From assembly GCF_900119165.1 (NCBI RefSeq), contig NZ_FPJG01000006.1:2728001-2792000 (forward strand): 64,000 bases of DNA, read 5' to 3'. Below the pieces are notes generated by a model. The model worked only from the letters and a program-made list of their open reading frames with translations. It had not been told where the DNA came from and made no database searches. The DNA comes from Amycolatopsis australiensis (GTDB lineage Bacteria; Actinomycetota; Actinomycetes; Mycobacteriales; Pseudonocardiaceae). Positions 1 through 64,000 of the stretch are shown piece after piece (the stretch's first letter is position 1; every line of letters starts with the position of its first letter). The position numbers and the translations under genes were made by a program.

Positions 1-1488
1 ACCGGCTACCCGGCCGAGATGATCGCGGGCGACCTCGACCTCGAAGCCGACCTCTCGATCGACTCGATCAAGCGCACCGAGATCGCCGGCACGCTGCTGG
101 CCCGGCTGGGCCTGCCCGCCGACGACCGCACCGACCAGCTCAGCCGCGACCGCACGGCGGACGCCCTGACCACCCACCTGGAGAGCTGGCTGAACCCCCG
201 GCCGGCGGCGAGCGCGCCCACGCGGTACCGGCTCGAGCGGATACCCGTGCCGCTGGGCCCCGACCCCGGGCGGCTGCACGGGAAAACCGTGGCGGCGCCG
301 GACGACGCCTTGCGGGCCGCGTTCGCCGCGGCGGGAGCGGAAGTCGTCACCGGGGACGCGGACATCACCGTGCTGCTCGCGCGTGACGTCACGGAGGTGT
401 TCACCCAGCTGAAGAAGGCGAAGGGCACTGTGCTCGTCGCGGCGGAACCGGGCACGCCCGGCCTCCGCGGCCTGGTCCGCTCGGCCGCGCTGGAACGCGA
501 CGGCGTCACCCGGCTCGTCGAGGCATCGCAGGACCTGGCCAAGGTCCTCGTCGACGAGGCACTGAGCGACGGCCCCGCGGTCGTCGGCCACGACGACGTC
601 GGCCGCTTCACGATCGAGCCGCGGCCGGTGGACCTCCCTTCGATCGCGTACTCCGGCGCCGGGCCGGGCGGCGGCGAGCTGGCCGCGCTCGGCCTCGGCC
701 CGGACTCCGTCGTCCTGCTCGTCGGCGGAGCCCGCGGGATCACCGCCCGCGCCGCGATCGCGTTCGCCGCCTCGGGCTGCCGGCTCGAACTCGCCGGGCG
801 GACCCCGTGGCCGGGCGAGCCGGACGACCTGCCGGCGGACCCCACGGCGATGCGCGCGGTGCTGGCCGGCCGCGGTGGTCCGGTGGCCGAGATCGAACGC
901 CGCGTGCGGACCGTGCTGGCCCAGCGCGAAATCGGCCGCACCCTCGACGAGATCCGCGCCGCGGGCGGGAGAGCGGACTACACGTCGCTCGACGTGCGCG
1001 ATCCGGACGCCGTGCGGCGCCTCGTCAAGAACCTGCCCAGCCGGCTCGACGGTGTCGTCTTCGCCGCCGGCGTCATCGACGACAAGCTCATGGCCGACAA
1101 GGACGAAGCGTCGTTCCGGTCGGTGTATGAGACCAAAGTGGACGGAGCGCGGATCCTGCTCGACGCGCTCGACGCCGAACCCGGGTTCGTCGCGTTCTTC
1201 GGCAGCATCGCCGCGGTGCTCGGCAACCGCGGCCAGACCGATTACGCCGCCGCGAACGACGCCTTGGAGGCGCTGGCCGCGGACCGGCCCGGCCGCGCCG
1301 TGACCGTCCACTGGGGACCGTGGGCCCCGGCGGACGACCATCCCGGCATGGTGTCGCCGGAACTGGCCCGCGAGTACGGCCGCCGCGACGTCGCCCTGCT
1401 CGACCCGGCCGAGGGCACCGCGGCGCTGCTGCGCGAACTCGCCTACGGCACGGACCGTGCGGTGCTCTACACGGCGTCACTGTGGTGA
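1..1488 (+). CDS. PUFA/Hgl-type polyketide synthase subunit, C-terminal ACP-ketoreductase part (5' end outside window)
   Basis: The reading frame is open from base 1, so the gene begins upstream. The first visible residues, TGYPAEM then DLEADLSIDSIKR, are the acyl-carrier-protein signature of PfaA/HglE-type synthases; the Ser of IDSIKR (visible residue 22) is the phosphopantetheine site. After a linker comes a ketoreductase domain: NADPH loop GGARGIT at about 242-248 and the catalytic set Ser402 (FFGSIAA), Tyr415 and Asn419 (QTDYAAAND), with the canonical spacing. The KR should reduce beta-keto intermediates on the ACP during iterative chain growth in the cytoplasm. The stop overlaps the next PKS gene (GTGA), so the two are translationally coupled. 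Family by motif: PUFA synthase/heterocyst-glycolipid synthase type rather than modular type I PKS. The product is not predictable from this fragment; KS and AT domains presumably lie to the left of the window. Confidence 0.85.
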   Translation, partial: TGYPAEMIAGDLDLEADLSIDSIKRTEIAGTLLARLGLPADDRTDQLSRDRTADALTTHLESWLNPRPAASAPTRYRLERIPVPLGPDPGRLHGKTVAAPDDALRAAFAAAGAEVVTGDADITVLLARDVTEVFTQLKKAKGTVLVAAEPGTPGLRGLVRSAALERDGVTRLVEASQDLAKVLVDEALSDGPAVVGHDDVGRFTIEPRPVDLPSIAYSGAGPGGGELAALGLGPDSVVLLVGGARGITARAAIAFAASGCRLELAGRTPWPGEPDDLPADPTAMRAVLAGRGGPVAEIERRVRTVLAQREIGRTLDEIRAAGGRADYTSLDVRDPDAVRRLVKNLPSRLDGVVFAAGVIDDKLMADKDEASFRSVYETKVDGARILLDALDAEPGFVAFFGSIAAVLGNRGQTDYAAANDALEALAADRPGRAVTVHWGPWAPADDHPGMVSPELAREYGRRDVALLDPAEGTAALLRELAYGTDRAVLYTASLW

Positions 1489-4400
1489 CTCAGGAACCGG
1501 TCGCGATCGTCGGCATGGGCGTGTTCCTGCCCGGTGCGTCCACAGTGGACCAGTATTGGCGGAACCTCGTGGCCGGGGTCGACGCCGTCACCGAGATCCC
1601 GCCGCACCGCCGTGACCCCGGGTTCCACGGCCGCGAGGGCACCGCGCCCGACCGTACCCACGGGATTCGCGGCGGCTTCGCGCCCGAACTGCTGGAGTTC
1701 GACCCGGTCGCGCACGGCCTCCCGCCGACGTCGCTGGAAGGCACCGAGCCGGATCAGCTGACGGCGCTGGCCGTCGCGGCCGCCGCGGTGGAGGACGCCG
1801 GTGGCCTCGGCCGGCTCGGCGACCCCGAGCGGGTCGGCGTCGTGCTCGGCCGCGGTGGCTACCTCTCGCCGGGCCTGCAAGGCTTCGACCAGCGCGTCCG
1901 GACCGTCCGGCAGATCATTCGCACGGTCGGCGAGCTGATGCCCTCGGCCGGACCGGACGTCCTCGACCGGCTGCGGACCGCGCTGCTGGCCCCGCTCGGC
2001 GAGTTCCGCCCGGAGACCGCCGCCGGGCTCGTCCCCAACCTGGCCGCCGCGCGCGTCGCGAACCGGCTCGACCTCGGCGGCCCCGCGTACACAGTGGACG
2101 CCGCCTGCGCGTCTTCGCTGGTCGCGGTCGACCAGGCGATCGGGGAGCTGACCCGGCGCCGCTGCGACGTCGTGCTGGCCGGCGGCGTCCACCAGACGCA
2201 CGACGACACGCTCTGGTCGCTGTTCACCCAGCTCGGCGCGTTGTCGCCGAGCCAGCGGATCAGCCCGCTCTCGCGCGAGGCCGACGGCATGCTCATCGGC
2301 GAGGGCACCGCGCTCGTCGTGCTCAAGCGGCTGGCCGACGCCCGCCGCGACGGCGACCGCGTGTACGCGGTGATCCGCGGCAGCGGGACGTCGAGTGACG
2401 GGCGGGGCGCGAGCCTGCTCAGCCCGTCCGTCGCCGGGCAGACCCGCGCGCTGCGGCGCGCCTGGACCGGCCTCGATCCCGCGGAGATCGGCCTGCTGGA
2501 GGCCCACGGCACGGCCACGCCGGCCGGTGACGCCGCCGAGCTGGCCACGGTCGCCGACGTCTTCGGCCAGGCCACCGGGCCGCGCGCGGTGATCGGGTCC
2601 GTCAAGTCGATGATCGGGCACACGCTGCCCACGGCCGGGGTCGCCGGGCTGGTCAAGGTCGCCCTGGCCCTGCACCACGAGGTGCTGCCGCCGACGCTCA
2701 ACTGCGCGGACCCGAACCCGCTGCTCGGCAAGACGCGGTTCCGGGTGCCGGCCGAGGCGGAGCCGTGGGGTGCGTTGCCGCGGGTGGCCGCGGTCAACGC
2801 GTTCGGCTTCGGCGGCGTCAATGCCCACGTCGTGCTGGAAGCCGGTGACCGCGCGCCGCGCCGGCGGGTGCGCGTCGACGAGCCGGAACGCGTGCTCCGG
2901 CTGGCCGCGAACTCGCCGGCCGAGCTGCTGGAGCGGCTGGACCGGCCAGGCGAGCCCGGGAACGGCCGGTGCCGGATCGGGATCGTCGGCCCGGACGAGC
3001 GCAAGCTGGCCACCGCCCGGCGGGTGCTCGCCAAGGTGGCCGCCGAAGGGCGGTCGTGGCACGGTGGCGGCGACGTGTGGTGCACGGCCGACCCGCTCCT
3101 GCCGGGCGGCAAGACGGTGTTCGTCCACCCGGGACTCGAGGCCGACGCCGAGCCGCGCATCGACGACGTGGCCGGGCACTTCGGATTCGACCGTCCACAG
3201 TGGTCGACGGCGAGCGTGCTCGACCGGGCGGCGAGCGTGTCGGCGGCCGGCCTCCTGCTCGACCGGGCCCTGCGCGGGCTCGGCATCCGGCCGGACGCGC
3301 TCGCCGGGCACAGCGTCGGCGAGTGGACGGCGATGCAGGCCGCCGGGATGTACCGCGCGGCACCGGACCTGCTGGACCGGTACTGGCCCGACGGCTTCGA
3401 ACTGCCCGAAGCGGACTACCTGGTGGTGGGCTGCCCGGCCGGGCGGGTGGCGGACCTGCTGCCCGGCGACCTGGTGATCTCGCACGAGAACGCGGCCCGC
3501 CAGACCATCGTCTGCGGCCGGCCCGGCGCGATCGCGGAATTCGCCGAAGCCTGCCGTGGGCAGGGGATCGTGGCGCGGACGCTGCCGTTCCGGTCCGGCT
3601 TCCACACCCCGCTGATGCGGCCGCACCTCGCGCCGTTCGCCCGCCTGGCCGCCGAGCTGGACCTGCGCGAACCCGAGGTCCCGGTGTGGTCGGCGACGAC
3701 TGCGCGGCCCTACCCGGCGTCGCCGGAGGCGATCCGCGAGCTGTACCTGGTGCACCTGATCCGCCCGGTGCGGTTCCGGGCGCTGACCGAGGCGCTGCAC
3801 GACGCGGGGTTCCGCGCGTTCGTGCAGGTCGGGGCCGGTCAGCTCGGCTCGTTCGTCAGTGACACGCTCGGCGACCGGCGGCACCTGGTCGTCGCCGCGG
3901 CCTCCGGCACCCGCTCCGGGCTCGCTCAGCTGCGTCGCGTCGCGACCGCGTTGTGGACCGAAGGCGGCGACCCGGACTTCGCCGCCTTGGAGCCACGGCG
4001 GATCCGGGTGAACACGGGCAGTTCCCTGCTGTCGCTGGGCGATTCCGCGCGCGGGCTGCTGGCCGACCGCGTGCTGCCCGAGCTGCCCGCCGGGGTGCCG
4101 GACGCGATCGTCGCCGAGTTCACGGCCCTGCTCACCGAGACGCGCCAGACCGCCGCGGACGTCGTCGCGGCGGCCGCGCAGCGGCGCGTGGAGTCCACTG
4201 TGGACGTCTCGCTGACGGCCATGCCGTACCTGCGTGACCACCGGTTCTTCCGGCAGCGCGAGGATTGGCCCGACGAGACGGACTTCCGCCCGGTGGTCCC
4301 GGCCACGACGCTGGTCGACCTCGCCTGCCGGGCCGCCGAACGGGCGTGGCCGGGCACGACGGCGGTCGCGGTGCGGGACGCGGTGTTCTCCCGGTGGCTG

Positions 4401-5321
4401 ATCGCCGCGCCGGCCCAGCGGGTGCCGCTGGTCATGAGCCGCGAAGGTGACCGCGTGAGCGTCGAAATCGGGCCGTACGCGCTGATGAACGTCGAGCTGG
4501 GGACGTTCGCGCCGGCACCGTCACCGGCCGGGGTGCCCGGTCCCGAGACGGCGCCGCCGCTGAGCGCGGAGGAGATCTACGCGCGGCGCGAGATGTTCCA
4601 CGGCCCGGCGTACCAGGGCCTGTCGCGGCTGACCGGCCTCGGCGAGCAGCACATCCGCGGCGAGCTGGTCGTGCCGTCCGCGCCCGGCGGGCTGCTCGAC
4701 AACGTCGGCCAGCTGCTCGGCTGCTGGCTGATGGCCACCCGGTCCGACGGGCTGCTCGCGTTCCCGCGGTCGATCGGCCGGCTCACCTGGCACGGGCCGG
4801 AACCGGCGCCGGGCACGCGGCTCGGCTGCCTGGTGCGGCTCCGGCTGCCGCGGCCGGACGTCCTGGAGATGGACGCCGAGCTGGTCCGGGACGGCCGGGT
4901 ACTGGCCACCGTCGAGGGCTGGCGGGACGTCCGGTTCCCCTGCGACCGCGCGGCTCACCGCGTGTACGCGTTCCCGGACCGGCACCTGCTGGCGGAACGG
5001 CGTGACGACGGCTCGGTCGCCGTCACCGACCGCTGGCCGACGGTCGCCGCGCGCGACATCTACGCCGGCATCTACCTCAGCGCCGCCGAACGCGCCGAGT
5101 TCGCCGCCGTCCCGCCGCGCCGGCAACGCGGCTGGCTGCTGACGCGCATCGCCGTGAAGGACGCCGTCCGGGCCCGGCTCGCCGAACCGGTCTTCCCGGC
5201 GGAGATCCGCGTCCACGACGACGGCACGGTGTCCGGCAGGCACCGGGAGCTGCCGCCTTTCGCCGTCACGGTCGAGCTGACCGGGGACACCGCCATCGCA
5301 CGACACAGGAGCACGCCATGA
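1485..5321 (+). CDS. Iterative type I polyketide synthase subunit: KS-AT-dehydratase with PPTase-like tail
   Basis: A 1278-residue synthase. The ketosynthase begins at PVAIVGMGVFLPG and has active Cys208 (DAACASS), EAHGTATPAGD and SVKSMIGH for the two His. The acyltransferase has nucleophile Ser610 in GHSVGEW and the partner His in FHTPLM. From about residue 905 follow hot-dog-fold dehydratase sequences (MPYLRDHRFF with candidate His919, then a second half around GGLLDNVGQLLG). The last ~110 residues (WLLTRIAVKDAVR, HDDGTVSGRH) resemble the phosphopantetheinyl-transferase-like tail of some actinobacterial PKSs, but the usual SISH is VTVELTG and the GVDIE segment is absent, so this part looks degenerate. 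I chose the GTG at 1485 because it makes a GTGA overlap with the upstream stop and the KS begins directly after it; GTG 1482 is equally close. It should work with the upstream ACP-KR protein and the discrete ACP that follows. Confidence 0.85.
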   Translation: MTQEPVAIVGMGVFLPGASTVDQYWRNLVAGVDAVTEIPPHRRDPGFHGREGTAPDRTHGIRGGFAPELLEFDPVAHGLPPTSLEGTEPDQLTALAVAAAAVEDAGGLGRLGDPERVGVVLGRGGYLSPGLQGFDQRVRTVRQIIRTVGELMPSAGPDVLDRLRTALLAPLGEFRPETAAGLVPNLAAARVANRLDLGGPAYTVDAACASSLVAVDQAIGELTRRRCDVVLAGGVHQTHDDTLWSLFTQLGALSPSQRISPLSREADGMLIGEGTALVVLKRLADARRDGDRVYAVIRGSGTSSDGRGASLLSPSVAGQTRALRRAWTGLDPAEIGLLEAHGTATPAGDAAELATVADVFGQATGPRAVIGSVKSMIGHTLPTAGVAGLVKVALALHHEVLPPTLNCADPNPLLGKTRFRVPAEAEPWGALPRVAAVNAFGFGGVNAHVVLEAGDRAPRRRVRVDEPERVLRLAANSPAELLERLDRPGEPGNGRCRIGIVGPDERKLATARRVLAKVAAEGRSWHGGGDVWCTADPLLPGGKTVFVHPGLEADAEPRIDDVAGHFGFDRPQWSTASVLDRAASVSAAGLLLDRALRGLGIRPDALAGHSVGEWTAMQAAGMYRAAPDLLDRYWPDGFELPEADYLVVGCPAGRVADLLPGDLVISHENAARQTIVCGRPGAIAEFAEACRGQGIVARTLPFRSGFHTPLMRPHLAPFARLAAELDLREPEVPVWSATTARPYPASPEAIRELYLVHLIRPVRFRALTEALHDAGFRAFVQVGAGQLGSFVSDTLGDRRHLVVAAASGTRSGLAQLRRVATALWTEGGDPDFAALEPRRIRVNTGSSLLSLGDSARGLLADRVLPELPAGVPDAIVAEFTALLTETRQTAADVVAAAAQRRVESTVDVSLTAMPYLRDHRFFRQREDWPDETDFRPVVPATTLVDLACRAAERAWPGTTAVAVRDAVFSRWLIAAPAQRVPLVMSREGDRVSVEIGPYALMNVELGTFAPAPSPAGVPGPETAPPLSAEEIYARREMFHGPAYQGLSRLTGLGEQHIRGELVVPSAPGGLLDNVGQLLGCWLMATRSDGLLAFPRSIGRLTWHGPEPAPGTRLGCLVRLRLPRPDVLEMDAELVRDGRVLATVEGWRDVRFPCDRAAHRVYAFPDRHLLAERRDDGSVAVTDRWPTVAARDIYAGIYLSAAERAEFAAVPPRRQRGWLLTRIAVKDAVRARLAEPVFPAEIRVHDDGTVSGRHRELPPFAVTVELTGDTAIARHRSTP

Positions 5322-5608
5322 CCACCGACCACGCGTCCGCCACCTTCGACGTCGTCGCCGAGCTGCTCACCGAGCTCGTCGGCGACGCCGAGGTCCTCGG
5401 GGTCGAGATCACCCCGGACACGACGTTCCACGAGGACCTGCAGCTGGAGAGCATCGACCTGGTGACCTTCGCGAGCATCCTCGCCGAGCACTTCGGCGCC
5501 GAGGTCAACCTCGCCGAGTACCTGGCGGAGAAGGACCTCGACGACGTCATCGGGCTGACCGTCGGCGACATCGCCCGGTTCGTGGGGGAGCGCACGTGCC
5601 CACGATGA
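5318..5608 (+). CDS. Discrete acyl carrier protein
   Basis: A 96-residue protein with the four-helix ACP pattern. LQLESIDLVTF holds the Ser (residue 45) that would carry 4'-phosphopantetheine. It begins with an ATGA overlap on the PKS stop and is itself overlapped by the hydrolase gene, so it belongs to the same operon. The motif LESIDLV differs from the IDSIKR motif of the integral ACP, so this is a separate carrier, possibly for a starter or for handing the finished chain to the hydrolase or another acceptor (inference). The many acidic residues are typical of ACPs. Confidence 0.88.
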   Translation: MTTDHASATFDVVAELLTELVGDAEVLGVEITPDTTFHEDLQLESIDLVTFASILAEHFGAEVNLAEYLAEKDLDDVIGLTVGDIARFVGERTCPR

Positions 5609-6372
5609 CCGTGAACGGGCTGCGCACCAACGTGCAGCTCGTGCCGGCCGGCGGCACCGAGACGGTGGTGTTCCTGCACGGCATGGGCACCGACAGCCTG
5701 GCGAGCTTCTACCTGACGCTGGCGCCGCCGGTCGCGGCGGCCGGCATCGACGTGATCAGCTACGACCTGCGCGGGCACGGCAAGACCGAACGTCCGGTGC
5801 GCGGGTACACGCTCGGGGACTTCGTCGCCGACCTCGACGACCTGCTGCGGCAGCTCGGCGTCGACCGGCCGGTGCACCTGGTGGGCAACAGCTTCGGCGG
5901 GACGCTGGCCTACAGCTACGCCGTGGCCCATCCTTCGCGGGTCCGCAGCATCGTGTGCATCGAGTCCGAGCCCGCGACCGAGGTGTGGGCGGAGAAGATG
6001 AGCCGGATCCTCGCGCACACCGTGCGGTTCCTGCAGGTCGAGGAGAGCTTCGACTGGATCGAGGCGAACTTCAGCGCCCACCACCGGCGGCTGGCGCGGC
6101 TGGCGGCCGAGCGGATCATGTCGACGAAGATGGCCGAGGAGGTCCCGCTCGGGCCGTTGCTCACCTGGGCGCAGGTGGCGGCGATCGGCTGTCCCGTGCT
6201 GTCCATCCTGGGCAGCCACGGCTACCAGGCGGACGACCTCGAGGCGTTGACGTCGGTGCTGCCGCACGGCGAGCTGCACGTGTTCGAGGGGCAGGGCCAT
6301 TCGGTGCTGGTGGAGCAGCACCGGGAGGTGCGTGAGCTGGTGCTCCGCTGGATCGAACGGCACGCGGCGTGA
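5596..6372 (+). CDS. Alpha/beta hydrolase (possible chain-releasing thioesterase)
   Basis: A 258-residue alpha/beta-hydrolase. HGMG (residues 28-31) is the oxyanion region, nucleophile Ser99 sits in GNSFGG, and the C-terminal His lies in GQGHSVLVEQ. GTG at 5596 is preferred because GGGGGAG lies five bases upstream; the in-frame ATG at 5605 would give an ATGA overlap with the ACP stop but has a poorly placed ribosome site. The position after KS-AT-DH and ACP suggests hydrolytic release or editing of the polyketide chain (inference). No membrane segment or signal peptide is visible, so it is cytoplasmic. A lipase-like or haloperoxidase-like esterase is the alternative; the sequence alone does not decide. 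Confidence 0.8.
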   Translation: MPTMTVNGLRTNVQLVPAGGTETVVFLHGMGTDSLASFYLTLAPPVAAAGIDVISYDLRGHGKTERPVRGYTLGDFVADLDDLLRQLGVDRPVHLVGNSFGGTLAYSYAVAHPSRVRSIVCIESEPATEVWAEKMSRILAHTVRFLQVEESFDWIEANFSAHHRRLARLAAERIMSTKMAEEVPLGPLLTWAQVAAIGCPVLSILGSHGYQADDLEALTSVLPHGELHVFEGQGHSVLVEQHREVRELVLRWIERHAA

Positions 6373-7475
6373 GGTTCCTGCTGGTCGTGCCGCCGCTGGC
6401 CGGGCACGTGGCGCCGTTGCGCGGGGTGGCCGACGCGCTGGCTTCGCGGGGCCATTCCGTGGCGTGGTGCGGCCCGGAGCCGGAACTGTCCGCTTTGGTC
6501 TCCGGCCGGGTGTGCGCGGCCGGGGACTCGGCTCCCTTCGCGCTGTCGTTGCGGCCGCCGGGACTGCGCGGGTTCGCGGCCCTGAAGTACCTGTGGGAGT
6601 CGTACCTGGTGCCGCTGGCGGACGCGATGGTGCCGGGGGTGTCGGCGGCGGTCACGGCGTTTTCGCCCGACGTGGTCGTCGCGGACCAGCAGGCGATGGC
6701 GGGCGCGCTGGTGGCGGCGCGGTGCGGGCTGCCGTGGGCGACGTCGGCGTCGACGTCCACCGAGCTGGCCGACCCGCTGGGTTCGCTGCCGAAGATCGCG
6801 TCCTGGGTTTCCGATCTGCAAGCCGGGCTGCGCGCCCGCCACGGCGTGCTGCTCGGCGACCTGCGGTTCTCGCCGCACCTGGTGCTGGCGTTCACGACGC
6901 GGGCGCTGGCCGGGCCCTGCCGCCTGGCGGTGCCGGTGTCCTACGTCGGTCCGGTGCTGCCGGCCGCATCGGCCGAGTGGTCCGGTTCGGACGGACGGCC
7001 GCTGGTGGTGGTCACGCTCGGGACGTCGAACGACGCCGCGGGGTCGCGGTTCCTGGCCGAGAGCGTGGACGCGCTGGCCGGGATGCCGTCGGTGCAGGGG
7101 CTGGTCGTGGACCCGTCCGGGCAGCTGGTCAGCGAGCGCGTCGGGCTGGCGCGGCGGATCCCGCAGGTGGCGGTGTTCGCCCGGGCGTCGGTGGTGGTCT
7201 GCCACGGCGGGCACAACACGGTGTGCGAAGCACTGGCGGCCGGCGTGCCGCTGGTGGTGGCCCCGATCCGCGACGACCAGTCGATGCTGGCCCAGCAGGT
7301 GACCGCGGCCTCGGCGGGGATCCGGCTCCGGTTCGACCGCGCGAAGGCGGCGGACATCCGCGCGGCGATCGAGTCGGCGGAGCAGCACCGCGCGGGGGCG
7401 GTCCGGATTCGCGAGTCGTTCGAAGCCGCGGGTGGCGCGGAAGAAGCGGCGACGCGGCTGGAGTCGTTGGCCTAG
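6369..7475 (+). CDS. GT-B glycosyltransferase, GT1/MGT-like
   Basis: A 368-residue protein opening with VPPLAGHVAPLRGVADAL, the acceptor-side Rossmann start of macrolide/UGT-type transferases (GxGHxxP-like). The C-terminal half holds the sugar-nucleotide signature CHGGHNTVCEALAAGVP followed by PIRDDQ. The GTG start overlaps the hydrolase stop (GTGA). It should transfer a sugar from an activated donor onto the polyketide or lipid product, making a glycolipid-like compound (inference from operon position). The C-terminus EEAATRLESLA followed by TAG lies inside a 47-bp tandem repeat that carries two more copies of the gene end just downstream. Donor and acceptor cannot be named from sequence. 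Confidence 0.85.
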   Translation: MRFLLVVPPLAGHVAPLRGVADALASRGHSVAWCGPEPELSALVSGRVCAAGDSAPFALSLRPPGLRGFAALKYLWESYLVPLADAMVPGVSAAVTAFSPDVVVADQQAMAGALVAARCGLPWATSASTSTELADPLGSLPKIASWVSDLQAGLRARHGVLLGDLRFSPHLVLAFTTRALAGPCRLAVPVSYVGPVLPAASAEWSGSDGRPLVVVTLGTSNDAAGSRFLAESVDALAGMPSVQGLVVDPSGQLVSERVGLARRIPQVAVFARASVVVCHGGHNTVCEALAAGVPLVVAPIRDDQSMLAQQVTAASAGIRLRFDRAKAADIRAAIESAEQHRAGAVRIRESFEAAGGAEEAATRLESLA

Positions 7476-7576
7476 GCGCGGTTGCGGAAGAAGCGGCGGC
7501 GCGCCTGGAGTCGTTGGCCTAGGCGCGGTTGCGGAAGAAGCGGCGACCCGCCTGGAGTCGCTGCCTAGGCGCGGTT
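7437..7576. repeat. Three tandem 47-bp copies of the glycosyltransferase gene end
   Basis: Copies at 7437-7483, 7484-7530 and 7531-7576 begin GCGGAAGAAGCGGCG and end CTAGGCGCGGTT. Copy 3 is one base shorter. Copy 1 contains the last codons and TAG of the glycosyltransferase; copy 3 contains the last codons and TAG of the convergent ABC permease, because CCTAGG supplies both stops. The period is not a multiple of three. The array fills the whole junction between the two convergent genes. Confidence 0.9.
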
Positions 7577-8398
7577 GCGGAACGTGCGAGCCGCCAGCGT
7601 GGAGCCCGCCATCGCGGCCACCGCGGCGATCGCCAGCGCCGCCGCCAGGGACCAGCCCAGCGGGCGGGCCAGCGCCAGTGCCCGCGTCGCGTCGATCGCG
7701 TACGTCAGCGGGTTCACCGCCGAGACCGCGCGGACCCACGCCGGCATCGTGTCCAGTGGCATGTACGCGCTCGAAGAGAACATCAGCGGGAACATCACCA
7801 CGAATGACGCCGCCTGGAGCGTCTCCGCCTTGCGCAGCCACGTCGTGATCGCCACGAACACCCAGCTCAGGCACCAGCCCACCACCAGCGTCAGCACCAG
7901 CGCCAGCGCCAGGCCCAGCACGCCACCCGCCGGGCGGAAGCCCAGGAACACCACGCTCGCCAGCGCCGTCACCACCAGCTGGACGCCCAGCCGCGCGGAG
8001 TCCGCCAGCGTGCGGGCCACCAGCACCGAGAACAGCGAGATCGGCAGGCACCGCAGGCGTCCGGTGAAGCCGCCGTAGATCTCCGCCAGCAGGCCCGCGC
8101 CCGAGCTCATCGCCGTCGTCATCGCGATGTTCACCAGCGTCGCCGGCACCAGGAAGTTCACGTAACCCTGGTACGCCGCGACACCCGGCAACGCACCGAC
8201 GCCGCTGAACACCTGGCTGAACAACAACAGCAGCACCACCGGCTGCACCAGCCCGAAGAAGACGAGCCGCCGGTCGCCGAACGCCGTCCGCAGCGAACGG
8301 GCCGCCAGCACCCGGACCTGCGTCCAGAACCCGCATTCCGGCCACGCCGCCGGGTCGCCGAGCGCGGCCACCGCCGCCCGGTGCCGGGCCTGCGTCAC
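7565..8398 (-). CDS. ABC-2 type exporter permease, DrrB-like
   Basis: A 277-residue membrane protein with about six hydrophobic segments and the ABC-2 layout of daunorubicin-resistance type permeases: an amphipathic N-terminus (FWTQVRVLAARSLRTAFGDRR), a first helix VFFGLVQPVVLLLLFSQVF, and the late motif SSSAYMPLDTMPAWVRAVSAVNPLTYAIDA. The GTG start at 8398 forms a GTGA overlap with the stop of the ATPase gene, so the two subunits are coupled. The pair should export an amphipathic product across the membrane; next to a PKS and glycosyltransferase, that product is the natural candidate (inference). The last codons lie inside the 47-bp repeat array. Confidence 0.88.
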   Translation of the reverse strand: MTQARHRAAVAALGDPAAWPECGFWTQVRVLAARSLRTAFGDRRLVFFGLVQPVVLLLLFSQVFSGVGALPGVAAYQGYVNFLVPATLVNIAMTTAMSSGAGLLAEIYGGFTGRLRCLPISLFSVLVARTLADSARLGVQLVVTALASVVFLGFRPAGGVLGLALALVLTLVVGWCLSWVFVAITTWLRKAETLQAASFVVMFPLMFSSSAYMPLDTMPAWVRAVSAVNPLTYAIDATRALALARPLGWSLAAALAIAAVAAMAGSTLAARTFRNRA

Positions 8399-9327
8399 GA
8401 CCCCACCGCCGGGTGCAGCGAAAGGTAGACGTCGTCGAGCGTCGGCTCGGTCACCGTCAGGTCGCGCAGCGGCGCGCCGCCCGCGTCGAGTGCCCGCACC
8501 ACCACCGGGATGTCGCCCGGCCCGGACAGCGGCACGGTGAGCACCAGCCCGGCGCGGCCGCTCGCGAGACCCAGGCGCGACAAGGCGTCCACCGCCCGCC
8601 GCAACGCCAGCTCGGTGCCGAAGGTCAGCGTCGCCGTCCGGTGGCCGAGCCGCGCCTTGAGCTGCGCCGGCGTCCCCGACACGGTGATGCGGCCGAGGCC
8701 GAGGACGACGACGTGATCGGCCAGCCGGTCCGCCTCCTCGAGGTACTGCGTCGTCAGCACGACGGTCGTGCCCCGCGCCGCGAGCCCTTCGACGACCGTC
8801 CACAGCCCGGCCCGGCTGACCGGGTCGAGGCCGGTGGTCGGCTCGTCGAGGAACAGCACCTGCGGCGCGCCGACGAGACCCGCGGCCAGGTCCAGCCGCC
8901 GCCGCATCCCGCCGGAATAGGTGCCCGCCGGCCGGTCGGCCGCGTCTTCGAGGCCGAACGCCGCGATCAGCTCCGCCGCGCGCGCCTGCGCCTGCCGCGG
9001 TTTCGCGCCCAGCAGCCGGGCGACCAGCACGAGGTTCCCGCGCCCGGACAGCGCGTCGTCGACCGCGGCGAACTGCCCGGTCACCCCGATCCGCCGCCGC
9101 ACCGCGGGCGCGCGCTGCACGACGTCGTAGCCGCAGACGCGGGCGCTGCCGGCACTCGGGCGGACGCGGGTGCTGAGGATGTCGATCAGCGTGGTCTTCC
9201 CGGCGCCGTTGTGGCCGAGGACCGCCAGCACCGCGCCGCGGGCGACGGCCAGGCTGATCCCGGCGAGCGCGGTGACTTCGCCGTACTGCTTCGCGAGGTC
9301 CGTCACGGCGATGACCGGCTGGTTCAT
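8395..9327 (-). CDS. ABC exporter ATPase, DrrA-like
   Basis: A 310-residue nucleotide-binding subunit. Walker A is GHNGAGKTT, the signature is YSGGMRRRLDLA, Walker B is VLFLDEPTTGLDP, with a conserved His in the switch region replaced by VVLTTQYLEEADRLAD as in DrrA-type proteins. The ATG at 9327 is chosen over more upstream starts because AAAGGAG sits just before it and the ATPase fold begins with MNQPVIAVTDLAK. The C-terminal extension (residues ~220-310) is typical of drug exporters. It shares a divergent promoter region with the mce operon, where a GTGACA-type module is found. It is not the MceG ATPase: it pairs with its own ABC-2 permease and lies outside the mce operon. Confidence 0.9.
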   Translation of the reverse strand: MNQPVIAVTDLAKQYGEVTALAGISLAVARGAVLAVLGHNGAGKTTLIDILSTRVRPSAGSARVCGYDVVQRAPAVRRRIGVTGQFAAVDDALSGRGNLVLVARLLGAKPRQAQARAAELIAAFGLEDAADRPAGTYSGGMRRRLDLAAGLVGAPQVLFLDEPTTGLDPVSRAGLWTVVEGLAARGTTVVLTTQYLEEADRLADHVVVLGLGRITVSGTPAQLKARLGHRTATLTFGTELALRRAVDALSRLGLASGRAGLVLTVPLSGPGDIPVVVRALDAGGAPLRDLTVTEPTLDDVYLSLHPAVGS

Positions 9328-9401
9328 GGCCGCTCCTTTCCCTGCCCGGGAAAACGTAGCCGGACCCGGCGGTGCCGGGCAAGACGATCGCCGCCATCCA
9401 C

Positions 9402-9450
9402 CGTGCGCGTGACAATTTCCGGGACGCCGGATGGCATGCGCGTGACAAGG
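9402..9450 (+). promoter_or_regulatory. GTGACA module A in the divergent exporter/mce promoter region
   Basis: Two direct repeats TGCGCGTGACAA at 9404-9415 and 9437-9448 lie 33 bp apart (start to start), with CGGATGG between them. The same arrangement, with identical spacing, recurs at 24935-24974. The module sits about 75-125 bp upstream of the ABC ATPase and 130-175 bp upstream of the first gene of the mce operon. It could be a regulator binding site; the binding protein is unknown, with the nearby PucR-type regulators as candidates. Confidence 0.5.
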
Positions 9451-9578
9451 GCTGACCTGCGTGAGGCTTGTCGGCGACGGTGTTCCCACGGGTATGACAA
9501 AGAATCGCCATCGGGTTGTCGAGGCGGATTTCCACAGGTAACTTTCCCGGAAATTCCCCATTTCCGAGGTGACGAGCC

Positions 9579-11156
9579 GTGAGATTTTCGTGGAAGCCGA
9601 GAAAGCTCGCCTACGGCCTGGCCGTCGCGACCGTCGCGGGGGTCGCGGCGACCGTCGCGCTGGTCGGGGCGGGTCCGACGCAGGCCGCGCCGGTGAGCCT
9701 GACGCTGAACTACACCTGCCCGTTCCCGCTCATCGGCGACCAGGTCCTCGCCGTGAAGATCGACACGAACCTGCCCGACAACGCCGTCGCGGGCGCGGCG
9801 TCGACGCCGATCACCTTCGACGTCGACGTCACCGTGCCGGAGACCGCCACCGAGGGCCTCGCGCTGGTCGGCGCGACCTCTTTGGACGGTTCGGCGAAGG
9901 CCGCGGCGACGCTCAAGTACCCGGTCGACAAGACGCTGAACCTGAACCTGCCGCTGGTCATCGCGTCGACGCCGGTGCCGCCGTCGGGCGCCTTCCACGT
10001 CAAGACCAGCGGCAAGGCGCCCGCCGTGACGTTCCCGAGCCCGGGCACCGCGTCGGTGACGGTCGGGAACTTCAGCACCACGATGACCCCGCGCACGGCG
10101 AACGGCCAGCCGACCGACCTCGGCACGTTCACGTCGGACTGCGTCGCCGTCCCGGGGCAGAACCAGCAGCTGGGCACGTTCGAGGTCAAGCCGGCGGGCG
10201 GCACCACGACGCCGACCACACCGACGACGCCCACGACGCCGACGACGCCGACGACCACGCCGACCACGCCGACCACTCCGACGACGGAGCCCACAACTCC
10301 GACGACGGAACCGACGACGCCGACAACCCCGACGACGGCACCGACCACGCCGACCACCGAGCCCACGACACCGACCACGGTGCCGACGACGCCGACCACA
10401 CAACCGACCACTCCGACGACCGAGCCGACGACCCCCACAACCGAGCCGACCACGCCGACGAGTGAGCCGACGACGCCGACCACGGTGCCGACCACGCCGA
10501 CCACGCAACCGACCACCCCCACGACCGAGCCGACGACGCCCACGACCGAACCGACCACGCCGACGACGCCGACAACCGCACCGACCACGCCGACCACGCC
10601 GACCACGGAACCGACCACGCCGACAACCCAGCCGACCACCCCGCCGGGCGGCATCGAGGTCAAGTACGCGGTCAAGGGCCGGTCGGTCCTCCAGCAGCTG
10701 CACGCCACGCTGCCGCTCGGCCCCGGCACCCTGGACGCGAAGCTCGACACCGCGTCGGGCAGGTTCGGCGCCCAGCTCGCGCTGCCGAAGTCGGACGTGT
10801 ACTTCCGCGTCCTCGGCTTCATCCCGGCGTCGGCGACCGTGAAGCTCGACCAGGCCGGCCCGATCACCGGCACGCTCACCGCCGGCACGGTCAAGGCCGA
10901 CGCGCCGGTCGACGTCCACCTCACCAAGGTGCGCGTGTTCGGCTTCCCGATCCTGGCGTCGAACTCCTGCCACACGGTGAAGCCGGCCGAGGTGCCGCTC
11001 GCCTCGGCGCCCGGGTTCGACCCGCTCAAGGGCGGCAAGCTGACCGCGACGTACGCCATCCCGCGGTTCACCGGCTGCGGGTTCCTCACCGGGCTGATCA
11101 CCGCCCTCGCCTCCGGTCCTGGCAACAGGCTGGAAGTGACCCTCACCAAGAAGTGA
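9579..11156 (+). CDS. Secreted two-module protein with Thr/Pro linker (DUF6801-like), first gene of the mce operon
   Basis: A 525-residue exported protein. A basic N-terminus and hydrophobic helix (LAYGLAVATVAGVAATVALVGAG) are followed by an AxA-type cleavage region (TQAAPVS). Module 1 begins LTLNYTCPFPLIGDQ, a start shared with two other proteins in this window. A ~145-residue linker of TTPTT/EPTTPTT units follows, then module 2 (GIEVKYAVKGRSVLQQLHATLPLG to FTGCGFLTGLITALASGPGN). The family resembles the actinobacterial DUF6801 group (named from memory, not checked). GTG 9579 is preceded by GAGGTGA. The gene is 31 bp from the next and belongs to the mce transcription unit; a surface or periplasmic role in lipid handling is an inference. 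The long linker suggests it spans or is anchored through the cell wall. Confidence 0.8.
   Translation: MRFSWKPRKLAYGLAVATVAGVAATVALVGAGPTQAAPVSLTLNYTCPFPLIGDQVLAVKIDTNLPDNAVAGAASTPITFDVDVTVPETATEGLALVGATSLDGSAKAAATLKYPVDKTLNLNLPLVIASTPVPPSGAFHVKTSGKAPAVTFPSPGTASVTVGNFSTTMTPRTANGQPTDLGTFTSDCVAVPGQNQQLGTFEVKPAGGTTTPTTPTTPTTPTTPTTTPTTPTTPTTEPTTPTTEPTTPTTPTTAPTTPTTEPTTPTTVPTTPTTQPTTPTTEPTTPTTEPTTPTSEPTTPTTVPTTPTTQPTTPTTEPTTPTTEPTTPTTPTTAPTTPTTPTTEPTTPTTQPTTPPGGIEVKYAVKGRSVLQQLHATLPLGPGTLDAKLDTASGRFGAQLALPKSDVYFRVLGFIPASATVKLDQAGPITGTLTAGTVKADAPVDVHLTKVRVFGFPILASNSCHTVKPAEVPLASAPGFDPLKGGKLTATYAIPRFTGCGFLTGLITALASGPGNRLEVTLTKK
10196..10645 (+). repeat. Low-complexity Thr/Pro coding repeat
   Basis: About 450 bp of ACGCCGACC-like units encode the TPTT/EPTTPTT linker of the secreted protein. 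Third-position variation (ACC, ACG, ACA, ACT) means the repeat is kept at the protein level rather than as exact DNA. On the other strand it reads as a Val/Gly-rich shadow with no support. Confidence 0.9.
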
Positions 11157-11187
11157 CCGAACGGCCCTCGATGATGAGGAACTCCGG

Positions 11188-11907
11188 ATGCTGACGCGGT
11201 TCTCGCTGCCGCTCGTGCTGATGCTCGCGGCGTTCTCGCTGGGTGCGGCCCAAGCCGCGCCCGGCGGGGACGTGCCGCGGGCGCAGGCGACGCAGATCCC
11301 CTTCGGCTTCACCCTCGGGGACGCGCAGCAGCCGACCACGAGCCACGTCGCCAAGCTCGGGTCCGACATCGTCTTCCCGCCGGGCACGTTCGACGGCTTC
11401 CTGGGCGGCCTGACCAGCACCGTGCCGGTCAGCGGGAAGCTCGCCATCCCGCCCGCGGACGGCTACTTCGTCGCGTTCCGGTTCATGGCCACCACCGGCC
11501 GGGTCGAGATCATCCCGGACGGTGACGCCACCGGAACGGCGGCCGTGCACACCGGCAAGGACACGGCCTGCAAGGCCACGCAAACGAACATCTGCGCCGA
11601 CACGGACGTCACCGCGAAGGTGTTCATCCGGCTGTCGGAGGCCAAAGTGGACGGCCGGGTCCTCGACGTCGGGCCGGACTGCCGGACGGCTCAGCCCGCG
11701 GCCGTCACCATCAAGGCACTGGTGCCGATCTCGCTGCCCGCGCCACCGGTGAAGGTGAGCACCACGTTCACCACCCCGCCGTTCGCCGGGTGCGTCGGGC
11801 ACGAAGACGTGAGCCGGCTGCTCACCGGCCTGGTTTCGGGGCCGGGCAACACGTTCGTCTCGAACCTCACGTTGCGCTGCTTCAGCACCGGGTGCGCGCA
11901 GCCATGA
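11188..11907 (+). CDS. Secreted protein related to the C-terminal module of its upstream neighbour
   Basis: A 239-residue protein with a clear signal peptide (FSLPLVLMLAAFSLGAAQA, cleavage after AQA). The mature part has one domain whose end, TTPPFAGCVGHEDVSRLLTGLVSGPGNTF, matches the ends of the two-module proteins in the window (FTGCGFLTGLITALASGPGN and LTGCGAFTASLSSLVQGGGN), so it is a one-module member of the same family. Cys residues at CKATQTNIC and near DCRTA may form disulfides outside the cell. The stop overlaps the first YrbE permease gene (ATGA), placing this secreted protein firmly in the mce operon. Possible role: envelope partner of the Mce complex (inference). No enzyme motif is visible. 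Confidence 0.75.
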   Translation: MLTRFSLPLVLMLAAFSLGAAQAAPGGDVPRAQATQIPFGFTLGDAQQPTTSHVAKLGSDIVFPPGTFDGFLGGLTSTVPVSGKLAIPPADGYFVAFRFMATTGRVEIIPDGDATGTAAVHTGKDTACKATQTNICADTDVTAKVFIRLSEAKVDGRVLDVGPDCRTAQPAAVTIKALVPISLPAPPVKVSTTFTTPPFAGCVGHEDVSRLLTGLVSGPGNTFVSNLTLRCFSTGCAQP

Positions 11908-12698
11908 CCACATTCCTCAGCGAAGCTCCCCGGCGGGCCGCGAACGGCCTGCGCGAGTTCGGCCGCCTGTGCGCGATGGGCCTCGACATCGTCCTCGCCA
12001 TGGCACGCCGCCCGTACCAGGTGCGCGAGTTCGTCCAGCAGTTCTGGTTCATCGCGAGCGTGTCCATCACGCCGGCGATCCTCGTCTCCATCCCGTTCGG
12101 CGCGGTCATCTCGCTGCAGCTCGGCTCGCTGACCAGCCAGATCGGCGCCCAGCAGTTCAACGGCGCGGCGAGCGTCCTGGCCGTCGTGCAGCAGGCGAGC
12201 CCGATCGTGACGACGCTGATCATCGCCGGCGCGGGCGGCAGCGCCATCTGCGCCGATCTGGGCGCGCGCAGCATCCGCGAGGAGATCGACGCGATGGAGG
12301 TGCTCGGCGTCTCGCCGATCCACCGGCTGATCGTGCCGCGCGTGCAGGCCGCGGTCGGTGTGTCCGTGCTGCTCAACGGCCTGGTCAGCGTCGTCGGCGT
12401 GCTCGGCGGCTACTTCTTCACCGTGATCGTCCAGGGCGGCACGCCCGGGGCGTACCTGGCCAGCTTCAACGCGCTGGCACAGCTGCCCGACCTCGTCGTC
12501 AGCTCGGTCAAGGCGGTGATCTTCGGCTACCTCGCCGGGGTCGTGGCCGCCTACCGCGGCCTCAACCCGAAGGGCGGCCCCAAGGGCGTCGGCGACGTCG
12601 TCAACCAGTCCGTCGTGATCACCTTCCTGCTGCTGTTCTTCGTCAACACCGTGCTCACCGCGCTGTACCTGCAGCTCGTCCCGGCGAAGGGAACCTGA
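11904..12698 (+). CDS. yrbEA: YrbE/MlaE-family permease A of the Mce transporter
   Basis: A 264-residue integral membrane protein of the MlaE/YrbE family, with the conserved core SLTSQIGAQQFNGA and the cytoplasmic EExDAMEVLGVSP coupling element (here IREEIDAMEVLGVSPIHRL), which contacts the ATPase. ATG 11904 overlaps the upstream stop. The next gene begins directly after its stop (TGAGTG). With YrbEB it forms the membrane channel of an Mce lipid importer, driven by an MceG-type ATPase that is not encoded in this window. Mce systems in actinomycetes import sterols, fatty acids or mycolates; the substrate here is unknown. Confidence 0.93.
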   Translation: MTTFLSEAPRRAANGLREFGRLCAMGLDIVLAMARRPYQVREFVQQFWFIASVSITPAILVSIPFGAVISLQLGSLTSQIGAQQFNGAASVLAVVQQASPIVTTLIIAGAGGSAICADLGARSIREEIDAMEVLGVSPIHRLIVPRVQAAVGVSVLLNGLVSVVGVLGGYFFTVIVQGGTPGAYLASFNALAQLPDLVVSSVKAVIFGYLAGVVAAYRGLNPKGGPKGVGDVVNQSVVITFLLLFFVNTVLTALYLQLVPAKGT

Positions 12699-13514
12699 GT
12701 GGCCATCCTCGGCAAACCCGGCGAGCGGCTGTTCGACCTCGGCGACCAGCTGCTGTTCTACGTCCGTGCCATCGCGGCCGTCCCGCTCGCGGTGACGCGC
12801 TACTTCCGCGAAGTCGTGCGCCTGCTGGCCGAAGTGACGTTCGGCAGCGGCGCGCTGGCGGTGATCGGCGGCACGATCGGCGTGATGGTCGGGCTGTGCG
12901 TGTTCACCGGCGTCACCGTCGGCCTGCAGGGCTTCAGCGCGCTGAACCAGATCAACATCTCGGCGATGACCGGGTTCCTCACCGCGTACTTCAACACGCG
13001 GGAGATCGCGCCGCTGGTCGCCGGGCTCGCCCTGTCGTCCACTGTGGGCAGTGGGTTCACCGCGCAGCTCGGCGCCATGCGCATCTCGGAGGAGATCGAC
13101 GCGCTGGAGGTGATGGCCGTCCGGAGCATGCCGTACCTGGTCACCACCCGGATCGTCGCCGGGTTCGTCGCCATCATCCCGCTCTACGTCATCGGCCTGC
13201 TGATCTCCTACCTCGGTTCGCGGCTGACCACGGTCGTCTTCTTCGGGCAGTCCGGCGGCACCTACGACCACTACTTCACGCTGTTCCTGCCACCCGGTGA
13301 CGTGCTGTGGTCGTTCGGCAAGGTGCTCGTGTTCAGCGTCGGCGTGATCCTGACGCACTGCTTCTACGGCTACCGGGCCAGCGGTGGCCCGGCCGGTGTC
13401 GGTGTCGCCGTCGGCCGCGCGGTGCGGACGTCGATCGTGCTGATCAGCGTGCTCGACCTGTTCCTCTCGCTGGCCATCTGGGGCGCGACGACCACGGTGA
13501 AGGTGTCCGGATGA
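12699..13514 (+). CDS. yrbEB: YrbE/MlaE-family permease B of the Mce transporter
   Basis: A 271-residue partner of the preceding permease. The conserved elements are LQGFSALNQINISAMTG, then GSGFTAQLGAMRISEEIDALEVMAVRSM, the EE-D-LEVM coupling helix of MlaE proteins. The GTG start abuts the previous stop without a gap, and its own stop overlaps mceA (ATGA). It should pair with YrbEA in the inner membrane to move lipid delivered through the Mce ring or tube. Length and gene order (yrbEA, yrbEB, mceA-F) are the standard actinobacterial arrangement. Confidence 0.93.
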   Translation: MAILGKPGERLFDLGDQLLFYVRAIAAVPLAVTRYFREVVRLLAEVTFGSGALAVIGGTIGVMVGLCVFTGVTVGLQGFSALNQINISAMTGFLTAYFNTREIAPLVAGLALSSTVGSGFTAQLGAMRISEEIDALEVMAVRSMPYLVTTRIVAGFVAIIPLYVIGLLISYLGSRLTTVVFFGQSGGTYDHYFTLFLPPGDVLWSFGKVLVFSVGVILTHCFYGYRASGGPAGVGVAVGRAVRTSIVLISVLDLFLSLAIWGATTTVKVSG

Positions 13515-14707
13515 GCCGCTTCGCGACGCAGCTGGCCGGGGTCGCCTTCCTCGGCGTGCTGGTCCTGCTCGGGTGGTTCGCGGTGGCCGTCTACGACAAG
13601 GACTTCGACGACTCCGAGCTGGTCACGCTGCACGCGGACCGGGTCGGCAACCAGCTCGCCCCGACGGCGGAGGTCAAGGTCAGGGGCGTGCCGTTCGGCG
13701 AGGTCAGGGCGGTGCGCAGCACGCGGGCGGGCGCCGAGATCGACCTGGCGCTGGACCCGGCGAAGATCGGCCTGCTGCCCCGCAACGTCTCGGCGCGGCT
13801 GCTGCCGAAGACTGTCTTCGGCGAGCGGTACGTCAACCTCGTGCTGCCAGACCGTCCACAAGGGACATTGCGGGCGGGTGACGTCATCGGGCAGGACCAC
13901 TCGGCCAACGCGATCGAGCTGGAGCGCGTCCTCGGCGACCTGCTGCCCCTGCTGCGCGCGGTCCAGCCGCAGAAGCTGAACAGCTCGCTGGGCGCGATCT
14001 CCCAGGCGCTGGACAACCGCGGGAAGCCGCTGGGCGACAGCGTCGTCAAACTGCAGGATCTGCTGGCCCAGGTGAACCCGCTGATGCCGCAGTTCAAGGC
14101 GGACATCACCGGCCTGGCGAACGCGGCCGACGTCTACACCACCGCGGCCCCGGACATCCTGCAGGCGCTGACCGACCTCTCGACCACCGCGAAGACCATC
14201 GTGGACACACGCGCCGGCCTCGACAGCCTCTACACGAGCGTGACGAGCGCGACCGGCCACCTGAACGACTTCCTGCGCAAGAACAAGGACAACATCATCG
14301 GCGTCTCCGTGGAAAGCCGCCCGTCGCTGGAACTGCTGGCGCGGTACTCGCCGGAGTTCCCGTGCCTGTTCGACGCGGTGAACCGGCTCAAGCCCCTGAT
14401 GGAGAAGGCCCTGGGCAAGGGCACGAACGAACCCGGCCTGCACGTGACGCTCACCGTGCAGGACCCGCGCGAGAAGTACGTGCCCGGCCGCGACACCCCG
14501 CGGTACGACGCCACCGGCGGCCCGAAGTGCTACGGCGGCGGCGCCGCGGCGCCGGGCGCCACCGACGGCGACCTCGGCCCCGCCAACTCGCCGGGCGAGC
14601 GCCGGCTCGTCGCCGAACTGCTGAAGCCCACGCTGGGCGACGTGCCCGACTGGAGCAGTGTCCTGATCGGACCGGCACTGCGCGGAACGGAGGTGACCGT
14701 CCAATGA
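13511..14707 (+). CDS. mceA: Mce family protein MceA
   Basis: A 398-residue protein: an N-terminal helix (LAGVAFLGVLVLLGWFAVAVY) anchors it, then the MlaD/Mce beta-domain (VTLHADRVGNQLAPTAEVKVRGVPFGEVRAV, ERYVNLVLP) and a long helical region with regular hydrophobic spacing (about 140-300) expected to build the substrate tube. The C-terminal stretch (PCLFDAVNRLKPLMEKALGKG, then a flexible GGGAAAPGATDGD tail) is typical of MceA-type subunits. ATG 13511 lies in an ATGA overlap. It acts outside the membrane as one of six different subunits of the hexameric Mce assembly. Confidence 0.92.
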   Translation: MSRFATQLAGVAFLGVLVLLGWFAVAVYDKDFDDSELVTLHADRVGNQLAPTAEVKVRGVPFGEVRAVRSTRAGAEIDLALDPAKIGLLPRNVSARLLPKTVFGERYVNLVLPDRPQGTLRAGDVIGQDHSANAIELERVLGDLLPLLRAVQPQKLNSSLGAISQALDNRGKPLGDSVVKLQDLLAQVNPLMPQFKADITGLANAADVYTTAAPDILQALTDLSTTAKTIVDTRAGLDSLYTSVTSATGHLNDFLRKNKDNIIGVSVESRPSLELLARYSPEFPCLFDAVNRLKPLMEKALGKGTNEPGLHVTLTVQDPREKYVPGRDTPRYDATGGPKCYGGGAAAPGATDGDLGPANSPGERRLVAELLKPTLGDVPDWSSVLIGPALRGTEVTVQ

Positions 14708-15720
14708 GGAGCGTGCTGGGCCCGGCCGTCAAGGGCCTGATCTTCTTCGTGGTCACCGCGGCCGCCACCGGTGTCCTGGCGATCACGATCGCCAACTCGA
14801 GCGTCGGCACGACCATCGGCTACACGGCCCGGTTCACCGACGCGACCTCGGTCAACCCCGGCGACGAGGTCCGCATGGCCGGCGTCCGGATCGGCCAGGT
14901 CGACTCGGTGCGCGTCGTCGAGCACCGCCTGGCCGACGTCGCGTTCTCGGTTGACCGCGCCCACCGCCTCACCACGGCGGCCTCGGTCACCATCCGCTAC
15001 CGCAACCTCGTCGGGCAGCGGTACCTCGCGGTCGATCCCGGCGCCGCCGACACGGCCCCGACGCTGGCCGAAGACGCGCTGATCCCGCTGGAGAAGACCA
15101 AGCCCGCGCTCGACCTCACCGCGTTGTTCAACGGCTTCAAGCCGCTTTTCCAGGCGCTGTCGCCCGGCGACGTCAACCAGCTGTCGTTCGAGATCATCCA
15201 GGTGCTGCAGGGCGAGGGCAGCACGATCGACAGCCTGCTGCGGCACACCGCGTCGCTGACGTCCACCCTGGCCGGCAAGGACGCCGTGATCGGGCAGGTG
15301 ATCGGCAACCTCAACACCGTGCTCGACACCGTCAACGCCCAGGGCGACCAGTTCGACGCGCTCGTCGACACGACCGCGCAGCTGGTCACCGGCCTGGCCG
15401 CGGACGCGAAGCCGATCGGGCAGGCGATCGGCGGCCTCGGCGAGCTGACCACCGCCACCGCCGGGCTGCTGCAGCAGGGGCGCCAGCCGCTGAAGGACAG
15501 CATCGCCGCGCTCGGCGACCTGTCGAAGAACCTCGCCGACAACACCCCGGTCTTCCAGCAGTTCCTCGACCACCTGCCGGCGAAGCTCGACCGGATCGGC
15601 ACGCTGTTCTCCTACGGCTCGTGGGCGAACTTCTACCTGTGCGCGGTCGACTCCGACGCGAAGCCCGCCCCGGGCGGCCCGCCGCCGGGCATCCCCGTCA
15701 CGGCCGCGAGGTGCCGATGA
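14704..15720 (+). CDS. mceB: Mce family protein MceB
   Basis: A 338-residue Mce subunit. A membrane anchor (VKGLIFFVVTAAATGVLAITIA) is followed by the Mce domain YTARFTDATSVNPGDEVRMAGVRIGQVDSV and RYRNLVGQRYLAV, then a long helix-rich part beginning LDLTALFNGFKPLFQALSP, the usual MceB pattern. The C-terminus FYLCAVD resembles the end of many MceB proteins. It overlaps both neighbours through ATGA. It contributes one protomer to the lipid tunnel; no feature suggests loss of function. Confidence 0.92.
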   Translation: MRSVLGPAVKGLIFFVVTAAATGVLAITIANSSVGTTIGYTARFTDATSVNPGDEVRMAGVRIGQVDSVRVVEHRLADVAFSVDRAHRLTTAASVTIRYRNLVGQRYLAVDPGAADTAPTLAEDALIPLEKTKPALDLTALFNGFKPLFQALSPGDVNQLSFEIIQVLQGEGSTIDSLLRHTASLTSTLAGKDAVIGQVIGNLNTVLDTVNAQGDQFDALVDTTAQLVTGLAADAKPIGQAIGGLGELTTATAGLLQQGRQPLKDSIAALGDLSKNLADNTPVFQQFLDHLPAKLDRIGTLFSYGSWANFYLCAVDSDAKPAPGGPPPGIPVTAARCR

Positions 15721-16712
15721 AACCGTTCCGCAGCCGCAACCCGATCGCCGTCGGCACGGTGACCGCCCTGCTCATGGGCCTGGTGGGCGGTGCCACGTTC
15801 TTCGCCGGCGACCTGCCGCTCGTCGGCGGCGGCACGACGTACCGGGCGGAGTTCCGCGAGGCCGCCGGGCTGCGGCCGAACGACGAGGTCCGCGTGGCCG
15901 GGGTGAAGGTCGGCGAGGTCACCGACGTCCGGCTGGCCGGCGACCACGTCGAGGTGCTGTTCCGGGTCAAGGACACCTGGGTGGGCAACCGCACGACGGC
16001 GGCCATCAAGATCAAGACGCTGCTCGGCCAGAAGAACCTGGTGCTCGACCCGGTGGGCAACGGCGAGCTCGACCCGGACCAGCCGATCCCCGCCGAGCGC
16101 ACGAGCTCGCCCTACGACGTCACCGCGGTGTTCAACGACCTGGCGAGCACCGTCGGCGCGATCGACACCGGCCGGCTCGCGCAGGCGTTCCGCACCCTGT
16201 CGGACACCCTCGGCGCGTCGGCCCCCAGTGACGTCAAGACCGCGTTCAACGGGATCGCCGCCCTGTCGCAAACGCTCGCTTCGCGGGACGACGAGCTGGT
16301 GAAGCTGTTCCAGAACACCAGCCAGGTGTCGAAAACCCTCGGCGAGCGCTCGGACCAGATCCAGGCGCTCATCCGCGACGGCAACACGCTGCTCACCGAG
16401 CTGAACGCGCGGAAGGACGCGATCGCGCAGCTGTTCACCGGCATCAAGAACCTGTCGGTCCAGCTGCGCGGGCTGGTCGCGGAAAACCAGAAGACGCTCG
16501 GCCCGGCGCTCGACCAGCTCGACCGCGTCGCGACCGTGCTGCAGCAGAACCAGGGGAAGCTGGCGGACAGCCTGCGCCTGGCCGGCCCGTTCTACCGGCT
16601 GCTCGGCAACGCCGTCGGCAACGGGCGGTGGATCGACACCTACATCTGCGGGCTCGTCCCCACCGGCACCACGCCGGGCAGCTGCCTGCCACCGAAGAAC
16701 GGGGGACGCTGA
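15717..16712 (+). CDS. mceC: Mce family protein MceC
   Basis: A 331-residue subunit with an N-terminal anchor (PIAVGTVTALLMGLVGGATFFAG) and the Mce domain (YRAEFREAAGLRPNDEVRVAGVKVGEVTDV, TLLGQKNLVLDPVG). The following helical half contains SSPYDVTAVFNDLASTVGAID and ends in DTYICGLVPTG, common for MceC. The ATG start is in an ATGA overlap and the stop shares one base with mceD (TGATG). Role as for the other Mce subunits: a protomer of the periplasmic lipid conduit. Confidence 0.92.
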   Translation: MKPFRSRNPIAVGTVTALLMGLVGGATFFAGDLPLVGGGTTYRAEFREAAGLRPNDEVRVAGVKVGEVTDVRLAGDHVEVLFRVKDTWVGNRTTAAIKIKTLLGQKNLVLDPVGNGELDPDQPIPAERTSSPYDVTAVFNDLASTVGAIDTGRLAQAFRTLSDTLGASAPSDVKTAFNGIAALSQTLASRDDELVKLFQNTSQVSKTLGERSDQIQALIRDGNTLLTELNARKDAIAQLFTGIKNLSVQLRGLVAENQKTLGPALDQLDRVATVLQQNQGKLADSLRLAGPFYRLLGNAVGNGRWIDTYICGLVPTGTTPGSCLPPKNGGR

Positions 16713-17710
16713 TGGCCCACCACCTCGTCGATCTCGGAGCCCGGGCGAAACGCCGGGCCCGGCTGCGGGCGCTCGCGCTCGGCGTCGTGCTCGCGCTGCT
16801 GGTCACGGCGGTGTGGCCGCTGGCCACCGCGCCTGGCGAGCGCACGCTGACCGCGTACTTCACCGCCGCGGTCGGGATCTACCCGAACTCGGACGTGCGC
16901 GTCCTCGGCGTCGCCGTCGGCTCGGTGTCCGAAGTGGAACCGGACGGCACGGACGTCAGGGTGACCATGACACTGCGGCCCGACGTGCGGCTGCCGGCGG
17001 ACGCCGGCGCCGTCGTCATCACGCCGAGCCTGGTCGCCGACCGGTACGTGCAGCTCACGCCGGTCTACCGCGGCGGACCGGCGCTGCCCGACGGCGCGTC
17101 CATCCCACGGGAGCGCACGGCGACCCCGGTCGAGGTCGACGACCTGCTGCACAGCCTCAACCAGCTGATGTCCGCGCTCGGCCCCCAGGGCGCCAACAAG
17201 GACGGCGCGGTCAGCGACGTGCTGACGAAATCCGCCGACTACCTCAACGGGACCGGCCAGACCATCGGCGAGGCGATCAAGAACCTCGGCGAGTTCGCCC
17301 GCGCGGCGAGCGACTCGAAGGACGACCTGTTCAGCTCCGTCGACAACATCAGCAAGTTCACCGCGATGCTCGCGGCCAACGACGGGCAGGTGAAGCAGGC
17401 CATCGCGCAGATCGCCTCGCTCAGCAAGGTCCTCGCCGACCAGCGGGACCAGTTCTCCGGCGCGCTCACCGAGCTGACCCAGGCGCTGAGCGTGGTCCAA
17501 GGGTTCATCAAGGACAACCGCGGCAAGGTCCAGTCCGATGTGGACAAGCTGGCCGACGTCACGAAGGTGCTGGTGGACCAGAAGAACTCGCTGTCCGAAG
17601 CGCTCAGCGCGGCCCCCAACGCCCTGACCAACCTGCTCGGTGCCTACGACCGGGCGAACGGGACCATCGACGGCCGCGGCAACCTCCTCGAGTTCGCGGA
17701 GCCGAAATGA
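16712..17710 (+). CDS. mceD: Mce family protein MceD
   Basis: A 332-residue subunit. The N-terminus is basic (RAKRRARLRALALG) and leads into the anchor VVLALLVTAVWPLAT; the Mce domain reads LTAYFTAAVGIYPNSDVRVLGVAVGSVSEV and PSLVADRYVQLTPV. The long C-terminal region has coiled-coil-like heptads (LNQLMSALGP to LADVTKVLVDQKNSL). ATG 16712 is chosen because it makes the TGATG junction with mceC and starts just before the basic N-terminus. It completes the usual order before the lipoprotein mceE. Confidence 0.92.
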   Translation: MAHHLVDLGARAKRRARLRALALGVVLALLVTAVWPLATAPGERTLTAYFTAAVGIYPNSDVRVLGVAVGSVSEVEPDGTDVRVTMTLRPDVRLPADAGAVVITPSLVADRYVQLTPVYRGGPALPDGASIPRERTATPVEVDDLLHSLNQLMSALGPQGANKDGAVSDVLTKSADYLNGTGQTIGEAIKNLGEFARAASDSKDDLFSSVDNISKFTAMLAANDGQVKQAIAQIASLSKVLADQRDQFSGALTELTQALSVVQGFIKDNRGKVQSDVDKLADVTKVLVDQKNSLSEALSAAPNALTNLLGAYDRANGTIDGRGNLLEFAEPK

Positions 17711-18678
17711 AGTCCCTGGTCAAGCTGGCCGCGGTGGTCACCCTCGCGCTCGTCACCACCGGCTGCGGACGCGGGGTGAGCGTCTACGACATCCCGCTGC
17801 CCGGCGGCGCCGCGCTCGGCGACCACCCGATCCACGTCACGGCGAGCTTCACCAACGTGCTCGACCTGGTGCCGCAGTCCGGCGTCAAGGTCGACGACGT
17901 CCCGGTCGGCCAGGTCGTGAAGGTCGAGCTGGCGCCGGACGGGCGCAGCGCACGCGTCGACCTGCTGGTCAACGGCGACGTCGACCTGCCGGGCAACGCC
18001 GTCGCGCGGCTGCGGCAGGCCAGCATCCTCGGCGAGAAGTTCGTCGAGCTGGCTCCGCCGGACGACGCGACGCCGTCGGGCCGGCTCCTCGACGGCGCGG
18101 ACATCCCGCTCGACCGCTCGACACTGACCCCGGAGATCGAGGAGGTGTTCGGCGCCTTGTCGCTGCTGCTCAACGGCGGCGGGGTGGCGCAGGTGCAGAA
18201 CATCAGCCACCAGCTCAACGACGCTCTCGGCGGCAAGGAGACGGCGGCCCGCAGCCTGCTGTCCAGTTTGGACGAATTCGTCCGCGGGCTCGACGAGCAC
18301 CGGAGCGAGATCACGCGCGCGATCGAGAGCGTCAACAAGCTCGCGGCCACGCTCAACGCGCACACCGGGCAGATCACCACGACCCTGAACGGCCTCACAC
18401 CCGGCATCGGCGTGCTCAACCAGCAGCGGGAGGCGCTGGTCGGGATGCTCAAGTCGCTCGACGGCCTGACCTCGGTCGCCGTCGACACCGTCAACCGCAG
18501 CAAGGACGACCTCGTCGCCGACCTGCGCGCGCTGGAGCCGCTGCTGCGTCAGCTGGCCGACTCGGGGGACAAGCTGCCGAAGGCGATGGAGATGATCTTC
18601 ACCTTCCCGTTCCCGGACGCCGCGCTCGACGCCATCCGCGGCGACTACCTCAACGGGTTCCTCAAGGTGGGGCACTGA
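17707..18678 (+). CDS. mceE: Mce family lipoprotein MceE
   Basis: A 323-residue lipoprotein: the signal MKSLVKLAAVVTLALVTTGC has a lipobox (TTGC) with Cys20, so the protein is lipid-anchored on the outside of the membrane. MceE is the lipoprotein member in most actinobacterial mce operons (known for the family). The Mce domain follows (HVTASFTNVLDLVPQSGVKVDDVPVGQV, LGEKFVELAPP) and a helical region up to the hydrophobic end FTFPFPDAALDAIRGDYLN. Overlaps: ATGA with mceD and TGATG with mceF. Confidence 0.93.
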   Translation: MKSLVKLAAVVTLALVTTGCGRGVSVYDIPLPGGAALGDHPIHVTASFTNVLDLVPQSGVKVDDVPVGQVVKVELAPDGRSARVDLLVNGDVDLPGNAVARLRQASILGEKFVELAPPDDATPSGRLLDGADIPLDRSTLTPEIEEVFGALSLLLNGGGVAQVQNISHQLNDALGGKETAARSLLSSLDEFVRGLDEHRSEITRAIESVNKLAATLNAHTGQITTTLNGLTPGIGVLNQQREALVGMLKSLDGLTSVAVDTVNRSKDDLVADLRALEPLLRQLADSGDKLPKAMEMIFTFPFPDAALDAIRGDYLNGFLKVGH

Positions 18679-19784
18679 TGCTGACCCGGTTCGTGCGCGT
18701 GCAGGTGACGATCTTCGTGGTCATCGCCGTCGTCGGCGTCGCCTACGTCGGGGCCACCTACGCCGGCCTCGACAAGGTGTTCTTCGACCGCGGCTACACC
18801 GTCACGGCCCGGTTCCCGGCCGGCGGCGGCATCTTCACCAACGCGGAGGTCACCTACCGCGGCGTGCCGATCGGCCGCGTCGGCGAGCTGCGGCTCACGC
18901 CCGCCGGCATGGAGGCCGACCTCGAGATCGACGCCGGCACCGCGCCGGTCCCGGCGGACACCGAGGCCGTCGTCGCCGACCGGTCGGCCGTCGGCGAGCA
19001 GTACGTCGACCTGCGGCCGCGCACCGACGGCGGGCCGAAGCTGCACGACGGGTCGGTGATCACGGAGGCCGACACGAAGATCCCGCTCCCGGTCGACGTC
19101 GTCTTGTCGACAGTGGACTCGTTCGCGGCGTCGGTACCGAAGCCGGCGCTGCGCACGGTCGTCGACGAGCTGTACAACGCGACGTCGGGGGCCGGCCCGG
19201 CGCTGGACCAGCTGATCGGCCGCGGCATCGAGTTCGTGCAGGCGGCGAGCGCGCACGTGGCGCCGCTGACCCGGTTCGTCACCGACGCGCACACCGTGCT
19301 CGACACGCAGGTCCAGCAGGCCGACGCGATCCGGGGGTTCGGCGCCAACGCGAAGCTGCTCGCCTCGACCCTGAAGCAGGCCGACGGTGACCTGCGGACG
19401 CTGATCCCGGCCGTGCCCGCCGCCGCCAACGAGGTCGGCGCGCTGATCCGCGACTCCGGGCCGCAGCTGGGCGTGCTGCTGGCCAACCTGCTGACCACCG
19501 CCGACGTCCTCGAAGCCCGCCAGGACGGCCTCCGCCAGCTGCTGATCACCGCGCCGCAGGCGGTCGCCGCGGGCAGCGCGGTCGTGCGCCCGGACGGCGC
19601 CCACTTCGGCCTGTCCCTGACTTTCTTCGACCCACCGCCGTGCACCACCGGGTACACGACGCCGTACCACGATGGCCTCGACACCTCGGTCCGCCCGCTG
19701 AACACGGCCGCGCGCTGCGCGCTGCCGAAGGGCGACCCGACGAACGTGCGGGGCTCGCAGAACGCACCGGGAGGACGGCCGTGA
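18678..19784 (+). CDS. mceF: Mce family protein MceF
   Basis: A 368-residue subunit. Anchor helix VQVTIFVVIAVVGVAYVGATYAGL is followed by the Mce domain YTVTARFPAGGGIFTNAEVTYRGVPIGRVGEL and VADRSAVGEQYVDLRP, the characteristic MceF sequence. The C-terminus has PPPCTTGYTTPYH and an Ala/Gly-rich tail. ATG 18678 lies in TGATG with mceE; the stop overlaps the next gene through GTGA. It is the sixth protomer; all six are full length, so the transporter should be functional if an MceG ATPase is supplied elsewhere in the genome. Confidence 0.93.
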   Translation: MLTRFVRVQVTIFVVIAVVGVAYVGATYAGLDKVFFDRGYTVTARFPAGGGIFTNAEVTYRGVPIGRVGELRLTPAGMEADLEIDAGTAPVPADTEAVVADRSAVGEQYVDLRPRTDGGPKLHDGSVITEADTKIPLPVDVVLSTVDSFAASVPKPALRTVVDELYNATSGAGPALDQLIGRGIEFVQAASAHVAPLTRFVTDAHTVLDTQVQQADAIRGFGANAKLLASTLKQADGDLRTLIPAVPAAANEVGALIRDSGPQLGVLLANLLTTADVLEARQDGLRQLLITAPQAVAAGSAVVRPDGAHFGLSLTFFDPPPCTTGYTTPYHDGLDTSVRPLNTAARCALPKGDPTNVRGSQNAPGGRP

Positions 19785-20287
19785 AGATCTTCGCGTGGCT
19801 CGCCCCGGCGACCGCGGTGCTCGCCACCGCGGCGGCCGGCTGGTCGGGTTTCACCTGGTGGCAGGCGGCGCACGACGACGGCGTCGCCCGCGCGGCCGTG
19901 CGGGAGGAGGCCCTGCGGGCGGGCCGGACGGCGGTGGCCGGGCTGACCACGTTGGACTACCGGCAGGCGGCGCCGGGCTACCAGCACTGGCTGGACCTCT
20001 CCGGCGGCCCGCTGCACGACGAGCTGGCGGCCGACCGGCAGGGCAGCCTCGACCGGATCGCCCAGGCCAGGACCGTCACCACGGGCAAGGTGACCGACGC
20101 CGCGGTGACCGAAGTGGACACCGGCGCGGGCACGGCGAAGCTGATCGCCTCGGTCGAGCTGGTCGTCGCCCCGGCGGACGGCGACGCCGTGACCAAGCGC
20201 AACCGGTTCCAGGCCGACCTGACCCGCGGGCCGGACGGCTGGCGCGTGACCGGGCTGGGCCAGGTGCCCGCCGGGGAGGCACCGTGA
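19781..20287 (+). CDS. Mce-associated membrane protein 1
   Basis: A 168-residue protein with one N-terminal transmembrane helix (WLAPATAVLATAAAGWSGFTWW) and an external domain (LDYRQAAPGYQHWLDLSGGPLHDEL to GWRVTGLGQVPAG) of the type found after mceF in actinomycete operons (Mam/Mas proteins, a SnoaL/NTF2-like fold by family knowledge). The GTG start overlaps mceF and its stop overlaps the next gene. Such proteins are thought to stabilise Mce complexes; nothing in the sequence indicates catalysis. Confidence 0.82.
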   Translation: MKIFAWLAPATAVLATAAAGWSGFTWWQAAHDDGVARAAVREEALRAGRTAVAGLTTLDYRQAAPGYQHWLDLSGGPLHDELAADRQGSLDRIAQARTVTTGKVTDAAVTEVDTGAGTAKLIASVELVVAPADGDAVTKRNRFQADLTRGPDGWRVTGLGQVPAGEAP

Positions 20288-20862
20288 CCGTTCCGACGAA
20301 GAAACGCGTGGTCAAGGTGGCCGGACGGCACCACGAACCGGCACCGGAAGCTCCTGCCGCCGAGCCGAAGCGGCGCCCGCGGTGGGCGTTCGCCGTGGTC
20401 GCGGTCGTGATGGCCGGGCTCGCCGTCTGGTTCACGCTCGAGGCGCGCAGCACGAACGAAGTCGTCGCGCACAACACCGCGTTGGCCGACGTCTCCGCCA
20501 CCGCGGACGCCGGCAAGCAGGTCAGCGCCGCGCTGGGCACGCTGTTCTCGTACCGCTACGACGACCCGGCGAAGAACGAGCGGGCGGCCAAGGAGCTGCT
20601 GAGCGGGCCCGCGCTCGCGCAGTACGACCAGCTCTTCGGCCAGGTCCGCAAGCTCGCGGCCGACCAGAAGCTGGTCGTGACGTCGACGGCCGTGGCCTCC
20701 GGCGTCAAGCTGCTCGACGGCGACCGCGCGGCGCTGCTGGTGTTCCTCGACCAGACCGGCACGCGGGGCGACGGGCAGCGCAGCACCGGCGCGGCCCAGC
20801 TGAGCGTCACGGCCGAGCGCGTCGACGGCAAGTGGCGCGTCACCGGCATGGCCGCCGCCTGA
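20284..20862 (+). CDS. Mce-associated membrane protein 2
   Basis: A 192-residue protein. The cytoplasmic N-terminus is basic and Pro/Ala-rich (KKRVVKVAGRHHEPAPEAPAAEPKRRPR), followed by a single membrane helix (WAFAVVAVVMAGLAVWFTLEA) and an external domain ending RVDGKWRVTGMAAA, parallel to the GWRVTGLG end of the preceding protein. The two are probably paralogues forming a pair, as at many mce loci. The GTG start is in a GTGA overlap. The ketoreductase gene begins 17 bp after its stop. Confidence 0.82.
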   Translation: MTVPTKKRVVKVAGRHHEPAPEAPAAEPKRRPRWAFAVVAVVMAGLAVWFTLEARSTNEVVAHNTALADVSATADAGKQVSAALGTLFSYRYDDPAKNERAAKELLSGPALAQYDQLFGQVRKLAADQKLVVTSTAVASGVKLLDGDRAALLVFLDQTGTRGDGQRSTGAAQLSVTAERVDGKWRVTGMAAA

Positions 20863-20879
20863 CCATGCGCGAGGAACCG

Positions 20880-22166
20880 ATGAGCCCGGGACCGGCGTAC
20901 CGGTCGTTCGGGACGTCCTGGATCGAGGCGCCGCTCCCGCCGGTCCCGCCGGGCGAGCCCGCGTCGTGGCTGCTGCTGACCGACGAGCACCCGGTGGCGC
21001 TCGGCCGCGCCGTCGCGCTCGCCTTGGCACTCGCCGAAGCCGGGGACGAGGCCCTCTCCCTGCCGCAGGACGACCTCGGCGAGCTGGCGGCCTTCGTGGC
21101 CGAGCGGCGGGTGCGCGGCGTCGTGTTCCTCACCGGTGCGCCGCACGCCTACCACGACCCGGAAGACGCGCAGGACCTGCTGCTCTCGGTGCTGTCCGTC
21201 GTCGCCCGGCTGGGTCCCGGCGTCCGGCTCCACCTGGTCACGCAGTCGAGCGGCGAGCCGGGGCTGGTGTTCCTGCGCGGCCTGGTCCGGGCGCTCGCCT
21301 TCGACCGGCCGGGCCTGCGGGCGAGCCTGGTCGACTGCGACGCGCGGTCCGAAGTGGAGGTTCTGGTCCGCGAGCTGCGGTCGGACGCGCCGGACGACGA
21401 GGTGCGCTGGCGCCACGACGTCCGGTACGCCGCGCGCCTGACCCGCGTGCCGCTCGCCGGCGGCGTCCCGGCCGGGCCGGGCGCGTACGCGATCACCGGC
21501 GGCTTCGGCGTGCTCGGACAGGCCACCGCGCGCCGGCTGGCGGACGGCGGCGCGACCCGGATCGTCCTTTGTGGACGACACGGGGGCCCGGTGGCATTGC
21601 CCGGTGTGGACGTCGTGGCCGTCACCGGGGACATCGCCGAACCCGGTGTCGCGGAACGGCTCGTCGCCGCGGCGACCGCGGACGGCCTGCGGCTGCGGGG
21701 AATCGTGCACACGCCCGGCTCCCGGTGGCGGGCCAAGGTGCTCGGCGCCTGCCGGCTGCACGAAGCGACGGCCGACACGCCACCGGACTGGTGGCTGCTG
21801 TATTCGTCGTCGGCGGCGCTGTTCGGCGCGCCGGGACGGACGGCCGCGGCGACGGCGGACGCGTGGCTGGACGCGTTCGCCGCCTGGCGGCGGTCCCGCG
21901 GGCTCCCGGCGACGACGGTGAACTGGGGTCCGTGGACGGCGGACCCGCTGCTGGACCCGATGACGCTCACCGAAGGCCTCGAAGCGCTGCCCGCCGTGCT
22001 CGCGTCGGGCCTGCCATCGGTGGGTATCGCACGGCTGGACACCGCCCGCGTCGCGGCACGGTACCCGGAACTGACCCGCCGCCCGTTCTTCTCGGCCCTG
22101 CTCGGCGAGCCGGAGCCACCGGACTCCGACCCGGCGATCCCGCGCCGCCCCGTCAACCACGCGTGA
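20880..22166 (+). CDS. Stand-alone PKS-type ketoreductase at the end of the mce operon
   Basis: A 428-residue reductase built like the structural plus catalytic KR halves of type I PKS. The N-terminal half (WLLLTDEHPVALGRAVALALA) resembles a KR structural subdomain. The catalytic half has the NADPH loop YAITGGFGVLGQATARRLADGG and the segment LYSSSAALFGAPGRTAAATADAWLDA. The normal Tyr of S-x12-Y-x3-N is not evident (FGAPGRTAAATADAW), so catalysis could be altered. VNWGPW late in the protein is a typical PKS-KR motif. ATG 20880 is preferred since GAGG lies five bases upstream; ATG 20865 is possible. It lies 17 bp after the second Mce-associated gene, so it is very likely co-transcribed with mce. 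It links the transporter to polyketide chemistry; it may also act on the transported lipid. Confidence 0.78.
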   Translation: MSPGPAYRSFGTSWIEAPLPPVPPGEPASWLLLTDEHPVALGRAVALALALAEAGDEALSLPQDDLGELAAFVAERRVRGVVFLTGAPHAYHDPEDAQDLLLSVLSVVARLGPGVRLHLVTQSSGEPGLVFLRGLVRALAFDRPGLRASLVDCDARSEVEVLVRELRSDAPDDEVRWRHDVRYAARLTRVPLAGGVPAGPGAYAITGGFGVLGQATARRLADGGATRIVLCGRHGGPVALPGVDVVAVTGDIAEPGVAERLVAAATADGLRLRGIVHTPGSRWRAKVLGACRLHEATADTPPDWWLLYSSSAALFGAPGRTAAATADAWLDAFAAWRRSRGLPATTVNWGPWTADPLLDPMTLTEGLEALPAVLASGLPSVGIARLDTARVAARYPELTRRPFFSALLGEPEPPDSDPAIPRRPVNHA

Positions 22167-22185
22167 TCGCCCGGGGCGGCACGGG

Positions 22186-23379
22186 TCAGGTCAGGGTGGC
22201 GCGCAGGGCCAGGATCAGCTCGAACCGGTCGTCCGGGTCGCGGAGGCTGTCCGCGAAGAGGGTTTCCAGCTCCTGGGCCCGGGCGCGGACCGTCTGCGGG
22301 TGGATCGTCAGGCGCTCCGCCACTTCGCGGACATTGCCGCACGTTTCCAGCCACGCCAGCAGCGTCCCCGCCAGGCGGTTGTACTGCTTCGGGGTCAACG
22401 CCGTCAGCGGCGCCAGCCGGCGGCGGCACACCTCGGTGGCCAGGAACGGCTCCTTGCGCAGCCACAGCGTCGCCAGGTGGTCCTCGCACCAGGTGAGCGG
22501 CTCGTCCGGCAGGACGTCCGGGACCAGCCGCAGCGCCTCCTGCGCCGTCGCCAGCGAACGGGCCGCCTGCCGCGGCGGCACCGGCGGCCCGACCGCGGCC
22601 CGGTGCCCGGCCAGCGCCGAAGCCAGCGCCGCCCGGTCGGCCGGTGCCGGCAGCAGCAGCCGCGGCGGGCCGTCTTCGAAGTCCTCCAGCGCGCCCAGCC
22701 CCGAGACGTCCGCGGGACCGGCCAGGGCCACCGCGACCAGCCGGTGCGGCAGCGGCCACTCCGCCGCCGCGGCGGCCTCCTGGACCGTCCGCGACGGCGA
22801 CGGCGGGTCCGCCAGCAGCAGGTCCAGCAACCGGCGGCGACGGCGTTCCCGCGCGCCCGCCGCCCGCGCCTGGGCCGCCGCGTGCCCTTCGATCGACAAC
22901 GCCGACAGTTCGTCGATGTAGGCGAAGATCGCCTCGGCGAGCAGGCACAGCGTCGCCGACGGCACGCCGGCCCGCGTTCCGACCTCGGCCATCCGCCGCC
23001 ACGTCACCCGCGCGCCGACGCGGTAGGCCGCCTGCAGCACGTCGAGGTTGCGGCCCTGCGCGAGCTCGTGCACGCCCAGCCCGACGAACAGCTTCCGCCG
23101 CTCGTCGGGCACCGGGCCGGACGCGGCGATCCGGTCGATGAACTGCAGGATCGCCGCCTGCACGCCCGCCCGCAGCGCCTTGCCGAACGCGCCTTCCAGC
23201 GGCCGCGCGTAGTCCGGGATGGTCCGCTGGATCTCGTGCAGCACCTCGTCGGCGACGTCGAGCATGCGCGGCCGGAACACCGCGGCGAGCTCACGCGGGA
23301 GCATCGCCCACAGCTGTCCCGGCCGTCCGTCGCCGCCCAGCATCGGCCCGAACGTCGTTTCGACGGGTGGTCCCGTCAC
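22186..23379 (-). CDS. PucR-type transcriptional regulator 1
   Basis: A 397-residue regulator. The N-terminal helical domain (LPRELAAVFRPRMLDVADEVLHEI, IPDYARPLEGAFGKALRAGV, FAYIDELSALSIEGHAAAQ) is shared with three paralogues nearby and resembles RsbRD-type N-terminal domains. The C-terminal ~60 residues are a PucR-type helix-turn-helix (LAGTLLAWLETCGNVREVAERLTIHPQTVRARAQELETLF), with HPQTVRAR as recognition helix. GTG 23379 has GGTGAGG just upstream. It is 27 bp downstream of regulator 2 on the same strand (an operon) and convergent with the ketoreductase. Target genes are unknown; the mce/PKS block is the obvious candidate (inference). Its HTH differs from the others at NVREVAERLTI, so target specificity may differ. 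Confidence 0.85.
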   Translation of the reverse strand: MTGPPVETTFGPMLGGDGRPGQLWAMLPRELAAVFRPRMLDVADEVLHEIQRTIPDYARPLEGAFGKALRAGVQAAILQFIDRIAASGPVPDERRKLFVGLGVHELAQGRNLDVLQAAYRVGARVTWRRMAEVGTRAGVPSATLCLLAEAIFAYIDELSALSIEGHAAAQARAAGARERRRRRLLDLLLADPPSPSRTVQEAAAAAEWPLPHRLVAVALAGPADVSGLGALEDFEDGPPRLLLPAPADRAALASALAGHRAAVGPPVPPRQAARSLATAQEALRLVPDVLPDEPLTWCEDHLATLWLRKEPFLATEVCRRRLAPLTALTPKQYNRLAGTLLAWLETCGNVREVAERLTIHPQTVRARAQELETLFADSLRDPDDRFELILALRATLT

Positions 23380-23406
23380 AAGGCCTCACCTCACCTTTGA
23401 AGCGAG

Positions 23407-24762
23407 TCAGGAGCCGAGCAGCGCCTCCGCGCGCAACGCGATCTCCATGTCGAGCCGGTCGTCGGCGTTGTTGAGCCGGTCGCCGAACAGGTCGATGAGC
23501 TGGTGCATCCGGTAGCGCACGGTCTGCGGGTGCACTTTGAGCTTCTTCGCGATCTCGGGCGCGCTGCCGCGGGACTGCAGCCAGATCAGCAACGTTTCGC
23601 CGAGCCGCGCCCGCTGCTTCGGCGTCAGGTCCTTGAACGGCTCCAGGCTGCGCGCGCACAGCTCGCGGACGAGGAACTCGTCGGCGAGCAGCCACAGCGT
23701 CGACAAGTGGTCGGTGCAGCGCGTGACCGGCGCGTCCGGCAGCACGCCGCGCTGGACGAGCTTCAGCGTCCGGCGCGCCCACAGCAGCGACCGCGGCGCG
23801 TCGGTGAGCCGCACGGTCGGGCCGATCACCGCGCGCCAGCCCCGCAGCCGCTCGGCGAGGTTCTTCAGGTGCTTGTCCGCGTCGCCGGTGACCAGGCACG
23901 GCTCGGCGCCTTCGAGGTCGACGAGGACGTCGGAGTGCAGGTCCGGCGCGGCGAGGCTGTGCTGGTCGGCGCGCGGTTCCAGGGCCACGACGGTCACCTC
24001 GGCCGGCAGCGTCCACTGCGCGGTGACGGCCTGCGCGGAGATGGCCTGCGGCGCCGACGGCGGGTCGGCGAGCAGCAGTTCGAGCAACCGCCTGCGGCGT
24101 CGCGCGCGGGTGCCCGCGGCGCGGGTCTGCGCCGCCGTGTAGCCCTCGATCGAGAGCGCGGAGATCTCGTCGACGTAGGCGAAGATGGCCTCGGCGCTGG
24201 TGCACAGCGTGTCCGCGCCGACGCCCGCGGCCTGCCCGAACTCCGAGATGTGCCGCCACGCGACGCGCCCGCCGACCCGGTAGGCCGTCTGCAGGCAGTC
24301 GAGGCTGCGGCCTTCGTTGAACTCGATCTTGCCGAGGTTGCGGAACACGGTCGTCCACGTCTCGAGCGGCACGGCGCCGGGCGTGCCGACACTGTCGAGG
24401 CACTGGATGATCGCCTGCCGGACACCCTGCGTGATGATGTGCCCGAACGCGCCTTCCAGCGGGCGGCGGTATTCCGGCACCGCCCGCTGCACCTCCTGCA
24501 GGATGGCCCGCGCGAGCGGGTCGACCCGCGGCTTGAAGCGGATCGCCAGCTCGCGGGGCAGCGACGCCCACAGCCCGATGGCGCCGGAAGTGCGCCCGGG
24601 CCGGGGCTCGGCTGGCGTCCGCGGGGCCGGCGGGTAGGCGGTCCGTGGCCGGTCGGCCGACACGGACTGCTGCCGGTAGGCCGGTCCGGAAGAGCGTTCG
24701 CCGGGAAGGGGCCGGGCCCCGCGCAGGGCGGGGGCGGCGAACCCGGTGTCCACGTCGGTCAT
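23407..24762 (-). CDS. PucR-type transcriptional regulator 2
   Basis: A 451-residue paralogue of regulator 1 with a long disordered, Pro/Arg-rich N-terminal extension (about 60 residues). Core helical domain: LPRELAIRFKPRVDPLARAILQEV, EYRRPLEGAFGHIITQGVRQAI, FAYVDEISALSIEGYTAAQ. C-terminal HTH: LGETLLIWLQSRGSAPEIAKKLKVHPQTVRYRMHQLIDLFGDRL. The ATG at 24762 (MTDVDTG) is chosen because AAGGA lies eight bases upstream. It is the first gene of the regulator 2-regulator 1 operon. Its upstream region carries a stem-loop and the GTGACA module B. A sensor role through the helical domain is likely, ligand unknown. Confidence 0.85.
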   Translation of the reverse strand: MTDVDTGFAAPALRGARPLPGERSSGPAYRQQSVSADRPRTAYPPAPRTPAEPRPGRTSGAIGLWASLPRELAIRFKPRVDPLARAILQEVQRAVPEYRRPLEGAFGHIITQGVRQAIIQCLDSVGTPGAVPLETWTTVFRNLGKIEFNEGRSLDCLQTAYRVGGRVAWRHISEFGQAAGVGADTLCTSAEAIFAYVDEISALSIEGYTAAQTRAAGTRARRRRRLLELLLADPPSAPQAISAQAVTAQWTLPAEVTVVALEPRADQHSLAAPDLHSDVLVDLEGAEPCLVTGDADKHLKNLAERLRGWRAVIGPTVRLTDAPRSLLWARRTLKLVQRGVLPDAPVTRCTDHLSTLWLLADEFLVRELCARSLEPFKDLTPKQRARLGETLLIWLQSRGSAPEIAKKLKVHPQTVRYRMHQLIDLFGDRLNNADDRLDMEIALRAEALLGS

Positions 24763-24786
24763 GTGTTTTATCCTTGCTGGCAACAA

Positions 24787-24814
24787 AACCGGCCTCTTCG
24801 TCGGCGAAGCCGGT
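24787..24814 (-). promoter_or_regulatory. Stem-loop in the leader of regulator 2
   Basis: An imperfect inverted repeat ACCGG..CTTCG / CGAAG..CCGGT, about 25 bp upstream of the regulator 2 start. It would form a hairpin in the 5' untranslated RNA. No ORF or uORF is obvious in it. It may be a leader element or a chance repeat in GC-rich DNA. Confidence 0.3.
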
Positions 24815-24924
24815 CCGGATTTTGTGGCTCAGGCAACATAATTTCGCGCGAACGGCACTGTCAACGGGTTCTCCGCTGACTTTGCGGTAACCCGTCCGGA
24901 CTACACCCGAACGGGTGGAACGGC

Positions 24925-24977
24925 GCGGTGTGAGGTGACACTTCCGCCGCGCGCGGATGGTGTGCGGGTGACAACTT
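24925..24977 (+). promoter_or_regulatory. GTGACA module B upstream of regulator 2
   Basis: GTGACA occurs at 24935-24940 and 24968-24973, 33 bp apart, with CGGATGG at the same internal offset as in module A (9409-9447). The first repeat continues as GTGACACTTCCGCCG. The module lies 165-215 bp upstream of regulator 2 and ends just before the stop of the hydrolase gene. Its orientation relative to the minus-strand gene makes an operator more likely than a simple promoter -35 box. Confidence 0.5.
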
Positions 24978-24978
24978 T

Positions 24979-25911
24979 TCAGCGGGGTTCCCGCACCGGA
25001 TTCCGGGCCGTCAGCCGCTCCACGACGTCGTCGAGCGTCAGCCGCGCCGGTGCGGTCCCGGTGACGAACTCCTTCAGCAGCAGGCAGAACCCGTCCGGGT
25101 CGGCCACATGTGGAAAGTGTTTCGCGTTTTCTCGCACGGTCAACCGGCTGTCCGGCAGCAGTTCGGCCGTCCGGTGCCCGGGCGCCACGGGGATGAGCGG
25201 GTCACGGGCACCCCAGACCAGCAGCGTCGGCACGGCTTCGGCGAGGTAGAGCTTGTCCACGGCGCTCGCGCGCTGCCCGCGCAGGTCGATCAGGCTGCGC
25301 GCGATGAACAGGAACGCGCGCCGCCGCGCGGGGTCGGCCAGCGACGCGAAATGCCAGGCCAGTTCCCGTGTTTCAGTTTTCAACGACCCGCCGAGCCGCC
25401 GGAGGAGCCCGGCCGCGGCCCGTGCGAGCGCGAGCGTCGCGCGGTTCACCGTCAGGGCCAGGAACGCCGGGGCGCCCGGCAACGCGGTGGCCCGCAGCAC
25501 CGGGCTCACCTCCGGGCCGAGCCCCGCGCCGGCGACCAGCACCAGCCGGTCGCACATTTCCGGGAACTGGTAGGCGAACTGCATCGCGACACCGCCGCCG
25601 AGCGAGTGGCCGACCACGGTCGCGTGCCGCACGCCGGAGACCGCCAGCACGTCCCGCACGGTGCTCGCCAGCGCGCCGAGGCCGTAGTCCGCGCGCGGCG
25701 CTTCCGATTCGCCGTGGCCCGGCAGGTCCGGCGCCAGCACGCGCCGGCCGAGCGCGGCGCACCGCCGGAGCACCGGCGCCCAGGTTCGCGCGCTGCCCGC
25801 GATCCCGTGCAGCAGCACGATCGCTTCGTCGCCCGCACCGTCCGGCGGCGTGTACTCGCGCAGCCGGATCCGGCGGCCGTGGAGGGTCAGCGTGTACGTC
25901 TCGAGTGTCAT
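24979..25911 (-). CDS. Alpha/beta hydrolase between PucR regulators
   Basis: A 310-residue alpha/beta-hydrolase with a complete triad: nucleophile Ser103 in VVGHSLGGG, the acid in VWGARDPLIPV, and His in NAKHFPHVADP; HGIAGS is the oxyanion loop and PDLPGHGESE follows strand 4. ATG 25911 (MTLETYTLTLHG) has AAAGG about seven bases upstream. No signal peptide is visible, so it is cytoplasmic. Enzymes of this group hydrolyse esters, lactones, haloalkanes or thioesters; the substrate cannot be named. Its location among the regulators of a lipid/polyketide region, and a GTGACAA element in its upstream region, suggest it belongs to the same regulon. It lacks lid features that would allow a closer call. 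Confidence 0.85.
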   Translation of the reverse strand: MTLETYTLTLHGRRIRLREYTPPDGAGDEAIVLLHGIAGSARTWAPVLRRCAALGRRVLAPDLPGHGESEAPRADYGLGALASTVRDVLAVSGVRHATVVGHSLGGGVAMQFAYQFPEMCDRLVLVAGAGLGPEVSPVLRATALPGAPAFLALTVNRATLALARAAAGLLRRLGGSLKTETRELAWHFASLADPARRRAFLFIARSLIDLRGQRASAVDKLYLAEAVPTLLVWGARDPLIPVAPGHRTAELLPDSRLTVRENAKHFPHVADPDGFCLLLKEFVTGTAPARLTLDDVVERLTARNPVREPR

Positions 25912-26242
25912 CGGCGGCCTTTCTCGCGAGCCCGAAAATAAGGCTCCGGCGGCCCGGCTCCGCTGTGGCGAACACCACTTCCGCCGAATCCGGCGTGAAC
26001 GTGACAAGAACAGCAGTGGAAAGGCGAGCGCGCGTGCGGGTTTTTCCCGATTCACCGGGAATGGGTCTCGACATTCCCGGAGCGCCCGCGTATTCCTCGA
26101 ACTCATGGTCGCAATGACGCACCGGACGCGCTGATGTCCTGCCGCGCGAGCTTTCTTTTCGGCGAGCACGAGCCGCGGCCGCGGCGGCGCCGTCCGTGGC
26201 GGCGCGTCCTGCCGATGCCGGTGTACGCGCTCGACCGCCTGC
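25912..26242. other. 331-bp intergenic region with a GTGACAA element
   Basis: No supported gene. CACTTCCGCCG at 25976-25986 followed by GTGACAA at 26001-26007 repeats words of module B (24925-24977). This is the promoter side of the hydrolase gene. A 49-codon frame at 26134-26283 is Arg/Pro-rich and overlaps regulator 3; it is not called. Confidence 0.5.
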
Positions 26243-27451
26243 TCAGCGCTCCCGGTCACCGTCCGGCCGGTGCGCGCGCATGAGCCGCTGGGCCCGCAGG
26301 GCCAGCTGCATGCCGAGGCGGTCGTCGGCGTCCTTGAGCCGGTCGCCGAACAGCTCTTCCAGCTGCCGCAGCCGGTTGCGCACGGTCTGCGGGTGCACGC
26401 CGAGGCGCTGGGCGATCTCCGGCGCCCCGCCGCGCGTCTCCAGCCAGGCCAGCAGGGTCTCGCCGAGCCGCTCGCGCTGCTTCTCGCTGAGGGACGCGAA
26501 CGGGTCGAGGCTCTGCCGGGCCAGCTCCGCGGCCAGGAAGTCCTCCGCGAGCAGCCACAGCGTGGCCAGGTGGTCGCGGCACCAGATGATCGGGCCGGGG
26601 ACGTCGGGCCCGGACAGCAGCAGCGCGCGGCGGGCGGTGCGCAGCGCGGCGGGCGCGTCGGCCAGCGGCACGGTCGGCGACACCGCGGCCCGCCAGCCGC
26701 CGAGCTCGGCCGCCAGCGGCGCGAGGTCGGCGTCGGGATCCCGGGTGAGCAGGTGCGGCTCGGGCCCGTCGAGGTCGGCCAGGACGCCGTCGCCGAGCAG
26801 GCCGGCGGGGAAGTCCGGGGCGCCGGGGGCGCGTTCGAGGGCGACCATCGCGGCGGTCTCCGGCAGCGGCCAGCCCGCCCCGCCGGCGAGCTCGGCGATG
26901 CTCGTCGCGGCGCCCTCCGGGGCCTGGACGATCAGCTCGAGCAGGCGCCGCCGCCGGACCGGGACGGCGCCCTCGGCCTCGGCCTGCGCCTGCTGGTAGC
27001 CCTCGATCGCGGTGGCGCACAGCTCGTCGACGTAGGCGAAGATGGCCTCCGCGGCGACCGAGATGACGGCCGGGTCGACCCCGGCGGCGACGACCCCGGG
27101 GTGCATCGCCCGCCAGGCCACCCTGGCCCCGATCGTGGCGCTGTCCTGCAGCGCGTCGAGGTCGCGGCCCTCGGTGAACTCGATGCGGCCGCGGCCGCGG
27201 TAGAACTCGATCCAGGGCTCGTGGGACAGGCCCGGCTCGCCCATGGAATCGATGCAGTGCCGCACGGCGTACTCGACGCTCTTGACCAGCACCTTGCCGA
27301 ACACGCCGGTGAGCGGCTGGCCGTAGGCGGGGACCGTGCGCCGGACCTCCTGGATCATCGCGGCCGCGGCGTGCCCGACGTGCGGGCGCAGGCCCGCGCC
27401 CAGCGCGCGCGGCAGCGAGGCCAGCAGGCGGAAGCTGCGGTACTCGACCAC
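26243..27451 (-). CDS. PucR-type transcriptional regulator 3
   Basis: A 402-residue paralogue of regulators 1 and 2. N-terminal helical domain: LPRALGAGLRPHVGHAAAAMIQEV, AYGQPLTGVFGKVLVKSVEYAV, FAYVDELCATAIEGYQQAQ. C-terminal HTH: LGETLLAWLETRGGAPEIAQRLGVHPQTVRNRLRQLEELFGDRL. The GTG start at 27451 is supported by AAGGGGGA five bases upstream. It is divergent from regulator 4, with 190 bp between the two starts, where a GTGACAC element on its own strand and an inverted repeat lie. The close similarity to regulator 2 (same HTH core) suggests recent duplication. DNA targets and ligand unknown. Confidence 0.85.
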   Translation of the reverse strand: MVEYRSFRLLASLPRALGAGLRPHVGHAAAAMIQEVRRTVPAYGQPLTGVFGKVLVKSVEYAVRHCIDSMGEPGLSHEPWIEFYRGRGRIEFTEGRDLDALQDSATIGARVAWRAMHPGVVAAGVDPAVISVAAEAIFAYVDELCATAIEGYQQAQAEAEGAVPVRRRRLLELIVQAPEGAATSIAELAGGAGWPLPETAAMVALERAPGAPDFPAGLLGDGVLADLDGPEPHLLTRDPDADLAPLAAELGGWRAAVSPTVPLADAPAALRTARRALLLSGPDVPGPIIWCRDHLATLWLLAEDFLAAELARQSLDPFASLSEKQRERLGETLLAWLETRGGAPEIAQRLGVHPQTVRNRLRQLEELFGDRLKDADDRLGMQLALRAQRLMRAHRPDGDRER

Positions 27452-27484
27452 GAATCCCCCTTCGAGTGCGTGTCGGCTGGAGCG

Positions 27485-27505
27485 TATCCGACGGATGTGT
27501 CACTG
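27485..27505 (-). promoter_or_regulatory. GTGACAC element in the regulator 3/4 intergenic region
   Basis: On the minus strand the sequence reads CAGTGACACATCCGTCGGAT, close to GTGACACTTCCGCCG of module B. It starts about 35 bp upstream of the regulator 3 start, so it could act as promoter -35 or as operator for that gene. Confidence 0.4.
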
Positions 27506-27551
27506 AAAAATCAACGACTCGTTCCCGGAAAGAGTGACGCGAGACGTCCTT

Positions 27552-27588
27552 TTGACACGGACGGGTGGGAGTCCTACGCTCCGTGTCA
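27552..27588 (+). promoter_or_regulatory. Sigma-70-type promoter of regulator 4 overlapped by an inverted repeat
   Basis: TTGACA (27552-27557), a 17-bp spacer and TACGCT (27575-27580) make a good vegetative promoter about 60 bp upstream of the regulator 4 start. A perfect 9-bp inverted repeat TGACACGGA (27553-27561) / TCCGTGTCA (27580-27588) covers both boxes, so a dimeric regulator bound there would block transcription; autorepression by a PucR protein is possible. Confidence 0.6.
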
Positions 27589-27641
27589 GATGGTAGGGCT
27601 ATTTCCGGCCGCCAATTCCCGAGTGGAGGACCGAATTCCTC

Positions 27642-28838
27642 ATGCGCGGTTCCGCTGTGTCGGACGGCTCCGTGTGGGCCCGCCTCCCGCACGAGCTCGC
27701 CGACGCGGTGCGCCCGCGCATCCCGGAGATCGCGCGGGCCTGCGTGGACGGCATCGCCGCCGAGATCCCGGAATATTCCCGCAGTTTCGGCGAGGGCCCG
27801 GCCCGCGTGGCGGCGATCGAGCAGGCGCGGCGCGGGATCGAGCGGGACATCGACCGCGTCGGCACGCCCGCCATGTGGCAGGCCGACCGGCTGGCTGAGT
27901 TCCGCGGGCACGGGCGGACGGCGTTCCACAATGGCCTCAGCCGCGAGGCGGTGCAGGCGGCCGTGCGCGTGTCGAGCCGGGTGACGTGGCGCTGGATCGC
28001 CGACATCGCCCGGGAAGCGGGCCTGTCGGCCGACGTGCTGTACGGCGCGGCGGAGGGCATGTTCGCCGACGTCGAAACGTCGATGGCGGCGGTGGCGGAG
28101 GGCTACCGCGCGGCGGAAGCGGCGATGTCGGGCACCGGCGAGCGGCACCGGCGCCTGCTGCGGGCGCTGATCGCCGGCCGGACACCGGCCGAAGTGGACG
28201 GTCTGGTGGCGGCGTCCGGGCTGCCGGTGCCTGCGCGCGTGGCCGCGGTGGCGTTCCGGGCGCTGCCGGGCGCCCCGGAGTTCCCGCGCGACCTGCTGCC
28301 GGAGCACGTCCCGGCGGATCCGGCGGGCGACCCACCGGCGGCGCTGACCCCGGCACCGGACACGGACCTGGCGGCACTGGCGAACCTCCCGGCGGGCTGG
28401 ACGGCAGCGGTCGGCCCGCTGGTCCCGCCGGCGACGGCACCGGAGTCGTTCCGGGTGGCCCGCCGAGCGCTGGACCTGGCGGCGCGCGGGTTGCTGGACG
28501 CGCCGGGCCCGGTGGTCTGGTGCCGCGACCACCTGACGACGTTGTTGTTGCTGGCGGACGAGTTCCTGGTGGACCAGCTGGCCTCGACGACGCTGGCGCC
28601 CTTGGCGGGTGTGCCGGGCAAGCGGCGCGAGCAGCTGGCGGAGACGTTGCTGGCACTGGTGCAGACCCGCGGAAGCGCCCCGGAGCTGGGCCGGCTGCTG
28701 GATTTGCACCCCCAGACGATCCGGGCCCGGCTGAAGAAGCTGGGCGAGCTGTTCGGCAGCCGCTTGGACGACCCGGGCGAGCGGTTGCGGTTGGAGCTGG
28801 CGTTGCTGGCGGAGCGGGCGTTGCCGGGCCGGGAGTGA
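27642..28838 (+). CDS. PucR-type transcriptional regulator 4
   Basis: A 398-residue, more divergent paralogue. N-terminal helical domain: LPHELADAVRPRIPEIARACVDGI, then FADVETSMAAVAEGYRAAE where the others have FAYVDE. C-terminal HTH: LAETLLALVQTRGSAPELGRLLDLHPQTIRARLKKLGELFGSRL. The ATG at 27642 follows GGAGGA at a spacing of about 10. It has its own promoter with an overlapping inverted repeat and is divergent from regulator 3. A 36-bp stretch of its 3' end, which precedes the stop, is repeated directly after the stop (28837-28872). Four related regulators in 6.7 kb imply a layered control circuit for a neighbouring function. Confidence 0.85.
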   Translation: MRGSAVSDGSVWARLPHELADAVRPRIPEIARACVDGIAAEIPEYSRSFGEGPARVAAIEQARRGIERDIDRVGTPAMWQADRLAEFRGHGRTAFHNGLSREAVQAAVRVSSRVTWRWIADIAREAGLSADVLYGAAEGMFADVETSMAAVAEGYRAAEAAMSGTGERHRRLLRALIAGRTPAEVDGLVAASGLPVPARVAAVAFRALPGAPEFPRDLLPEHVPADPAGDPPAALTPAPDTDLAALANLPAGWTAAVGPLVPPATAPESFRVARRALDLAARGLLDAPGPVVWCRDHLTTLLLLADEFLVDQLASTTLAPLAGVPGKRREQLAETLLALVQTRGSAPELGRLLDLHPQTIRARLKKLGELFGSRLDDPGERLRLELALLAERALPGRE

Positions 28839-28872
28839 GCGGGTGCGGTTGGAGCTGGCGTTGCTGGCGGAG
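28779..28872 (+). repeat. 36-bp direct repeat across the end of regulator 4
   Basis: GAGCGGTTGCGGTTGGAGCT at 28779 and the following bases to 28814 are repeated at 28837-28872 with one mismatch; the two copies are 58 bp apart, and the stop TGA (28836-28838) lies where copy 2 begins. Copy 2 is untranslated. It is the second case in this window of a gene end duplicated downstream of its stop. Confidence 0.85.
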
Positions 28873-28999
28873 GGGGAGCGAGTGGGCGCCGACCTGTGGA
28901 CAAGTCGCGGGAGCCGCTGACCTGAGCGCGCGAGTGGCCTGGTCCACCAGTGCCGAATTGGCTCTGTGGATCAGGCCACTCCCGCCCTAAGCTGCCGCC

Positions 29000-29704
29000 A
29001 TGACCGGACTGCTCACCGAGCGCCTGCGCCAGGCCGGCGAGAACGCCGTCGCCATGTGGAGCCTGCTCGCGCGCTCGCGCGGGGACCACGTCGCCGACCA
29101 CCCCGCCTTCACCGCCATCGACGGCCGCCGGTTCCGGATCATGCTCCGTACCGCTTGCCCCAGCGATTCCGATGTCCGAGACCTCGTCCGGCTCGCGCGG
29201 GAAATCCGGGACGCCGGGCGGACCGTCGTCGTCGAGGATCCCTTCCAGCGGCTTGACCTGACCGACGCCGGGATGCAAGCCCGCCGGCTCCCCGTGATGG
29301 TCCGCGAACCCGCGCCCGCACCCGAAGAACCCGCCGTCACGCGGGTGCGTACCGCCGCCGAACTCGCCGAAGCCGAGGACGTCATCGTCCGCGGGTTCCC
29401 GCTCGAGGAGTACCAGCCGCACCGCCCGGGCAGCGTCTTCCCGCCCGCACTGCTCGGCCAGGCCTTCTTCCGCAAACCCGGCGAAGGGGCCTGCTTCACC
29501 ATGGCCCACGCGGGCGTCGGCGGCGTCTACTGGGTCACCACGCTCCCCGAGTACCGCTCGAAAGGCGTCGGGCGCGCCCTGATGCACGCCGTCCTACGGC
29601 ACTTCCACGACCGTCCCGTCACGCTGACCGCCTCGCGGTCCGGGAAGCCGCTCTACGACAAGCTCGGCTTCACCACTCTGGGTGACGCCAACTGGTGGCG
29701 CTGA
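29000..29704 (+). CDS. GNAT-family N-acetyltransferase
   Basis: A 234-residue protein. The C-terminal half carries the acetyl-CoA site of GNAT enzymes: VYWVTTLPEYRSKGVGRALMHAVL (R-x-x-G-x-G/A) and the last strand SGKPLYDKLGFTTLGD. The N-terminal half (about 100 residues) lacks a recognised motif and may bind the substrate. ATG 29000 opens the frame; no strong ribosome site is seen. It acts in the cytoplasm; the acceptor (small amine, antibiotic or protein N-terminus) is unknown. Its last 111 bp overlap the convergent GtrA-like gene in antisense. Confidence 0.8.
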   Translation: MTGLLTERLRQAGENAVAMWSLLARSRGDHVADHPAFTAIDGRRFRIMLRTACPSDSDVRDLVRLAREIRDAGRTVVVEDPFQRLDLTDAGMQARRLPVMVREPAPAPEEPAVTRVRTAAELAEAEDVIVRGFPLEEYQPHRPGSVFPPALLGQAFFRKPGEGACFTMAHAGVGGVYWVTTLPEYRSKGVGRALMHAVLRHFHDRPVTLTASRSGKPLYDKLGFTTLGDANWWR

Positions 29705-30127
29705 CCGCGGGAACACCCACCGCCGGTAACCGAACCAGCGGAACGCCGTCCCGCAGCCCGTGCCCAGCACCATCCCGGCCACGAAGTCCGCGATCTCCTG
29801 CGCCAGGTATCCCACGTGCGGCACCGCCAGGTGCAGCACGTACCGCGACACCAGCGGCGGCACCAGGTTCACGGCCACCGCACCCGCGTTGAACAGGAAG
29901 AACAGTGCCGCCTCCGGCACCCGCCGCCGGCCGCCGCGGCCCGCGAACGACCAGCGCCGCGACAGCAGGTACGCGACCGCCGTCGAGGCCACCGTGGCGA
30001 TCGCCAGCGCGGTCACGGGCTTCTCCCGCAACACGGTGAGCTTCAGGCTGTAGTCGCCCAGTAGGGTGACCCCGTACGCGGCCAAGCCGACGACGGCGAA
30101 GCGGAGCAGCTCTCGCGGCTCGGGCAT
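29594..30127 (-). CDS. GtrA-family membrane protein
   Basis: A 177-residue integral protein with four hydrophobic segments and the GtrA layout: LRFAVVGLAAYGVTLLGDYSL at the start, TVASTAVAYLLSRRWSFAG in the middle (the RRWSF element is typical), then AALFFLFNAGAVAVNLVPPLV and a last helix, ending in FRWFGYRRWVFP. GtrA-type proteins help to move polyprenyl-linked sugars across the membrane for cell-wall or teichoic/arabinan glycosylation. ATG 30127 has GGAGG just upstream. About 35 residues beyond RRWVF are a non-conserved tail that overlaps the acetyltransferase gene. It is divergent from the next gene with 39 bp between. Confidence 0.82.
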   Translation of the reverse strand: MPEPRELLRFAVVGLAAYGVTLLGDYSLKLTVLREKPVTALAIATVASTAVAYLLSRRWSFAGRGGRRRVPEAALFFLFNAGAVAVNLVPPLVSRYVLHLAVPHVGYLAQEIADFVAGMVLGTGCGTAFRWFGYRRWVFPRSAPPVGVTQSGEAELVVERLPGPRGGQRDGTVVEVP

Positions 30128-30166
30128 GGTTCCTCCAGGTGACGACGGCAGGATGGAGGTCTTTCG

Positions 30167-30763
30167 ATGGCACGCACGGGCGGGGACGGTGAGCTCCCCT
30201 CGGTCGCCGAACTGCTGAACCTGTCGCAGACCAAGCCGCTGATGATCCGCGGCGAGCTGGACGCGAAGCTGCGGGAGCCCGAGCCCGACCCCGAGCCCGA
30301 CCCCGACCCCGACCCCCTCGCCATCCTCGACGCCGAGCTGGCCGCCCCCGACCCCGGGGACGACCGCCCCCGGGAAGCACCGCCCGCCGGGTCCCGCCGC
30401 ACGAAGCCGTACGTCCTGGCCGCGGGGGCCGCCGTCGCGATCGGGCTGGCCGCGGTCGTCCTCCTGCAGCCGGACCGGGTCGGCGGGACGGCCGTCCCGC
30501 CACCCGGCGCGACCGCCCCGGCCGCGCCGACGACCTCCGGCGACGCGGTCGAGACGATGAGCGCGTCGGCCGCGCCGCCGCCGATGACCGCCGAGGTGCA
30601 CGACTCCCCGGTCCGCACCACCAGCGCGCCGCCCGCCGCCGCCGGACGCAAGCCCGCGCGCCCCGCGACCTCCGCGCCACCCGCCGAAGACGAGTGGCAG
30701 CAGTACGTCAGCTCGGTGATCAGCTCGTGGCAGCAGCAGCACCCCCACCGGCCGAACCGCTGA
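30167..30763 (+). CDS. Single-pass membrane protein with acidic Pro/Asp-rich N-terminus
   Basis: A 198-residue protein that I do not recognise. The cytoplasmic N-terminus has SVAELLNLSQTKPLMIRGELDAKLRE and then a charged run of PEPDPDPDP units. A single helix (VLAAGAAVAIGLAAVVLLQ) follows a basic KP. The external part is Ala/Pro/Thr-rich and probably disordered, ending in DEWQQYVSSVISSWQQQHPH, possibly a short helix. GGAGG lies seven bases before ATG 30167. It is convergent with the lipase gene: the two stop codons nearly touch (30763/30764). Confidence 0.65.
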   Translation: MARTGGDGELPSVAELLNLSQTKPLMIRGELDAKLREPEPDPEPDPDPDPLAILDAELAAPDPGDDRPREAPPAGSRRTKPYVLAAGAAVAIGLAAVVLLQPDRVGGTAVPPPGATAPAAPTTSGDAVETMSASAAPPPMTAEVHDSPVRTTSAPPAAAGRKPARPATSAPPAEDEWQQYVSSVISSWQQQHPHRPNR

Positions 30764-31954
30764 TCAGCAGCTCGCCGTCGCCGGCTTCCCGGCGATCCGG
30801 TCCTTGACGAACGCCAGGACGTCGGCGTTGCCGGTGTAGACCAGCGTGATGTGGTCGGTGTCGTAGGTCTTCCACGTCTCGGCCACGCCCGCCGAGCAGT
30901 ACGCCTTGTGCAGGGCGTCGGCCTGCGCGAACTGCACCAGCTGGTCACCGGTCGCGTGGTAGAGGAACACCGGCACCTTCGGCGGGCTGCCGCCGAGCTT
31001 GTTCTCGGTCAGCCGCGCCACCCACGCGGGCTTGATGTAGCCGGGACTCGTCGTGTAGTCCGAGATCTTCTGGTTCGCGTACGTCGTGAGCAGCTCGAAG
31101 GTGCACGCGCTCTGCTTCATCTCGGCCAGCTTCGCGCGGCCGTTGTCGCTGAGGAACGAGTCGAGCTGCAGCTCGGGATACGCCTGGTCGAGGCCGATGA
31201 GCGCGTAGGCGAACACGCCGAACCCGAACTTGCCGTCCAGCTGCAAGGTCACCTGGACCAGGTCGGCGGGCACGCCGCCGGCCGCGATCCCGACGAGGTT
31301 CAGCTCCGGCGCGTACGACGGCTGCAGCTCGCCCGCCCACGCCGCGGCGCCGCCGCCCTGGGAGTAGCCGCGGAAGACGACCTTCGACGTCGCCGACAGG
31401 CCGGCCGCGGTGAGCCGCTGGGCCGCGCGGACCGCGTCGATCACCGCCGGCCCTTCGGACCGGCCCACGACGTACGTCGTCTTCGGCGTGCTCTGGTAGC
31501 CCTCGTAGTCCGGCACCGCGACGGCATAGCCCGCGTCGAGCAGGTCGTCGAGACCCGGTTGCTCGTAGAACGCGCCGATGTCGATCATCTTCGACGGCGT
31601 GCAGCCGAACGCCGGTCCGTGCGTGCCGGGGGCGAACGCGACGATCGGCGCCGTCGCGCGGCCGGCGTTCTTCGGCACCAGCACGGTGCCGGTGACGGCG
31701 TCGGGCTGCCCGAGCGCGTTCGTGGACAGGTACATCACCTGCCACGCGTCGACGGACGCCTTGCGCGGGCCGGCGTTCGACGTCCGCCAGCGGATCACGT
31801 CGCCCGGCTTGCCCGCCGGCAGCGGTGACGGCGGCGTGTAGAAGGAGTCGTCGAAGGGGCCGGTCCCGCCGCCGGGTGCCGCGGCCGCCGCCGGCGCGAA
31901 CGGCACGGCGACGAGCAGGGCCAGCAGCGCGGCGAGCAGGCGGCGGGCCGTCAC
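30764..31954 (-). CDS. Secreted lipase of the LIP/triacylglycerol type
   Basis: A 396-residue exported esterase. The signal peptide is LLAALLALLVAVPFAPAAAAA. The body has the alpha/beta-hydrolase fold of secretory lipases (as in Candida LIP-like and actinobacterial enzymes): nucleophile Ser in FRGYSQGGGAAAW, Asp in HATGDQLVQF, His in TDHITLV. ADLVQVTLQLDGKFG and TCSA-type cysteines fit an extracellular enzyme. GTG 31954 overlaps the stop of the lipoprotein gene upstream (GTGA), so the two are co-translated. Natural substrates are likely acylglycerols or other esters; it may release lipid for the Mce importer (speculative). Confidence 0.85.
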   Translation of the reverse strand: MTARRLLAALLALLVAVPFAPAAAAAPGGGTGPFDDSFYTPPSPLPAGKPGDVIRWRTSNAGPRKASVDAWQVMYLSTNALGQPDAVTGTVLVPKNAGRATAPIVAFAPGTHGPAFGCTPSKMIDIGAFYEQPGLDDLLDAGYAVAVPDYEGYQSTPKTTYVVGRSEGPAVIDAVRAAQRLTAAGLSATSKVVFRGYSQGGGAAAWAGELQPSYAPELNLVGIAAGGVPADLVQVTLQLDGKFGFGVFAYALIGLDQAYPELQLDSFLSDNGRAKLAEMKQSACTFELLTTYANQKISDYTTSPGYIKPAWVARLTENKLGGSPPKVPVFLYHATGDQLVQFAQADALHKAYCSAGVAETWKTYDTDHITLVYTGNADVLAFVKDRIAGKPATASC

Positions 31955-32514
31955 GAGCCCGTCCCGTAGACGCGCTTGCAGGTCGCGGACTCGCTGAAGG
32001 CCAGGTTCAGCTCGGGGTTCGCCTTGAGGTCCTTGATCGGGCCCTCCGGGTCGGCGAGCTGGCCCATGGTCGCGTCGGCCGCGGCGATGACCTGGCGCAG
32101 GCTGCCCTGGTCGGTCACCTTCGCCTGCTCCATCTTCGTCTTGGTCTCGGTGAGCTTCGTCCTGGTCTCGGCGAGGTTCCCGGTGGCTTTGTCCACAGCG
32201 GACTGTCCATCCGGGACGGGCGGGACGCCGGCGGTGCGGATGCCGCCCGCCATGTCGTCGAGGGCCGCGCCGAGGCGGCCGAGGAAGTCGACCATCGCGT
32301 CGCGGGTCTTCACGGGATCGGCGTTGTCGACGGCAGGCGGCTGGGACAGCTTCGCCGAGCCCGCCGCGACTCCCGTGCACACCTTGTCGGCCCAGGCCAG
32401 CGCCGCGGGGTCGGCGTGCCTGCCCGGGTCGGCCGGGGCGTCCGAAGCGCAGGCGGCGCACGACAGAACCGCGGCCGCCGACATCACGAGCACCGCGCTG
32501 TGCATTCTTTTCAT
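31951..32514 (-). CDS. Small lipoprotein of unknown function
   Basis: A 187-residue protein with a lipoprotein-type start, MKRMHSAVLVMSAAAVLSCAACASD, where Cys19 or Cys22 could be the lipidated residue. The mature part is alpha-helical and charged (LAETRTKLTETKTKMEQAKVTDQGSLRQVI), rich in Ala/Asp/Lys, with cysteines at KVCTG and TCKRVYG that could pair. ATG 32514 is used; an internal ATG at 32505 is the alternative. It is co-transcribed with the secreted lipase by a GTGA overlap. A chaperone or inhibitor for the lipase is conceivable but unsupported by motif. Confidence 0.7.
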   Translation of the reverse strand: MKRMHSAVLVMSAAAVLSCAACASDAPADPGRHADPAALAWADKVCTGVAAGSAKLSQPPAVDNADPVKTRDAMVDFLGRLGAALDDMAGGIRTAGVPPVPDGQSAVDKATGNLAETRTKLTETKTKMEQAKVTDQGSLRQVIAAADATMGQLADPEGPIKDLKANPELNLAFSESATCKRVYGTGS

Positions 32515-32690
32515 GGGTTTTGAGGCTACGCAGCGCCGCCGCGGACCGGCAAGCGGAGAATGGCCGGTTGGCACCCGCGTCAACATTTCCGAACCGGAAC
32601 TTGTGATGTGCGTCAGCGGTTCGGTCACGCCGTTGCGCTGCGGAAACCTTCCCTCGCCTGCTAGGAACTCAAGCCGGGTGACGTGCTGGT

Positions 32691-32700
32691 GTGACAATTT
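32691..32700 (+). promoter_or_regulatory. GTGACAATTT element upstream of the second DUF6801-like gene
   Basis: GTGACAATTT at 32691-32700 is identical to the word at 9409-9418 (module A) that precedes the paralogous gene at 9579; both lie about 150-160 bp upstream of their gene. The 33-bp-spaced second repeat is absent here. Confidence 0.4.
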
Positions 32701-32762
32701 GCGGTGCCCGTGTGGCCTTTTTACCGAAAGCTCTTGATCGGCGCCATCGGCGCTCGTTAGCT

Positions 32763-32774
32763 TACCGATCGGTA
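32763..32774. promoter_or_regulatory. Palindromic operator candidate TACCGATCGGTA
   Basis: A perfect 12-bp palindrome in the 336-bp region between the lipoprotein gene (minus) and the secreted protein gene (plus), about 77 bp upstream of the GTG at 32851. TACCG/CGGTA half sites are common for TetR-family repressors (general knowledge); no TetR gene lies in the window. Confidence 0.4.
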
Positions 32775-32811
32775 GCGATTTCCGGCCGGTGTGTTCCCTG
32801 GAAGCCTGCCG

Positions 32812-32840
32812 CCGTTTCCGTATCACTGTTGATACAACGG
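32812..32840 (+). promoter_or_regulatory. Leader hairpin before the second DUF6801-like gene
   Basis: GTATCA (32820-32825) and TGATAC (32830-32835) form a 6-bp stem around CTGT; outer CCGTT/AACGG extends it with a bulge. The hairpin ends at the ribosome site GGAAGGA. It could affect mRNA stability or translation. Confidence 0.4.
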
Positions 32841-32850
32841 AAGGACCATC

Positions 32851-34077
32851 GTGAGTCACCCAAGAGGCAAGAAGAAGACGGTCGCGGCCGCCGCGGCCGC
32901 GGGCGCGGCGGGGCTCGCCGCCACCGCACTGCTCGTCGGTGCGCAGACCAGCGCCGCCGACCCGATTTCGCTGACCCTGAACTACCACTGCACGTTCCCG
33001 CTGGTGGGTTCGCAGTCGCTGAAGGTGGTGATCAACACCGACCTGCCCACGACCGTGAACACCGGTCAGCCGACCGGCGCGTTCGACATCAAGGCCGTGT
33101 CCACGATCAACGCCGACACCGTCAGCGGCCTGAGCCTGATCGGTGCCACGACGCTCGAAGGCTCCGCCACGGCGAGCGCGACGGTCGCCGCGCCGAGCCT
33201 CAACCTGCCGGTCAGCGTGCCGATCACGCTGGACAAGACGAACATCCCGGCCTCGGGCGAGATGAACATCAACGCGTCGGGCAAGACGCCGTCGCTGACG
33301 TTCACCCAGCCCGGGCAGGCGAAGATCACCGTCGGCGACCTGAACCTCAAGGTCACCCCGCGCAAGGCCGACGGCTCGGTCACCGGCATCACCCCGGACG
33401 GCACGATCGACGCGCCGTGCACGCAGGACAGCGGGCAGAACAACACGCTCGCCACGATCACCATCAACGGCGGCACGACGCCCCCGCCCACCAGCACGAC
33501 CCCGCCGGTCACCACGCCACCGGTGACCACCCCGCCGGTGACCACGCCGCCCACGACGACCCCGCCCGGCGGCGGCCTGAAGTACTCGTTCGGCATCAGC
33601 GGCCAGACCGCGCTGAAGTCGCTCGGCAGCACCGCGCCGATCACCGGCTCGTTCGACGCCGACGTCGACCTGTCGGCCAAGACGTTCACCGGGAACCTGC
33701 AGCTGAACCCGACGCACACCGACTTCAAGCTGTTCGGTTTCCTGCAGGGCAGCTCGGACGTCAAGGTCGTGCAGCACGGCCCGCAGACCGGCGAGCTGGT
33801 GGGCACCGGGTTCAAGGCGCACATCAAGTTCGACACGTTCCTCACCACGGTCAACCTGTTCGGCATCCCGATCAGCACCGACCCGAAGTGCGGCACGGTC
33901 AGCCCGTCGACCAGCGAGATGACCACCGGCCCCGACTTCGACCTGCTCAAGGGCGGCAAGCTGTCGGGCACCTACTCGCTGTCGGCGCTGCAGAACTGCG
34001 GCTCGTTCAACGACATCATCAGCGCGTTCGCCAAGAGTGACGGCAACTCGCTGAACCTCGTGCTCACCAAGAAGTGA
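32851..34077 (+). CDS. Secreted two-module protein, paralogue of the mce-operon head gene
   Basis: A 408-residue exported protein. Signal: a basic RGKKK then AAAAAAGAAGLAATALLVGAQTSAAD. Module 1 starts ISLTLNYHCTFPLVGSQSLKV, clearly related to LTLNYTCPFPLIGDQ of the protein at 9579. A short linker PVTTPPVTTPPVTT replaces the long one there. Module 2 begins LKYSFGISGQTALKSLGSTAP and ends LQNCGSFNDIISAFAKSDGNSLNLVLTKK, again homologous; both proteins end in LTKK. GTG 32851 has GGAAGGA upstream. A paralogue follows directly, after a terminator-like hairpin. Cysteine pairs are conserved between the members. Function unknown; envelope-exposed. Confidence 0.8.
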   Translation: MSHPRGKKKTVAAAAAAGAAGLAATALLVGAQTSAADPISLTLNYHCTFPLVGSQSLKVVINTDLPTTVNTGQPTGAFDIKAVSTINADTVSGLSLIGATTLEGSATASATVAAPSLNLPVSVPITLDKTNIPASGEMNINASGKTPSLTFTQPGQAKITVGDLNLKVTPRKADGSVTGITPDGTIDAPCTQDSGQNNTLATITINGGTTPPPTSTTPPVTTPPVTTPPVTTPPTTTPPGGGLKYSFGISGQTALKSLGSTAPITGSFDADVDLSAKTFTGNLQLNPTHTDFKLFGFLQGSSDVKVVQHGPQTGELVGTGFKAHIKFDTFLTTVNLFGIPISTDPKCGTVSPSTSEMTTGPDFDLLKGGKLSGTYSLSALQNCGSFNDIISAFAKSDGNSLNLVLTKK

Positions 34078-34086
34078 CCCGATCTG

Positions 34087-34117
34087 CCGGCCCCCGTCGC
34101 GTCGCGGCGGGGGCCGG
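34087..34117 (+). terminator. GC-rich hairpin between two paralogous secreted-protein genes
   Basis: Arms CCGGCCCCCGTCGC (34087-34100) and GCGGCGGGGGCCGG (34104-34117) pair with one G-T mismatch around a 3-nt loop, ten bases after the upstream stop. There is no T-run, as usual for actinomycetes, so it may terminate partly or protect the upstream mRNA. Confidence 0.6.
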
Positions 34118-34142
34118 TGCCATGCCCCGGAAAGGAGTGCCC

Positions 34143-35204
34143 GTGCGGAAACACCGGTCGTCGCTCGCGGCGGGCCTCGCCTGCCTCCTCGCGTTCGCCG
34201 CCGCCCCGCCCGCTTCGGCGGCGCCGACGCCGGTCGACAAGCGGCTGAGCTTCACCTGCCCGTTCCCGCTGATCGGCCTGCAGCGGCTGGACGTCGAGGT
34301 CAAGGCGTCGTTCGACGTGCCGTCCGCGCCCGGCGGCACGTTCACGACGGCGGACCTGGCGGTTTCGGTGACCGTGCCGGACAAGGCGGCGCGCGGTCTC
34401 GCCCTCGTCGGCGCGGCGAGCCTCGAAGGGACGGCGTCCGCAGGGGTGACGCTGGCCAACGGGCCGCTGACGCTGCCGCTGAGCCTGCCCATGACCGTCG
34501 CCAAGACGGCGTTGCCGCCGTCGGGACCGTTCACCACGCGGGCGTCCGGCTCGGTCCCGCCGGTCCGGCTGCCGAACGCGGGCGTCACGACCCTCACGAT
34601 CGGCGGCTTCAGCACCCGGCTCACGCCGAAGAAGGCCGACGGCTCGTTCACCGGGCTCGGCTCGTTCACCTCGGACTGCACGCTCGACCCGGGCCAGGAC
34701 CCGGTTCTGCTGTCCTTCGACCTCGGGGGCACGCACACCTACGGCGTCACGGGATCGACGGCGCTCAAGGCGCTCGGGGCTTCGGCGCCGCTGACGGGGT
34801 CGTTCACGGCCGGCCAGGAATTCGGCCTGGCGCTCGACCGGACGCGCGCGGAGTTCAAGGTGCTGGGGTTCGTGCCCGGCACGGCGGACCTGCAGTTCAC
34901 CCCGGACGGCCCGCAGACCGGCGAAGCGGACGGCGACGGTTTCGTCGCGCACGCGAACCTCGCGCTGGCCCTGCCCCAGGTGACGCTCTTCGGGCTGCCG
35001 GTCGCGGACGCGGGCTGCCGGGCGAGCGCCCCGATCCCGGTGGACCTGCGCACCGGCAGCGGCTTCCGGCTCGCCGCGGGCGGCCCGGTCGCCGGGGAGT
35101 ACACGATCCCGCCGCTGACCGGGTGCGGCGCGTTCACCGCGTCCTTGAGCTCACTGGTCCAGGGAGGAGGCAACACGTTCGCGTTGACGCTCACCGCGCG
35201 CTGA
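34143..35204 (+). CDS. Secreted two-module protein without linker, third paralogue
   Basis: A 353-residue exported protein. Signal: KHRSSLAAGLACLLAFAAAPPASAAP. Module 1 starts LSFTCPFPLIGLQRLDVEV, with the same TCPFPLIG core as the protein at 9579. Module 2 starts TYGVTGSTALKALGASAPLTGSF and ends PPLTGCGAFTASLSSLVQGGGNTFALTLTAR. The Thr/Pro linker is missing; only about ten residues separate the modules. GTG 34143 has AAAGGAG five bases upstream. It shows that the two modules can work with no, short or very long spacer, so the spacer probably sets reach through the wall. Downstream, ATCCGG/CCGGAT (35219-35236) may be a weak terminator. Confidence 0.78.
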   Translation: MRKHRSSLAAGLACLLAFAAAPPASAAPTPVDKRLSFTCPFPLIGLQRLDVEVKASFDVPSAPGGTFTTADLAVSVTVPDKAARGLALVGAASLEGTASAGVTLANGPLTLPLSLPMTVAKTALPPSGPFTTRASGSVPPVRLPNAGVTTLTIGGFSTRLTPKKADGSFTGLGSFTSDCTLDPGQDPVLLSFDLGGTHTYGVTGSTALKALGASAPLTGSFTAGQEFGLALDRTRAEFKVLGFVPGTADLQFTPDGPQTGEADGDGFVAHANLALALPQVTLFGLPVADAGCRASAPIPVDLRTGSGFRLAAGGPVAGEYTIPPLTGCGAFTASLSSLVQGGGNTFALTLTAR

Positions 35205-35405
35205 CCCGAGTTCGTCCCGATCCGGCACGTCCCGGATTCCGGCCCGATCACGACCCGAACCGTTACCGCCGCCGTGTCACACCGGAGTGCTATAAAGCGC
35301 TACCCCTCGTGGGACCGGTTTCGCGGCCGTAGGCGGCCGCGGCCGGTGCCGCTAGGGTGATCGTCTGGATGTGCTGGCTCGAGGGCAGCCGAACGGGAGA
35401 CGCCG

Positions 35406-36608
35406 GTGACCGCCGCGCACGACTCTTCGTGGGATCCCGGCACCCGCCTGCGCGTGCTGCTGGTGGAGGACGACGACGGCGACGCGTTGCTGGTCGAGGA
35501 GATGCTGGCCGACACGTCCGTGCCGTTCACGCTCGAACGGGTCGAAACGCTCGCCCAGGCGCTGGCCGGGCCGCTCACCGCCGACTGCGTCGTGCTCGAC
35601 CTGCAGCTGCCCGACGCCATGGGGCTGAGCGGCCTGACGAAGCTCGCCCAGCACGCGCCCGGCGTCGCGGTGGTCGTGCTGACCGGGCAGCACGACCAAG
35701 CCACCGGGGTCGCCGCGGTCGCCGCCGGCGCGCAGGACTACCTCGTCAAGGACCAGGTCGACGGGCCGCTGCTGGTCAAGGCGCTGCGCTTCGCCCGTGA
35801 GCGCAAGCGCGCCGAGCAGGTCGAGCAGCAGTTCCTGCAGCAGCAGCTGCTCGCGCGGGAGAACGCGCGGCTCGAACGCGGCCTGCTGCCCGTGCCGCTG
35901 CTGCGCGACCCGCACCTGCGGCTGGCCTCGCGCTACCGCCCCGGCCGCAACGGTTCCCTGCTCGGCGGCGACTTCTACGACGCGATCGAGCTCGGCGACG
36001 GCACCGTGCAGATGATGATCGGCGACGTCTGCGGCCACGGCCCGGACGAGGCCGCGCTCGGCGTCGCGCTGCGGATCGCGTGGCGCTCGCTCGTGATGGC
36101 CGGCCTGCCGATGCCCGACGTGCTGAGCATGGTCGAGCGGGTGCTGGTGCACGAGCGGATCGAGCCGCTGTTCGCCACCGTCTGCATGGTGGTCGTCGCG
36201 CCGGACCGCCGGTCCCTGCGGCTGTCGCTGGCCGGGCACCTGCCGCCGCTGCTGCTCACCCCCGGCGACGGGCACCTGCTGTCCGGCGAACGCCTCGGTG
36301 TCCCGCTCGGCATCGTCGACGGCGCGAAGTGGGAGTCCCTCGAAGTACCGCTGGACCCGGGCTGGTCGCTGCTGCTGTACACCGACGGCGTGTTCGAGGG
36401 CCGGGTCGGCGCCGGCGCCGAGCGGCTCGGCCACGAGCGGATGGCCGAGCTGGTCCTCGACGTCCGGCACCGCACCGGCCTCGGCGGCACGGACCTGCTC
36501 GACGAGCTGATCGCCCGCGCCGAACGGCTCAACTCCGGCCCGCTCGACGACGACGTCGCCCTCGCCCTGCTCAGCCACGACCCCGGGAGCGCCCTCGATG
36601 AGCGCTGA
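35406..36608 (+). CDS. Response regulator with SpoIIE/RsbU-type PP2C phosphatase domain
   Basis: A 400-residue two-domain protein. Receiver: LLVEDDDGDALL with the acidic pocket, phospho-acceptor Asp65 in VVLDLQLPD, Thr in VVLTGQ and Lys in YLVKDQ. A coiled-coil linker (RKRAEQVEQQFLQQQLLARENARLERGLLP) leads into a PP2C-like SpoIIE domain (GGDFYDAIELGDG, IGDVCGHGPDEAA, TDGVFEGR, DDDVALALL) with metal-binding Asp residues present. Phosphorylation should switch the phosphatase, which would dephosphorylate a STAS protein; a STAS gene lies in the same operon. GTG 35406 opens it; the stop overlaps the kinase gene. Confidence 0.9.
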   Translation: MTAAHDSSWDPGTRLRVLLVEDDDGDALLVEEMLADTSVPFTLERVETLAQALAGPLTADCVVLDLQLPDAMGLSGLTKLAQHAPGVAVVVLTGQHDQATGVAAVAAGAQDYLVKDQVDGPLLVKALRFARERKRAEQVEQQFLQQQLLARENARLERGLLPVPLLRDPHLRLASRYRPGRNGSLLGGDFYDAIELGDGTVQMMIGDVCGHGPDEAALGVALRIAWRSLVMAGLPMPDVLSMVERVLVHERIEPLFATVCMVVVAPDRRSLRLSLAGHLPPLLLTPGDGHLLSGERLGVPLGIVDGAKWESLEVPLDPGWSLLLYTDGVFEGRVGAGAERLGHERMAELVLDVRHRTGLGGTDLLDELIARAERLNSGPLDDDVALALLSHDPGSALDER

Positions 36609-38118
36609 AGCACGCGGCTGGCCGATCCGCCGCTGGCTCACCCTGTTCGCCGTCGCCGAAGCCGTGCTGCTGCTCGCCGCGCTCGCCGGCGGCGCGATCG
36701 CGCTGACCAACCTCACCGATGCCCGCAACCGGCTGCTCGACGTCATCGGGCCGGAGCGGACGGCCGCCGCCCAGCTGTCCACCGCCCTGCTGAACCAGGA
36801 GACCGGCGTCCGCGGCTACCAGCTCGGCCGCCAGCCGGCGTTCCTCGCGCCCTACACCGACGGCCGCCGGGCCCAGGGTGACGCGGTCACGCAGCTGCGG
36901 CAGCTCGGCGCCGTGCCGGGCACCCAGGCCGGCGACGACCTGGAGGCCGTCCTGCACGCGGCCACCGCCTGGCAGGCCGTGGCCGCGCCCAGTGTCGAAC
37001 CCGGCGCGGGACCGGTCACCGCGGCGGACATCGAGCGCGGCCAGACCCTGTTCGAGGCGGTGCGCCGGGCACTGGCCACCCAGTCCGGCCACCTGGACGC
37101 GGTCCGGGACGCCGGCCGCGCCGACCTCGACTCCGCGGCGAGCTTCCTCACCGCGATGCTCGTGGCCGTCGCCGTGCTGGTCGTGCTGCTGTTCGTGGTG
37201 CTGTTCCTCGGCCTCCGGCAGGTCATCACGCGGCCGATCCTGCGGCTGGCCGGCGCGGTCCGCCAGGTCGCCGACGCCGACGTCCACCGGCCGGTGCGCG
37301 GCAGCGGGCCGCGCGAGATCGCCCAGCTCGGCGCCGACGTCGAGGCCATGCGGCAGCGCATCCTCGCCGAGGTGGCCGAGCTCGAGCGGGCGCACGCGCT
37401 GCTGGACCGCCGGACCCGCGAGCTGGAGCGGTCGAACGCCGACCTCGAGCAGTTCGCCTACGTCGCTTCGCACGACCTGCAGGAGCCGCTGCGGAAGGTG
37501 GCGAGCTTCTGCCAGCTGCTCCAGCGGCGCTACCAGGGCCTGCTCGACGAGCGCGGCGAGCAGTACATCGAGTACGCCGTCGACGGCGCCAAGCGGATGC
37601 AGGTCCTGATCAACGACCTGCTGGCGTTCTCGCGGGTCGGCCGGAAGCCGGGCGAGCACGTCGTCGTCGACGCGGGGAAGCTGGTCGACGACGCGCTGGC
37701 GAACCTGGAGGTCGCGCTCTCGCTCAGCGGCGGTAAGGTCGACCGCGGCGAGCTGCCCGCGGTGCGCGTCGAGCCGGCGCTGCTGACCGCGGTGTTCCAG
37801 AACCTGATCGGCAACGCGCTGAAGTTCCGGGGCGAGACCCCGCCGCAGGTGCGGATCACCGCCGAGCGCGACGGCGGCGACTGGGTGTTCGCCGTGCGGG
37901 ACAACGGGATCGGCATCGACCCGGAGTACGCCGAGCGCATCTTCGCGCTGTTCCAGCGGCTGCACACCCGCAACGCCTACCCGGGCACCGGCATCGGGCT
38001 GGCCCTGTGCCGCCGGATCGTCGAGTACCACGGCGGCCGGATCTGGCTCGACACCGAGTCCGACGGCACCACGTTCCGCTTCACGCTGCCGGCCACCGAA
38101 GAGCAGGGGAACGAATGA
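36598..38118 (+). CDS. Membrane histidine kinase with CHASE3-like sensor and HAMP
   Basis: A 506-residue kinase. TM1 ([21 protein letters not shown]), an external helical domain with the CHASE3-type motif [23 protein letters not shown], then TM2 ([24 protein letters not shown]), HAMP ([20 protein letters not shown]), a coiled coil and HisKA with phospho-His292 in [14 protein letters not shown]. The ATPase domain has N-box [10 protein letters not shown]1 [10 protein letters not shown] and G2 GTGIGLALC. It overlaps the upstream gene by 11 bp and the downstream response regulator by ATGA. This bacteriophytochrome-like HisKA type often signals to single-domain regulators such as the following gene. 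Confidence 0.9.
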
Positions 38119-38555
38119 CCCAGGCGCCCGCCCCGATCGACATCCTGCTCGTCGAGGACGACCCCGGCGATGTGCTGATGACCCGGGAAGCCTTCGAGCA
38201 CCACAAGATCCGCAACGCACTGCACGTCGCGAGCGACGGCGTCGAGGCGCTGGAGTTCCTCACCCGGCAAGGGCGGTTCCGGGCGGCGCCGCGGCCCGGG
38301 CTGATCCTGCTCGACCTCAACCTGCCCCGCAAGGACGGCCGCGAGGTGCTCGGCGAGATCAAGCGGGACCCGCAGCTGCGCACGATCCCCGTGGTCGTGC
38401 TGACGACGTCGGAAGCGGAAGAGGACATCGTGCGCAGCTACCAGCTGCACGCCAACGCCTACGTCACGAAGCCGGTCGACTTCGAGAAGTTCGTCGAGGT
38501 GGTCCGGAAGATCGACGACTTCTGGGTCACGGTCGTCAAGCTGCCGCCCCGGTAG
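38115..38555 (+). CDS. Single-domain response regulator (Rcp1-like)
   Basis: A 146-residue receiver without output domain: [18 protein letters not shown], phospho-acceptor Asp67 in [24 protein letters not shown], and Lys in [12 protein letters not shown]. The features LLVEDDPGD and LPRKDG are typical for Rcp1/phytochrome-type regulators paired with the kinase type encoded upstream. It probably relays phosphate or competes for the kinase with the receiver-phosphatase. ATGA overlap with the kinase gene. Confidence 0.9.
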
Positions 38556-38589
38556 CCCTTTGCCGGGGAGTGCGGCACGATAAGGGGCC

Positions 38590-38949
38590 GTGACCTCTTC
38601 ATCGCGGGATCTTCCCGCTGTCGAGCTGGCGGTCACGCTCGACCGGCGCGGCACGGCCGCCGTGCTGCGCGTGGCGGGGGAGATCGACCTGGTAAGCGCG
38701 CCGGAGTTCGGGGAAGTCGTCGACGCCGTGCTGGCCGGCGGGCCGGAGACGCTGGTGGTCGACCTGCGCGCGGTGACGTTCTTCTGCTCGGCGGGCCTGC
38801 AGGTGCTGGCGGCCGCGCACCGCAGGCTGCCCGAGCGCGGCCTGCGGGTGGTGAGCGACTCGCCGGTGACGTCGGGACCGCTGCGGACCACCGGGCTGGA
38901 CGCGTGGATCGGCATCCACGCGACGGTCGACGAAGCGCTGAACCGGTGA
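38590..38949 (+). CDS. STAS-domain anti-anti-sigma factor
   Basis: A 119-residue STAS protein (ELAVTLDRRGTAAVLRVAGEIDLVSAPEF). The phosphorylatable Ser lies in TFFCSAGLQVLAAAH; Cys precedes it, as in several actinobacterial RsbV-like proteins. The role is binding to the RsbW-like ATPase when dephosphorylated, freeing a sigma factor. GTG 38590 follows AAGGGG. Its stop overlaps the next gene by GTGA, the usual rsbV-rsbW pairing. It is the likely substrate of the SpoIIE phosphatase encoded by the first gene of this operon. Confidence 0.88.
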   Translation: MTSSSRDLPAVELAVTLDRRGTAAVLRVAGEIDLVSAPEFGEVVDAVLAGGPETLVVDLRAVTFFCSAGLQVLAAAHRRLPERGLRVVSDSPVTSGPLRTTGLDAWIGIHATVDEALNR

Positions 38950-39377
38950 CGCCGCCGATGCCCGAGCCCCCGGACCCGTTCCGCTGCCACGGCGTTCCGG
39001 CCGTGCCGGAAGCCCTGCGGCGGCTGCGGCACGAGCTGACTGCGTGGGTCCGGTCGGCGGGCGTCGAGGAGGGCCGGGCCCAGGACATCGTGCTGGCGAG
39101 CTACGAAGCCTTGGCGAACGTCGCCGACCACGCCTACGACGGCGCGGGCTCGGGCGTGGTGGACCTCGAAGCGGCGGTGCACCCGGACCGGCTGGAGGTG
39201 GTGATCACCGACCACGGCCAGTGGCGGCCGCCGGTGGTGGACCCGCGCCCGGTCACGCTGCGGGGGCGGGGCTTGCTGCTGCTGCGCGCGAGTGCCGACC
39301 GGGCGGACATCGCGTCCGGCGAGTCGGGCACCGTGGTGACGCTGGCCTGGGACCTGGCGCCGGTGGGCCCGTCGTGA
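38946..39377 (+). CDS. RsbW-like anti-sigma factor ATPase (HATPase_c_2)
   Basis: A 143-residue GHKL ATPase of the anti-sigma type: helix with N-box EALANVADHAYDGAG, G1 VITDHGQW, and G2 RGRGLLLLRASAD, then GTVVTLAWDL. It should bind and phosphorylate the STAS protein and hold a sigma factor. No sigma factor gene lies in this window, so the partner is elsewhere. GTG 38946 overlaps the STAS stop; ATG 38958 is the alternative. The stop TGA lies inside the first arm of a long palindrome (39371-39416). Confidence 0.85.
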   Translation: MTPPMPEPPDPFRCHGVPAVPEALRRLRHELTAWVRSAGVEEGRAQDIVLASYEALANVADHAYDGAGSGVVDLEAAVHPDRLEVVITDHGQWRPPVVDPRPVTLRGRGLLLLRASADRADIASGESGTVVTLAWDLAPVGPS

Positions 39378-39416
39378 GTGAGAAACAGGGTCGGAACCCT
39401 GTTTCTCACTCACGAC
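39371..39416. terminator. 21-bp perfect palindrome at a convergent gene end (dispersed repeat copy A)
   Basis: Arms 39371-39391 and 39396-39416 are exactly complementary (GTCGTGAGTGAGAAACAGGG plus T) around a CGGA loop. It lies between the ATPase stop and the stop of the phospholipase-like gene, so it can end transcription in both directions. A near-identical element is at 59306-59355. Confidence 0.85.
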
Positions 39417-39422
39417 CGGTCC

Positions 39423-41045
39423 CTAGCCGTTGACCACCGCCCCCGTCTTCGGGTCGAGCGTGACCTTCTTCGCCGCCGGCCACCAGAAGGAGAACATGCC
39501 GTTCAGCGACCCCGCCCGGGTGTCGAACGACGCGTCGCCGATCCGGCCGGTGAACCAGTTGTCCTCGATGAACTTCAGCACCGACGTCTGGTCGGTCAGG
39601 GTGTGGTCGACGTGGTTCACCCGGCTGAACGGCGAAACCACCAGCAGCGGCAGCCGTGGGCCGTAGCCGCAGCGGTCCGCGTACGAGCCCACGGTCGCCG
39701 GCTTGGCCGTGCACACCGCCTGGTCCTGCGCGGCGTCGTGGGAGCCGTTGACGATCGGCGACTTCTGGTGGTCGTACCAGCCGTCCGAGTCGTCGTAGGC
39801 CAGGACGATCGCCGTCGACTTCCACTCCGGCGACTGCTGGATCTTGTTGATCTCGCCGACCACGAACTGCTGCTCGTCCAGCGGGTCCGAGTAGCCGGCG
39901 TGGCCGTCCTGGTACTCCGGGGCCTTCAGGAAGCTCACCGCGGGCATCGAGCCGGCCTGCAGGGCGTCGTTGAAGTCCGAGATGTCGTACTGGTGGTTGG
40001 CCCGGTCGGTCTGGCCGATGGCCTGCACCGACGACGGCGCCAGGTGCTTCGGGTTCGCCGTCGACGGGTAGTACTGGAACGGCTCGTGGTGCGGGCTGTA
40101 GTCGACGACCGCGTTGCCGCCGACGTTCGTGTGCTTCTGGCCGCAGACCGCGTAGCCGTTGGCTTCCCCGGTCGGGCGGAAGCCGCCCTGGAACCAGCCC
40201 CAGGTGACGTGCCGCTGGTTGAGCAGGTCACCGATGTTGCGGCCCTGCATAGTGGCCAGGTTGTCCTTGCTCGTGTGGTTCTTGTCCGAGCAGTCGTCCC
40301 ACGCCGGGTCCGGGTCGTTGATGACGGTGCCGACGCCGTTCGCGTCCGGCGACTGCACGACGTACGCGTCGCTGACCGGCTTGTGCGTCACCGGGTCGAC
40401 CGCCTGGCCGCCGTGCGTCTGGCCCGAGATCAGGTTCAGCGCACCCGGCGTGGACGGGCCGAAGACGGTGTTGAACGAGTTGTCGTTCAGCGCGTAGTGC
40501 TGCGCGTAGTTCCACATGCCGGTGACGGTGTTGCCGTCGTAGTAGTCCATCACCAGGCCGGGCTCGCCGAACAGCACCGGCTGGCCGGTGCACTTGTCCG
40601 TCTCGGTCTTCTCGACGAACTTGTCCATCTTGCCGCCGTCGAAGGCGGCCTGCTCGGCACCGTAGTTGTGGTTCTGGTCGCAGGTCATCGCCTGCTCGTG
40701 GGTCAGCCGCTTCGGGTTGTAGGCGTTCGGGTTGTCGGTCAGGAGCTTCTTGTCGAGCCCGTTGACCTTCGGGGTGCCGTGCGCGGCGGTGAACGGCGTG
40801 CCGTCGGTGTTGGCCGCGTCCGGGTAGGTGCCGAAGTAGTGGTCGAACGAGATGTTCTCGCCGAAGATGACCACGACGTGCTTGATCGGCGTGGCCGTCG
40901 GCAGCCAGTGGGCGGGGAACAGGTTCAGCGGCTGGGCGTCCGCGGTGGTCGCCGCGGAGCCGGTGACGACGGCCAGCGTGGCCACCGAGGCCAGGGCCCC
41001 GGCGCCGAGCAGGCCGCGCCGCCGCCGGCGGGTTCTCTTGTCCAC
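39423..41045 (-). CDS. Secreted phospholipase C/acid phosphatase-family phosphoesterase
   Basis: A 540-residue exported enzyme of the bacterial PLC/phosphoesterase family (PF04185-type). The N-terminus is RRRRRRGLLGAGALASVATLAVVTGSAATTADA, possibly Tat-dependent. The metal-site start is KHVVVIFGENISFDHYFGTYP (E-N-x-S-F-D-H-Y-F-G), with later motifs GPSTPGALNLISGQTHGG, FGEPGLVMDYYDG, AYDDSDGWYDHQ and PLLVVSPFSRVNHVDHTLTDQTSVLKFIE. GTG 41045 has GAAAGGAA upstream. It lies 32 bp after efeB on the same strand, so it may be in the efe transcription unit, and would release phosphate or diacylglycerol outside the cell. Convergent with the signalling operon. Confidence 0.88.
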   Translation of the reverse strand: MDKRTRRRRRGLLGAGALASVATLAVVTGSAATTADAQPLNLFPAHWLPTATPIKHVVVIFGENISFDHYFGTYPDAANTDGTPFTAAHGTPKVNGLDKKLLTDNPNAYNPKRLTHEQAMTCDQNHNYGAEQAAFDGGKMDKFVEKTETDKCTGQPVLFGEPGLVMDYYDGNTVTGMWNYAQHYALNDNSFNTVFGPSTPGALNLISGQTHGGQAVDPVTHKPVSDAYVVQSPDANGVGTVINDPDPAWDDCSDKNHTSKDNLATMQGRNIGDLLNQRHVTWGWFQGGFRPTGEANGYAVCGQKHTNVGGNAVVDYSPHHEPFQYYPSTANPKHLAPSSVQAIGQTDRANHQYDISDFNDALQAGSMPAVSFLKAPEYQDGHAGYSDPLDEQQFVVGEINKIQQSPEWKSTAIVLAYDDSDGWYDHQKSPIVNGSHDAAQDQAVCTAKPATVGSYADRCGYGPRLPLLVVSPFSRVNHVDHTLTDQTSVLKFIEDNWFTGRIGDASFDTRAGSLNGMFSFWWPAAKKVTLDPKTGAVVNG

Positions 41046-41076
41046 AGTGGATTTCCTTTCGTGGTGGGATCGCGCC

Positions 41077-42285
41077 TCAGGCGAGCAAGGTGCGGCCGAA
41101 GTGGTCCTCCGGCCCGGTGACGCCCGGCAGCGCGAAGAAGTAGCCGCCGCCGAACGGGGAGATGTAGTCGGTCAGGGGTTCGCCGGCCAGCCGCGTCTGG
41201 ACCGCCTCGAACTGGCGTTCCAGGTCCCGCTGGTAGCAGACGAAGATCAGGCCCATGTCGAGGTTGCCGTTGCTGTCGATGCCGCGGTCGTAGTTGACCG
41301 CGCGGCGCAGGAGCCGGCTGCCGCCGGTCTCGGGCGTGCGCGGGTTGGCCCGGCGGATGTGGCTGGTCAGCGGAATCACGGTGCCGATCGGGTCGTCGGC
41401 GTACCGGGGCACGTCGGTCTCCGCGGTGCCGTCGAGCGGCGCGCCGGTGTCGCGGCGGCGGCCGAACATGTTCTCCTGCTCGGCCAGCGACACGCGGTCC
41501 CAGAACTCGACGAGCATCCGGATCAGCCGGATCACCTGGTAGCTGCCGCCGGCGGTCCACGCGGGCTCGCCGGCGCCGTTCGTCCACACGAGACTGTCCA
41601 GTTCGGACTCGGCGGGGTTCGAGATGCCGTCCTTGAAGCCCATCAGGTTCCGCGGCGTGCCCTCCGGACGCGGCGGCGAGCTGAATCCGTTGAGCTTCCA
41701 GCGCAGCTGCATGCCACCGCGGGTCGCGCGGGCGATGTCGCGCAGGGCGTGCAGCACGGTGTCGGTGGAGTTGGCGGACAGCAGCAGGCTGAGGTCGCCG
41801 TGGCACTGCGCGGGATCGAGGGCGTCGTCGGGGAAGGTGGTCATCGGCTTCAGCTTGGCCGGCTTGAGTTTCGCGAGGCCGAAGCGGTCGTCGAACAGCG
41901 ACGCGCCGACGCCGAGGACCACCCCGAGGTCACCACCGGGAACGACGGGCCCGAGCACCCCGGAGTCGGCGGGCGGAGCACTGATCCCGAGCGCGGCGGG
42001 CGCCCCGCCCCCGGTGAGGAACCGGGCCCGGTCGGTGACGGCCCGGAACAGGTCGGTGAGCTCGGCCTTGGACTCGGCGACGACATCGAACGAGGCGACG
42101 ACGGTCTGGGTGGGCGGCTTCCGCAGGACGGCGGCCTGGTTCCGGCCGTGGAAGGGAACGGGCGAGGTGCTGTCGACGACGCCGGAGGAAGCCCCGAGCC
42201 CGGCCCCGGCGGCGACGGTGAGGCCGGCGCCCACGGCGGCCCGGCGGAGGAAGGAACGGCGCGGCAGGCCGGGCTGCTCGCTCAC
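41077..42285 (-). CDS. efeB: Dyp-type peroxidase/deferrochelatase EfeB
   Basis: A 402-residue Tat-exported haem protein. The twin-arginine signal is [25 protein letters not shown]. The Dyp motif GFKDGISNP supplies the catalytic Asp; the haem-ligand region reads [19 protein letters not shown], and [17 protein letters not shown] with [11 protein letters not shown] closes the fold. EfeB takes iron from haem or oxidises Fe(II) for the EfeUO uptake route (family knowledge). GTG 42285 has GAGGAGGG upstream and overlaps the efeO stop (GTGA). No efeU permease gene lies in this window. Confidence 0.93.
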
Positions 42286-43451
42286 GAGACCCTCCTCGGC
42301 TCGGCGATCGCGGCGATCGGGGCCAGCAGTTCCGTCAGCTCGCTCACCTCGGCGTTCAGCTTCTCCCTCTCCTTCGCCGCCAGCTGCGCCAGCGGCGTCC
42401 AGCTGCCGTCCGGACGGTGCGCCGCGTCCAAAGTGGCCTGGGTACGGGTCAGCCAGATATCCACTTTGGACAGGTCCGGGTACCGCGGGGCCAGCAGCGG
42501 GCGCAGCACGTCGAGCACCGCGCGGGTGCCGTCCAGGTTGGCGCGGGCCGTCGCCAGGTTGGTGCCGCTGCCGTAGTCCGTGCGGCCGGTCAGCTCGAAC
42601 TGCAGCGTGTTCTCCATGATCTCGTGCGCGCGCAGGCCGAGGTCGTTGCCGTCGACCTGGCTGTTGCCGAACGACGCCTGCAGCGCGCGGGCGTCCGCGT
42701 CCAGCTTGTCGGCCGTCGCGGTCAGTGCGCCCAGGTCCTCGCCGTGCCAAAGGCCCTGCTCCAGGCGGTGGAAACCGGTGAAGCCCGGGTCGGACGGGCC
42801 GCCGGGGAGGCCGTCGGCCGTGCCGTTGAGCGCGCCGTCCGAGTCGCCGAACGCGTTGTACGCCGCGCCGAGGCGTTCGTACGTCAGGTGCGCCGTCAGC
42901 CAAGCGGCCTCGCTTGCCGCGCGGTCGCCGCCGTGGACCGCGTTCTTCAGCGCGCCCGTGTCCGTCACCAGCTCGCCGAGCCCCGTCGTGACGTGCTGCT
43001 GGTACGCCTTGAGCGGCCCGAGCAGGTCGTTGTGCGTCACCGGCGCGACGCCCGGGCCCGTCCGCTCGGCGCCGCCGGTGATCCGCACCGCCGGTCCGAC
43101 GATCGCGCCGGCGTCCTCGGGCAGGCACCGGAACGCGTAGCTGCCGTTGCCGAGGTTGACCTGCAGCGGCCGGGTGGTCGCCGCGCCGAGGCCCTCGACC
43201 TCGCCGTAGATCACGCCGGTCGCCGGGTCGATCAGGTCGACCTCCGCGGTCACCGAACCGGTGTTGTGCAGCCGGAACGTCTGCGGCCCCGGCTTCGGGT
43301 CCGTCCAGCCGGTGCCGCACGCCGAGCGCGACACCGCGATCTCGGGGTCGCCGGCCGACGCGCTGTCCGGCCAGAACGCCACGACGGCTCCCGCCGCGGC
43401 GGCCGCGACCACGGCCGCCACGATCCAGCGGGTACGCACTGACGCCGGCAC
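42282..43451 (-). CDS. efeO: Iron-uptake lipid-facing/periplasmic protein EfeO (M75-type)
   Basis: A 389-residue exported protein. An N-terminal helix ([19 protein letters not shown]) is followed by a cupredoxin-like domain ([38 protein letters not shown]) and the helical imelysin/M75 domain with the HxxE motif HRLEQGLWH and later [17 protein letters not shown]. It binds Fe(III)/Fe(II) for import and works with EfeB. GTG 43451 is preferred because GGGAG lies seven bases upstream; GTG 43484 or ATG 43481 would extend it by 10-11 residues. A putative iron-regulator box lies upstream. The family normally has an efeU permease partner, which is missing here. Confidence 0.9.
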
Positions 43452-43494
43452 GCACTCACTCCCGTCACTCGATCGGACCATCACCGGTCACGGA

Positions 43495-43510
43495 TTATGC
43501 GAGCCTAACG
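43495..43510 (-). promoter_or_regulatory. Candidate IdeR/DmdR iron box upstream of efeO
   Basis: On the minus strand CGTTAGGCTCGCATAA matches the core TTAGGCT and the CxTAA end of the 19-bp IdeR/DmdR consensus (about 12 of 19 positions by hand). It lies about 45 bp before the efeO start. Iron-dependent repression of efeOB would fit. Confidence 0.4.
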
Positions 43511-43634
43511 CCCGGAAAACCGCATCGGATGGCGTCGGAAGGAGGGAATTCACCGGGACTTCAGCCGGACGAACACGAAAGAGGGAGAAATCAGACGTTT
43601 GCCTGTGCCAGATCTGTCGCTTTGGTCCGGTTGG

Positions 43635-44417
43635 TCACGCTCGCGGCAGCGGGGAACCGGTTTCCAGGAGCGTCTTCAGGCTGGACAGCAGGGCGGGCCA
43701 GCCCTGGCTGCACATCTCCCGCGCGGTGCTGCCGGGCTCGAACCCCGCGTGCAGCACCGTCAGCTTCACCGATTCGCCGTGCGGTTCGAGGGTGAACGTG
43801 ACTTTCGACCGGCTTTCCCGTTGCAGTTTCGCGAGCGTTTGGCGGTCGATTCCGTTTCCGTCCGCCCATTCCTCGGTGAACGTGTGCCAGGTGTAGGAGA
43901 GCCGGCGGTACGGGTCCGATTCGAGGACGACCTGTCCGGGGTCGCTCGTCGTCGCGCCGTTTTCCGTCCACGTCATCGGCGACCCCTTCGACCAGTCGGT
44001 TTCGAAGGCGACGCCCCAGTACTGGCGCGTGAAAGCCGGGTCGGTAAGCGCTTGCCAGAGCTTTTCCGGTGTCGTGTTGATATACGTCGTGTAGGCGAAT
44101 TCGTGCATGGGTGCGGACTCCAGTGCTCGTTTCAGATCGGCCAGCGCGCCGGCCCGCCGGCGGTCGTAGCGGGTCATCCAGCGCTCGGCGATCGCGTTGA
44201 TGGGCGCGGCGTCGAGGTAGTGCAGCTTTTCCCGGCCGCGCCAGGTCGTCGTGACCAGGCCGGCCGCCTCGAGCACGGCCAGGTGCTTGCTCACCGACTG
44301 GCGCGCCATGTCCATCCCCGCGCACAGCTCGCGCAGGGTCTGGCCGTTGCGCTCGTTCAGCTCGTCCAGCAGGCGGCGCCGGCCGGGGTCGGCCAGCGCC
44401 TTGAACACCTCGTTCAT
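43635..44417 (-). CDS. ArsR-type HTH fused to SRPBCC/AHSA1 domain
   Basis: A 260-residue fusion. Residues 1-95: winged helix of ArsR type (MNEVFKALADPGRRRLLDELNERNGQTL, recognition helix ARQSVSKHLAVLEAAGLV, wing GREKLHYL). Residues ~103-255: an AHSA1/SRPBCC ligand-binding or heat-shock-like domain (MHEFAYTTYINTTPEKLWQALTDPAFTRQYW, LSYTWH, SKVTFTLEPHGESVKLTVLHAGF). ATG 44417 has GGAAGG upstream. Two copies of an inverted repeat lie directly upstream, so autoregulation is likely. A hydrophobic ligand in the SRPBCC pocket could control DNA binding (inference). Confidence 0.88.
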   Translation of the reverse strand: MNEVFKALADPGRRRLLDELNERNGQTLRELCAGMDMARQSVSKHLAVLEAAGLVTTTWRGREKLHYLDAAPINAIAERWMTRYDRRRAGALADLKRALESAPMHEFAYTTYINTTPEKLWQALTDPAFTRQYWGVAFETDWSKGSPMTWTENGATTSDPGQVVLESDPYRRLSYTWHTFTEEWADGNGIDRQTLAKLQRESRSKVTFTLEPHGESVKLTVLHAGFEPGSTAREMCSQGWPALLSSLKTLLETGSPLPRA

Positions 44418-44433
44418 CGCGCCTTCCCGTTAC

Positions 44434-44483
44434 ATGCAGCCGATTGGCTGCCTTTTCACGATAGGCAGCCGTACGGCTGCATG
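44434..44483. promoter_or_regulatory. Twin operators upstream of the ArsR-SRPBCC gene
   Basis: ATGCAGCCgattGGCTGCCT at 44434-44453 and AGGCAGCCgtacGGCTGCAT at 44463-44482: each is a GCAGCC/GGCTGC inverted repeat with a 4-bp centre, and the two copies are mutual reverse complements apart from the centre. Centres are 29 bp apart. They lie 17-66 bp upstream of the ATG, right for autorepression. Confidence 0.65.
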
Positions 44484-44494
44484 TCAACCGGGAC

Positions 44495-45370
44495 TCAGCG
44501 GAAGCGGATCGTGGTGATGCCCGCGAGCACGAAGAACACCAGGACGACCAGCGTTCCGGTCTGGCCGCCGGAAGAGCGCGTGACGACCTGGTCGACCGTG
44601 CCGGTGAGCCGCACGCCGCACTCGGCGACGACCGTGTGCCGCCCGGCCTCGATCCGGGCGAACTCGATCGGCGCGGTGAAGGCGCCCGAAGGGTCGGTGT
44701 AGGCGGAGCCGACCTCGGCGCCGTCGGCGGTCAGCGTCACCATCCGGCCCGGTTCGCAGCCCTTGCCGGACGCCGACAGCTCGTCGCCGGGTTTGACGCT
44801 CGGCCGGTCGAGCACCAGTTCACCCGGCTTCGGCGCGGTGCTGGTGGCGGTGGGTGTGGCCGGAGCGGTGGACGACGGCGGCGCGCTCGTAGTCGGCGGC
44901 GCCGTGGTCGTCGTGCCCGGGGTCGTCGTGGTGGTGGCGGGCTTGGTCGGCCGGGTGGTCACCGGCGGCGGTGTGGTCGTGGCCGGCGGGGGCGGGGTGG
45001 TGGTGGGTGTCGCGGTGACCGTGAAGCGGCTGCCCGCGGTGAGCGGCTCGCCGGTCCGGGCGTTGGTGCACGTGCCGGTGACCGGGTACGTGCCGGGCTG
45101 GGCGCCGGCGGGCACGGTGGCCGCGACCGTGCCGCTGGTGTTCTGCAGCGTGGTGTCGGCCGACCACATCGGCGTGCCGTTCCAGGAAAAGGTGACCGGG
45201 CCCTTGCAGGGGTAGAAATTCCAGGAAATGGTGAAGGAACTGCCCGCCGGTCCGCTCGACGGTTTCAAACCAACCGAAGACGTGTATTGTGCGTTGGCGT
45301 TACCCGCGAACGCGAGAAGCAGTACCGTTCCGGTCACGGCGCCGAAAAACAGCCGAACCACGAATCGCAT
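44495..45370 (-). CDS. Surface protein with Ig-like domains, Thr/Pro linker and C-terminal membrane helix
   Basis: A 291-residue exported protein. Signal: VVRLFFGAVTGTVLLLAFAGNANAQ. An N-terminal beta domain (LKPSSGPAGSSFTISWNFYPCKGPVTFSWNGTP) resembles an Ig/IPT-like fold; a ~75-residue Thr/Pro linker follows; a second beta domain is LVLDRPSVKPGDELSASGKGCEPGRMVTLTADG; a last helix (GTLVVLVFFVLAGITTIRFR) would keep the C-terminus in the membrane. There is no LPXTG. ATG 45370 has GGGGAGGG upstream. Divergent with the next gene, 74 bp apart. Function unknown, probably in the cell envelope. Confidence 0.7.
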   Translation of the reverse strand: MRFVVRLFFGAVTGTVLLLAFAGNANAQYTSSVGLKPSSGPAGSSFTISWNFYPCKGPVTFSWNGTPMWSADTTLQNTSGTVAATVPAGAQPGTYPVTGTCTNARTGEPLTAGSRFTVTATPTTTPPPPATTTPPPVTTRPTKPATTTTTPGTTTTAPPTTSAPPSSTAPATPTATSTAPKPGELVLDRPSVKPGDELSASGKGCEPGRMVTLTADGAEVGSAYTDPSGAFTAPIEFARIEAGRHTVVAECGVRLTGTVDQVVTRSSGGQTGTLVVLVFFVLAGITTIRFR

Positions 45371-45444
45371 TGGGACGTCCCTCCCCGGTGTGTGCTCGCT
45401 GTAGCATTCCGGACCAGTCGGATCACGCAAGTAGGGGATGCCCA

Positions 45445-46224
45445 ATGGGACGTGTCATCGCGGCGGGGGTTGCGTTGGGTTTGTGCGGCGTGTTGCTCGC
45501 TGCGCCGCCCGCTTGGGCCGATTCGGGCGCGCTCGGGGTGCAGGCGTCGATCGACGGGCAGCCGGTCGCGGACGCCACCGTCCCGGTCGATCCGGCCCGG
45601 CAGGTCGAGCTGCGGGTGGTGGCGACCAACCCGGGCACCGCGCCGGTGAAGGTCCGCAGCGTGCGGTTCTCCGGCGTCGCGCTCGCCCTCACGTTCTTCG
45701 CCTACGACACGACGGCACCCTTCGAAGTGCCGGCCAAGGGCTCGATCACCCGGACGTTCGTGCTCGACCTCGGCGATCTGGCCGGACAGGCGACGGGACT
45801 GCTGCCGTCGTCGGTCGAGCTGCTGGACGCCCGGCGCGCGACGCTCGGCGAGGCGGCGACGGTGGCCGACGTCCGCGGGTCCTTCTGGTCGGTCTACGGC
45901 GTCTTCGGCCTGGCGATGCTCGTGCTCACGGTCCTGGCCTGGCTGAGTGTGCTGCTGGCGCTGGCCCGCCACCGGCTGGCGCGCAACCGGTGGCGCCGTG
46001 GCCTGCGGTTCCTGCCCGCCGGGTTCGGCACCGGCCTGGTCGCGGTGATCACGCTGTCGGTGCTGCGGCTGGTGCCGCCGGAGCCGGCGGTCGAGATCCC
46101 GGTGGTGCTGGGGGCCGCGGCGATCGCGTTCCTCCTCGGCTACCTGACCCCGAACCCGGTGATCACCGACAGTGACAAGACGGTCCGGCTGACGGCCCCG
46201 CCGACGCGGGAATTCACCCGATGA
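45445..46224 (+). CDS. Exported/membrane protein coupled to a Ser/Thr kinase
   Basis: A 259-residue protein that I do not recognise. Signal: VIAAGVALGLCGVLLAAPPAWAD. The external part (about 30-150) is beta-rich (VQASIDGQPVADATVPVDPARQVELRVVATNPGTAPVKVRSVRFSG). Then come three membrane helices (VYGVFGLAMLVLTVLAWLSVLLALA, GTGLVAVITLSVLRLV, VVLGAAAIAFLLGYL). ATG 45445 is chosen because it opens the signal peptide and GGGGAT precedes it. The stop overlaps the kinase start (ATGA), so the protein probably works with the kinase, as sensor or substrate. The kinase's own C-terminal part has a similar arrangement of a beta region and helices. Confidence 0.7.
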   Translation: MGRVIAAGVALGLCGVLLAAPPAWADSGALGVQASIDGQPVADATVPVDPARQVELRVVATNPGTAPVKVRSVRFSGVALALTFFAYDTTAPFEVPAKGSITRTFVLDLGDLAGQATGLLPSSVELLDARRATLGEAATVADVRGSFWSVYGVFGLAMLVLTVLAWLSVLLALARHRLARNRWRRGLRFLPAGFGTGLVAVITLSVLRLVPPEPAVEIPVVLGAAAIAFLLGYLTPNPVITDSDKTVRLTAPPTREFTR

Positions 46225-48110
46225 GCGCACCGGCGGAGCTCGTCGCCGCCCTGCCGCAGTACGAGATCGGGGCCGAAATCGGCGAGGGCGGCATGGGTGT
46301 CGTGTTCGCGGGGGTGCACCGGACGCTGGGGCGCAGCGTCGCGATCAAGCAGCTGCCCTGGGACGTGCTGAACCACGCGGCGAGCAGCGAGCTGTTCGAC
46401 CGCGAGGCGCGCGTGCTGGCGAGCCTGGATCACCCGCACATCGTGCCGGTGTACGACTACGTCCGGACGGGCCGCGAGCACCTGCTGGTGATGGAGCGGC
46501 TGGACGGCGGCACCGTGCACAGCCGGTTCCACGGCGGCGGGGTCAGCGGGGAGCAGGCGTGCGCGATCGGCCTGGCGATGCTGGCCGGCTTGCACGCGGC
46601 GCACCGGGCGGGCGTGCTGCACCTCGACGTCAAGCCGCGGAATCTGTTGTTCAGCACGCAGGGCGTGGTGAAGGTGGCGGACTTCGGGATCGCCCGGGTG
46701 ATCAGCGAGGGCGCCACGCTGGTCACGCACGGTGGCGAAATCCTGGGCACCCCGGCGTACATCGCGCCCGAACAGGCGATGGGCAACGCCCTGAGCCCGG
46801 CGGCGGACGTGTACGCGGCGGGAACGGTGCTGTACGAGCTGCTGTCGGGCCGCCTGCCGTTCGACAACACCCGCGGCGCGATCAGCATGATGCGCCAGCA
46901 CATGTTCACCGACCCGCAGCCGATTTCGGGGGTGGCACCGCCGATCGCGGCGGTGGTGATGCGCAGCTTGGCCCGGGAGCTGGAGTCGCGGTACCGGGAG
47001 GCCGAGTCGTTCGCGGCGGACCTGGCCACGGCGGCGACGGCGGTTTACGGGCCGGGGTGGCTCGAGCGGGCCGGGGTGCCGGTGTTGCATCTGACGCCCC
47101 GGGTGATTGCCGGGTTGAACGCTTCGCCGGTGGATGTCCGGAGCAGGCCGGGCGGGAGGGCGGCGGGCCCGAACGCAACCCTGGCTGCGACGACTGGCCG
47201 GCCGGACGGCTCCGCAGGTGGCGGCCCGGCCGGTTTCGGCCCGGAGGGTGGCCCGCCTGGCGTCGGGATGGGTGGCTCTGCCACCGCTGGACCAGGTGGC
47301 CCGGCGGCTGCGGGCGGCGGCTTTGCCGGGTCCGCAGCGGGTGGCGATCCAGCCGGACCTGCGCCTTACCCAGCCCTGCCCGGATCCGGGCAGGGCAAAG
47401 CCGCGGGTGGTTCCAGCGCGTCCGTTCTCTGGCTGCGGCTCGCCGCCGCTGGGGCCGCCGTCGTGCTGGTCGTTCTCGCCCTGCTCAACCCCGCGCGGCT
47501 GCCGCATGAGGCGTCCCCGACCCTGCGGCTCGGTGGGCTTCCCTTGTCCGCCCCTGTCGAGGTCGATCTCAGCAAGCCGCTCACCTTCACCGGTGCCGGG
47601 AATCCCGGACGGGTTGCCCTGGCCCTCTCCGCTGCCGGGATTCCGCTCGGCTCCGCCGAGGCCGACGCCAAACCCGACGGCAACGGCTTCACCGCGCAGC
47701 TCACCCTGCCCGCCATCGCTCGGTGGATCGTGGGTGGCGCTGTCACCGCGACCGTCCGGACCGGGCCCGTCACGCAGACCTTCACGCTCCTGACCAGCCA
47801 GAACCCGCTCGCCAGCGCGATGGGCGCGGGCAGTCTCATCCTCGCGTTGTTCGCGCTCGCCTACCTCGAGTCGGGGCTGCGGACCATCCGCAACGGCCAC
47901 CGCTGGCGGGGCGCGTCGGCCGGTGCGCCGCTGCTCGGTCTGCTGTTCGGTGCCGCTGTCTGGCTGTGCTTGTCGGTTCTGCGCGTGCACGAACCGTCGC
48001 CGGGGTTCGGAGCCGGCTGCGCTGTGGCCGGCGCCGTCGCGGCCGGGCTCGTCGTCGCGGCGTCGCGGCGGCGGGCGTCCACTGTGGTCAGTCGACCATC
48101 CGGACGGTGA
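46221..48110 (+). CDS. Membrane Ser/Thr protein kinase with HLD instead of HRD
   Basis: A 629-residue kinase. The catalytic domain spans ~10-275: P-loop IGEGGMGVVF, Lys43 in SVAIKQL, Glu in FDREARVL, catalytic loop HLDVKPRNLLF with Asp136, DFG in VADFGIARV, then GTPAYIAPEQ and PAADVYAAG. The Arg of the usual HRD is Leu, so it is a non-RD type. A Gly/Pro/Ala-rich juxtamembrane linker (about 300-400) precedes helix LWLRLAAAGAAVVLVVLALL. The external part (LRLGGLPLSAPVEVDLSKPLTFTGAG) is beta-rich, with two more helices near the end (GAGSLILALFALAYLES and GLLFGAAVWLCLSVL) and one last. It is not PASTA-type. ATGA overlap with the preceding gene links both. Confidence 0.88.
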   Translation: MSAPAELVAALPQYEIGAEIGEGGMGVVFAGVHRTLGRSVAIKQLPWDVLNHAASSELFDREARVLASLDHPHIVPVYDYVRTGREHLLVMERLDGGTVHSRFHGGGVSGEQACAIGLAMLAGLHAAHRAGVLHLDVKPRNLLFSTQGVVKVADFGIARVISEGATLVTHGGEILGTPAYIAPEQAMGNALSPAADVYAAGTVLYELLSGRLPFDNTRGAISMMRQHMFTDPQPISGVAPPIAAVVMRSLARELESRYREAESFAADLATAATAVYGPGWLERAGVPVLHLTPRVIAGLNASPVDVRSRPGGRAAGPNATLAATTGRPDGSAGGGPAGFGPEGGPPGVGMGGSATAGPGGPAAAGGGFAGSAAGGDPAGPAPYPALPGSGQGKAAGGSSASVLWLRLAAAGAAVVLVVLALLNPARLPHEASPTLRLGGLPLSAPVEVDLSKPLTFTGAGNPGRVALALSAAGIPLGSAEADAKPDGNGFTAQLTLPAIARWIVGGAVTATVRTGPVTQTFTLLTSQNPLASAMGAGSLILALFALAYLESGLRTIRNGHRWRGASAGAPLLGLLFGAAVWLCLSVLRVHEPSPGFGAGCAVAGAVAAGLVVAASRRRASTVVSRPSGR

Positions 48111-48510
48111 CGGTCGGGCTGTAGCTCTTGCGCCGGCTCCACCCGTGCTCGGCGCAGAGGCTCAGCTGGATCGCGCGGTCGGCCGGCGCCCAGTAACCGG
48201 TGCGGACGAAGTAGCCCTCCATCGTGTTCAGCGCGAGGAGGCTCTTGCGGGCCGAGCACATTTCCCAGCCCCACTGGCGCCCGGTCTTCTCGACCCCGTT
48301 GCGGCGCACGGAGATCCGCGGGTTGCCGACCGCGCGGATGTCGGCGTCACCCTCCGTGACGTAGACGACGCCGTCGATCTTGTAGAACCGGTTGTTGTCG
48401 AGCAGGGAAACCTGTCCGGAGAGGGCGACTCCGACCCGGCCGCCTTCGTCGCCGGTGAGTGTCCAATCGAGACAGAATTCCTGGACCGGGAGTTCCAGCG
48501 ACTGGGTCAT
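48088..48510 (-). CDS. Conserved-looking 140-residue protein, function unknown
   Basis: A 140-residue protein that I do not recognise. It is rich in Trp, Tyr and Arg with beta-strand-like spacing (CLDWTLTGDEGGRVGVALSGQVSLLDNNRFYKIDGVVYVTEGDADIRAV, GYFVRTGYWAPADRAIQLSLCAEHGWSRRKSYSPTVTV). It has no signal peptide or membrane helix, so it is cytoplasmic or exported by an unknown route. ATG 48510 is preceded by GGGGAA. Its last 23 bp overlap the kinase gene end on the other strand. Codon positions look like the neighbours (GC-rich third bases), which supports real coding. Confidence 0.6.
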   Translation of the reverse strand: MTQSLELPVQEFCLDWTLTGDEGGRVGVALSGQVSLLDNNRFYKIDGVVYVTEGDADIRAVGNPRISVRRNGVEKTGRQWGWEMCSARKSLLALNTMEGYFVRTGYWAPADRAIQLSLCAEHGWSRRKSYSPTVTVRMVD

Positions 48511-48791
48511 GACGAGTTCCCCTGTTCTAGCGGTGCGTCCCCTTCAGAAGATAGGGATTTTCCGGGCGGCCGGAAGAGGTGCGGACGATCTTCACCCGAA
48601 GCGGTTCCCGGACGGAAATGCCTTGCTGTGCATGGGTTCTCAGGCGACCGGGTGACTTCGGGCACGGGTGGTGACATCGGCGGTGCCCTCCGGGTGGTGT
48701 TCGCCGCACCGTCGGGGCTTCGCGCGTCACGGTCACACTCCGTGAATTGAAAGTAAAGGAACCATTACCTTCGCCGAGACGTTGGGCGGGC
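48511..48791. other. 281-bp noncoding stretch
   Basis: No supported gene. Contains the promoter side of the minus-strand gene and an inverted repeat TCACGG/CCGTGA (48727-48745) as possible operator. The long proline-rich minus-strand frame through here is a shadow. Confidence 0.5.
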
Positions 48792-49343
48792 ATGAGCGAG
48801 CCCGCCGTCCTCGAACTCGGGCCCCGCGACATGGTGCTGGTGGCCCGGCGCGGGCAAGACGACCATGCTCCGCCACGCGGCCACGGGGCTCCCGGTGCCG
48901 GACTCCGCCCAGGTCCGTGCGCGGCTGGCGGCGGTGGTCCCGTCGGTGCCGTACCGGTGGTACCGGCCGGTGGTGCACGCGTGGCACCGGCTGCGGGTGG
49001 CCGGCCGGGCGCTGGCCGCGGACGGGCCCATCGTGGTCCACGAGCCGTCGACGCGGGCTTCGACCCGGGCGCTGCTGGCTGTGGTGGGCGCGCCGAGCGG
49101 GCGCCCGGTGCGGCTGCTGTTCCTCGATGCGACGCCGGCGGAGGCGCTGGCGGGGCAACGCAGCCGCGGCCGGTTGGTGCGGCCGCGGTCGTTCGCGCGG
49201 CACGTCCGGCGGGCGGGGCGGTGGCGGGAGGAACTGCTCGACGGGCGGGTGCCGGTGGGGTGGCGGAGTGTGCGGGTGATCGACCGGGCGGCCGCCGGGA
49301 GATGCGGGTGGTGGCCGGCGAGGTGGCGGGCCGGGTCGGTTGA
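48792..49343 (+). pseudogene. Frameshifted P-loop nucleotide-kinase-like gene
   Basis: ATG 48792 starts MSEPAVLELGPRDMVLVA, the usual beta-strand before a Walker A loop. The loop itself, PGAGKTTMLRHAATG, is read in the next frame (from about 48844), and its first Gly and part of the loop are missing, consistent with a short deletion. The middle part (RWYRPVVHAWHRLRVAGRALAADGPIVVHEPS, LLFLDATPAEALAGQRSRGR) reads like an AAA/uridine-kinase-type P-loop protein. Near 49298 the frame returns to the first (GEMRVVAGEVAGRVG then TGA at 49341), where one G seems to be missing. Two compensating shifts are unlikely in a functional gene; sequencing error at GC-rich sites is the alternative. The last codons form the first unit of a repeat array. 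Confidence 0.6.
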
Positions 49344-49595
49344 CGGTGCTGGTCGGCCGACCGGTGCGGGCGGGCGGTTTCGGCCGGGGACGTGCGGGTG
49401 GTGGCCGGTGAGGTGGTGGGCCGGTTGGATTGACGGTGCTGGTCGGCGGGCGAGCGCGGGCGGTGGCTTCGACCAGGTGGCGGCCGGTGGGGTAGCGAGC
49501 CGGGTTGGTTGACGGTGCTGGTCGGCCGCCGCGGGCTCTGGCTGGGTGCGGGTGTGGCGGCCTGGGGCGAGCGCGGCGGTGGCTTCGACCGGCGG
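49303..49595 (+). repeat. Degenerate tandem repeat of a gene end, 90/79-bp period
   Basis: The block TGCGGGTGGTGGCCGG ... TGACGGTGCTGGTCGG occurs with TGACGGTGCTG at 49341, 49431 and 49510. Each unit repeats the last ~13 codons and the stop of the P-loop remnant plus about 50 bp downstream. GCGAGCGCGG(G)CGGTGGCTTC at 49452 and 49567 shows a fourth partial unit. Units differ by substitutions and small indels, so the array is old. Confidence 0.75.
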
Positions 49596-49726
49596 GGATG
49601 CCGGTTCGGTTGCCCGATCTCGAGGGGCGGTCGCGGACTGCGGCGCAAGCGGGGAGCGCCCGAGGCGGCCGGCTGGACGGATCCGCCCCGCCGAGCGAGG
49701 TGGGCCGTCCGGGCTCCATCCGCACT

Positions 49727-49761
49727 TTGGTCTGGACATTTTACATATTGGTCTAGACAAT
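49727..49761 (+). promoter_or_regulatory. Two DasR-like boxes in the chitinase promoter
   Basis: TTGGTCTGGACATT (49727-49740) and TTGGTCTAGACAAT (49748-49761) are direct repeats 21 bp apart, i.e. two helical turns. Both match the DasR-responsive element consensus ACTGGTCTAGACCACT of Streptomyces chitin and GlcNAc genes (established knowledge). They lie 30-64 bp upstream of the chitinase ATG. No DasR gene is in the window. Confidence 0.7.
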
Positions 49762-49790
49762 ACCGGGTATCTCCCCGACTGGAGGACCCG

Positions 49791-51557
49791 ATGAGGCGTT
49801 CCCGACTCCCCGCCATCCTCGCCGCCCTGGTGCTGGCCTTCTCCGGTCTTCTCGCCGGGCAGGCCGCCGCCGCCAACCTTCTCGCCAATCCCGGCTTCGA
49901 AACCGGCTCGCTCTCCGGGTGGACCTGCTCGAACGCCGCCGCCGTCGCCACTCCCGTGCACTCCGGTGGCTACGCCCTCGCCGGTACGCCCGTCGGTTCC
50001 GACTACGCCCAGTGCTCGCAGACCGTGTCCGTTCAGCCGAACACCACCTACACCGTCTCCGCCTGGGTGCGCGGGAACCCCGTCTACCTCGGCGTCACCG
50101 GTGGCCCCTCCACCTGGTCCGGCAACTCCGGTGCCTACAACCAGCTCAGCCTCACCTTCACCACCGGCACCCAGACCTCCGCCCAGCTCTACCTCCACGG
50201 CTGGTACGGCGCCGGCACCTACTACGCCGACGACGTCGTCCTCGACGGGCCGGGTGGCAGCACTCCCGGCACGCCCGGTGCGCCCGGCACGCCGCAGGTC
50301 GGCGGTGTCACGGCGAACTCCATCGCCCTGAGCTGGGGTGCGAGCGCCGGGACCGTCACCGGGTACCGCGTCTACGAAGGCGCCACCGCGGTCGCGACCG
50401 TCACCGGGACGACTGCCACCGTCAGCGGGCTCGCCGCCTGCACCACCCACAGCTACGCCGTCGCCGCCTACAACAGTGCCGGGGAGTCGCCGCGCAGCGC
50501 CGTCGCCACCGCGACCACCGCCGGCTGCGTCGACACCGGCCTGCCCAAGCACGCGCTCATCGGCTACCTGCACGCCAGCTTCGCCAACGGCTCCGGCTAC
50601 GTCCGGATGGCCGACGTCCCCGCCGCCTGGGACATCATCGACCTCGCCTTCGGCGAACCCACCTCCGTCACCTCCGGCGACATCCGCTTCACCCGGTGCC
50701 CGGTCACCGAATGCCCGAACGTCGAAAGCGACGCCGACTTCGTCGCCGCCATCAAGGCCAAGCAGGCGCAGGGCAAGAAGGTCCTCATCTCCATCGGCGG
50801 CCAGAACGGCCAGGTCCAGCTGACCACGACCGCCGCGCGCGACAAGTTCGTCAGCTCCGTCTCCGCGATCATCGACAAGTACGGCCTCGACGGCCTCGAC
50901 GTCGACTTCGAGGGTCACTCGCTGTCGCTGAACCCCGGCGACACCGACTTCCGCAACCCGACCACGCCGGTGATCGTCAACCTGATCTCCGCGCTGAAGT
51001 CGCTCAAGGCCCGCTACGGCTCCGGGTTCGTGCTCACCATGGCGCCGGAGACGTTCTTCGTGCAGGTCGGCTACCAGTTCTACGGCGGCTCGGGCGCCGG
51101 CGACGCGCGGACCGGCGCGTACCTGCCGGTGATCCACGCGCTGCGGGACGCGCTGACCGTCCTGCACGTCCAGGACTACAACTCCGGCCCGGTCACCGGC
51201 CTCGACAACCAGTACCACACCATGGGCGGCGCCGACTTCCACATCGCCATGACCGACATGCTCAAGGCCGGCTTCACCGTCGCGAACACCGGCCAGTTCT
51301 TCCCGGGCCTGCGACCGGAGCAGATCGCCATCGGCCTGCCCGCCGCGGTCAGCGCGGGCAACGGCTACACGTCGCCGTCCGACGTCCAGGCCGCGGTGAA
51401 CTGCCTGGTCGAGGGCAGCGGCTGCGGGAGCTACACCCTGCGCGGCGGCACGTCTCCGTCGCTGCGCGGGCTGATGACGTGGTCGATCAACTGGGACAAG
51501 TACTACGGCTGGGAGTTCCAGAACAGCCACGAGCCGTTCCTGAACTCGCTGCCGTGA
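49791..51557 (+). CDS. Secreted GH18 chitinase with N-terminal carbohydrate-binding and FnIII domains
   Basis: A 588-residue exported enzyme. Signal: LPAILAALVLAFSGLLAGQAAAAN. Residues ~28-160: a CBM4/9-like domain (LLANPGFETGSLSGWTCS, YTVSAWVRGNPVYLGVTGG, ADDVVLDGP). Residues ~165-245: a FnIII domain (TANSIALSWGASAGTVTGYRVYEG). Residues ~255-588: GH18 barrel with SIGGQNGQ and the catalytic DGLDVDFE, Glu374 as acid/base; DYNSGPV and MTWSINWDKYYG follow. GGAGG lies five bases before ATG 49791. It hydrolyses chitin outside the cell and its promoter has two DasR-like sites, so GlcNAc-dependent induction is expected. Confidence 0.93.
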   Translation: MRRSRLPAILAALVLAFSGLLAGQAAAANLLANPGFETGSLSGWTCSNAAAVATPVHSGGYALAGTPVGSDYAQCSQTVSVQPNTTYTVSAWVRGNPVYLGVTGGPSTWSGNSGAYNQLSLTFTTGTQTSAQLYLHGWYGAGTYYADDVVLDGPGGSTPGTPGAPGTPQVGGVTANSIALSWGASAGTVTGYRVYEGATAVATVTGTTATVSGLAACTTHSYAVAAYNSAGESPRSAVATATTAGCVDTGLPKHALIGYLHASFANGSGYVRMADVPAAWDIIDLAFGEPTSVTSGDIRFTRCPVTECPNVESDADFVAAIKAKQAQGKKVLISIGGQNGQVQLTTTAARDKFVSSVSAIIDKYGLDGLDVDFEGHSLSLNPGDTDFRNPTTPVIVNLISALKSLKARYGSGFVLTMAPETFFVQVGYQFYGGSGAGDARTGAYLPVIHALRDALTVLHVQDYNSGPVTGLDNQYHTMGGADFHIAMTDMLKAGFTVANTGQFFPGLRPEQIAIGLPAAVSAGNGYTSPSDVQAAVNCLVEGSGCGSYTLRGGTSPSLRGLMTWSINWDKYYGWEFQNSHEPFLNSLP

Positions 51558-51602
51558 CCGCTGCGGTGTGCCCCGCCGCGAACCGTGGGGCACACTGCGG
51601 AA

Positions 51603-52358
51603 ATGGCGAAGCCGGCGCAGGGAGAGTCCGTCCTTTCGCGCGTCGTCCGCATCTTCGAGACCTTCGGCCCGGACACCCCGGCGCTGCGGGTCACCGACAT
51701 CGCGCGGCGCGCGGACCTGCACGTCGCGACGGCGTCGCGGCTGGTCGACGAGCTCGTCTCGCACGGCTGGCTGCGCCGCGACCCCGATCGGAGGATCCGC
51801 GTGGGTGTCCGCCTGTGGGAACTCGCGTCGCGCGCTTCGCCGACGCTCAGCCTGCGCGACGCGGCGATGCCGTTCATGGAGGACCTGCACGCCGTCGTCG
51901 GGCACCACACCCAGCTCGCGGTGCTGGAGGACCGCGAGGTGCTGTTCGTCGAGCGGCTCTCGGCGCCGGGCGCGGTCGTCAACGTGACGCGCGTGGCCGG
52001 GCGGCTGCCGCTGCACGCGTCGTCGTCCGGGCTGGTGCTGCTCGCGCACGCGCCCGCCGAGCTGCAGGAACAGGTGCTGGCGGGCCCGCTCGAGCCCTTC
52101 CGCCGGACGACGCTGACCGAGCCCGCCCGGCTGCGGCGGTTCCTCGCCGACGTCCGGCGCGACGGCTACGCGTTCTGCGCCGGGTTCATCGACGAGGAGA
52201 CCGCCGGGATCGCCGTGCCGCTGCGGGGCCGCTCCGGCGACGTCGTCGCGGCCCTGTCGGTGATCGTGCCCAACGACCGCAACGCGCGGATGCAGATCCC
52301 GGCCCTGCGCGCCGCCGCGCGCGGCATCTCGCGGGCCATGGGGTATTCCTCTCGCTGA
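51603..52358 (+). CDS. IclR-family regulator, likely of pobA
   Basis: A 251-residue regulator. N-terminal winged helix: SVLSRVVRIFETFGPDTPALRVTDIARRADLHVATASRLVDELVSHGWLRR. C-terminal IclR effector domain: LRDAAMPFMEDLHAVVGHHTQLAVLEDREVLFVERL, HASSSGLVLLAHAP, and DRNARMQIPALRAAARGISRAMG. ATG 51603 is used; GTG 51585 would add six residues. It lies 71 bp upstream of pobA on the same strand. PobR-type IclR proteins activate 4-hydroxybenzoate oxidation genes in several bacteria, so 4-hydroxybenzoate is a plausible effector (inference). Confidence 0.85.
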   Translation: MAKPAQGESVLSRVVRIFETFGPDTPALRVTDIARRADLHVATASRLVDELVSHGWLRRDPDRRIRVGVRLWELASRASPTLSLRDAAMPFMEDLHAVVGHHTQLAVLEDREVLFVERLSAPGAVVNVTRVAGRLPLHASSSGLVLLAHAPAELQEQVLAGPLEPFRRTTLTEPARLRRFLADVRRDGYAFCAGFIDEETAGIAVPLRGRSGDVVAALSVIVPNDRNARMQIPALRAAARGISRAMGYSSR

Positions 52359-52429
52359 ATGAGAATGCCGTGGTGGTGCCGGGCCGGCCGGGGGATGCTG
52401 GGGCTCCCTCGCCTGAAAGGACGTTTTCC

Positions 52430-53581
52430 GTGCGCACCCAGGTCGTCATCGTCGGCGCCGGCCCGGCCGGGCTGCTGCTGTCCCACCTGCTCGGCCTCGA
52501 AGGCATCGACTCGGTGCTGCTCGAACGCCAGACCGCCGAGTACGTCCAGGCGCGCATCCGCGCGGGGATCCTCGAAGCCGGCACGGTCGAGCTGCTGCGG
52601 CAGACCGGCCTCGGCGAGCGGCTCGACGTCGAGGGCATGGAACACCGCGGGATCTACCTGCAATGGCCGGGAAACCGGCACCACATCGACTTCACCGGCC
52701 TGATCGGACGGTCGGTGACCGTCTACGGCCAGACCGAGGTGACCAAGGACCTGATGGCCGCCCGCGAAAAAGCCGGCCGCCCGGCGTACTACTCGGCGGC
52801 GGACGTCACCCTGCACGACGTGGCCGGAAAGCCGTACGTGACCTTTGTGGACAGTGACGGCGCGGCGCGGCGGATCGACGCCGACGTCGTCGTCGGCTGC
52901 GACGGGTTCCACGGGCCGAGCCGGTCGTCCATCCCCTCCCCGCAGGTCTGGGAACGCACGTACCCGTTCGCGTGGCTGGGCGTCCTGGCCGACGTCGCGC
53001 CTTCGACCGACGAGCTGATCTACGCCTGGCACCCGGACGGCTTCGCCATGCACAGCATGCGCTCGCCGCGGGTGAGCCGGTTCTACCTGCAGGTCGCGCC
53101 GGACGAGGACATCGCCCAGTGGAGCGACGACCGGATCTGGACGGCGCTGGCCACCCGGCTGGGCGTCGACGGGTGGACGCTGCAGACCGGCACGATCACG
53201 GAGAAGAGCGTGCTGCCGATGCGCAGCTTCGTCTCGACGCCGATGCGGCACGGCAACCTCTACCTGGCGGGCGACGCCGCGCACATCGTGCCGCCGACCG
53301 GGGCGAAGGGCCTGAACCTGGCGGTGGCGGACGTTTCGCTGCTGGCCGCGGCGTTGACGGCGTCGCTGCGCGGGAACGGCGAACTCGCCGACGCGTACTC
53401 GGAGACGGCGCTGCGCCGCGTCTGGCGGTGCACGCACTTCTCGTGGTGGATGACGTCGATGCTGCACCGCCACGGCGACGACTTCGACGCCCAGCTGCAG
53501 CTCTCGCAGCTGCGTCGCACGGTCAGCTCGCTGCCGGCGATGACCGAGCTGGCGGACAACTACGCGGGCCTGCCCCTCTAG
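52430..53581 (+). CDS. pobA: 4-hydroxybenzoate 3-monooxygenase
   Basis: A 383-residue FAD-dependent hydroxylase, length typical of PobA. FAD/NADPH motifs: VVIVGAGPAGLLLSHLL (GxGxxG), VVVGCDGFHGPSR (DG motif), and LAGDAAHIVPPTGAKGLNLAVADV (GD motif with the PPTGAKG loop of PHBH). RIRAGILEAGTVELLRQTGLGERL and HHIDFTGL near the substrate site also fit. It converts 4-hydroxybenzoate to protocatechuate in the cytoplasm. GTG 52430 has GAAAGGA at a spacing of eight. The stop shares CTAG with the convergent histidine kinase. No pca ring-cleavage genes lie nearby. Confidence 0.93.
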   Translation: MRTQVVIVGAGPAGLLLSHLLGLEGIDSVLLERQTAEYVQARIRAGILEAGTVELLRQTGLGERLDVEGMEHRGIYLQWPGNRHHIDFTGLIGRSVTVYGQTEVTKDLMAAREKAGRPAYYSAADVTLHDVAGKPYVTFVDSDGAARRIDADVVVGCDGFHGPSRSSIPSPQVWERTYPFAWLGVLADVAPSTDELIYAWHPDGFAMHSMRSPRVSRFYLQVAPDEDIAQWSDDRIWTALATRLGVDGWTLQTGTITEKSVLPMRSFVSTPMRHGNLYLAGDAAHIVPPTGAKGLNLAVADVSLLAAALTASLRGNGELADAYSETALRRVWRCTHFSWWMTSMLHRHGDDFDAQLQLSQLRRTVSSLPAMTELADNYAGLPL

Positions 53582-55323
53582 GCCTTCGGCAGCCGGACGG
53601 TGAACGTCGACCCGGCGTCCACTTCGGACTCCGCGGTCACGGTTCCGCCGTGGGCCTGCACGAGGTGGCGGACGATGGCGAGGCCGAGGCCGCTGCCGCC
53701 GGTCTGGCGGCTGCGCGACTTTTCGGCCCGCCAGAACCGGTCGAACACGTGCGGCAGGTCCTCGGCCGCGATCCCGGAGCCGGTGTCGGCGACGGCGAGC
53801 GTCACCGCGTCCGGGGCGGACTCGACGCGGACCGTCACGCGGCCGCCCGCCGGGGTGTGCCGGATCGCGTTCGCCACCAGGTTGCCGACGATCTGCCGCA
53901 GCCGCACCGGATCGGCGTCCAAAGTGGATTCGCCTGCTGCCTCGACGGTGAGCGTGACGCCGGCCGCGGTGGCCCGGTCGGCGTGCGCGGCGGCCACGTG
54001 GCCGGCCAGCTCGGCGGCGTCCACCGGCTCCGGGTGCAGGCGCAGCTGCCCGGCGTCGGCGGCGGCGAGGTCCTGCAGGTCGTCGACGATGTGCTGCAGC
54101 AGCACGGTCTCTTCGAGCAGCGACGCGGTGAGCGCCCGGTCGAACGGCAGGTGCCCGTCCTCGGCGGCCTCCAGCCTGCCGCGGATGACGTTGAGCGGGT
54201 TGCGCAGCTCGTGGGCGATGTCGCCGACCATCGCCTTGCGCTGCTCCTCGATGCGCTCGCGGCGCGCGGTGAGGTCGTTGAACGCCGCGGCGAGGTAGCC
54301 GACCTCGTCGCGGGACTTCACCGGCGCCGGCCGGTCCTCCTTCGCCGCCTCGGTCAGCGCCCGCAGCGGACGTGCCAGGCGCCGGGCGACCAGCACCGTG
54401 ATCGCCGCGGCCAGCACGAGCACGCCCCCGGTCACCGCGAGGATCCGCGCGAGGTTCGCCCGCGACAGCGTGAACGTCGGCAGCTGCGACCCGCCCGGGC
54501 CGAGGGTGAACAGCAACGCCGGCGGCGCGACGTACGGCTTCAGCTGCTCCCGGCGGGCGGAGTCGACGCACGCGCGGCTGGGGCCCTGGTCGGCGGCGCC
54601 GACCGCGTCGAAGTCCAGGCCCAGCGTCACCTCGCCCGCGCCCTGGGCGCGGAGGCAGGCGTTGACGGCTTCGTCGAGGCGGTCGAGCGCGGCCTGCTCG
54701 GTCGGCGTCGGCACGGCCAGCTCGTAGATCCCGCACTTGACCGCGAAGTAGCGGGCGGCGATCGGGTCGAGCCCGGTCACCTGGGGCCGCCCGCTCGGCG
54801 CGTCCCGCACCTGGCTGGGAAAGCCGAACGACGTGAGGCAGGCGGCCGCCTTGGCGGCCAGCGCGCCGAGTTCGGCGTGCTCCGGGCCGGGCAGCCGGAA
54901 CGGTCCCGTCGCGCGCGGGTCGATGCCGCTGGTCCCCGCCTGGGGCAGCAGCACCGGGTCGACGTGCAGCGGGTCGACCGACGCGGTCGCCTTCACCGGC
55001 AGGGTGACCGGCGCGCCGCCGGAGTCGCCGAGGACGTGGCGGTCGAGCGTGGTGAGCACGATCCGGCGGCCGGTCTGCTCCGACAGCGTCCGGAGTTTCG
55101 CGCCGACCTGGTCCCACGTGTGGTTGACGGCCGCGAAGCCGATCAGCTCCGTGTAGATGGTGGCGTCGCCGGAGAGCGCCTGGCCCTGTTCCTGCTGGAT
55201 CGCGCGGGTGGTGGTCTGCACGGCGAGCCACGCGGTCGCGGCGATGGAGCCCAGCGCGATCAGCAGGGAGACGGCGGTGAGCCGGACGACGAGGCTGCGC
55301 CGCCGCGGGAAGCTACGTGTCAT
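53578..55323 (-). CDS. Two-component sensor histidine kinase
   Basis: A 581-residue membrane kinase. TM1 (LTAVSLLIALGSIAATAWLAV), a ~250-residue extracytoplasmic domain with two cysteine pairs (AACLTSF/VKCGIYEL and ACLRAQ/RACVDSA), TM2 (ILAVTGGVLVLAAAITVLVARR), HAMP (RPLRALTEAAKEDRPAPVKSRDEVGYL), HisKA with His371 in GDIAHELRNPLNVIRG, and the ATPase domain (N-box NLVANAIRHTP, DTGSGIAAEDLPHVFDRF, GSGLGLAIV). The extracellular part is unusually large and Cys-containing, fitting an envelope or redox signal. Its start lies 11 bp within the end of the regulator gene (operon). Ligand unknown. Confidence 0.92.
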   Translation of the reverse strand: MTRSFPRRRSLVVRLTAVSLLIALGSIAATAWLAVQTTTRAIQQEQGQALSGDATIYTELIGFAAVNHTWDQVGAKLRTLSEQTGRRIVLTTLDRHVLGDSGGAPVTLPVKATASVDPLHVDPVLLPQAGTSGIDPRATGPFRLPGPEHAELGALAAKAAACLTSFGFPSQVRDAPSGRPQVTGLDPIAARYFAVKCGIYELAVPTPTEQAALDRLDEAVNACLRAQGAGEVTLGLDFDAVGAADQGPSRACVDSARREQLKPYVAPPALLFTLGPGGSQLPTFTLSRANLARILAVTGGVLVLAAAITVLVARRLARPLRALTEAAKEDRPAPVKSRDEVGYLAAAFNDLTARRERIEEQRKAMVGDIAHELRNPLNVIRGRLEAAEDGHLPFDRALTASLLEETVLLQHIVDDLQDLAAADAGQLRLHPEPVDAAELAGHVAAAHADRATAAGVTLTVEAAGESTLDADPVRLRQIVGNLVANAIRHTPAGGRVTVRVESAPDAVTLAVADTGSGIAAEDLPHVFDRFWRAEKSRSRQTGGSGLGLAIVRHLVQAHGGTVTAESEVDAGSTFTVRLPKA

Positions 55324-56008
55324 TCTCGGCGGTCAGCTTGTACCCGACGCCGAACACGGTGCGCAGGTAGACGGGCTTCTGCGGGTCCGGCTCGAGCTTC
55401 TTGCGCAGGTTGAGCACGTGGACGTCGATGATCCGGGTGCTGACGAACCGGTCGTCGCCGCGGGTCAGCTCCAGCAGCTGCCGCCGGGTGAACACCCGGC
55501 CCGGCTGCCGGATCAGCGTCTCCAGCAGCTGGAACTCGCCCGGGGTCGTCTCGACCGCGCGGCCGCCGACGGAGACCTCGTGCCGCACCGGGTCGAGCCG
55601 CAGCGCGCCCGCCCGCAACGCCGGATCGGGCGGTTCCCGCCGGACGGCCGTGCGCCGCAGCAGCGTGCGGACGCGGGCCATCAGCTCGCGCGGGCTGTAC
55701 GGCTTGGTCAGGTAGTCGTCGGCCCCGAGGTCGAGGCCGAGCAGCAGGTCTTCCTCGGTGGCGCGGGCGGTGAGCATCAGCACGGCGACGTCGGACTCGC
55801 CGCGCAGGACACGGCAGACGTCGAGGCCGTCGACCTTCGGCATCATCACGTCGAGCACCAGCAGGTCGGGCCGCTCGCGGCGGGCCTCGTCGAGGGCCGC
55901 CCGGCCGTCCGGGGCCAGCACGACGGTGTGCCCTTCGCTCTCGAGGTAGAGGCGGAGGACCTCGGCCTGCTTCTCGTCGTCCTCGGCGACCAGCACACGT
56001 GCGCACAC
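55313..56008 (-). CDS. OmpR/PhoB-family response regulator
   Basis: A 231-residue regulator. Receiver: RVLVAEDDEKQAEVLRLYL, phospho-acceptor Asp in LLVLDVMMPKVDG, VLMLTARATEEDLL and Lys in DYLTKPYSPREL. C-terminal winged helix: ALRLDPVRHEVSVGGRAVETTPGEFQLLETLIRQPGRVFTRRQLLELTRGDD and STRIIDVHVLNLRKKLEPDP. GTG 56008 gives a compact receiver start; further upstream codons would add an unrelated basic stretch. It is the first gene of the pair with the kinase. Divergent GH92 mannosidase starts 155 bp away and may be a target. Confidence 0.9.
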   Translation of the reverse strand: MCARVLVAEDDEKQAEVLRLYLESEGHTVVLAPDGRAALDEARRERPDLLVLDVMMPKVDGLDVCRVLRGESDVAVLMLTARATEEDLLLGLDLGADDYLTKPYSPRELMARVRTLLRRTAVRREPPDPALRAGALRLDPVRHEVSVGGRAVETTPGEFQLLETLIRQPGRVFTRRQLLELTRGDDRFVSTRIIDVHVLNLRKKLEPDPQKPVYLRTVFGVGYKLTAENDT

Positions 56009-56163
56009 GGCGTCGAGGTTAGGCGTCCTGACGCGGTCGCGACCGCATCCTGACCGGATCTTCACACCTCTGGGCACGAGCCAGGTCTTTGTCAAAGTGT
56101 TGACCGCGGGCCCGGGCACGGGCAAAGGTCGGATGACGACGGCGGTGGTGATCGGAGGCGCAC

Positions 56164-59100
56164 GTGCGGGTCAGGTTCCTGGCGGCGGTGGTCGCGGTGG
56201 CGGTGATCGGGGCGCCCGCGGTCGTTTCGGCGGCGCCGACAACGTTGTCACCCCTGGTGGGCGACCCGGCGGCCTACGTCGACCCGCTGATCGGGACCGG
56301 CCGCGGCGGCAGCTCGGTCGGTGAGATCAACAACTTCCCCGGCCCCGCGGCGCCGTTCGGGATGATGCAGTTCTCGCCCGACACCCAGGGTGCGTACGCC
56401 GGCTACCAGTACCACTCGGACCAGATCCGAGGTTTCAGCCTCGACCACGCCTCGGTCGGCTGCACCGCCTTCGGCGACGTGCCGATCCTGCCGGTCACCG
56501 GCGACGTCGGCAGCGCGCCCTGGGACCGGACCGAGCACTTCGGCCACGACGGCGAACGGGCCGAGCCCGGCTACTACGCCGTGACGCTCGCCGACTCGGG
56601 CGTCCGGGCAGAGCTGACCGCGACGACCCGCACCGGGCTGGCCACCTTCGCCTACCCGGCGGGCTCGACGCCGCAGGTGCTGGTCAAGGGCGGCGCCAGC
56701 CTCGCCGGGAACTCCCGCGCCGACCTCAAGATCACCGGCGACCGCGAGGTCAGCGGCTCGGCGAGCACCGGCGGCTTCTGCGGCAAACCCAACAAGTACA
56801 CCGTCTACTACGCCATCACGTTCGACAAGCCGTTCACCGCGCACGGCACCTGGGACGGCTCGACGGTGAAGCCGGGCACCGACAGCGTCGACGCGCCGAA
56901 GGCGGGCGCCTACCTGACCTTCGACGGCGAAAGCGTGGTGCACGCGAAGGTATCGATGTCCTACGTCAGCGTCGACGGCGCGAAGGCCAACATGGCCGCG
57001 GAGGTGCCCGGCTGGGACTTCGGCGCCGTCCGGAAGGCCACCCGGGACCAGTGGGCCGGCGCGCTGGGCAAGATCCGCGTCGCGGGCCGCGACACCGCGC
57101 AGCTCAAGACGTTCTACACCGCGCTGTACCACTCCTTGATGCACCCGAACACCTTCGACGACGTGGACGGCCGGTACATCGGCTTCGACGACCGGGTCCG
57201 GACGCTCCCGGGTGGGCACCACCAGTACGCGAACTTCTCCGACTGGGACACCTACCGCTCGCTCGCGCCGTTGCACGCCATGCTCTTCCCGAAGGAAGCC
57301 AGCGACATGGCGCAGTCGCTGACGAACGACGCCGTGCAGGGCGGCTGGTGGCCGCGCTGGCCGATGGCGAACGACTACACCGGCCAGATGACCGGCGACA
57401 GCTCGGTGGCGCTGATCTCGAACCTGTACGCCTTCGGCGCCCGCGACTTCGACGTCAAGACCGCGCTGAAGTACCTGGTCAAGGGCGCGACTTCGGTGGA
57501 CACCACGCCAGGCGCGTACCAGGAACGCCGGGGCATCGCCGACTACGTCGCCCGGGGGTACCTGCCGAACAACGACGCCTCGCGCGGCGACCACGCCCGT
57601 GTCGGCGCGTCGATCACCTTGGAATGGGCGATCGACGACTTCACCATCGCGCAGTTCGCGCAGGGCATCGGCGACCGTGACGTCGCCCGGGAGTTCACGA
57701 AACGCGGCCAGAACTGGCAGAACCTCTTCAACCCGCGGACCGGGTACATCCAGCCGCGCGGGCAGGACGGCCGCTTCCCGGACGGCCCGGCGTACGTGCC
57801 GCCGCCGCCCGGCAAGTTCGGCCAGGACGGCTTCGACGAGGGCAACGCCGCGCAGTACACGTGGCTGGTGCCGCAGGACCCGGCCGGCCTGGTGACGGCG
57901 ATGGGCGGGCCGGCCGCGGCGGCGTCCCGGCTGGACACGTTCTTCCGGAAGCTCAACGTCGGCCCGAACGAGCCGTACATGTGGGCGGGCAACGAGCCCG
58001 ACTTCGGGGTTCCGTGGCTGTACAACCACGTCGGGCAGCCGTGGAAGACCCAGCAGGTGGTCCGCGAGATCGCGACGACGCTGTTCAGCGCGACCCCGGA
58101 CGGCGAGCCGGGCAACGACGACCTCGGCGCGCAGTCGTCGTGGTACGTCTGGGCCGCGCTGGGCATCTACCCGGCGACGCCGGGCACGCCGGACCTGGTC
58201 GTGCACAGCCCGCTGTTCGAACGCGCCGTGCTCGCCCTGCCGAACGGCCGCACGCTCGACGTCCGCGCGCCCCAGGCACCCGCGACGTACGTCCACGACC
58301 TGCGGCTGAACGGGCACGACTGGGACCGGACGTCCCTGCCCGCGGACATCGCGCGCGACGGCGGGCGGCTGGACTTCACGCTCGTGTCCACTCCGGACAA
58401 GCGATGGGCGGCGGACAGCGCGCCACCGTCCTATCGCGACAATGAACGGCCGTTCCTGGCCGCGGCGGCCAACCAGGTCGTCGCCCGGCCCGGCGGCACG
58501 GGCGAGTTCACGGTCGGTGCGCAGCGGCTCGGCGGCCACGACCGGGTGCTGGAGGTGAGCACGCAGCCGCCGGCCGGGATCACGGTGACCGGCCCGCGGC
58601 AGCTCCGGCTCGACGACCGCACCGGCGGCGGGACGGCGCAGCTGAGCGTGGCGGTGGCCGCCGGGACCCCCGAGGGCTACTACCAGGTGCCGGTGACCGT
58701 CCGCGGCGGCGGGACGTCGGTGCCCGGCTCGGTGATCGTGCTGGTCGCGCCGGAGAACGGGCTCGCCGCGGCGTATTCGGACGTCGGCATCTCCGACGAC
58801 GGCGACGCCGGTTCGGCGGACATCGACGGCGCCGGCAACAGCCTCTCGCGGCAGGCACTGGCCGCGGCCGGGCTGACCGGCGGGCAGCAGGCCGGGGCCG
58901 CCGGGACGACGTTCACCTGGCCGGCGGCGCCCGCCGGACGCCCGGACAACGTCGTCCCGGCCGGGCAGACGATCCGGCTGAACCCGGCGACGCGCCTGTC
59001 GTTCGTCGGCACGGCCACCAACGGCGACCACCGCGCCACCGCGACGGTGACCTTCACCGACGGCACCACCGGCCAGGCGGACCTGTCGTTCGGCGACTGG

Positions 59101-59304
59101 GTCTACCCGGGCGGCGGCACGGACCCGGTGTTCGGCAACACGCTGGTCGCGCGCACCGGCCACCGCAACCAGCCGGGCGGCCCGGGCGGTGGGGCGTCGA
59201 TCTTCGCGACGACGCCGTTCGAGGCCCCGGCCGGGAAGGTCATCGCGTCGGTGACCCTGCCGTCCGCCCCCGACCTGCACGTGTTCGCCATCGGCCTGGC
59301 ATGA
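56164..59304 (+). CDS. Secreted GH92 alpha-mannosidase with C-terminal NPCBM-like/alpha-galactosidase-type domain
   Basis: A 1046-residue exported glycosidase. Signal: VRFLAAVVAVAVIGAPAVVSAAP. GH92 core (about 35-760): VDPLIGTGRGGSSVGEINNFPGPAAPFGMMQFSPDT, IRGFSLDHASVGCTAFGDVPILP, FYTALYHSLMHPNTFDDVDGRYIGFD, NFSDWDTYRSLAPLHAMLFP, PNEPYMWAGNEPDFGVPWLYN and DDLGAQSSWYVWAALGIYP. A C-terminal ~250-residue part (LSVAVAAGTPEGYYQVPVTVRGGG, GDWVYPGG) is beta-rich. GH92 enzymes are Ca-dependent exo-alpha-mannosidases acting on mannans and N-glycans. GTG 56164 has GGAGG upstream. It is followed by palindrome copy B. Confidence 0.93.
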   Translation: MRVRFLAAVVAVAVIGAPAVVSAAPTTLSPLVGDPAAYVDPLIGTGRGGSSVGEINNFPGPAAPFGMMQFSPDTQGAYAGYQYHSDQIRGFSLDHASVGCTAFGDVPILPVTGDVGSAPWDRTEHFGHDGERAEPGYYAVTLADSGVRAELTATTRTGLATFAYPAGSTPQVLVKGGASLAGNSRADLKITGDREVSGSASTGGFCGKPNKYTVYYAITFDKPFTAHGTWDGSTVKPGTDSVDAPKAGAYLTFDGESVVHAKVSMSYVSVDGAKANMAAEVPGWDFGAVRKATRDQWAGALGKIRVAGRDTAQLKTFYTALYHSLMHPNTFDDVDGRYIGFDDRVRTLPGGHHQYANFSDWDTYRSLAPLHAMLFPKEASDMAQSLTNDAVQGGWWPRWPMANDYTGQMTGDSSVALISNLYAFGARDFDVKTALKYLVKGATSVDTTPGAYQERRGIADYVARGYLPNNDASRGDHARVGASITLEWAIDDFTIAQFAQGIGDRDVAREFTKRGQNWQNLFNPRTGYIQPRGQDGRFPDGPAYVPPPPGKFGQDGFDEGNAAQYTWLVPQDPAGLVTAMGGPAAAASRLDTFFRKLNVGPNEPYMWAGNEPDFGVPWLYNHVGQPWKTQQVVREIATTLFSATPDGEPGNDDLGAQSSWYVWAALGIYPATPGTPDLVVHSPLFERAVLALPNGRTLDVRAPQAPATYVHDLRLNGHDWDRTSLPADIARDGGRLDFTLVSTPDKRWAADSAPPSYRDNERPFLAAAANQVVARPGGTGEFTVGAQRLGGHDRVLEVSTQPPAGITVTGPRQLRLDDRTGGGTAQLSVAVAAGTPEGYYQVPVTVRGGGTSVPGSVIVLVAPENGLAAAYSDVGISDDGDAGSADIDGAGNSLSRQALAAAGLTGGQQAGAAGTTFTWPAAPAGRPDNVVPAGQTIRLNPATRLSFVGTATNGDHRATATVTFTDGTTGQADLSFGDWVYPGGGTDPVFGNTLVARTGHRNQPGGPGGGASIFATTPFEAPAGKVIASVTLPSAPDLHVFAIGLA

Positions 59305-59305
59305 G

Positions 59306-59355
59306 CGGTCGTGAGTGAGAAACGGGGTTCCAACCCTGTTTCTCACTCACGACCG
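59306..59355. terminator. 24-bp near-perfect palindrome (dispersed repeat copy B)
   Basis: Arms 59306-59329 and 59332-59355 pair with one mismatch around CC; the core GTGAGTGAGAAAC matches copy A at 39374-39386. It lies directly after the mannosidase stop. A further hairpin GGATCGCG/CGCGATCC lies at 59367-59387. Confidence 0.85.
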
Positions 59356-59445
59356 GCATAACGCTTGGATCGCGATTCCCGCGATCCGGTGCGCTTTCCG
59401 GCGGCCGCCCGATTCGTGAAGGCGGACACGGAAGAAGTGATTCCC

Positions 59446-59665
59446 ATGAAAGCTGTTCTGATCGCCGCCGTTGTCTTGGCGTGTGCCACCGCTTGCGGAA
59501 GGCCCGTGATCGGTGTCCCGGTCGCCGCAGACGGTGTACGTACCGCAGCCGCAGTACGGCGCCCCGGCGGACACGGTGATCGCCTACTACGACGCGATCA
59601 ACCGCCTTGACTTCGCCACGGCGTGGTCACTGGGCGGCAACCGCATCGCGGGCGGCGGCAGGTAG
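59446..59665 (+). pseudogene. Frameshifted and truncated small lipoprotein gene
   Basis: ATG 59446 gives MKAVLIAAVVLACATACGRPV, a clear lipoprotein signal with Cys after ATA. At about 59527 the meaningful reading changes frame: the next frame continues QTVYVPQPQYGAPADTVI and AYYDAINRLDFATAWSLGG, typical of the SnoaL/NTF2-like part of small actinobacterial lipoproteins, and then meets TAG at 59663. The first frame itself ends at 59610. A trailing stretch YAGAFELADGAHHALGG lies beyond the stop. Best read as a remnant. Confidence 0.5.
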
Positions 59666-59948
59666 TACGCCGGCGCTTTCGAACTCGCGGACGGCGCGCA
59701 CCACGCACTCGGCGGCTGGCATGCGGTGGAACCAGTCCGGCGCCGGTCACACGGGCGACGGCGGCACTGGCGGCCTCCGTCGCGGCAGCGGAGGCGTTCG
59801 TCGGTCCGCGCGCCGGACGGTGTGAGGTGCGGCAGGAAAGAGGCGGCTGATCACGGTCGCGGACGAAAGTCGCTTCGAGCGGCGGCCAGGTGCCCAGCAG
59901 GTCCAGGAGCTGGTCGGCGAGCGCGGTCGTCCTCGCTCCACCGTGGCC
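59666..59948. other. 283-bp stretch without an intact gene
   Basis: It holds decayed sequence continuing the lipoprotein remnant. On the minus strand a short phrase DQLLDLLGTWPPLEATFVRD near 59860-59920 might be a fragment of another gene. Nothing intact is seen. Confidence 0.4.
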
Positions 59949-59997
59949 GACAACGGACCGGGCCGGGAGCGGAATCCGCTCCCGGCCCGGTCCGTTG

Positions 59998-59999
<2 letters not shown>
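59949..59999. terminator. 25-bp perfect hairpin at the GH3 gene end
   Basis: Arms 59949-59973 and 59975-59999 are exactly complementary (GACAACGGACCGGGCCGGGA plus GCGGA). The stop codon of the GH3 gene (59998-60000 on the minus strand) overlaps the first arm as transcribed. It is the strongest terminator-like structure in the window. Confidence 0.85.
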
Positions 60000-62655
<2,656 letters not shown>

Positions 62656-62721
62656 TCTGCGATGAACGGCGGACCGGCTGATCCTCATCGGCCGCGCGGG
62701 CGGCGTCAATAGGCTGGAGGG

Positions 62722-62748
62722 TAGTTATTTCTCGACATAAAATAAGAG
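62722..62748. promoter_or_regulatory. AT-rich inverted repeat upstream of the GH3 gene
   Basis: AGTTATTTCTCGACATAAAA and following bases include TTATTT/AAATAA halves. It is a short AT-rich island about 70-90 bp upstream of the GH3 start and could be a promoter or operator (e.g. for a LacI-type regulator). Confidence 0.35.
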
Positions 62749-62923
62749 TCGTCCGGGGACCGGGCCACGTGGTGTCCTGCCTATCCGGTGGGGGATGGGT
62801 GGGTCAAGGTGCTCGGGGGCAGGGGTTTTGCCCGGTAGTTCGGCGGGGCGGGGGACGTGGTCGTCGGCTACGCCGACCGGGCGAATTGCCGGAGAGAGCC
62901 GCGGACCCTGCGATCCTGGGCTC

Positions 62924-64000
62924 ATGGCGGATGGTCTTGGGGGAAACCGGCTGCTGTCGAACCGGACGATCGCCGTCGTGGCGGTCGTGCTGATCGTCGT
63001 TGTCGCGGCGGCGTGCTGGGTGTTGCTGTCGCTCTACGGCCAGGGAACCGACGCGGACAAGGCGCGGCTCGAAAGCGTCCGGACGGTCGGCACGATCGTG
63101 CTAGGCGCGGGAGGGTTCATCGCGTTGCTGCTGGCCGCCAGGAGGCAACAGACCGCGGAGCGCGATGTGGCGACAAAGCGTCACGACCTCCTGCTGCGCG
63201 AGCAGGCGAACGAAGACGCTCGTCACGACGCGGCGGAACGGCGCATCACCGATCTGTACCTCAAAGCCGTCGAACAACTGGGGGCCGAGAAGGCGCCAGT
63301 CCGGCTGGCTGGGCTTTACGCACTGGAACGGCTGGCGCAGGACAACCCCGCCCATCGGCAGACCATCGTCAACGTGGTCAGCGCCTACCTGCGGATGCCG
63401 TACGAGCCGCTCCCGGACGCCGCCGAGGGCGACGACCGACGTGCCTGTCTGGAGGAGCGAGAGGTGCGGATGACCGCTCAGCAGATCCTCACCGATCACC
63501 TCTCCCCGGCCGGCGCCGACCGGGACCGGTTCTGGGCCGACCTCGACGTGGACCTGGGTGGTGCCGTGCTGATCGACCTCAAGCTCCACGACTGTTCGTT
63601 GCGCAACGCGAACTTCACCCGCGCCCGGTTCATCGGGCAGACCTCGCTGCTCGGCGTCCGGTTCCGGGGAAGCACTCGCTTCGTCGACGCGGTTTTCGAG
63701 GGGGAAGCCTGGTTCGCGGAGGCCGAGTTCTCGGACAGCACTCGCTTCGACGGCGTGAAGTTCCTTGCGGACGCAAGATTCGACGAGGCCTCCTTCGTCG
63801 GCGCGACGGTCTTCCGCCGTGCCCGTTTCGACGGCGACGCGCGGTTCGAGAAGACGGAGTTCGCCGGGAAGGTCATCTTCAGCGAGGCCGTCTTCGCAGG
63901 TGGGGCCGACTTCGCCAGGGCCGGCTTCGCGGACGAGGCGTACCTCCCCGGCGTGGACTTCGGGCGCGATGCCCGGTTCGTCGAGGTGACCTTCGCGCGC
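62924..64000 (+). CDS. Membrane-anchored pentapeptide-repeat protein (3' end outside window)
   Basis: The frame stays open from ATG 62924 to the right edge (359 codons). N-terminus: two membrane helices (TIAVVAVVLIVVVAAACWVLLSL and TVGTIVLGAGGFIALLLAA), then a charged coiled coil (RRQQTAERDVATKRHDLLLREQANEDARHDAAERRI) and a conserved YLKAVEQLGAEKAPVRLAGLYALERLAQD segment, known from actinobacterial pentapeptide-repeat membrane proteins. From about residue 220 come pentapeptide units with Phe at the centre (ARFIG, TRFVD, AWFAE, TRFDG, ARFDE, TVFRR). The repeat helix should be cytoplasmic; function unknown. Divergent from the GH3 gene. Confidence 0.85.
   Translation, partial: MADGLGGNRLLSNRTIAVVAVVLIVVVAAACWVLLSLYGQGTDADKARLESVRTVGTIVLGAGGFIALLLAARRQQTAERDVATKRHDLLLREQANEDARHDAAERRITDLYLKAVEQLGAEKAPVRLAGLYALERLAQDNPAHRQTIVNVVSAYLRMPYEPLPDAAEGDDRRACLEEREVRMTAQQILTDHLSPAGADRDRFWADLDVDLGGAVLIDLKLHDCSLRNANFTRARFIGQTSLLGVRFRGSTRFVDAVFEGEAWFAEAEFSDSTRFDGVKFLADARFDEASFVGATVFRRARFDGDARFEKTEFAGKVIFSEAVFAGGADFARAGFADEAYLPGVDFGRDARFVEVTFAR

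Follow-up and report, generated by a model that had tools for sequence, protein, structure and literature searches.

Does an MCE transporter handle a lipid that is made by the genes next to it? Mycobacterial MCE transporters have mainly been studied as importers of host lipids, and we know of no established cargo or direction for most members of the family. The question is raised by a locus of Amycolatopsis australiensis, in which a PUFA/Hgl-type polyketide synthase (PKS) cassette, a DrrAB-like exporter and an mce operon lie side by side in a stretch of 64,000 nucleotides (hereafter the window, i.e., the whole stretch of DNA analyzed). A conserved synthase beside one mce operon makes the question of MCE cargo and direction testable. 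For the orphan PUFA/Hgl-type cassette, which occurs widely among actinobacteria, the linkage also offers a clue to the product. The Amycolatopsis cassette and the neighboring MCE transporter likely handle the same lipid; if so, a poorly understood transporter family would gain an endogenous cargo.

Composition of the Locus

The features of the locus are listed in Table 1. The ORF map and Pfam bear out the original prediction that the cassette genes overlap: those of PKS1, PKS2, the acyl carrier protein (ACP), the hydrolase and the glycosyltransferase (GT) do so end to end. The PKS domains are also as predicted, except that the ACP-KR protein is the C-terminal part of PKS1 cut by the window. 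Whole PKS1, which starts ~4.26 kb upstream of the window, has 1914 aa with the Pfam order NMO-type ER-KS-AT-ACP-KR and retains the KS Cys-His-His, AT Ser, ACP Ser and KR Tyr motifs. KS, AT, ACP and KR are found within this one protein, with the ACP (Ser motif present) just below its cut-off of 20.8 bits at 20.7, and the PfaD-type (NMO) ER (PF03060, 57.6 bits, residues 181–494) is fused rather than separate. PKS2 carries PF14765/PF21089 and one KS, and Pfam detected in it neither the KS-CLF nor the FabA-type DH pair of PUFA synthases. The top NCBIfam match of both proteins is TIGR02813 (PfaA), whose cut-off of 1010.1 bits is reached by neither PKS1 (809.7 bits) nor PKS2 (427 bits), and the matches listed in a PDB sequence search with the two are all generic PKSs or FASs. 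The cassette hydrolase, in which G-N-S-F-G and one His are invariant across 11 aligned sequences, likely releases the acyl chain.

The exporter genes predicted to follow the cassette are there but on the opposite strand, convergent with the GT gene and divergent from the mce operon. The DrrA-like ATPase scores 301.0 bits with TIGR01188 (cut-off 312.45), and the drrA/drrB-type model TIGR01247 gives 82.4 bits (cut-off 223.05). The pair lies between cassette and mce operon in the window and in the genus relatives read, and its divergent orientation to the S1-mce unit is kept in eight of them.

The mce operon was predicted to be complete. Indeed, the actinobacterial MCE features, two MlaE/YrbE permeases and six MlaD-domain Mce proteins, are present, but S1 and S2, whose genes open the operon just before yrbE1, had gone unlisted, and an Mkl/MceG-type ABC ATPase is absent from the operon. 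The one close Mkl/MceG match of the genome (85% identity; G000:C6:400120) is located beside another mce operon, and the next best has 41% identity. The Mas-position genes gave no Pfam match. The N-terminus of the fifth Mce protein, read by eye in the translation, ends in TTGC, which was compared with what we take to be the lipoprotein signal motif.

S1 consists of a DUF6801 domain, a Thr-Pro repeat and an S2-like C-terminal domain, and the S2 gene overlaps yrbE1 by 4 bp. Both proteins are predicted to be secreted, S1 by its N-terminal hydrophobic segment. The structure model of S2 is all-beta (pLDDT 83), with beta-barrels as the best structural matches in Foldseek. The first of these, a weak one (12% identity, E 4.3e-3), is the lipid-binding DynF of dynemicin biosynthesis, which the model resembles in its beta-barrel fold, whereas S2 is predicted to be secreted and is encoded in an mce operon. 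The S2 strands mostly have one hydrophobic face, a pattern that does not distinguish inside from outside, and as modeled, S2 could sit in a membrane as a barrel instead of serving as a carrier.

Table 1. Features of the locus, with positions in the window and the basis of each assignment.
Feature	Position	Strand	Basis
PKS1, C-terminal part (ACP-KR inside the window)	1–1488	+	Pfam and motif check
PKS2, KS-AT-DH (PS-DH type)	1482–5321	+	Pfam; KS and AT active-site motifs intact
Free acyl carrier protein	5318–5608	+	Pfam
Alpha/beta-hydrolase of the cassette	5596–6372	+	Pfam and alignment
MGT-like glycosyltransferase	6369–7475	+	Profile match below TIGR01426 cut-off
DrrB-like ABC-2 permease	7565–8398	-	Pfam, NCBIfam
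DrrA-like ABC ATPase	8395–9327	-	Pfam, NCBIfam
Intergenic region between divergent drrAB and S1-mce units	9328–9578	.	ORF map
S1, DUF6801	9579–11156	+	Pfam, N-terminal hydrophobic segment
S2	11188–11907	+	Structure model, Foldseek
YrbE1 permease (MlaE)	11904–12698	+	Pfam
YrbE2 permease (MlaE)	12699–13514	+	Pfam
Six MCE proteins, each MlaD + Mce4_CUP1	13511–19784	+	Pfam
MCE gene bounds	13511–14707, 14704–15720, 15717–16712, 16712–17710, 17707–18678, 18678–19784	+	Pfam
Two Mas-position genes	19781–20287, 20284–20862	+	Named by position and conservation
Orphan PKS-type KR	20865 or 20880 (start)–22166	+	Pfam, alignment
Two PucR-type regulators	22186–24786	-	Profile and neighborhood
Second alpha/beta-hydrolase, start codon not fixed	24979–26259	-	Profile and neighborhood

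Linkage of the Cassette and the mce Operon

Co-occurrence in other genomes, the check proposed with the original prediction, is borne out in the genus. An orthologue of the cassette hydrolase was found in 49 of 80 Amycolatopsis genomes, and an orthologue of YrbE1 in all of these 49; in 43 of the 44 judgeable genomes, the two genes are on one strand, 4.3–18.2 kb apart, with mce downstream. The Fisher p for this co-occurrence, 1.5e-18, ignores phylogeny and is no evidence of independence. All 80 genomes were searched for the hydrolase, YrbE1 and the terminal KR, while whole cassettes were read in selected loci; orthologue thresholds (at least 74% identity for the hydrolase and at least 83% for YrbE1) follow the gap in the match lists as judged by eye, and the YrbE1 of G227, split over two frames, was added by reading its locus. 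The linked genomes are diverged, with hydrolase identity down to 74%. Gene order is kept over dozens of species, by which chance adjacency in a single genome is ruled out. Three Amycolatopsis genomes (G223, G218 and G231) have the mce operon without a cassette orthologue.

A second, separate cassette lineage in other Pseudonocardiaceae is also linked to mce, with different intervening genes. Twenty mce operons were read outside the genus, taken from the best Mce1 matches and not as a random draw. The cassette is near mce in 7 of the 17 judgeable ones (G012, G190, G100, G019, G003, G045 and G152); in the other 10 (G027, G009, G136, G179, G084, G132, G106, G014, G010 and G030), none was found in the 10–33 kb read upstream of mce, a more distant cassette being possible, and in the three not judged (G008, G078 and G114) a contig edge lies upstream of mce. 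For relatives of the cassette, the best 80 of 525 stretches were kept, and the 35 genomes behind 36 of these loci were searched. In 61 of these best 80 loci, the hydrolase has no YrbE1 match closer than 10 kb, in some only through a contig end. Streptomyces, Frankia and Kutzneria have the five-gene cassette without mce, and an ABC ATPase match often follows it; such mce-free cassettes are widespread. Separate occurrence of the PKS block and the mce operon, named in advance as evidence against a common system, is thus not seen as the usual state within Amycolatopsis, while outside the genus half of this picture is found. Because the cassette is common without mce, it does not need the mce operon; because the mce operon is found without the cassette, its cargo must be a different or wider one. 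Both points, like the trees, count against a single pathway.

The trees show the same mixture. The cassette tree has 62 rows, 49 of which come from the best 80 (of 525) loci; 26 rows are labeled as linked, 30 as not linked, mostly meaning no mce within 10 kb, and 6 are unlabeled, and both linked groups also contain unlinked members. PKS-linked operons are likewise mixed with unlinked ones in the mce tree (39 rows; three short G000 loci were dropped for coverage), where the “pks” label changes 12 times against a shuffled mean of 13.2, with 159 of 500 shuffles as low; in this labeling, G152 is unlabeled though linked on later reading, and G114 is unlinked though its contig begins 5.8 kb upstream.

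We give a probability of roughly 0.5 to the reading that cassette, DrrAB and mce form one pathway for the synthesis, export and reuptake of a long-chain lipid, probably a glycosylated one. Rather unlikely, in our view, is that the cassette makes a specialized metabolite (a polyene or a glycosylated polyketide) secreted via DrrAB, and that the mce operon is a neighbor with its own nutrient-uptake job, close by co-inheritance only. The cassettes without mce in the three genera above, often followed by an ABC ATPase match, and the mce operons that outlive cassette loss fit such a division, as do the polyenes of up to C22 made by a related iterative PKS, that of Rhodococcus erythropolis PR4 (PMC11563203). 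Against it stand the 43 linked genomes among the 44 judgeable ones of the genus, at hydrolase identities down to 74%, and the second cassette lineage, which is linked too across other intervening genes.

The Terminal Ketoreductase and a Vanished FAAL-PKS Pair

The transporter was further predicted to carry a PKS ketoreductase (KR); as a working part, this KR is not supported. At the place of the YAxAN-type motif, which holds the catalytic Tyr of KRs, the orphan KR has GRTAAATADAW, and all 28 KR domains of loci L012–L039 have the Tyr there. A stretch ahead of the catalytic Lys is deleted in the alignment, and the Tyr is missing from all 11 copies read in the clade of the window. A copy at 70% identity or more was found in 22 of the 80 Amycolatopsis genomes and none in the other 58. 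A working tailoring enzyme is ruled out by the lost Tyr, the deletion before the Lys and the patchy presence. By simple NG86 counts, its dN/dS is 0.30–0.50, compared with 0.20–0.24 for PKS2 (three orthologues), 0.10–0.25 for Mce1/Mce3/Mce6 and 0.15–0.29 for Mas2; since the KR value is not simply neutral, recent decay or a residual non-catalytic role is possible.

Judged by its sequence and that of its relatives, the orphan KR is an inactive remnant of a pair, FAAL and Pks13-like synthase, once located 3′ of the mce operon. Such a pair follows the mce operon in relatives and decays to the lone KR in the window. For example, the mce operon of G226 (L203) is followed by a FAAL and then by a protein with an N-terminal ACP, KS, AT and a C-terminal TE by Pfam, with a second ACP by motif only; an Esterase-family (PF00756) protein is encoded next. 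This arrangement is like Pks13-FadD32 (FAAL) of mycolate synthesis in the FAAL, the ACP-KS-AT...TE protein and the following esterase, whereas G226 has an extra DH and KR, the latter with His for Tyr, and the pair is inactive or lost in the clade of the window. There, the FAAL is gone or without a P-loop, and the downstream KS, where present, is without its Cys. The KR Tyr position of mce-adjacent FAAL-PKS pairs is occupied by His (G226, G203), Asp (G200, G208), Phe (G179) or Gln (G136), and by Tyr only in G045; the loss of the Tyr may be older than the decay of the pair. A FAAL match is found in 81 of 200 family genomes, and FAAL-PKS pairs are mostly not mce-linked; outside Amycolatopsis, a FAAL within ~21 kb of this mce type was seen by eye, among the Mce1 matches listed, in G045, G179 and G136.

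FAALs activate fatty acids for PKSs (PMC11837247; PMC8460268), and the FAAL and PKS after the mce operon of several relatives would suit a transporter that imports an exogenous lipid, to be used by the cassette, or formerly by the FAAL-PKS pair, as a starter or acyl donor. This is improbable, as the clade of the window keeps cassette and mce operon in spite of its lost or P-loop-less FAAL and Cys-less KS.

A Possible Lipid Cycle

Under the preferred reading of one pathway, PKS1 and PKS2 would elongate malonyl units iteratively on the ACP of PKS1 and the free ACP, with reduction of the chain by the KR, DH and ER of the two proteins. The hydrolase would free the chain, the GT would add a sugar and DrrAB would export the product. 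Beyond the membrane, S1 and S2 would then bind the lipid and hand it to the YrbE-Mce complex, presumably powered by the single Mkl/MceG ATPase encoded beside the other mce operon, and the terminal KR, as a leftover of the FAAL and Pks13-like pair, would have no catalytic part. The product, its glycosylation and the direction of transport are what we infer here; with mycobacterial Mce1 and Mce4 as the model, import is preferred over export. To our knowledge, the directionality of MCE systems is generally not settled, and this, together with the predicted secreted S1 and S2 at the head of the operon, would also suit an mce system that exports or places a lipid outward while DrrAB moves something else. 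Such an arrangement is improbable, since the locus already has two genes for an exporter of its own and mycobacterial Mce1 is modeled as an importer (PMC9882608).

Tentatively, the single pathway can be extended to a self-contained lipid cycle, in which an MCE system would be dedicated to the lipid made, glycosylated and exported by the same locus, with S1 and S2 as beta-barrel carriers leading to the Mce tube, in a genus without mycolic acids and by descent from a larger locus with a Pks13-like condensing synthase. If true, this would be an MCE system with its cargo defined by the neighboring synthase. It counts against the one-pathway reading that Amycolatopsis solani is without mycolic acids (PMC11004387), so that an outer membrane, as a barrier for the lipid, may be absent.

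Known Systems and Flanking Genes

The PUFA synthases PfaABCD share with the cassette a KS-AT-ACP-KR protein, a PfaD-like ER and TIGR02813 as top match, whereas here the ER is fused ahead of the PfaA-like protein, and KS-AT-DH, with a single KS and a PS-DH, makes up the second protein. The heterocyst glycolipid (hglE) type combines a long-chain synthase with a glycosyltransferase; the cassette is alike in both and differs by the attached MCE operon. hglE-KS clusters are reported for Amycolatopsis (PMC11004387; PMC12282000), by which sameness with the cassette of the window is not implied. Shulse and Allen (2011; PMC3098273) place “secondary lipid” synthases of types L, M and Q among Actinobacteria, with types lacking assigned products in organisms including Actinosynnema mirum and Frankia, and “mce” is absent from the main text of that paper. 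Mce1 and Mce4 share with the mce operon two YrbE, six Mce, two Mas-position genes and a single Mkl-type ATPase encoded outside the operon, whereas in the window a lipid synthase cassette and DrrAB lie next to the operon, S1 and S2 head it, and the genus includes a species shown to have no mycolic acids. “Mce” in PMC4453227 stands for methylmalonyl-CoA epimerase, and the main text of PMC13291983 mentions neither mce nor Amycolatopsis. The original prediction knew of no described system of this composition, and no description of the cassette-mce pairing was found in open-licence literature either.

On the far side of the orphan KR, many of the loci read also have PucR-type genes next to this mce operon, and in many of them the second alpha/beta-hydrolase gene is at the same place.

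Gene Organization of the Locus

Reading frames and overlaps, followed by Pfam and NCBIfam, confirm the gene composition claimed for this part, G000:C6:2728001-2792000, of the 9.3-Mb genome: a five-gene PUFA/heterocyst-glycolipid-type synthase cassette, a DrrAB-like ABC exporter and an mce operon. Two genes for predicted secreted proteins, S1 (DUF6801) and S2, head this operon. From PKS1 through PKS2, ACP and hydrolase to the glycosyltransferase (GT), every gene overlaps its successor, and from S2 through the second Mas gene, neighbors touch or overlap. Intact motifs are present for KS, AT, ACP, and KR in PKS1 and for KS and AT in PKS2.

Genes of the synthase, exporter and mce modules in the window
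Gene	Position	Strand	Remark
PKS1	start ~4.26 kb before window; ends 1488		NMO-type ER-KS-AT-ACP-KR, 1914 aa (Pfam)
PKS2	1482-5321
ACP	5318-5608
Hydrolase	5596-6372
GT	6369-7475
DrrB- and DrrA-like genes	7565-9327	minus
S1	9579-11156
S2	11188-11907
YrbE1, YrbE2, six Mce proteins, two Mas-position genes	after S2, to 20862
KR	start 20865 or 20880, end 22166

At 22186-28838, a hydrolase gene lies amid four genes for PucR-type regulators (HTH_30); such regulators are found beside this mce operon in many loci read, other genera included. Another DUF6801 protein is encoded at 32833-34077, about 21 kb from S1.

According to an excerpt of Casali and Riley (PMC1810536), mce operons have Mkl genes upstream in Amycolatopsis, among others. 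The window's mce operon has no Mkl gene; the genome has four YrbE pairs in all and one close Mkl, adjoining an mce operon at 0.40 Mb. In mycobacteria, MceG is thought to be common to several MCE systems (PMC9882608, in excerpt).

Linkage Within Amycolatopsis

The co-occurrence check attached to the original prediction shows that the cassette-mce linkage is real. In a first family sample of 200 genomes, nine of the 11 from the genus, the window's included, have PKS2 and Mce1 orthologs at one locus, and the remaining two lack both. All eight relatives read share the order PKS1-PKS2-ACP-hydrolase-GT, reversed DrrAB, (S1)-S2-YrbE-Mce, with S1 not found in two of them (genomes G124 and G054, the contig of the latter stopping inside Mce1). 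Among 80 genus genomes, a hydrolase ortholog, counted at an identity of at least 74%, is present in 49, all of which also have a YrbE1 ortholog. The two are linked in 43/49, on the same strand with mce downstream, the listed starts of the two matches being 4256-18216 bp apart; they are on separate contigs in five, and hydrolase and mce lie 1.69 Mb apart in one (G226). Neither a cassette ortholog nor the mce operon is found in 28 of the 80, and three (G223, G218, and G231) have the operon without a cassette ortholog. Cassette remnants adjoin mce in two of these, GT in G223 (stretches L208/L209) and PKS2 plus GT in G218 (L210), and the synthase was likely lost there recently.

Modules shift position yet remain close by. 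Other genes stand between cassette and mce in G012, from outside the genus; in G226 the cassette is gone from the locus while DrrAB and S1 still adjoin mce; and DrrAB is downstream of mce in G261 and, outside the genus, in G190, G003, and G045. Two further observations concern single stretches: YrbE1 is broken over two frames at ~7125-7900 of L211 (G227), a frameshift or an assembly error, and L009:9092-11788, upstream of PKS1, encodes a large TPR-like protein whose C-terminus, by eye, is CHAT-protease-like.

Cassettes Beyond the Genus

The hydrolase alignment A1 served as query in a named search, of whose 525 loci the best 80 were kept. In these best 80, ACP and hydrolase matches are adjacent in all, followed by GT in 79, and 19 have mce genes no more than 10 kb away: 16 from Amycolatopsis and one each from Haloechinothrix halophila, Actinokineospora xionganensis, and A. 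fastidiosa. On visual inspection of contigs and positions, a YrbE1 search of 35 of the genomes behind these loci gave no clear extra linkage among the unlinked ones, with Longimycelium (L186) a possible exception. In Herbihabitans (L141, G008), the cassette is at one contig end and an mce operon at another.

In a tree of 62 cassettes labeled linked, unlinked, or unknown, the window's cassette groups with Amycolatopsis and the linked cassettes form two groups. The first, Amycolatopsis plus G012, has 19 linked, 4 unlinked, and 2 unknown members; the second, with a PKS2 without KS, has 7, 1, and 1, respectively. Unlinked cassettes of Frankia, Kutzneria, and others stand between them. The linked label requires 6 changes on the tree, compared with 20.1 on average after shuffling. 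Outside the genus, 20 mce operons were read: seven have a cassette near; three, G114 among them, stop at a contig edge, and in 10 of the 17 judgeable operons the cassette is absent from the 10-33 kb read upstream. Given these tree groups and operon counts, the link is either ancient or recurrent, without being obligatory.

The window's genome has a paralogous PKS1-PKS2-ACP-hydrolase-GT cassette at ~5426-18099 of L092 (G000:C6:5514001-5534000), unlinked to any mce operon and on a different branch of the tree.

Possible Function

Judged from its domains, the locus encodes an iterative reducing PKS pair, an exporter, a lipid transporter, and probable release and glycosylation enzymes. A related Rhodococcus synthase makes polyenes up to C22 (excerpt of PMC11563203), and one species of Amycolatopsis, devoid of mycolic acids, contains an unidentified glycolipid (excerpt of PMC11004387); this glycolipid is conceivably the product. 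We infer that cassette, exporter, and mce transporter handle one common lipid, and the make-and-move idea of the original prediction is reasonable as a hypothesis. Recapture of the lipid by the mce complex seems likelier than outward transport, given the separate exporter and the view of mycobacterial Mce systems as importers (PMC9882608, in excerpt). No description of a cassette-mce pairing was found in the open-licence papers searched.

Origin of the Terminal Ketoreductase Gene

The PKS-type KR at the end of the mce operon had been taken for a functional part of the system, and this was wrong: it is a leftover of a decayed FAAL-PKS pair. Of 80 Amycolatopsis genomes, only 22 have a KR copy at an identity of at least 70%; six keratiniphila-type relatives with the downstream side read (G157, G085, G015, G183, G107, and G124) showed none. 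Its ancestor is the FAAL-synthase pair located 3′ of the Mas genes in relatives. In G226, FAAL is accompanied there by a synthase with ACP, KS, AT, DH, KR, and TE (Pfam), with a second ACP by motif only and His in place of the KR Tyr. G045, G179, and G136 also have FAAL and a related synthase, 9-15 kb past the Mas genes.

Decay of the pair is visible in the window's clade. G215 (L197/L229) and G235 (L199) have FAAL with long PKS frames of 1813 and 1885 codons, and G225 has FAAL with a 947-codon frame containing KR; G224 (L196) and G234 (L198) have open PKS frames of 1650 and 1759 codons, with no FAAL found. In all five, KS is without its Cys and KR without its Tyr, and the P-loop is missing from FAAL wherever FAAL is present (G215, G235, and G225). 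Other clade members retain FAAL and KR fragments, and the window and G264 KR alone. The dN/dS of KR is 0.30-0.50; KR is therefore weakly constrained or recently dead.

Despite loss of the KS Cys and KR Tyr, the PKS frames of G215, G235, G224, and G234 stay open over 1650-1885 codons. Immediately behind the Pks13-like synthase of G226, L203:3993-4952 (minus strand) encodes a protein of the Esterase family (PF00756) whose start is signal-like. This family includes mycolyltransferases, and the protein comes from a genus of which one species has been shown to have no mycolic acids. In keratiniphila-type G015, G124, G157, G183, and G085, FAAL lies about 29-32 kb past Mce1 on the opposite strand.
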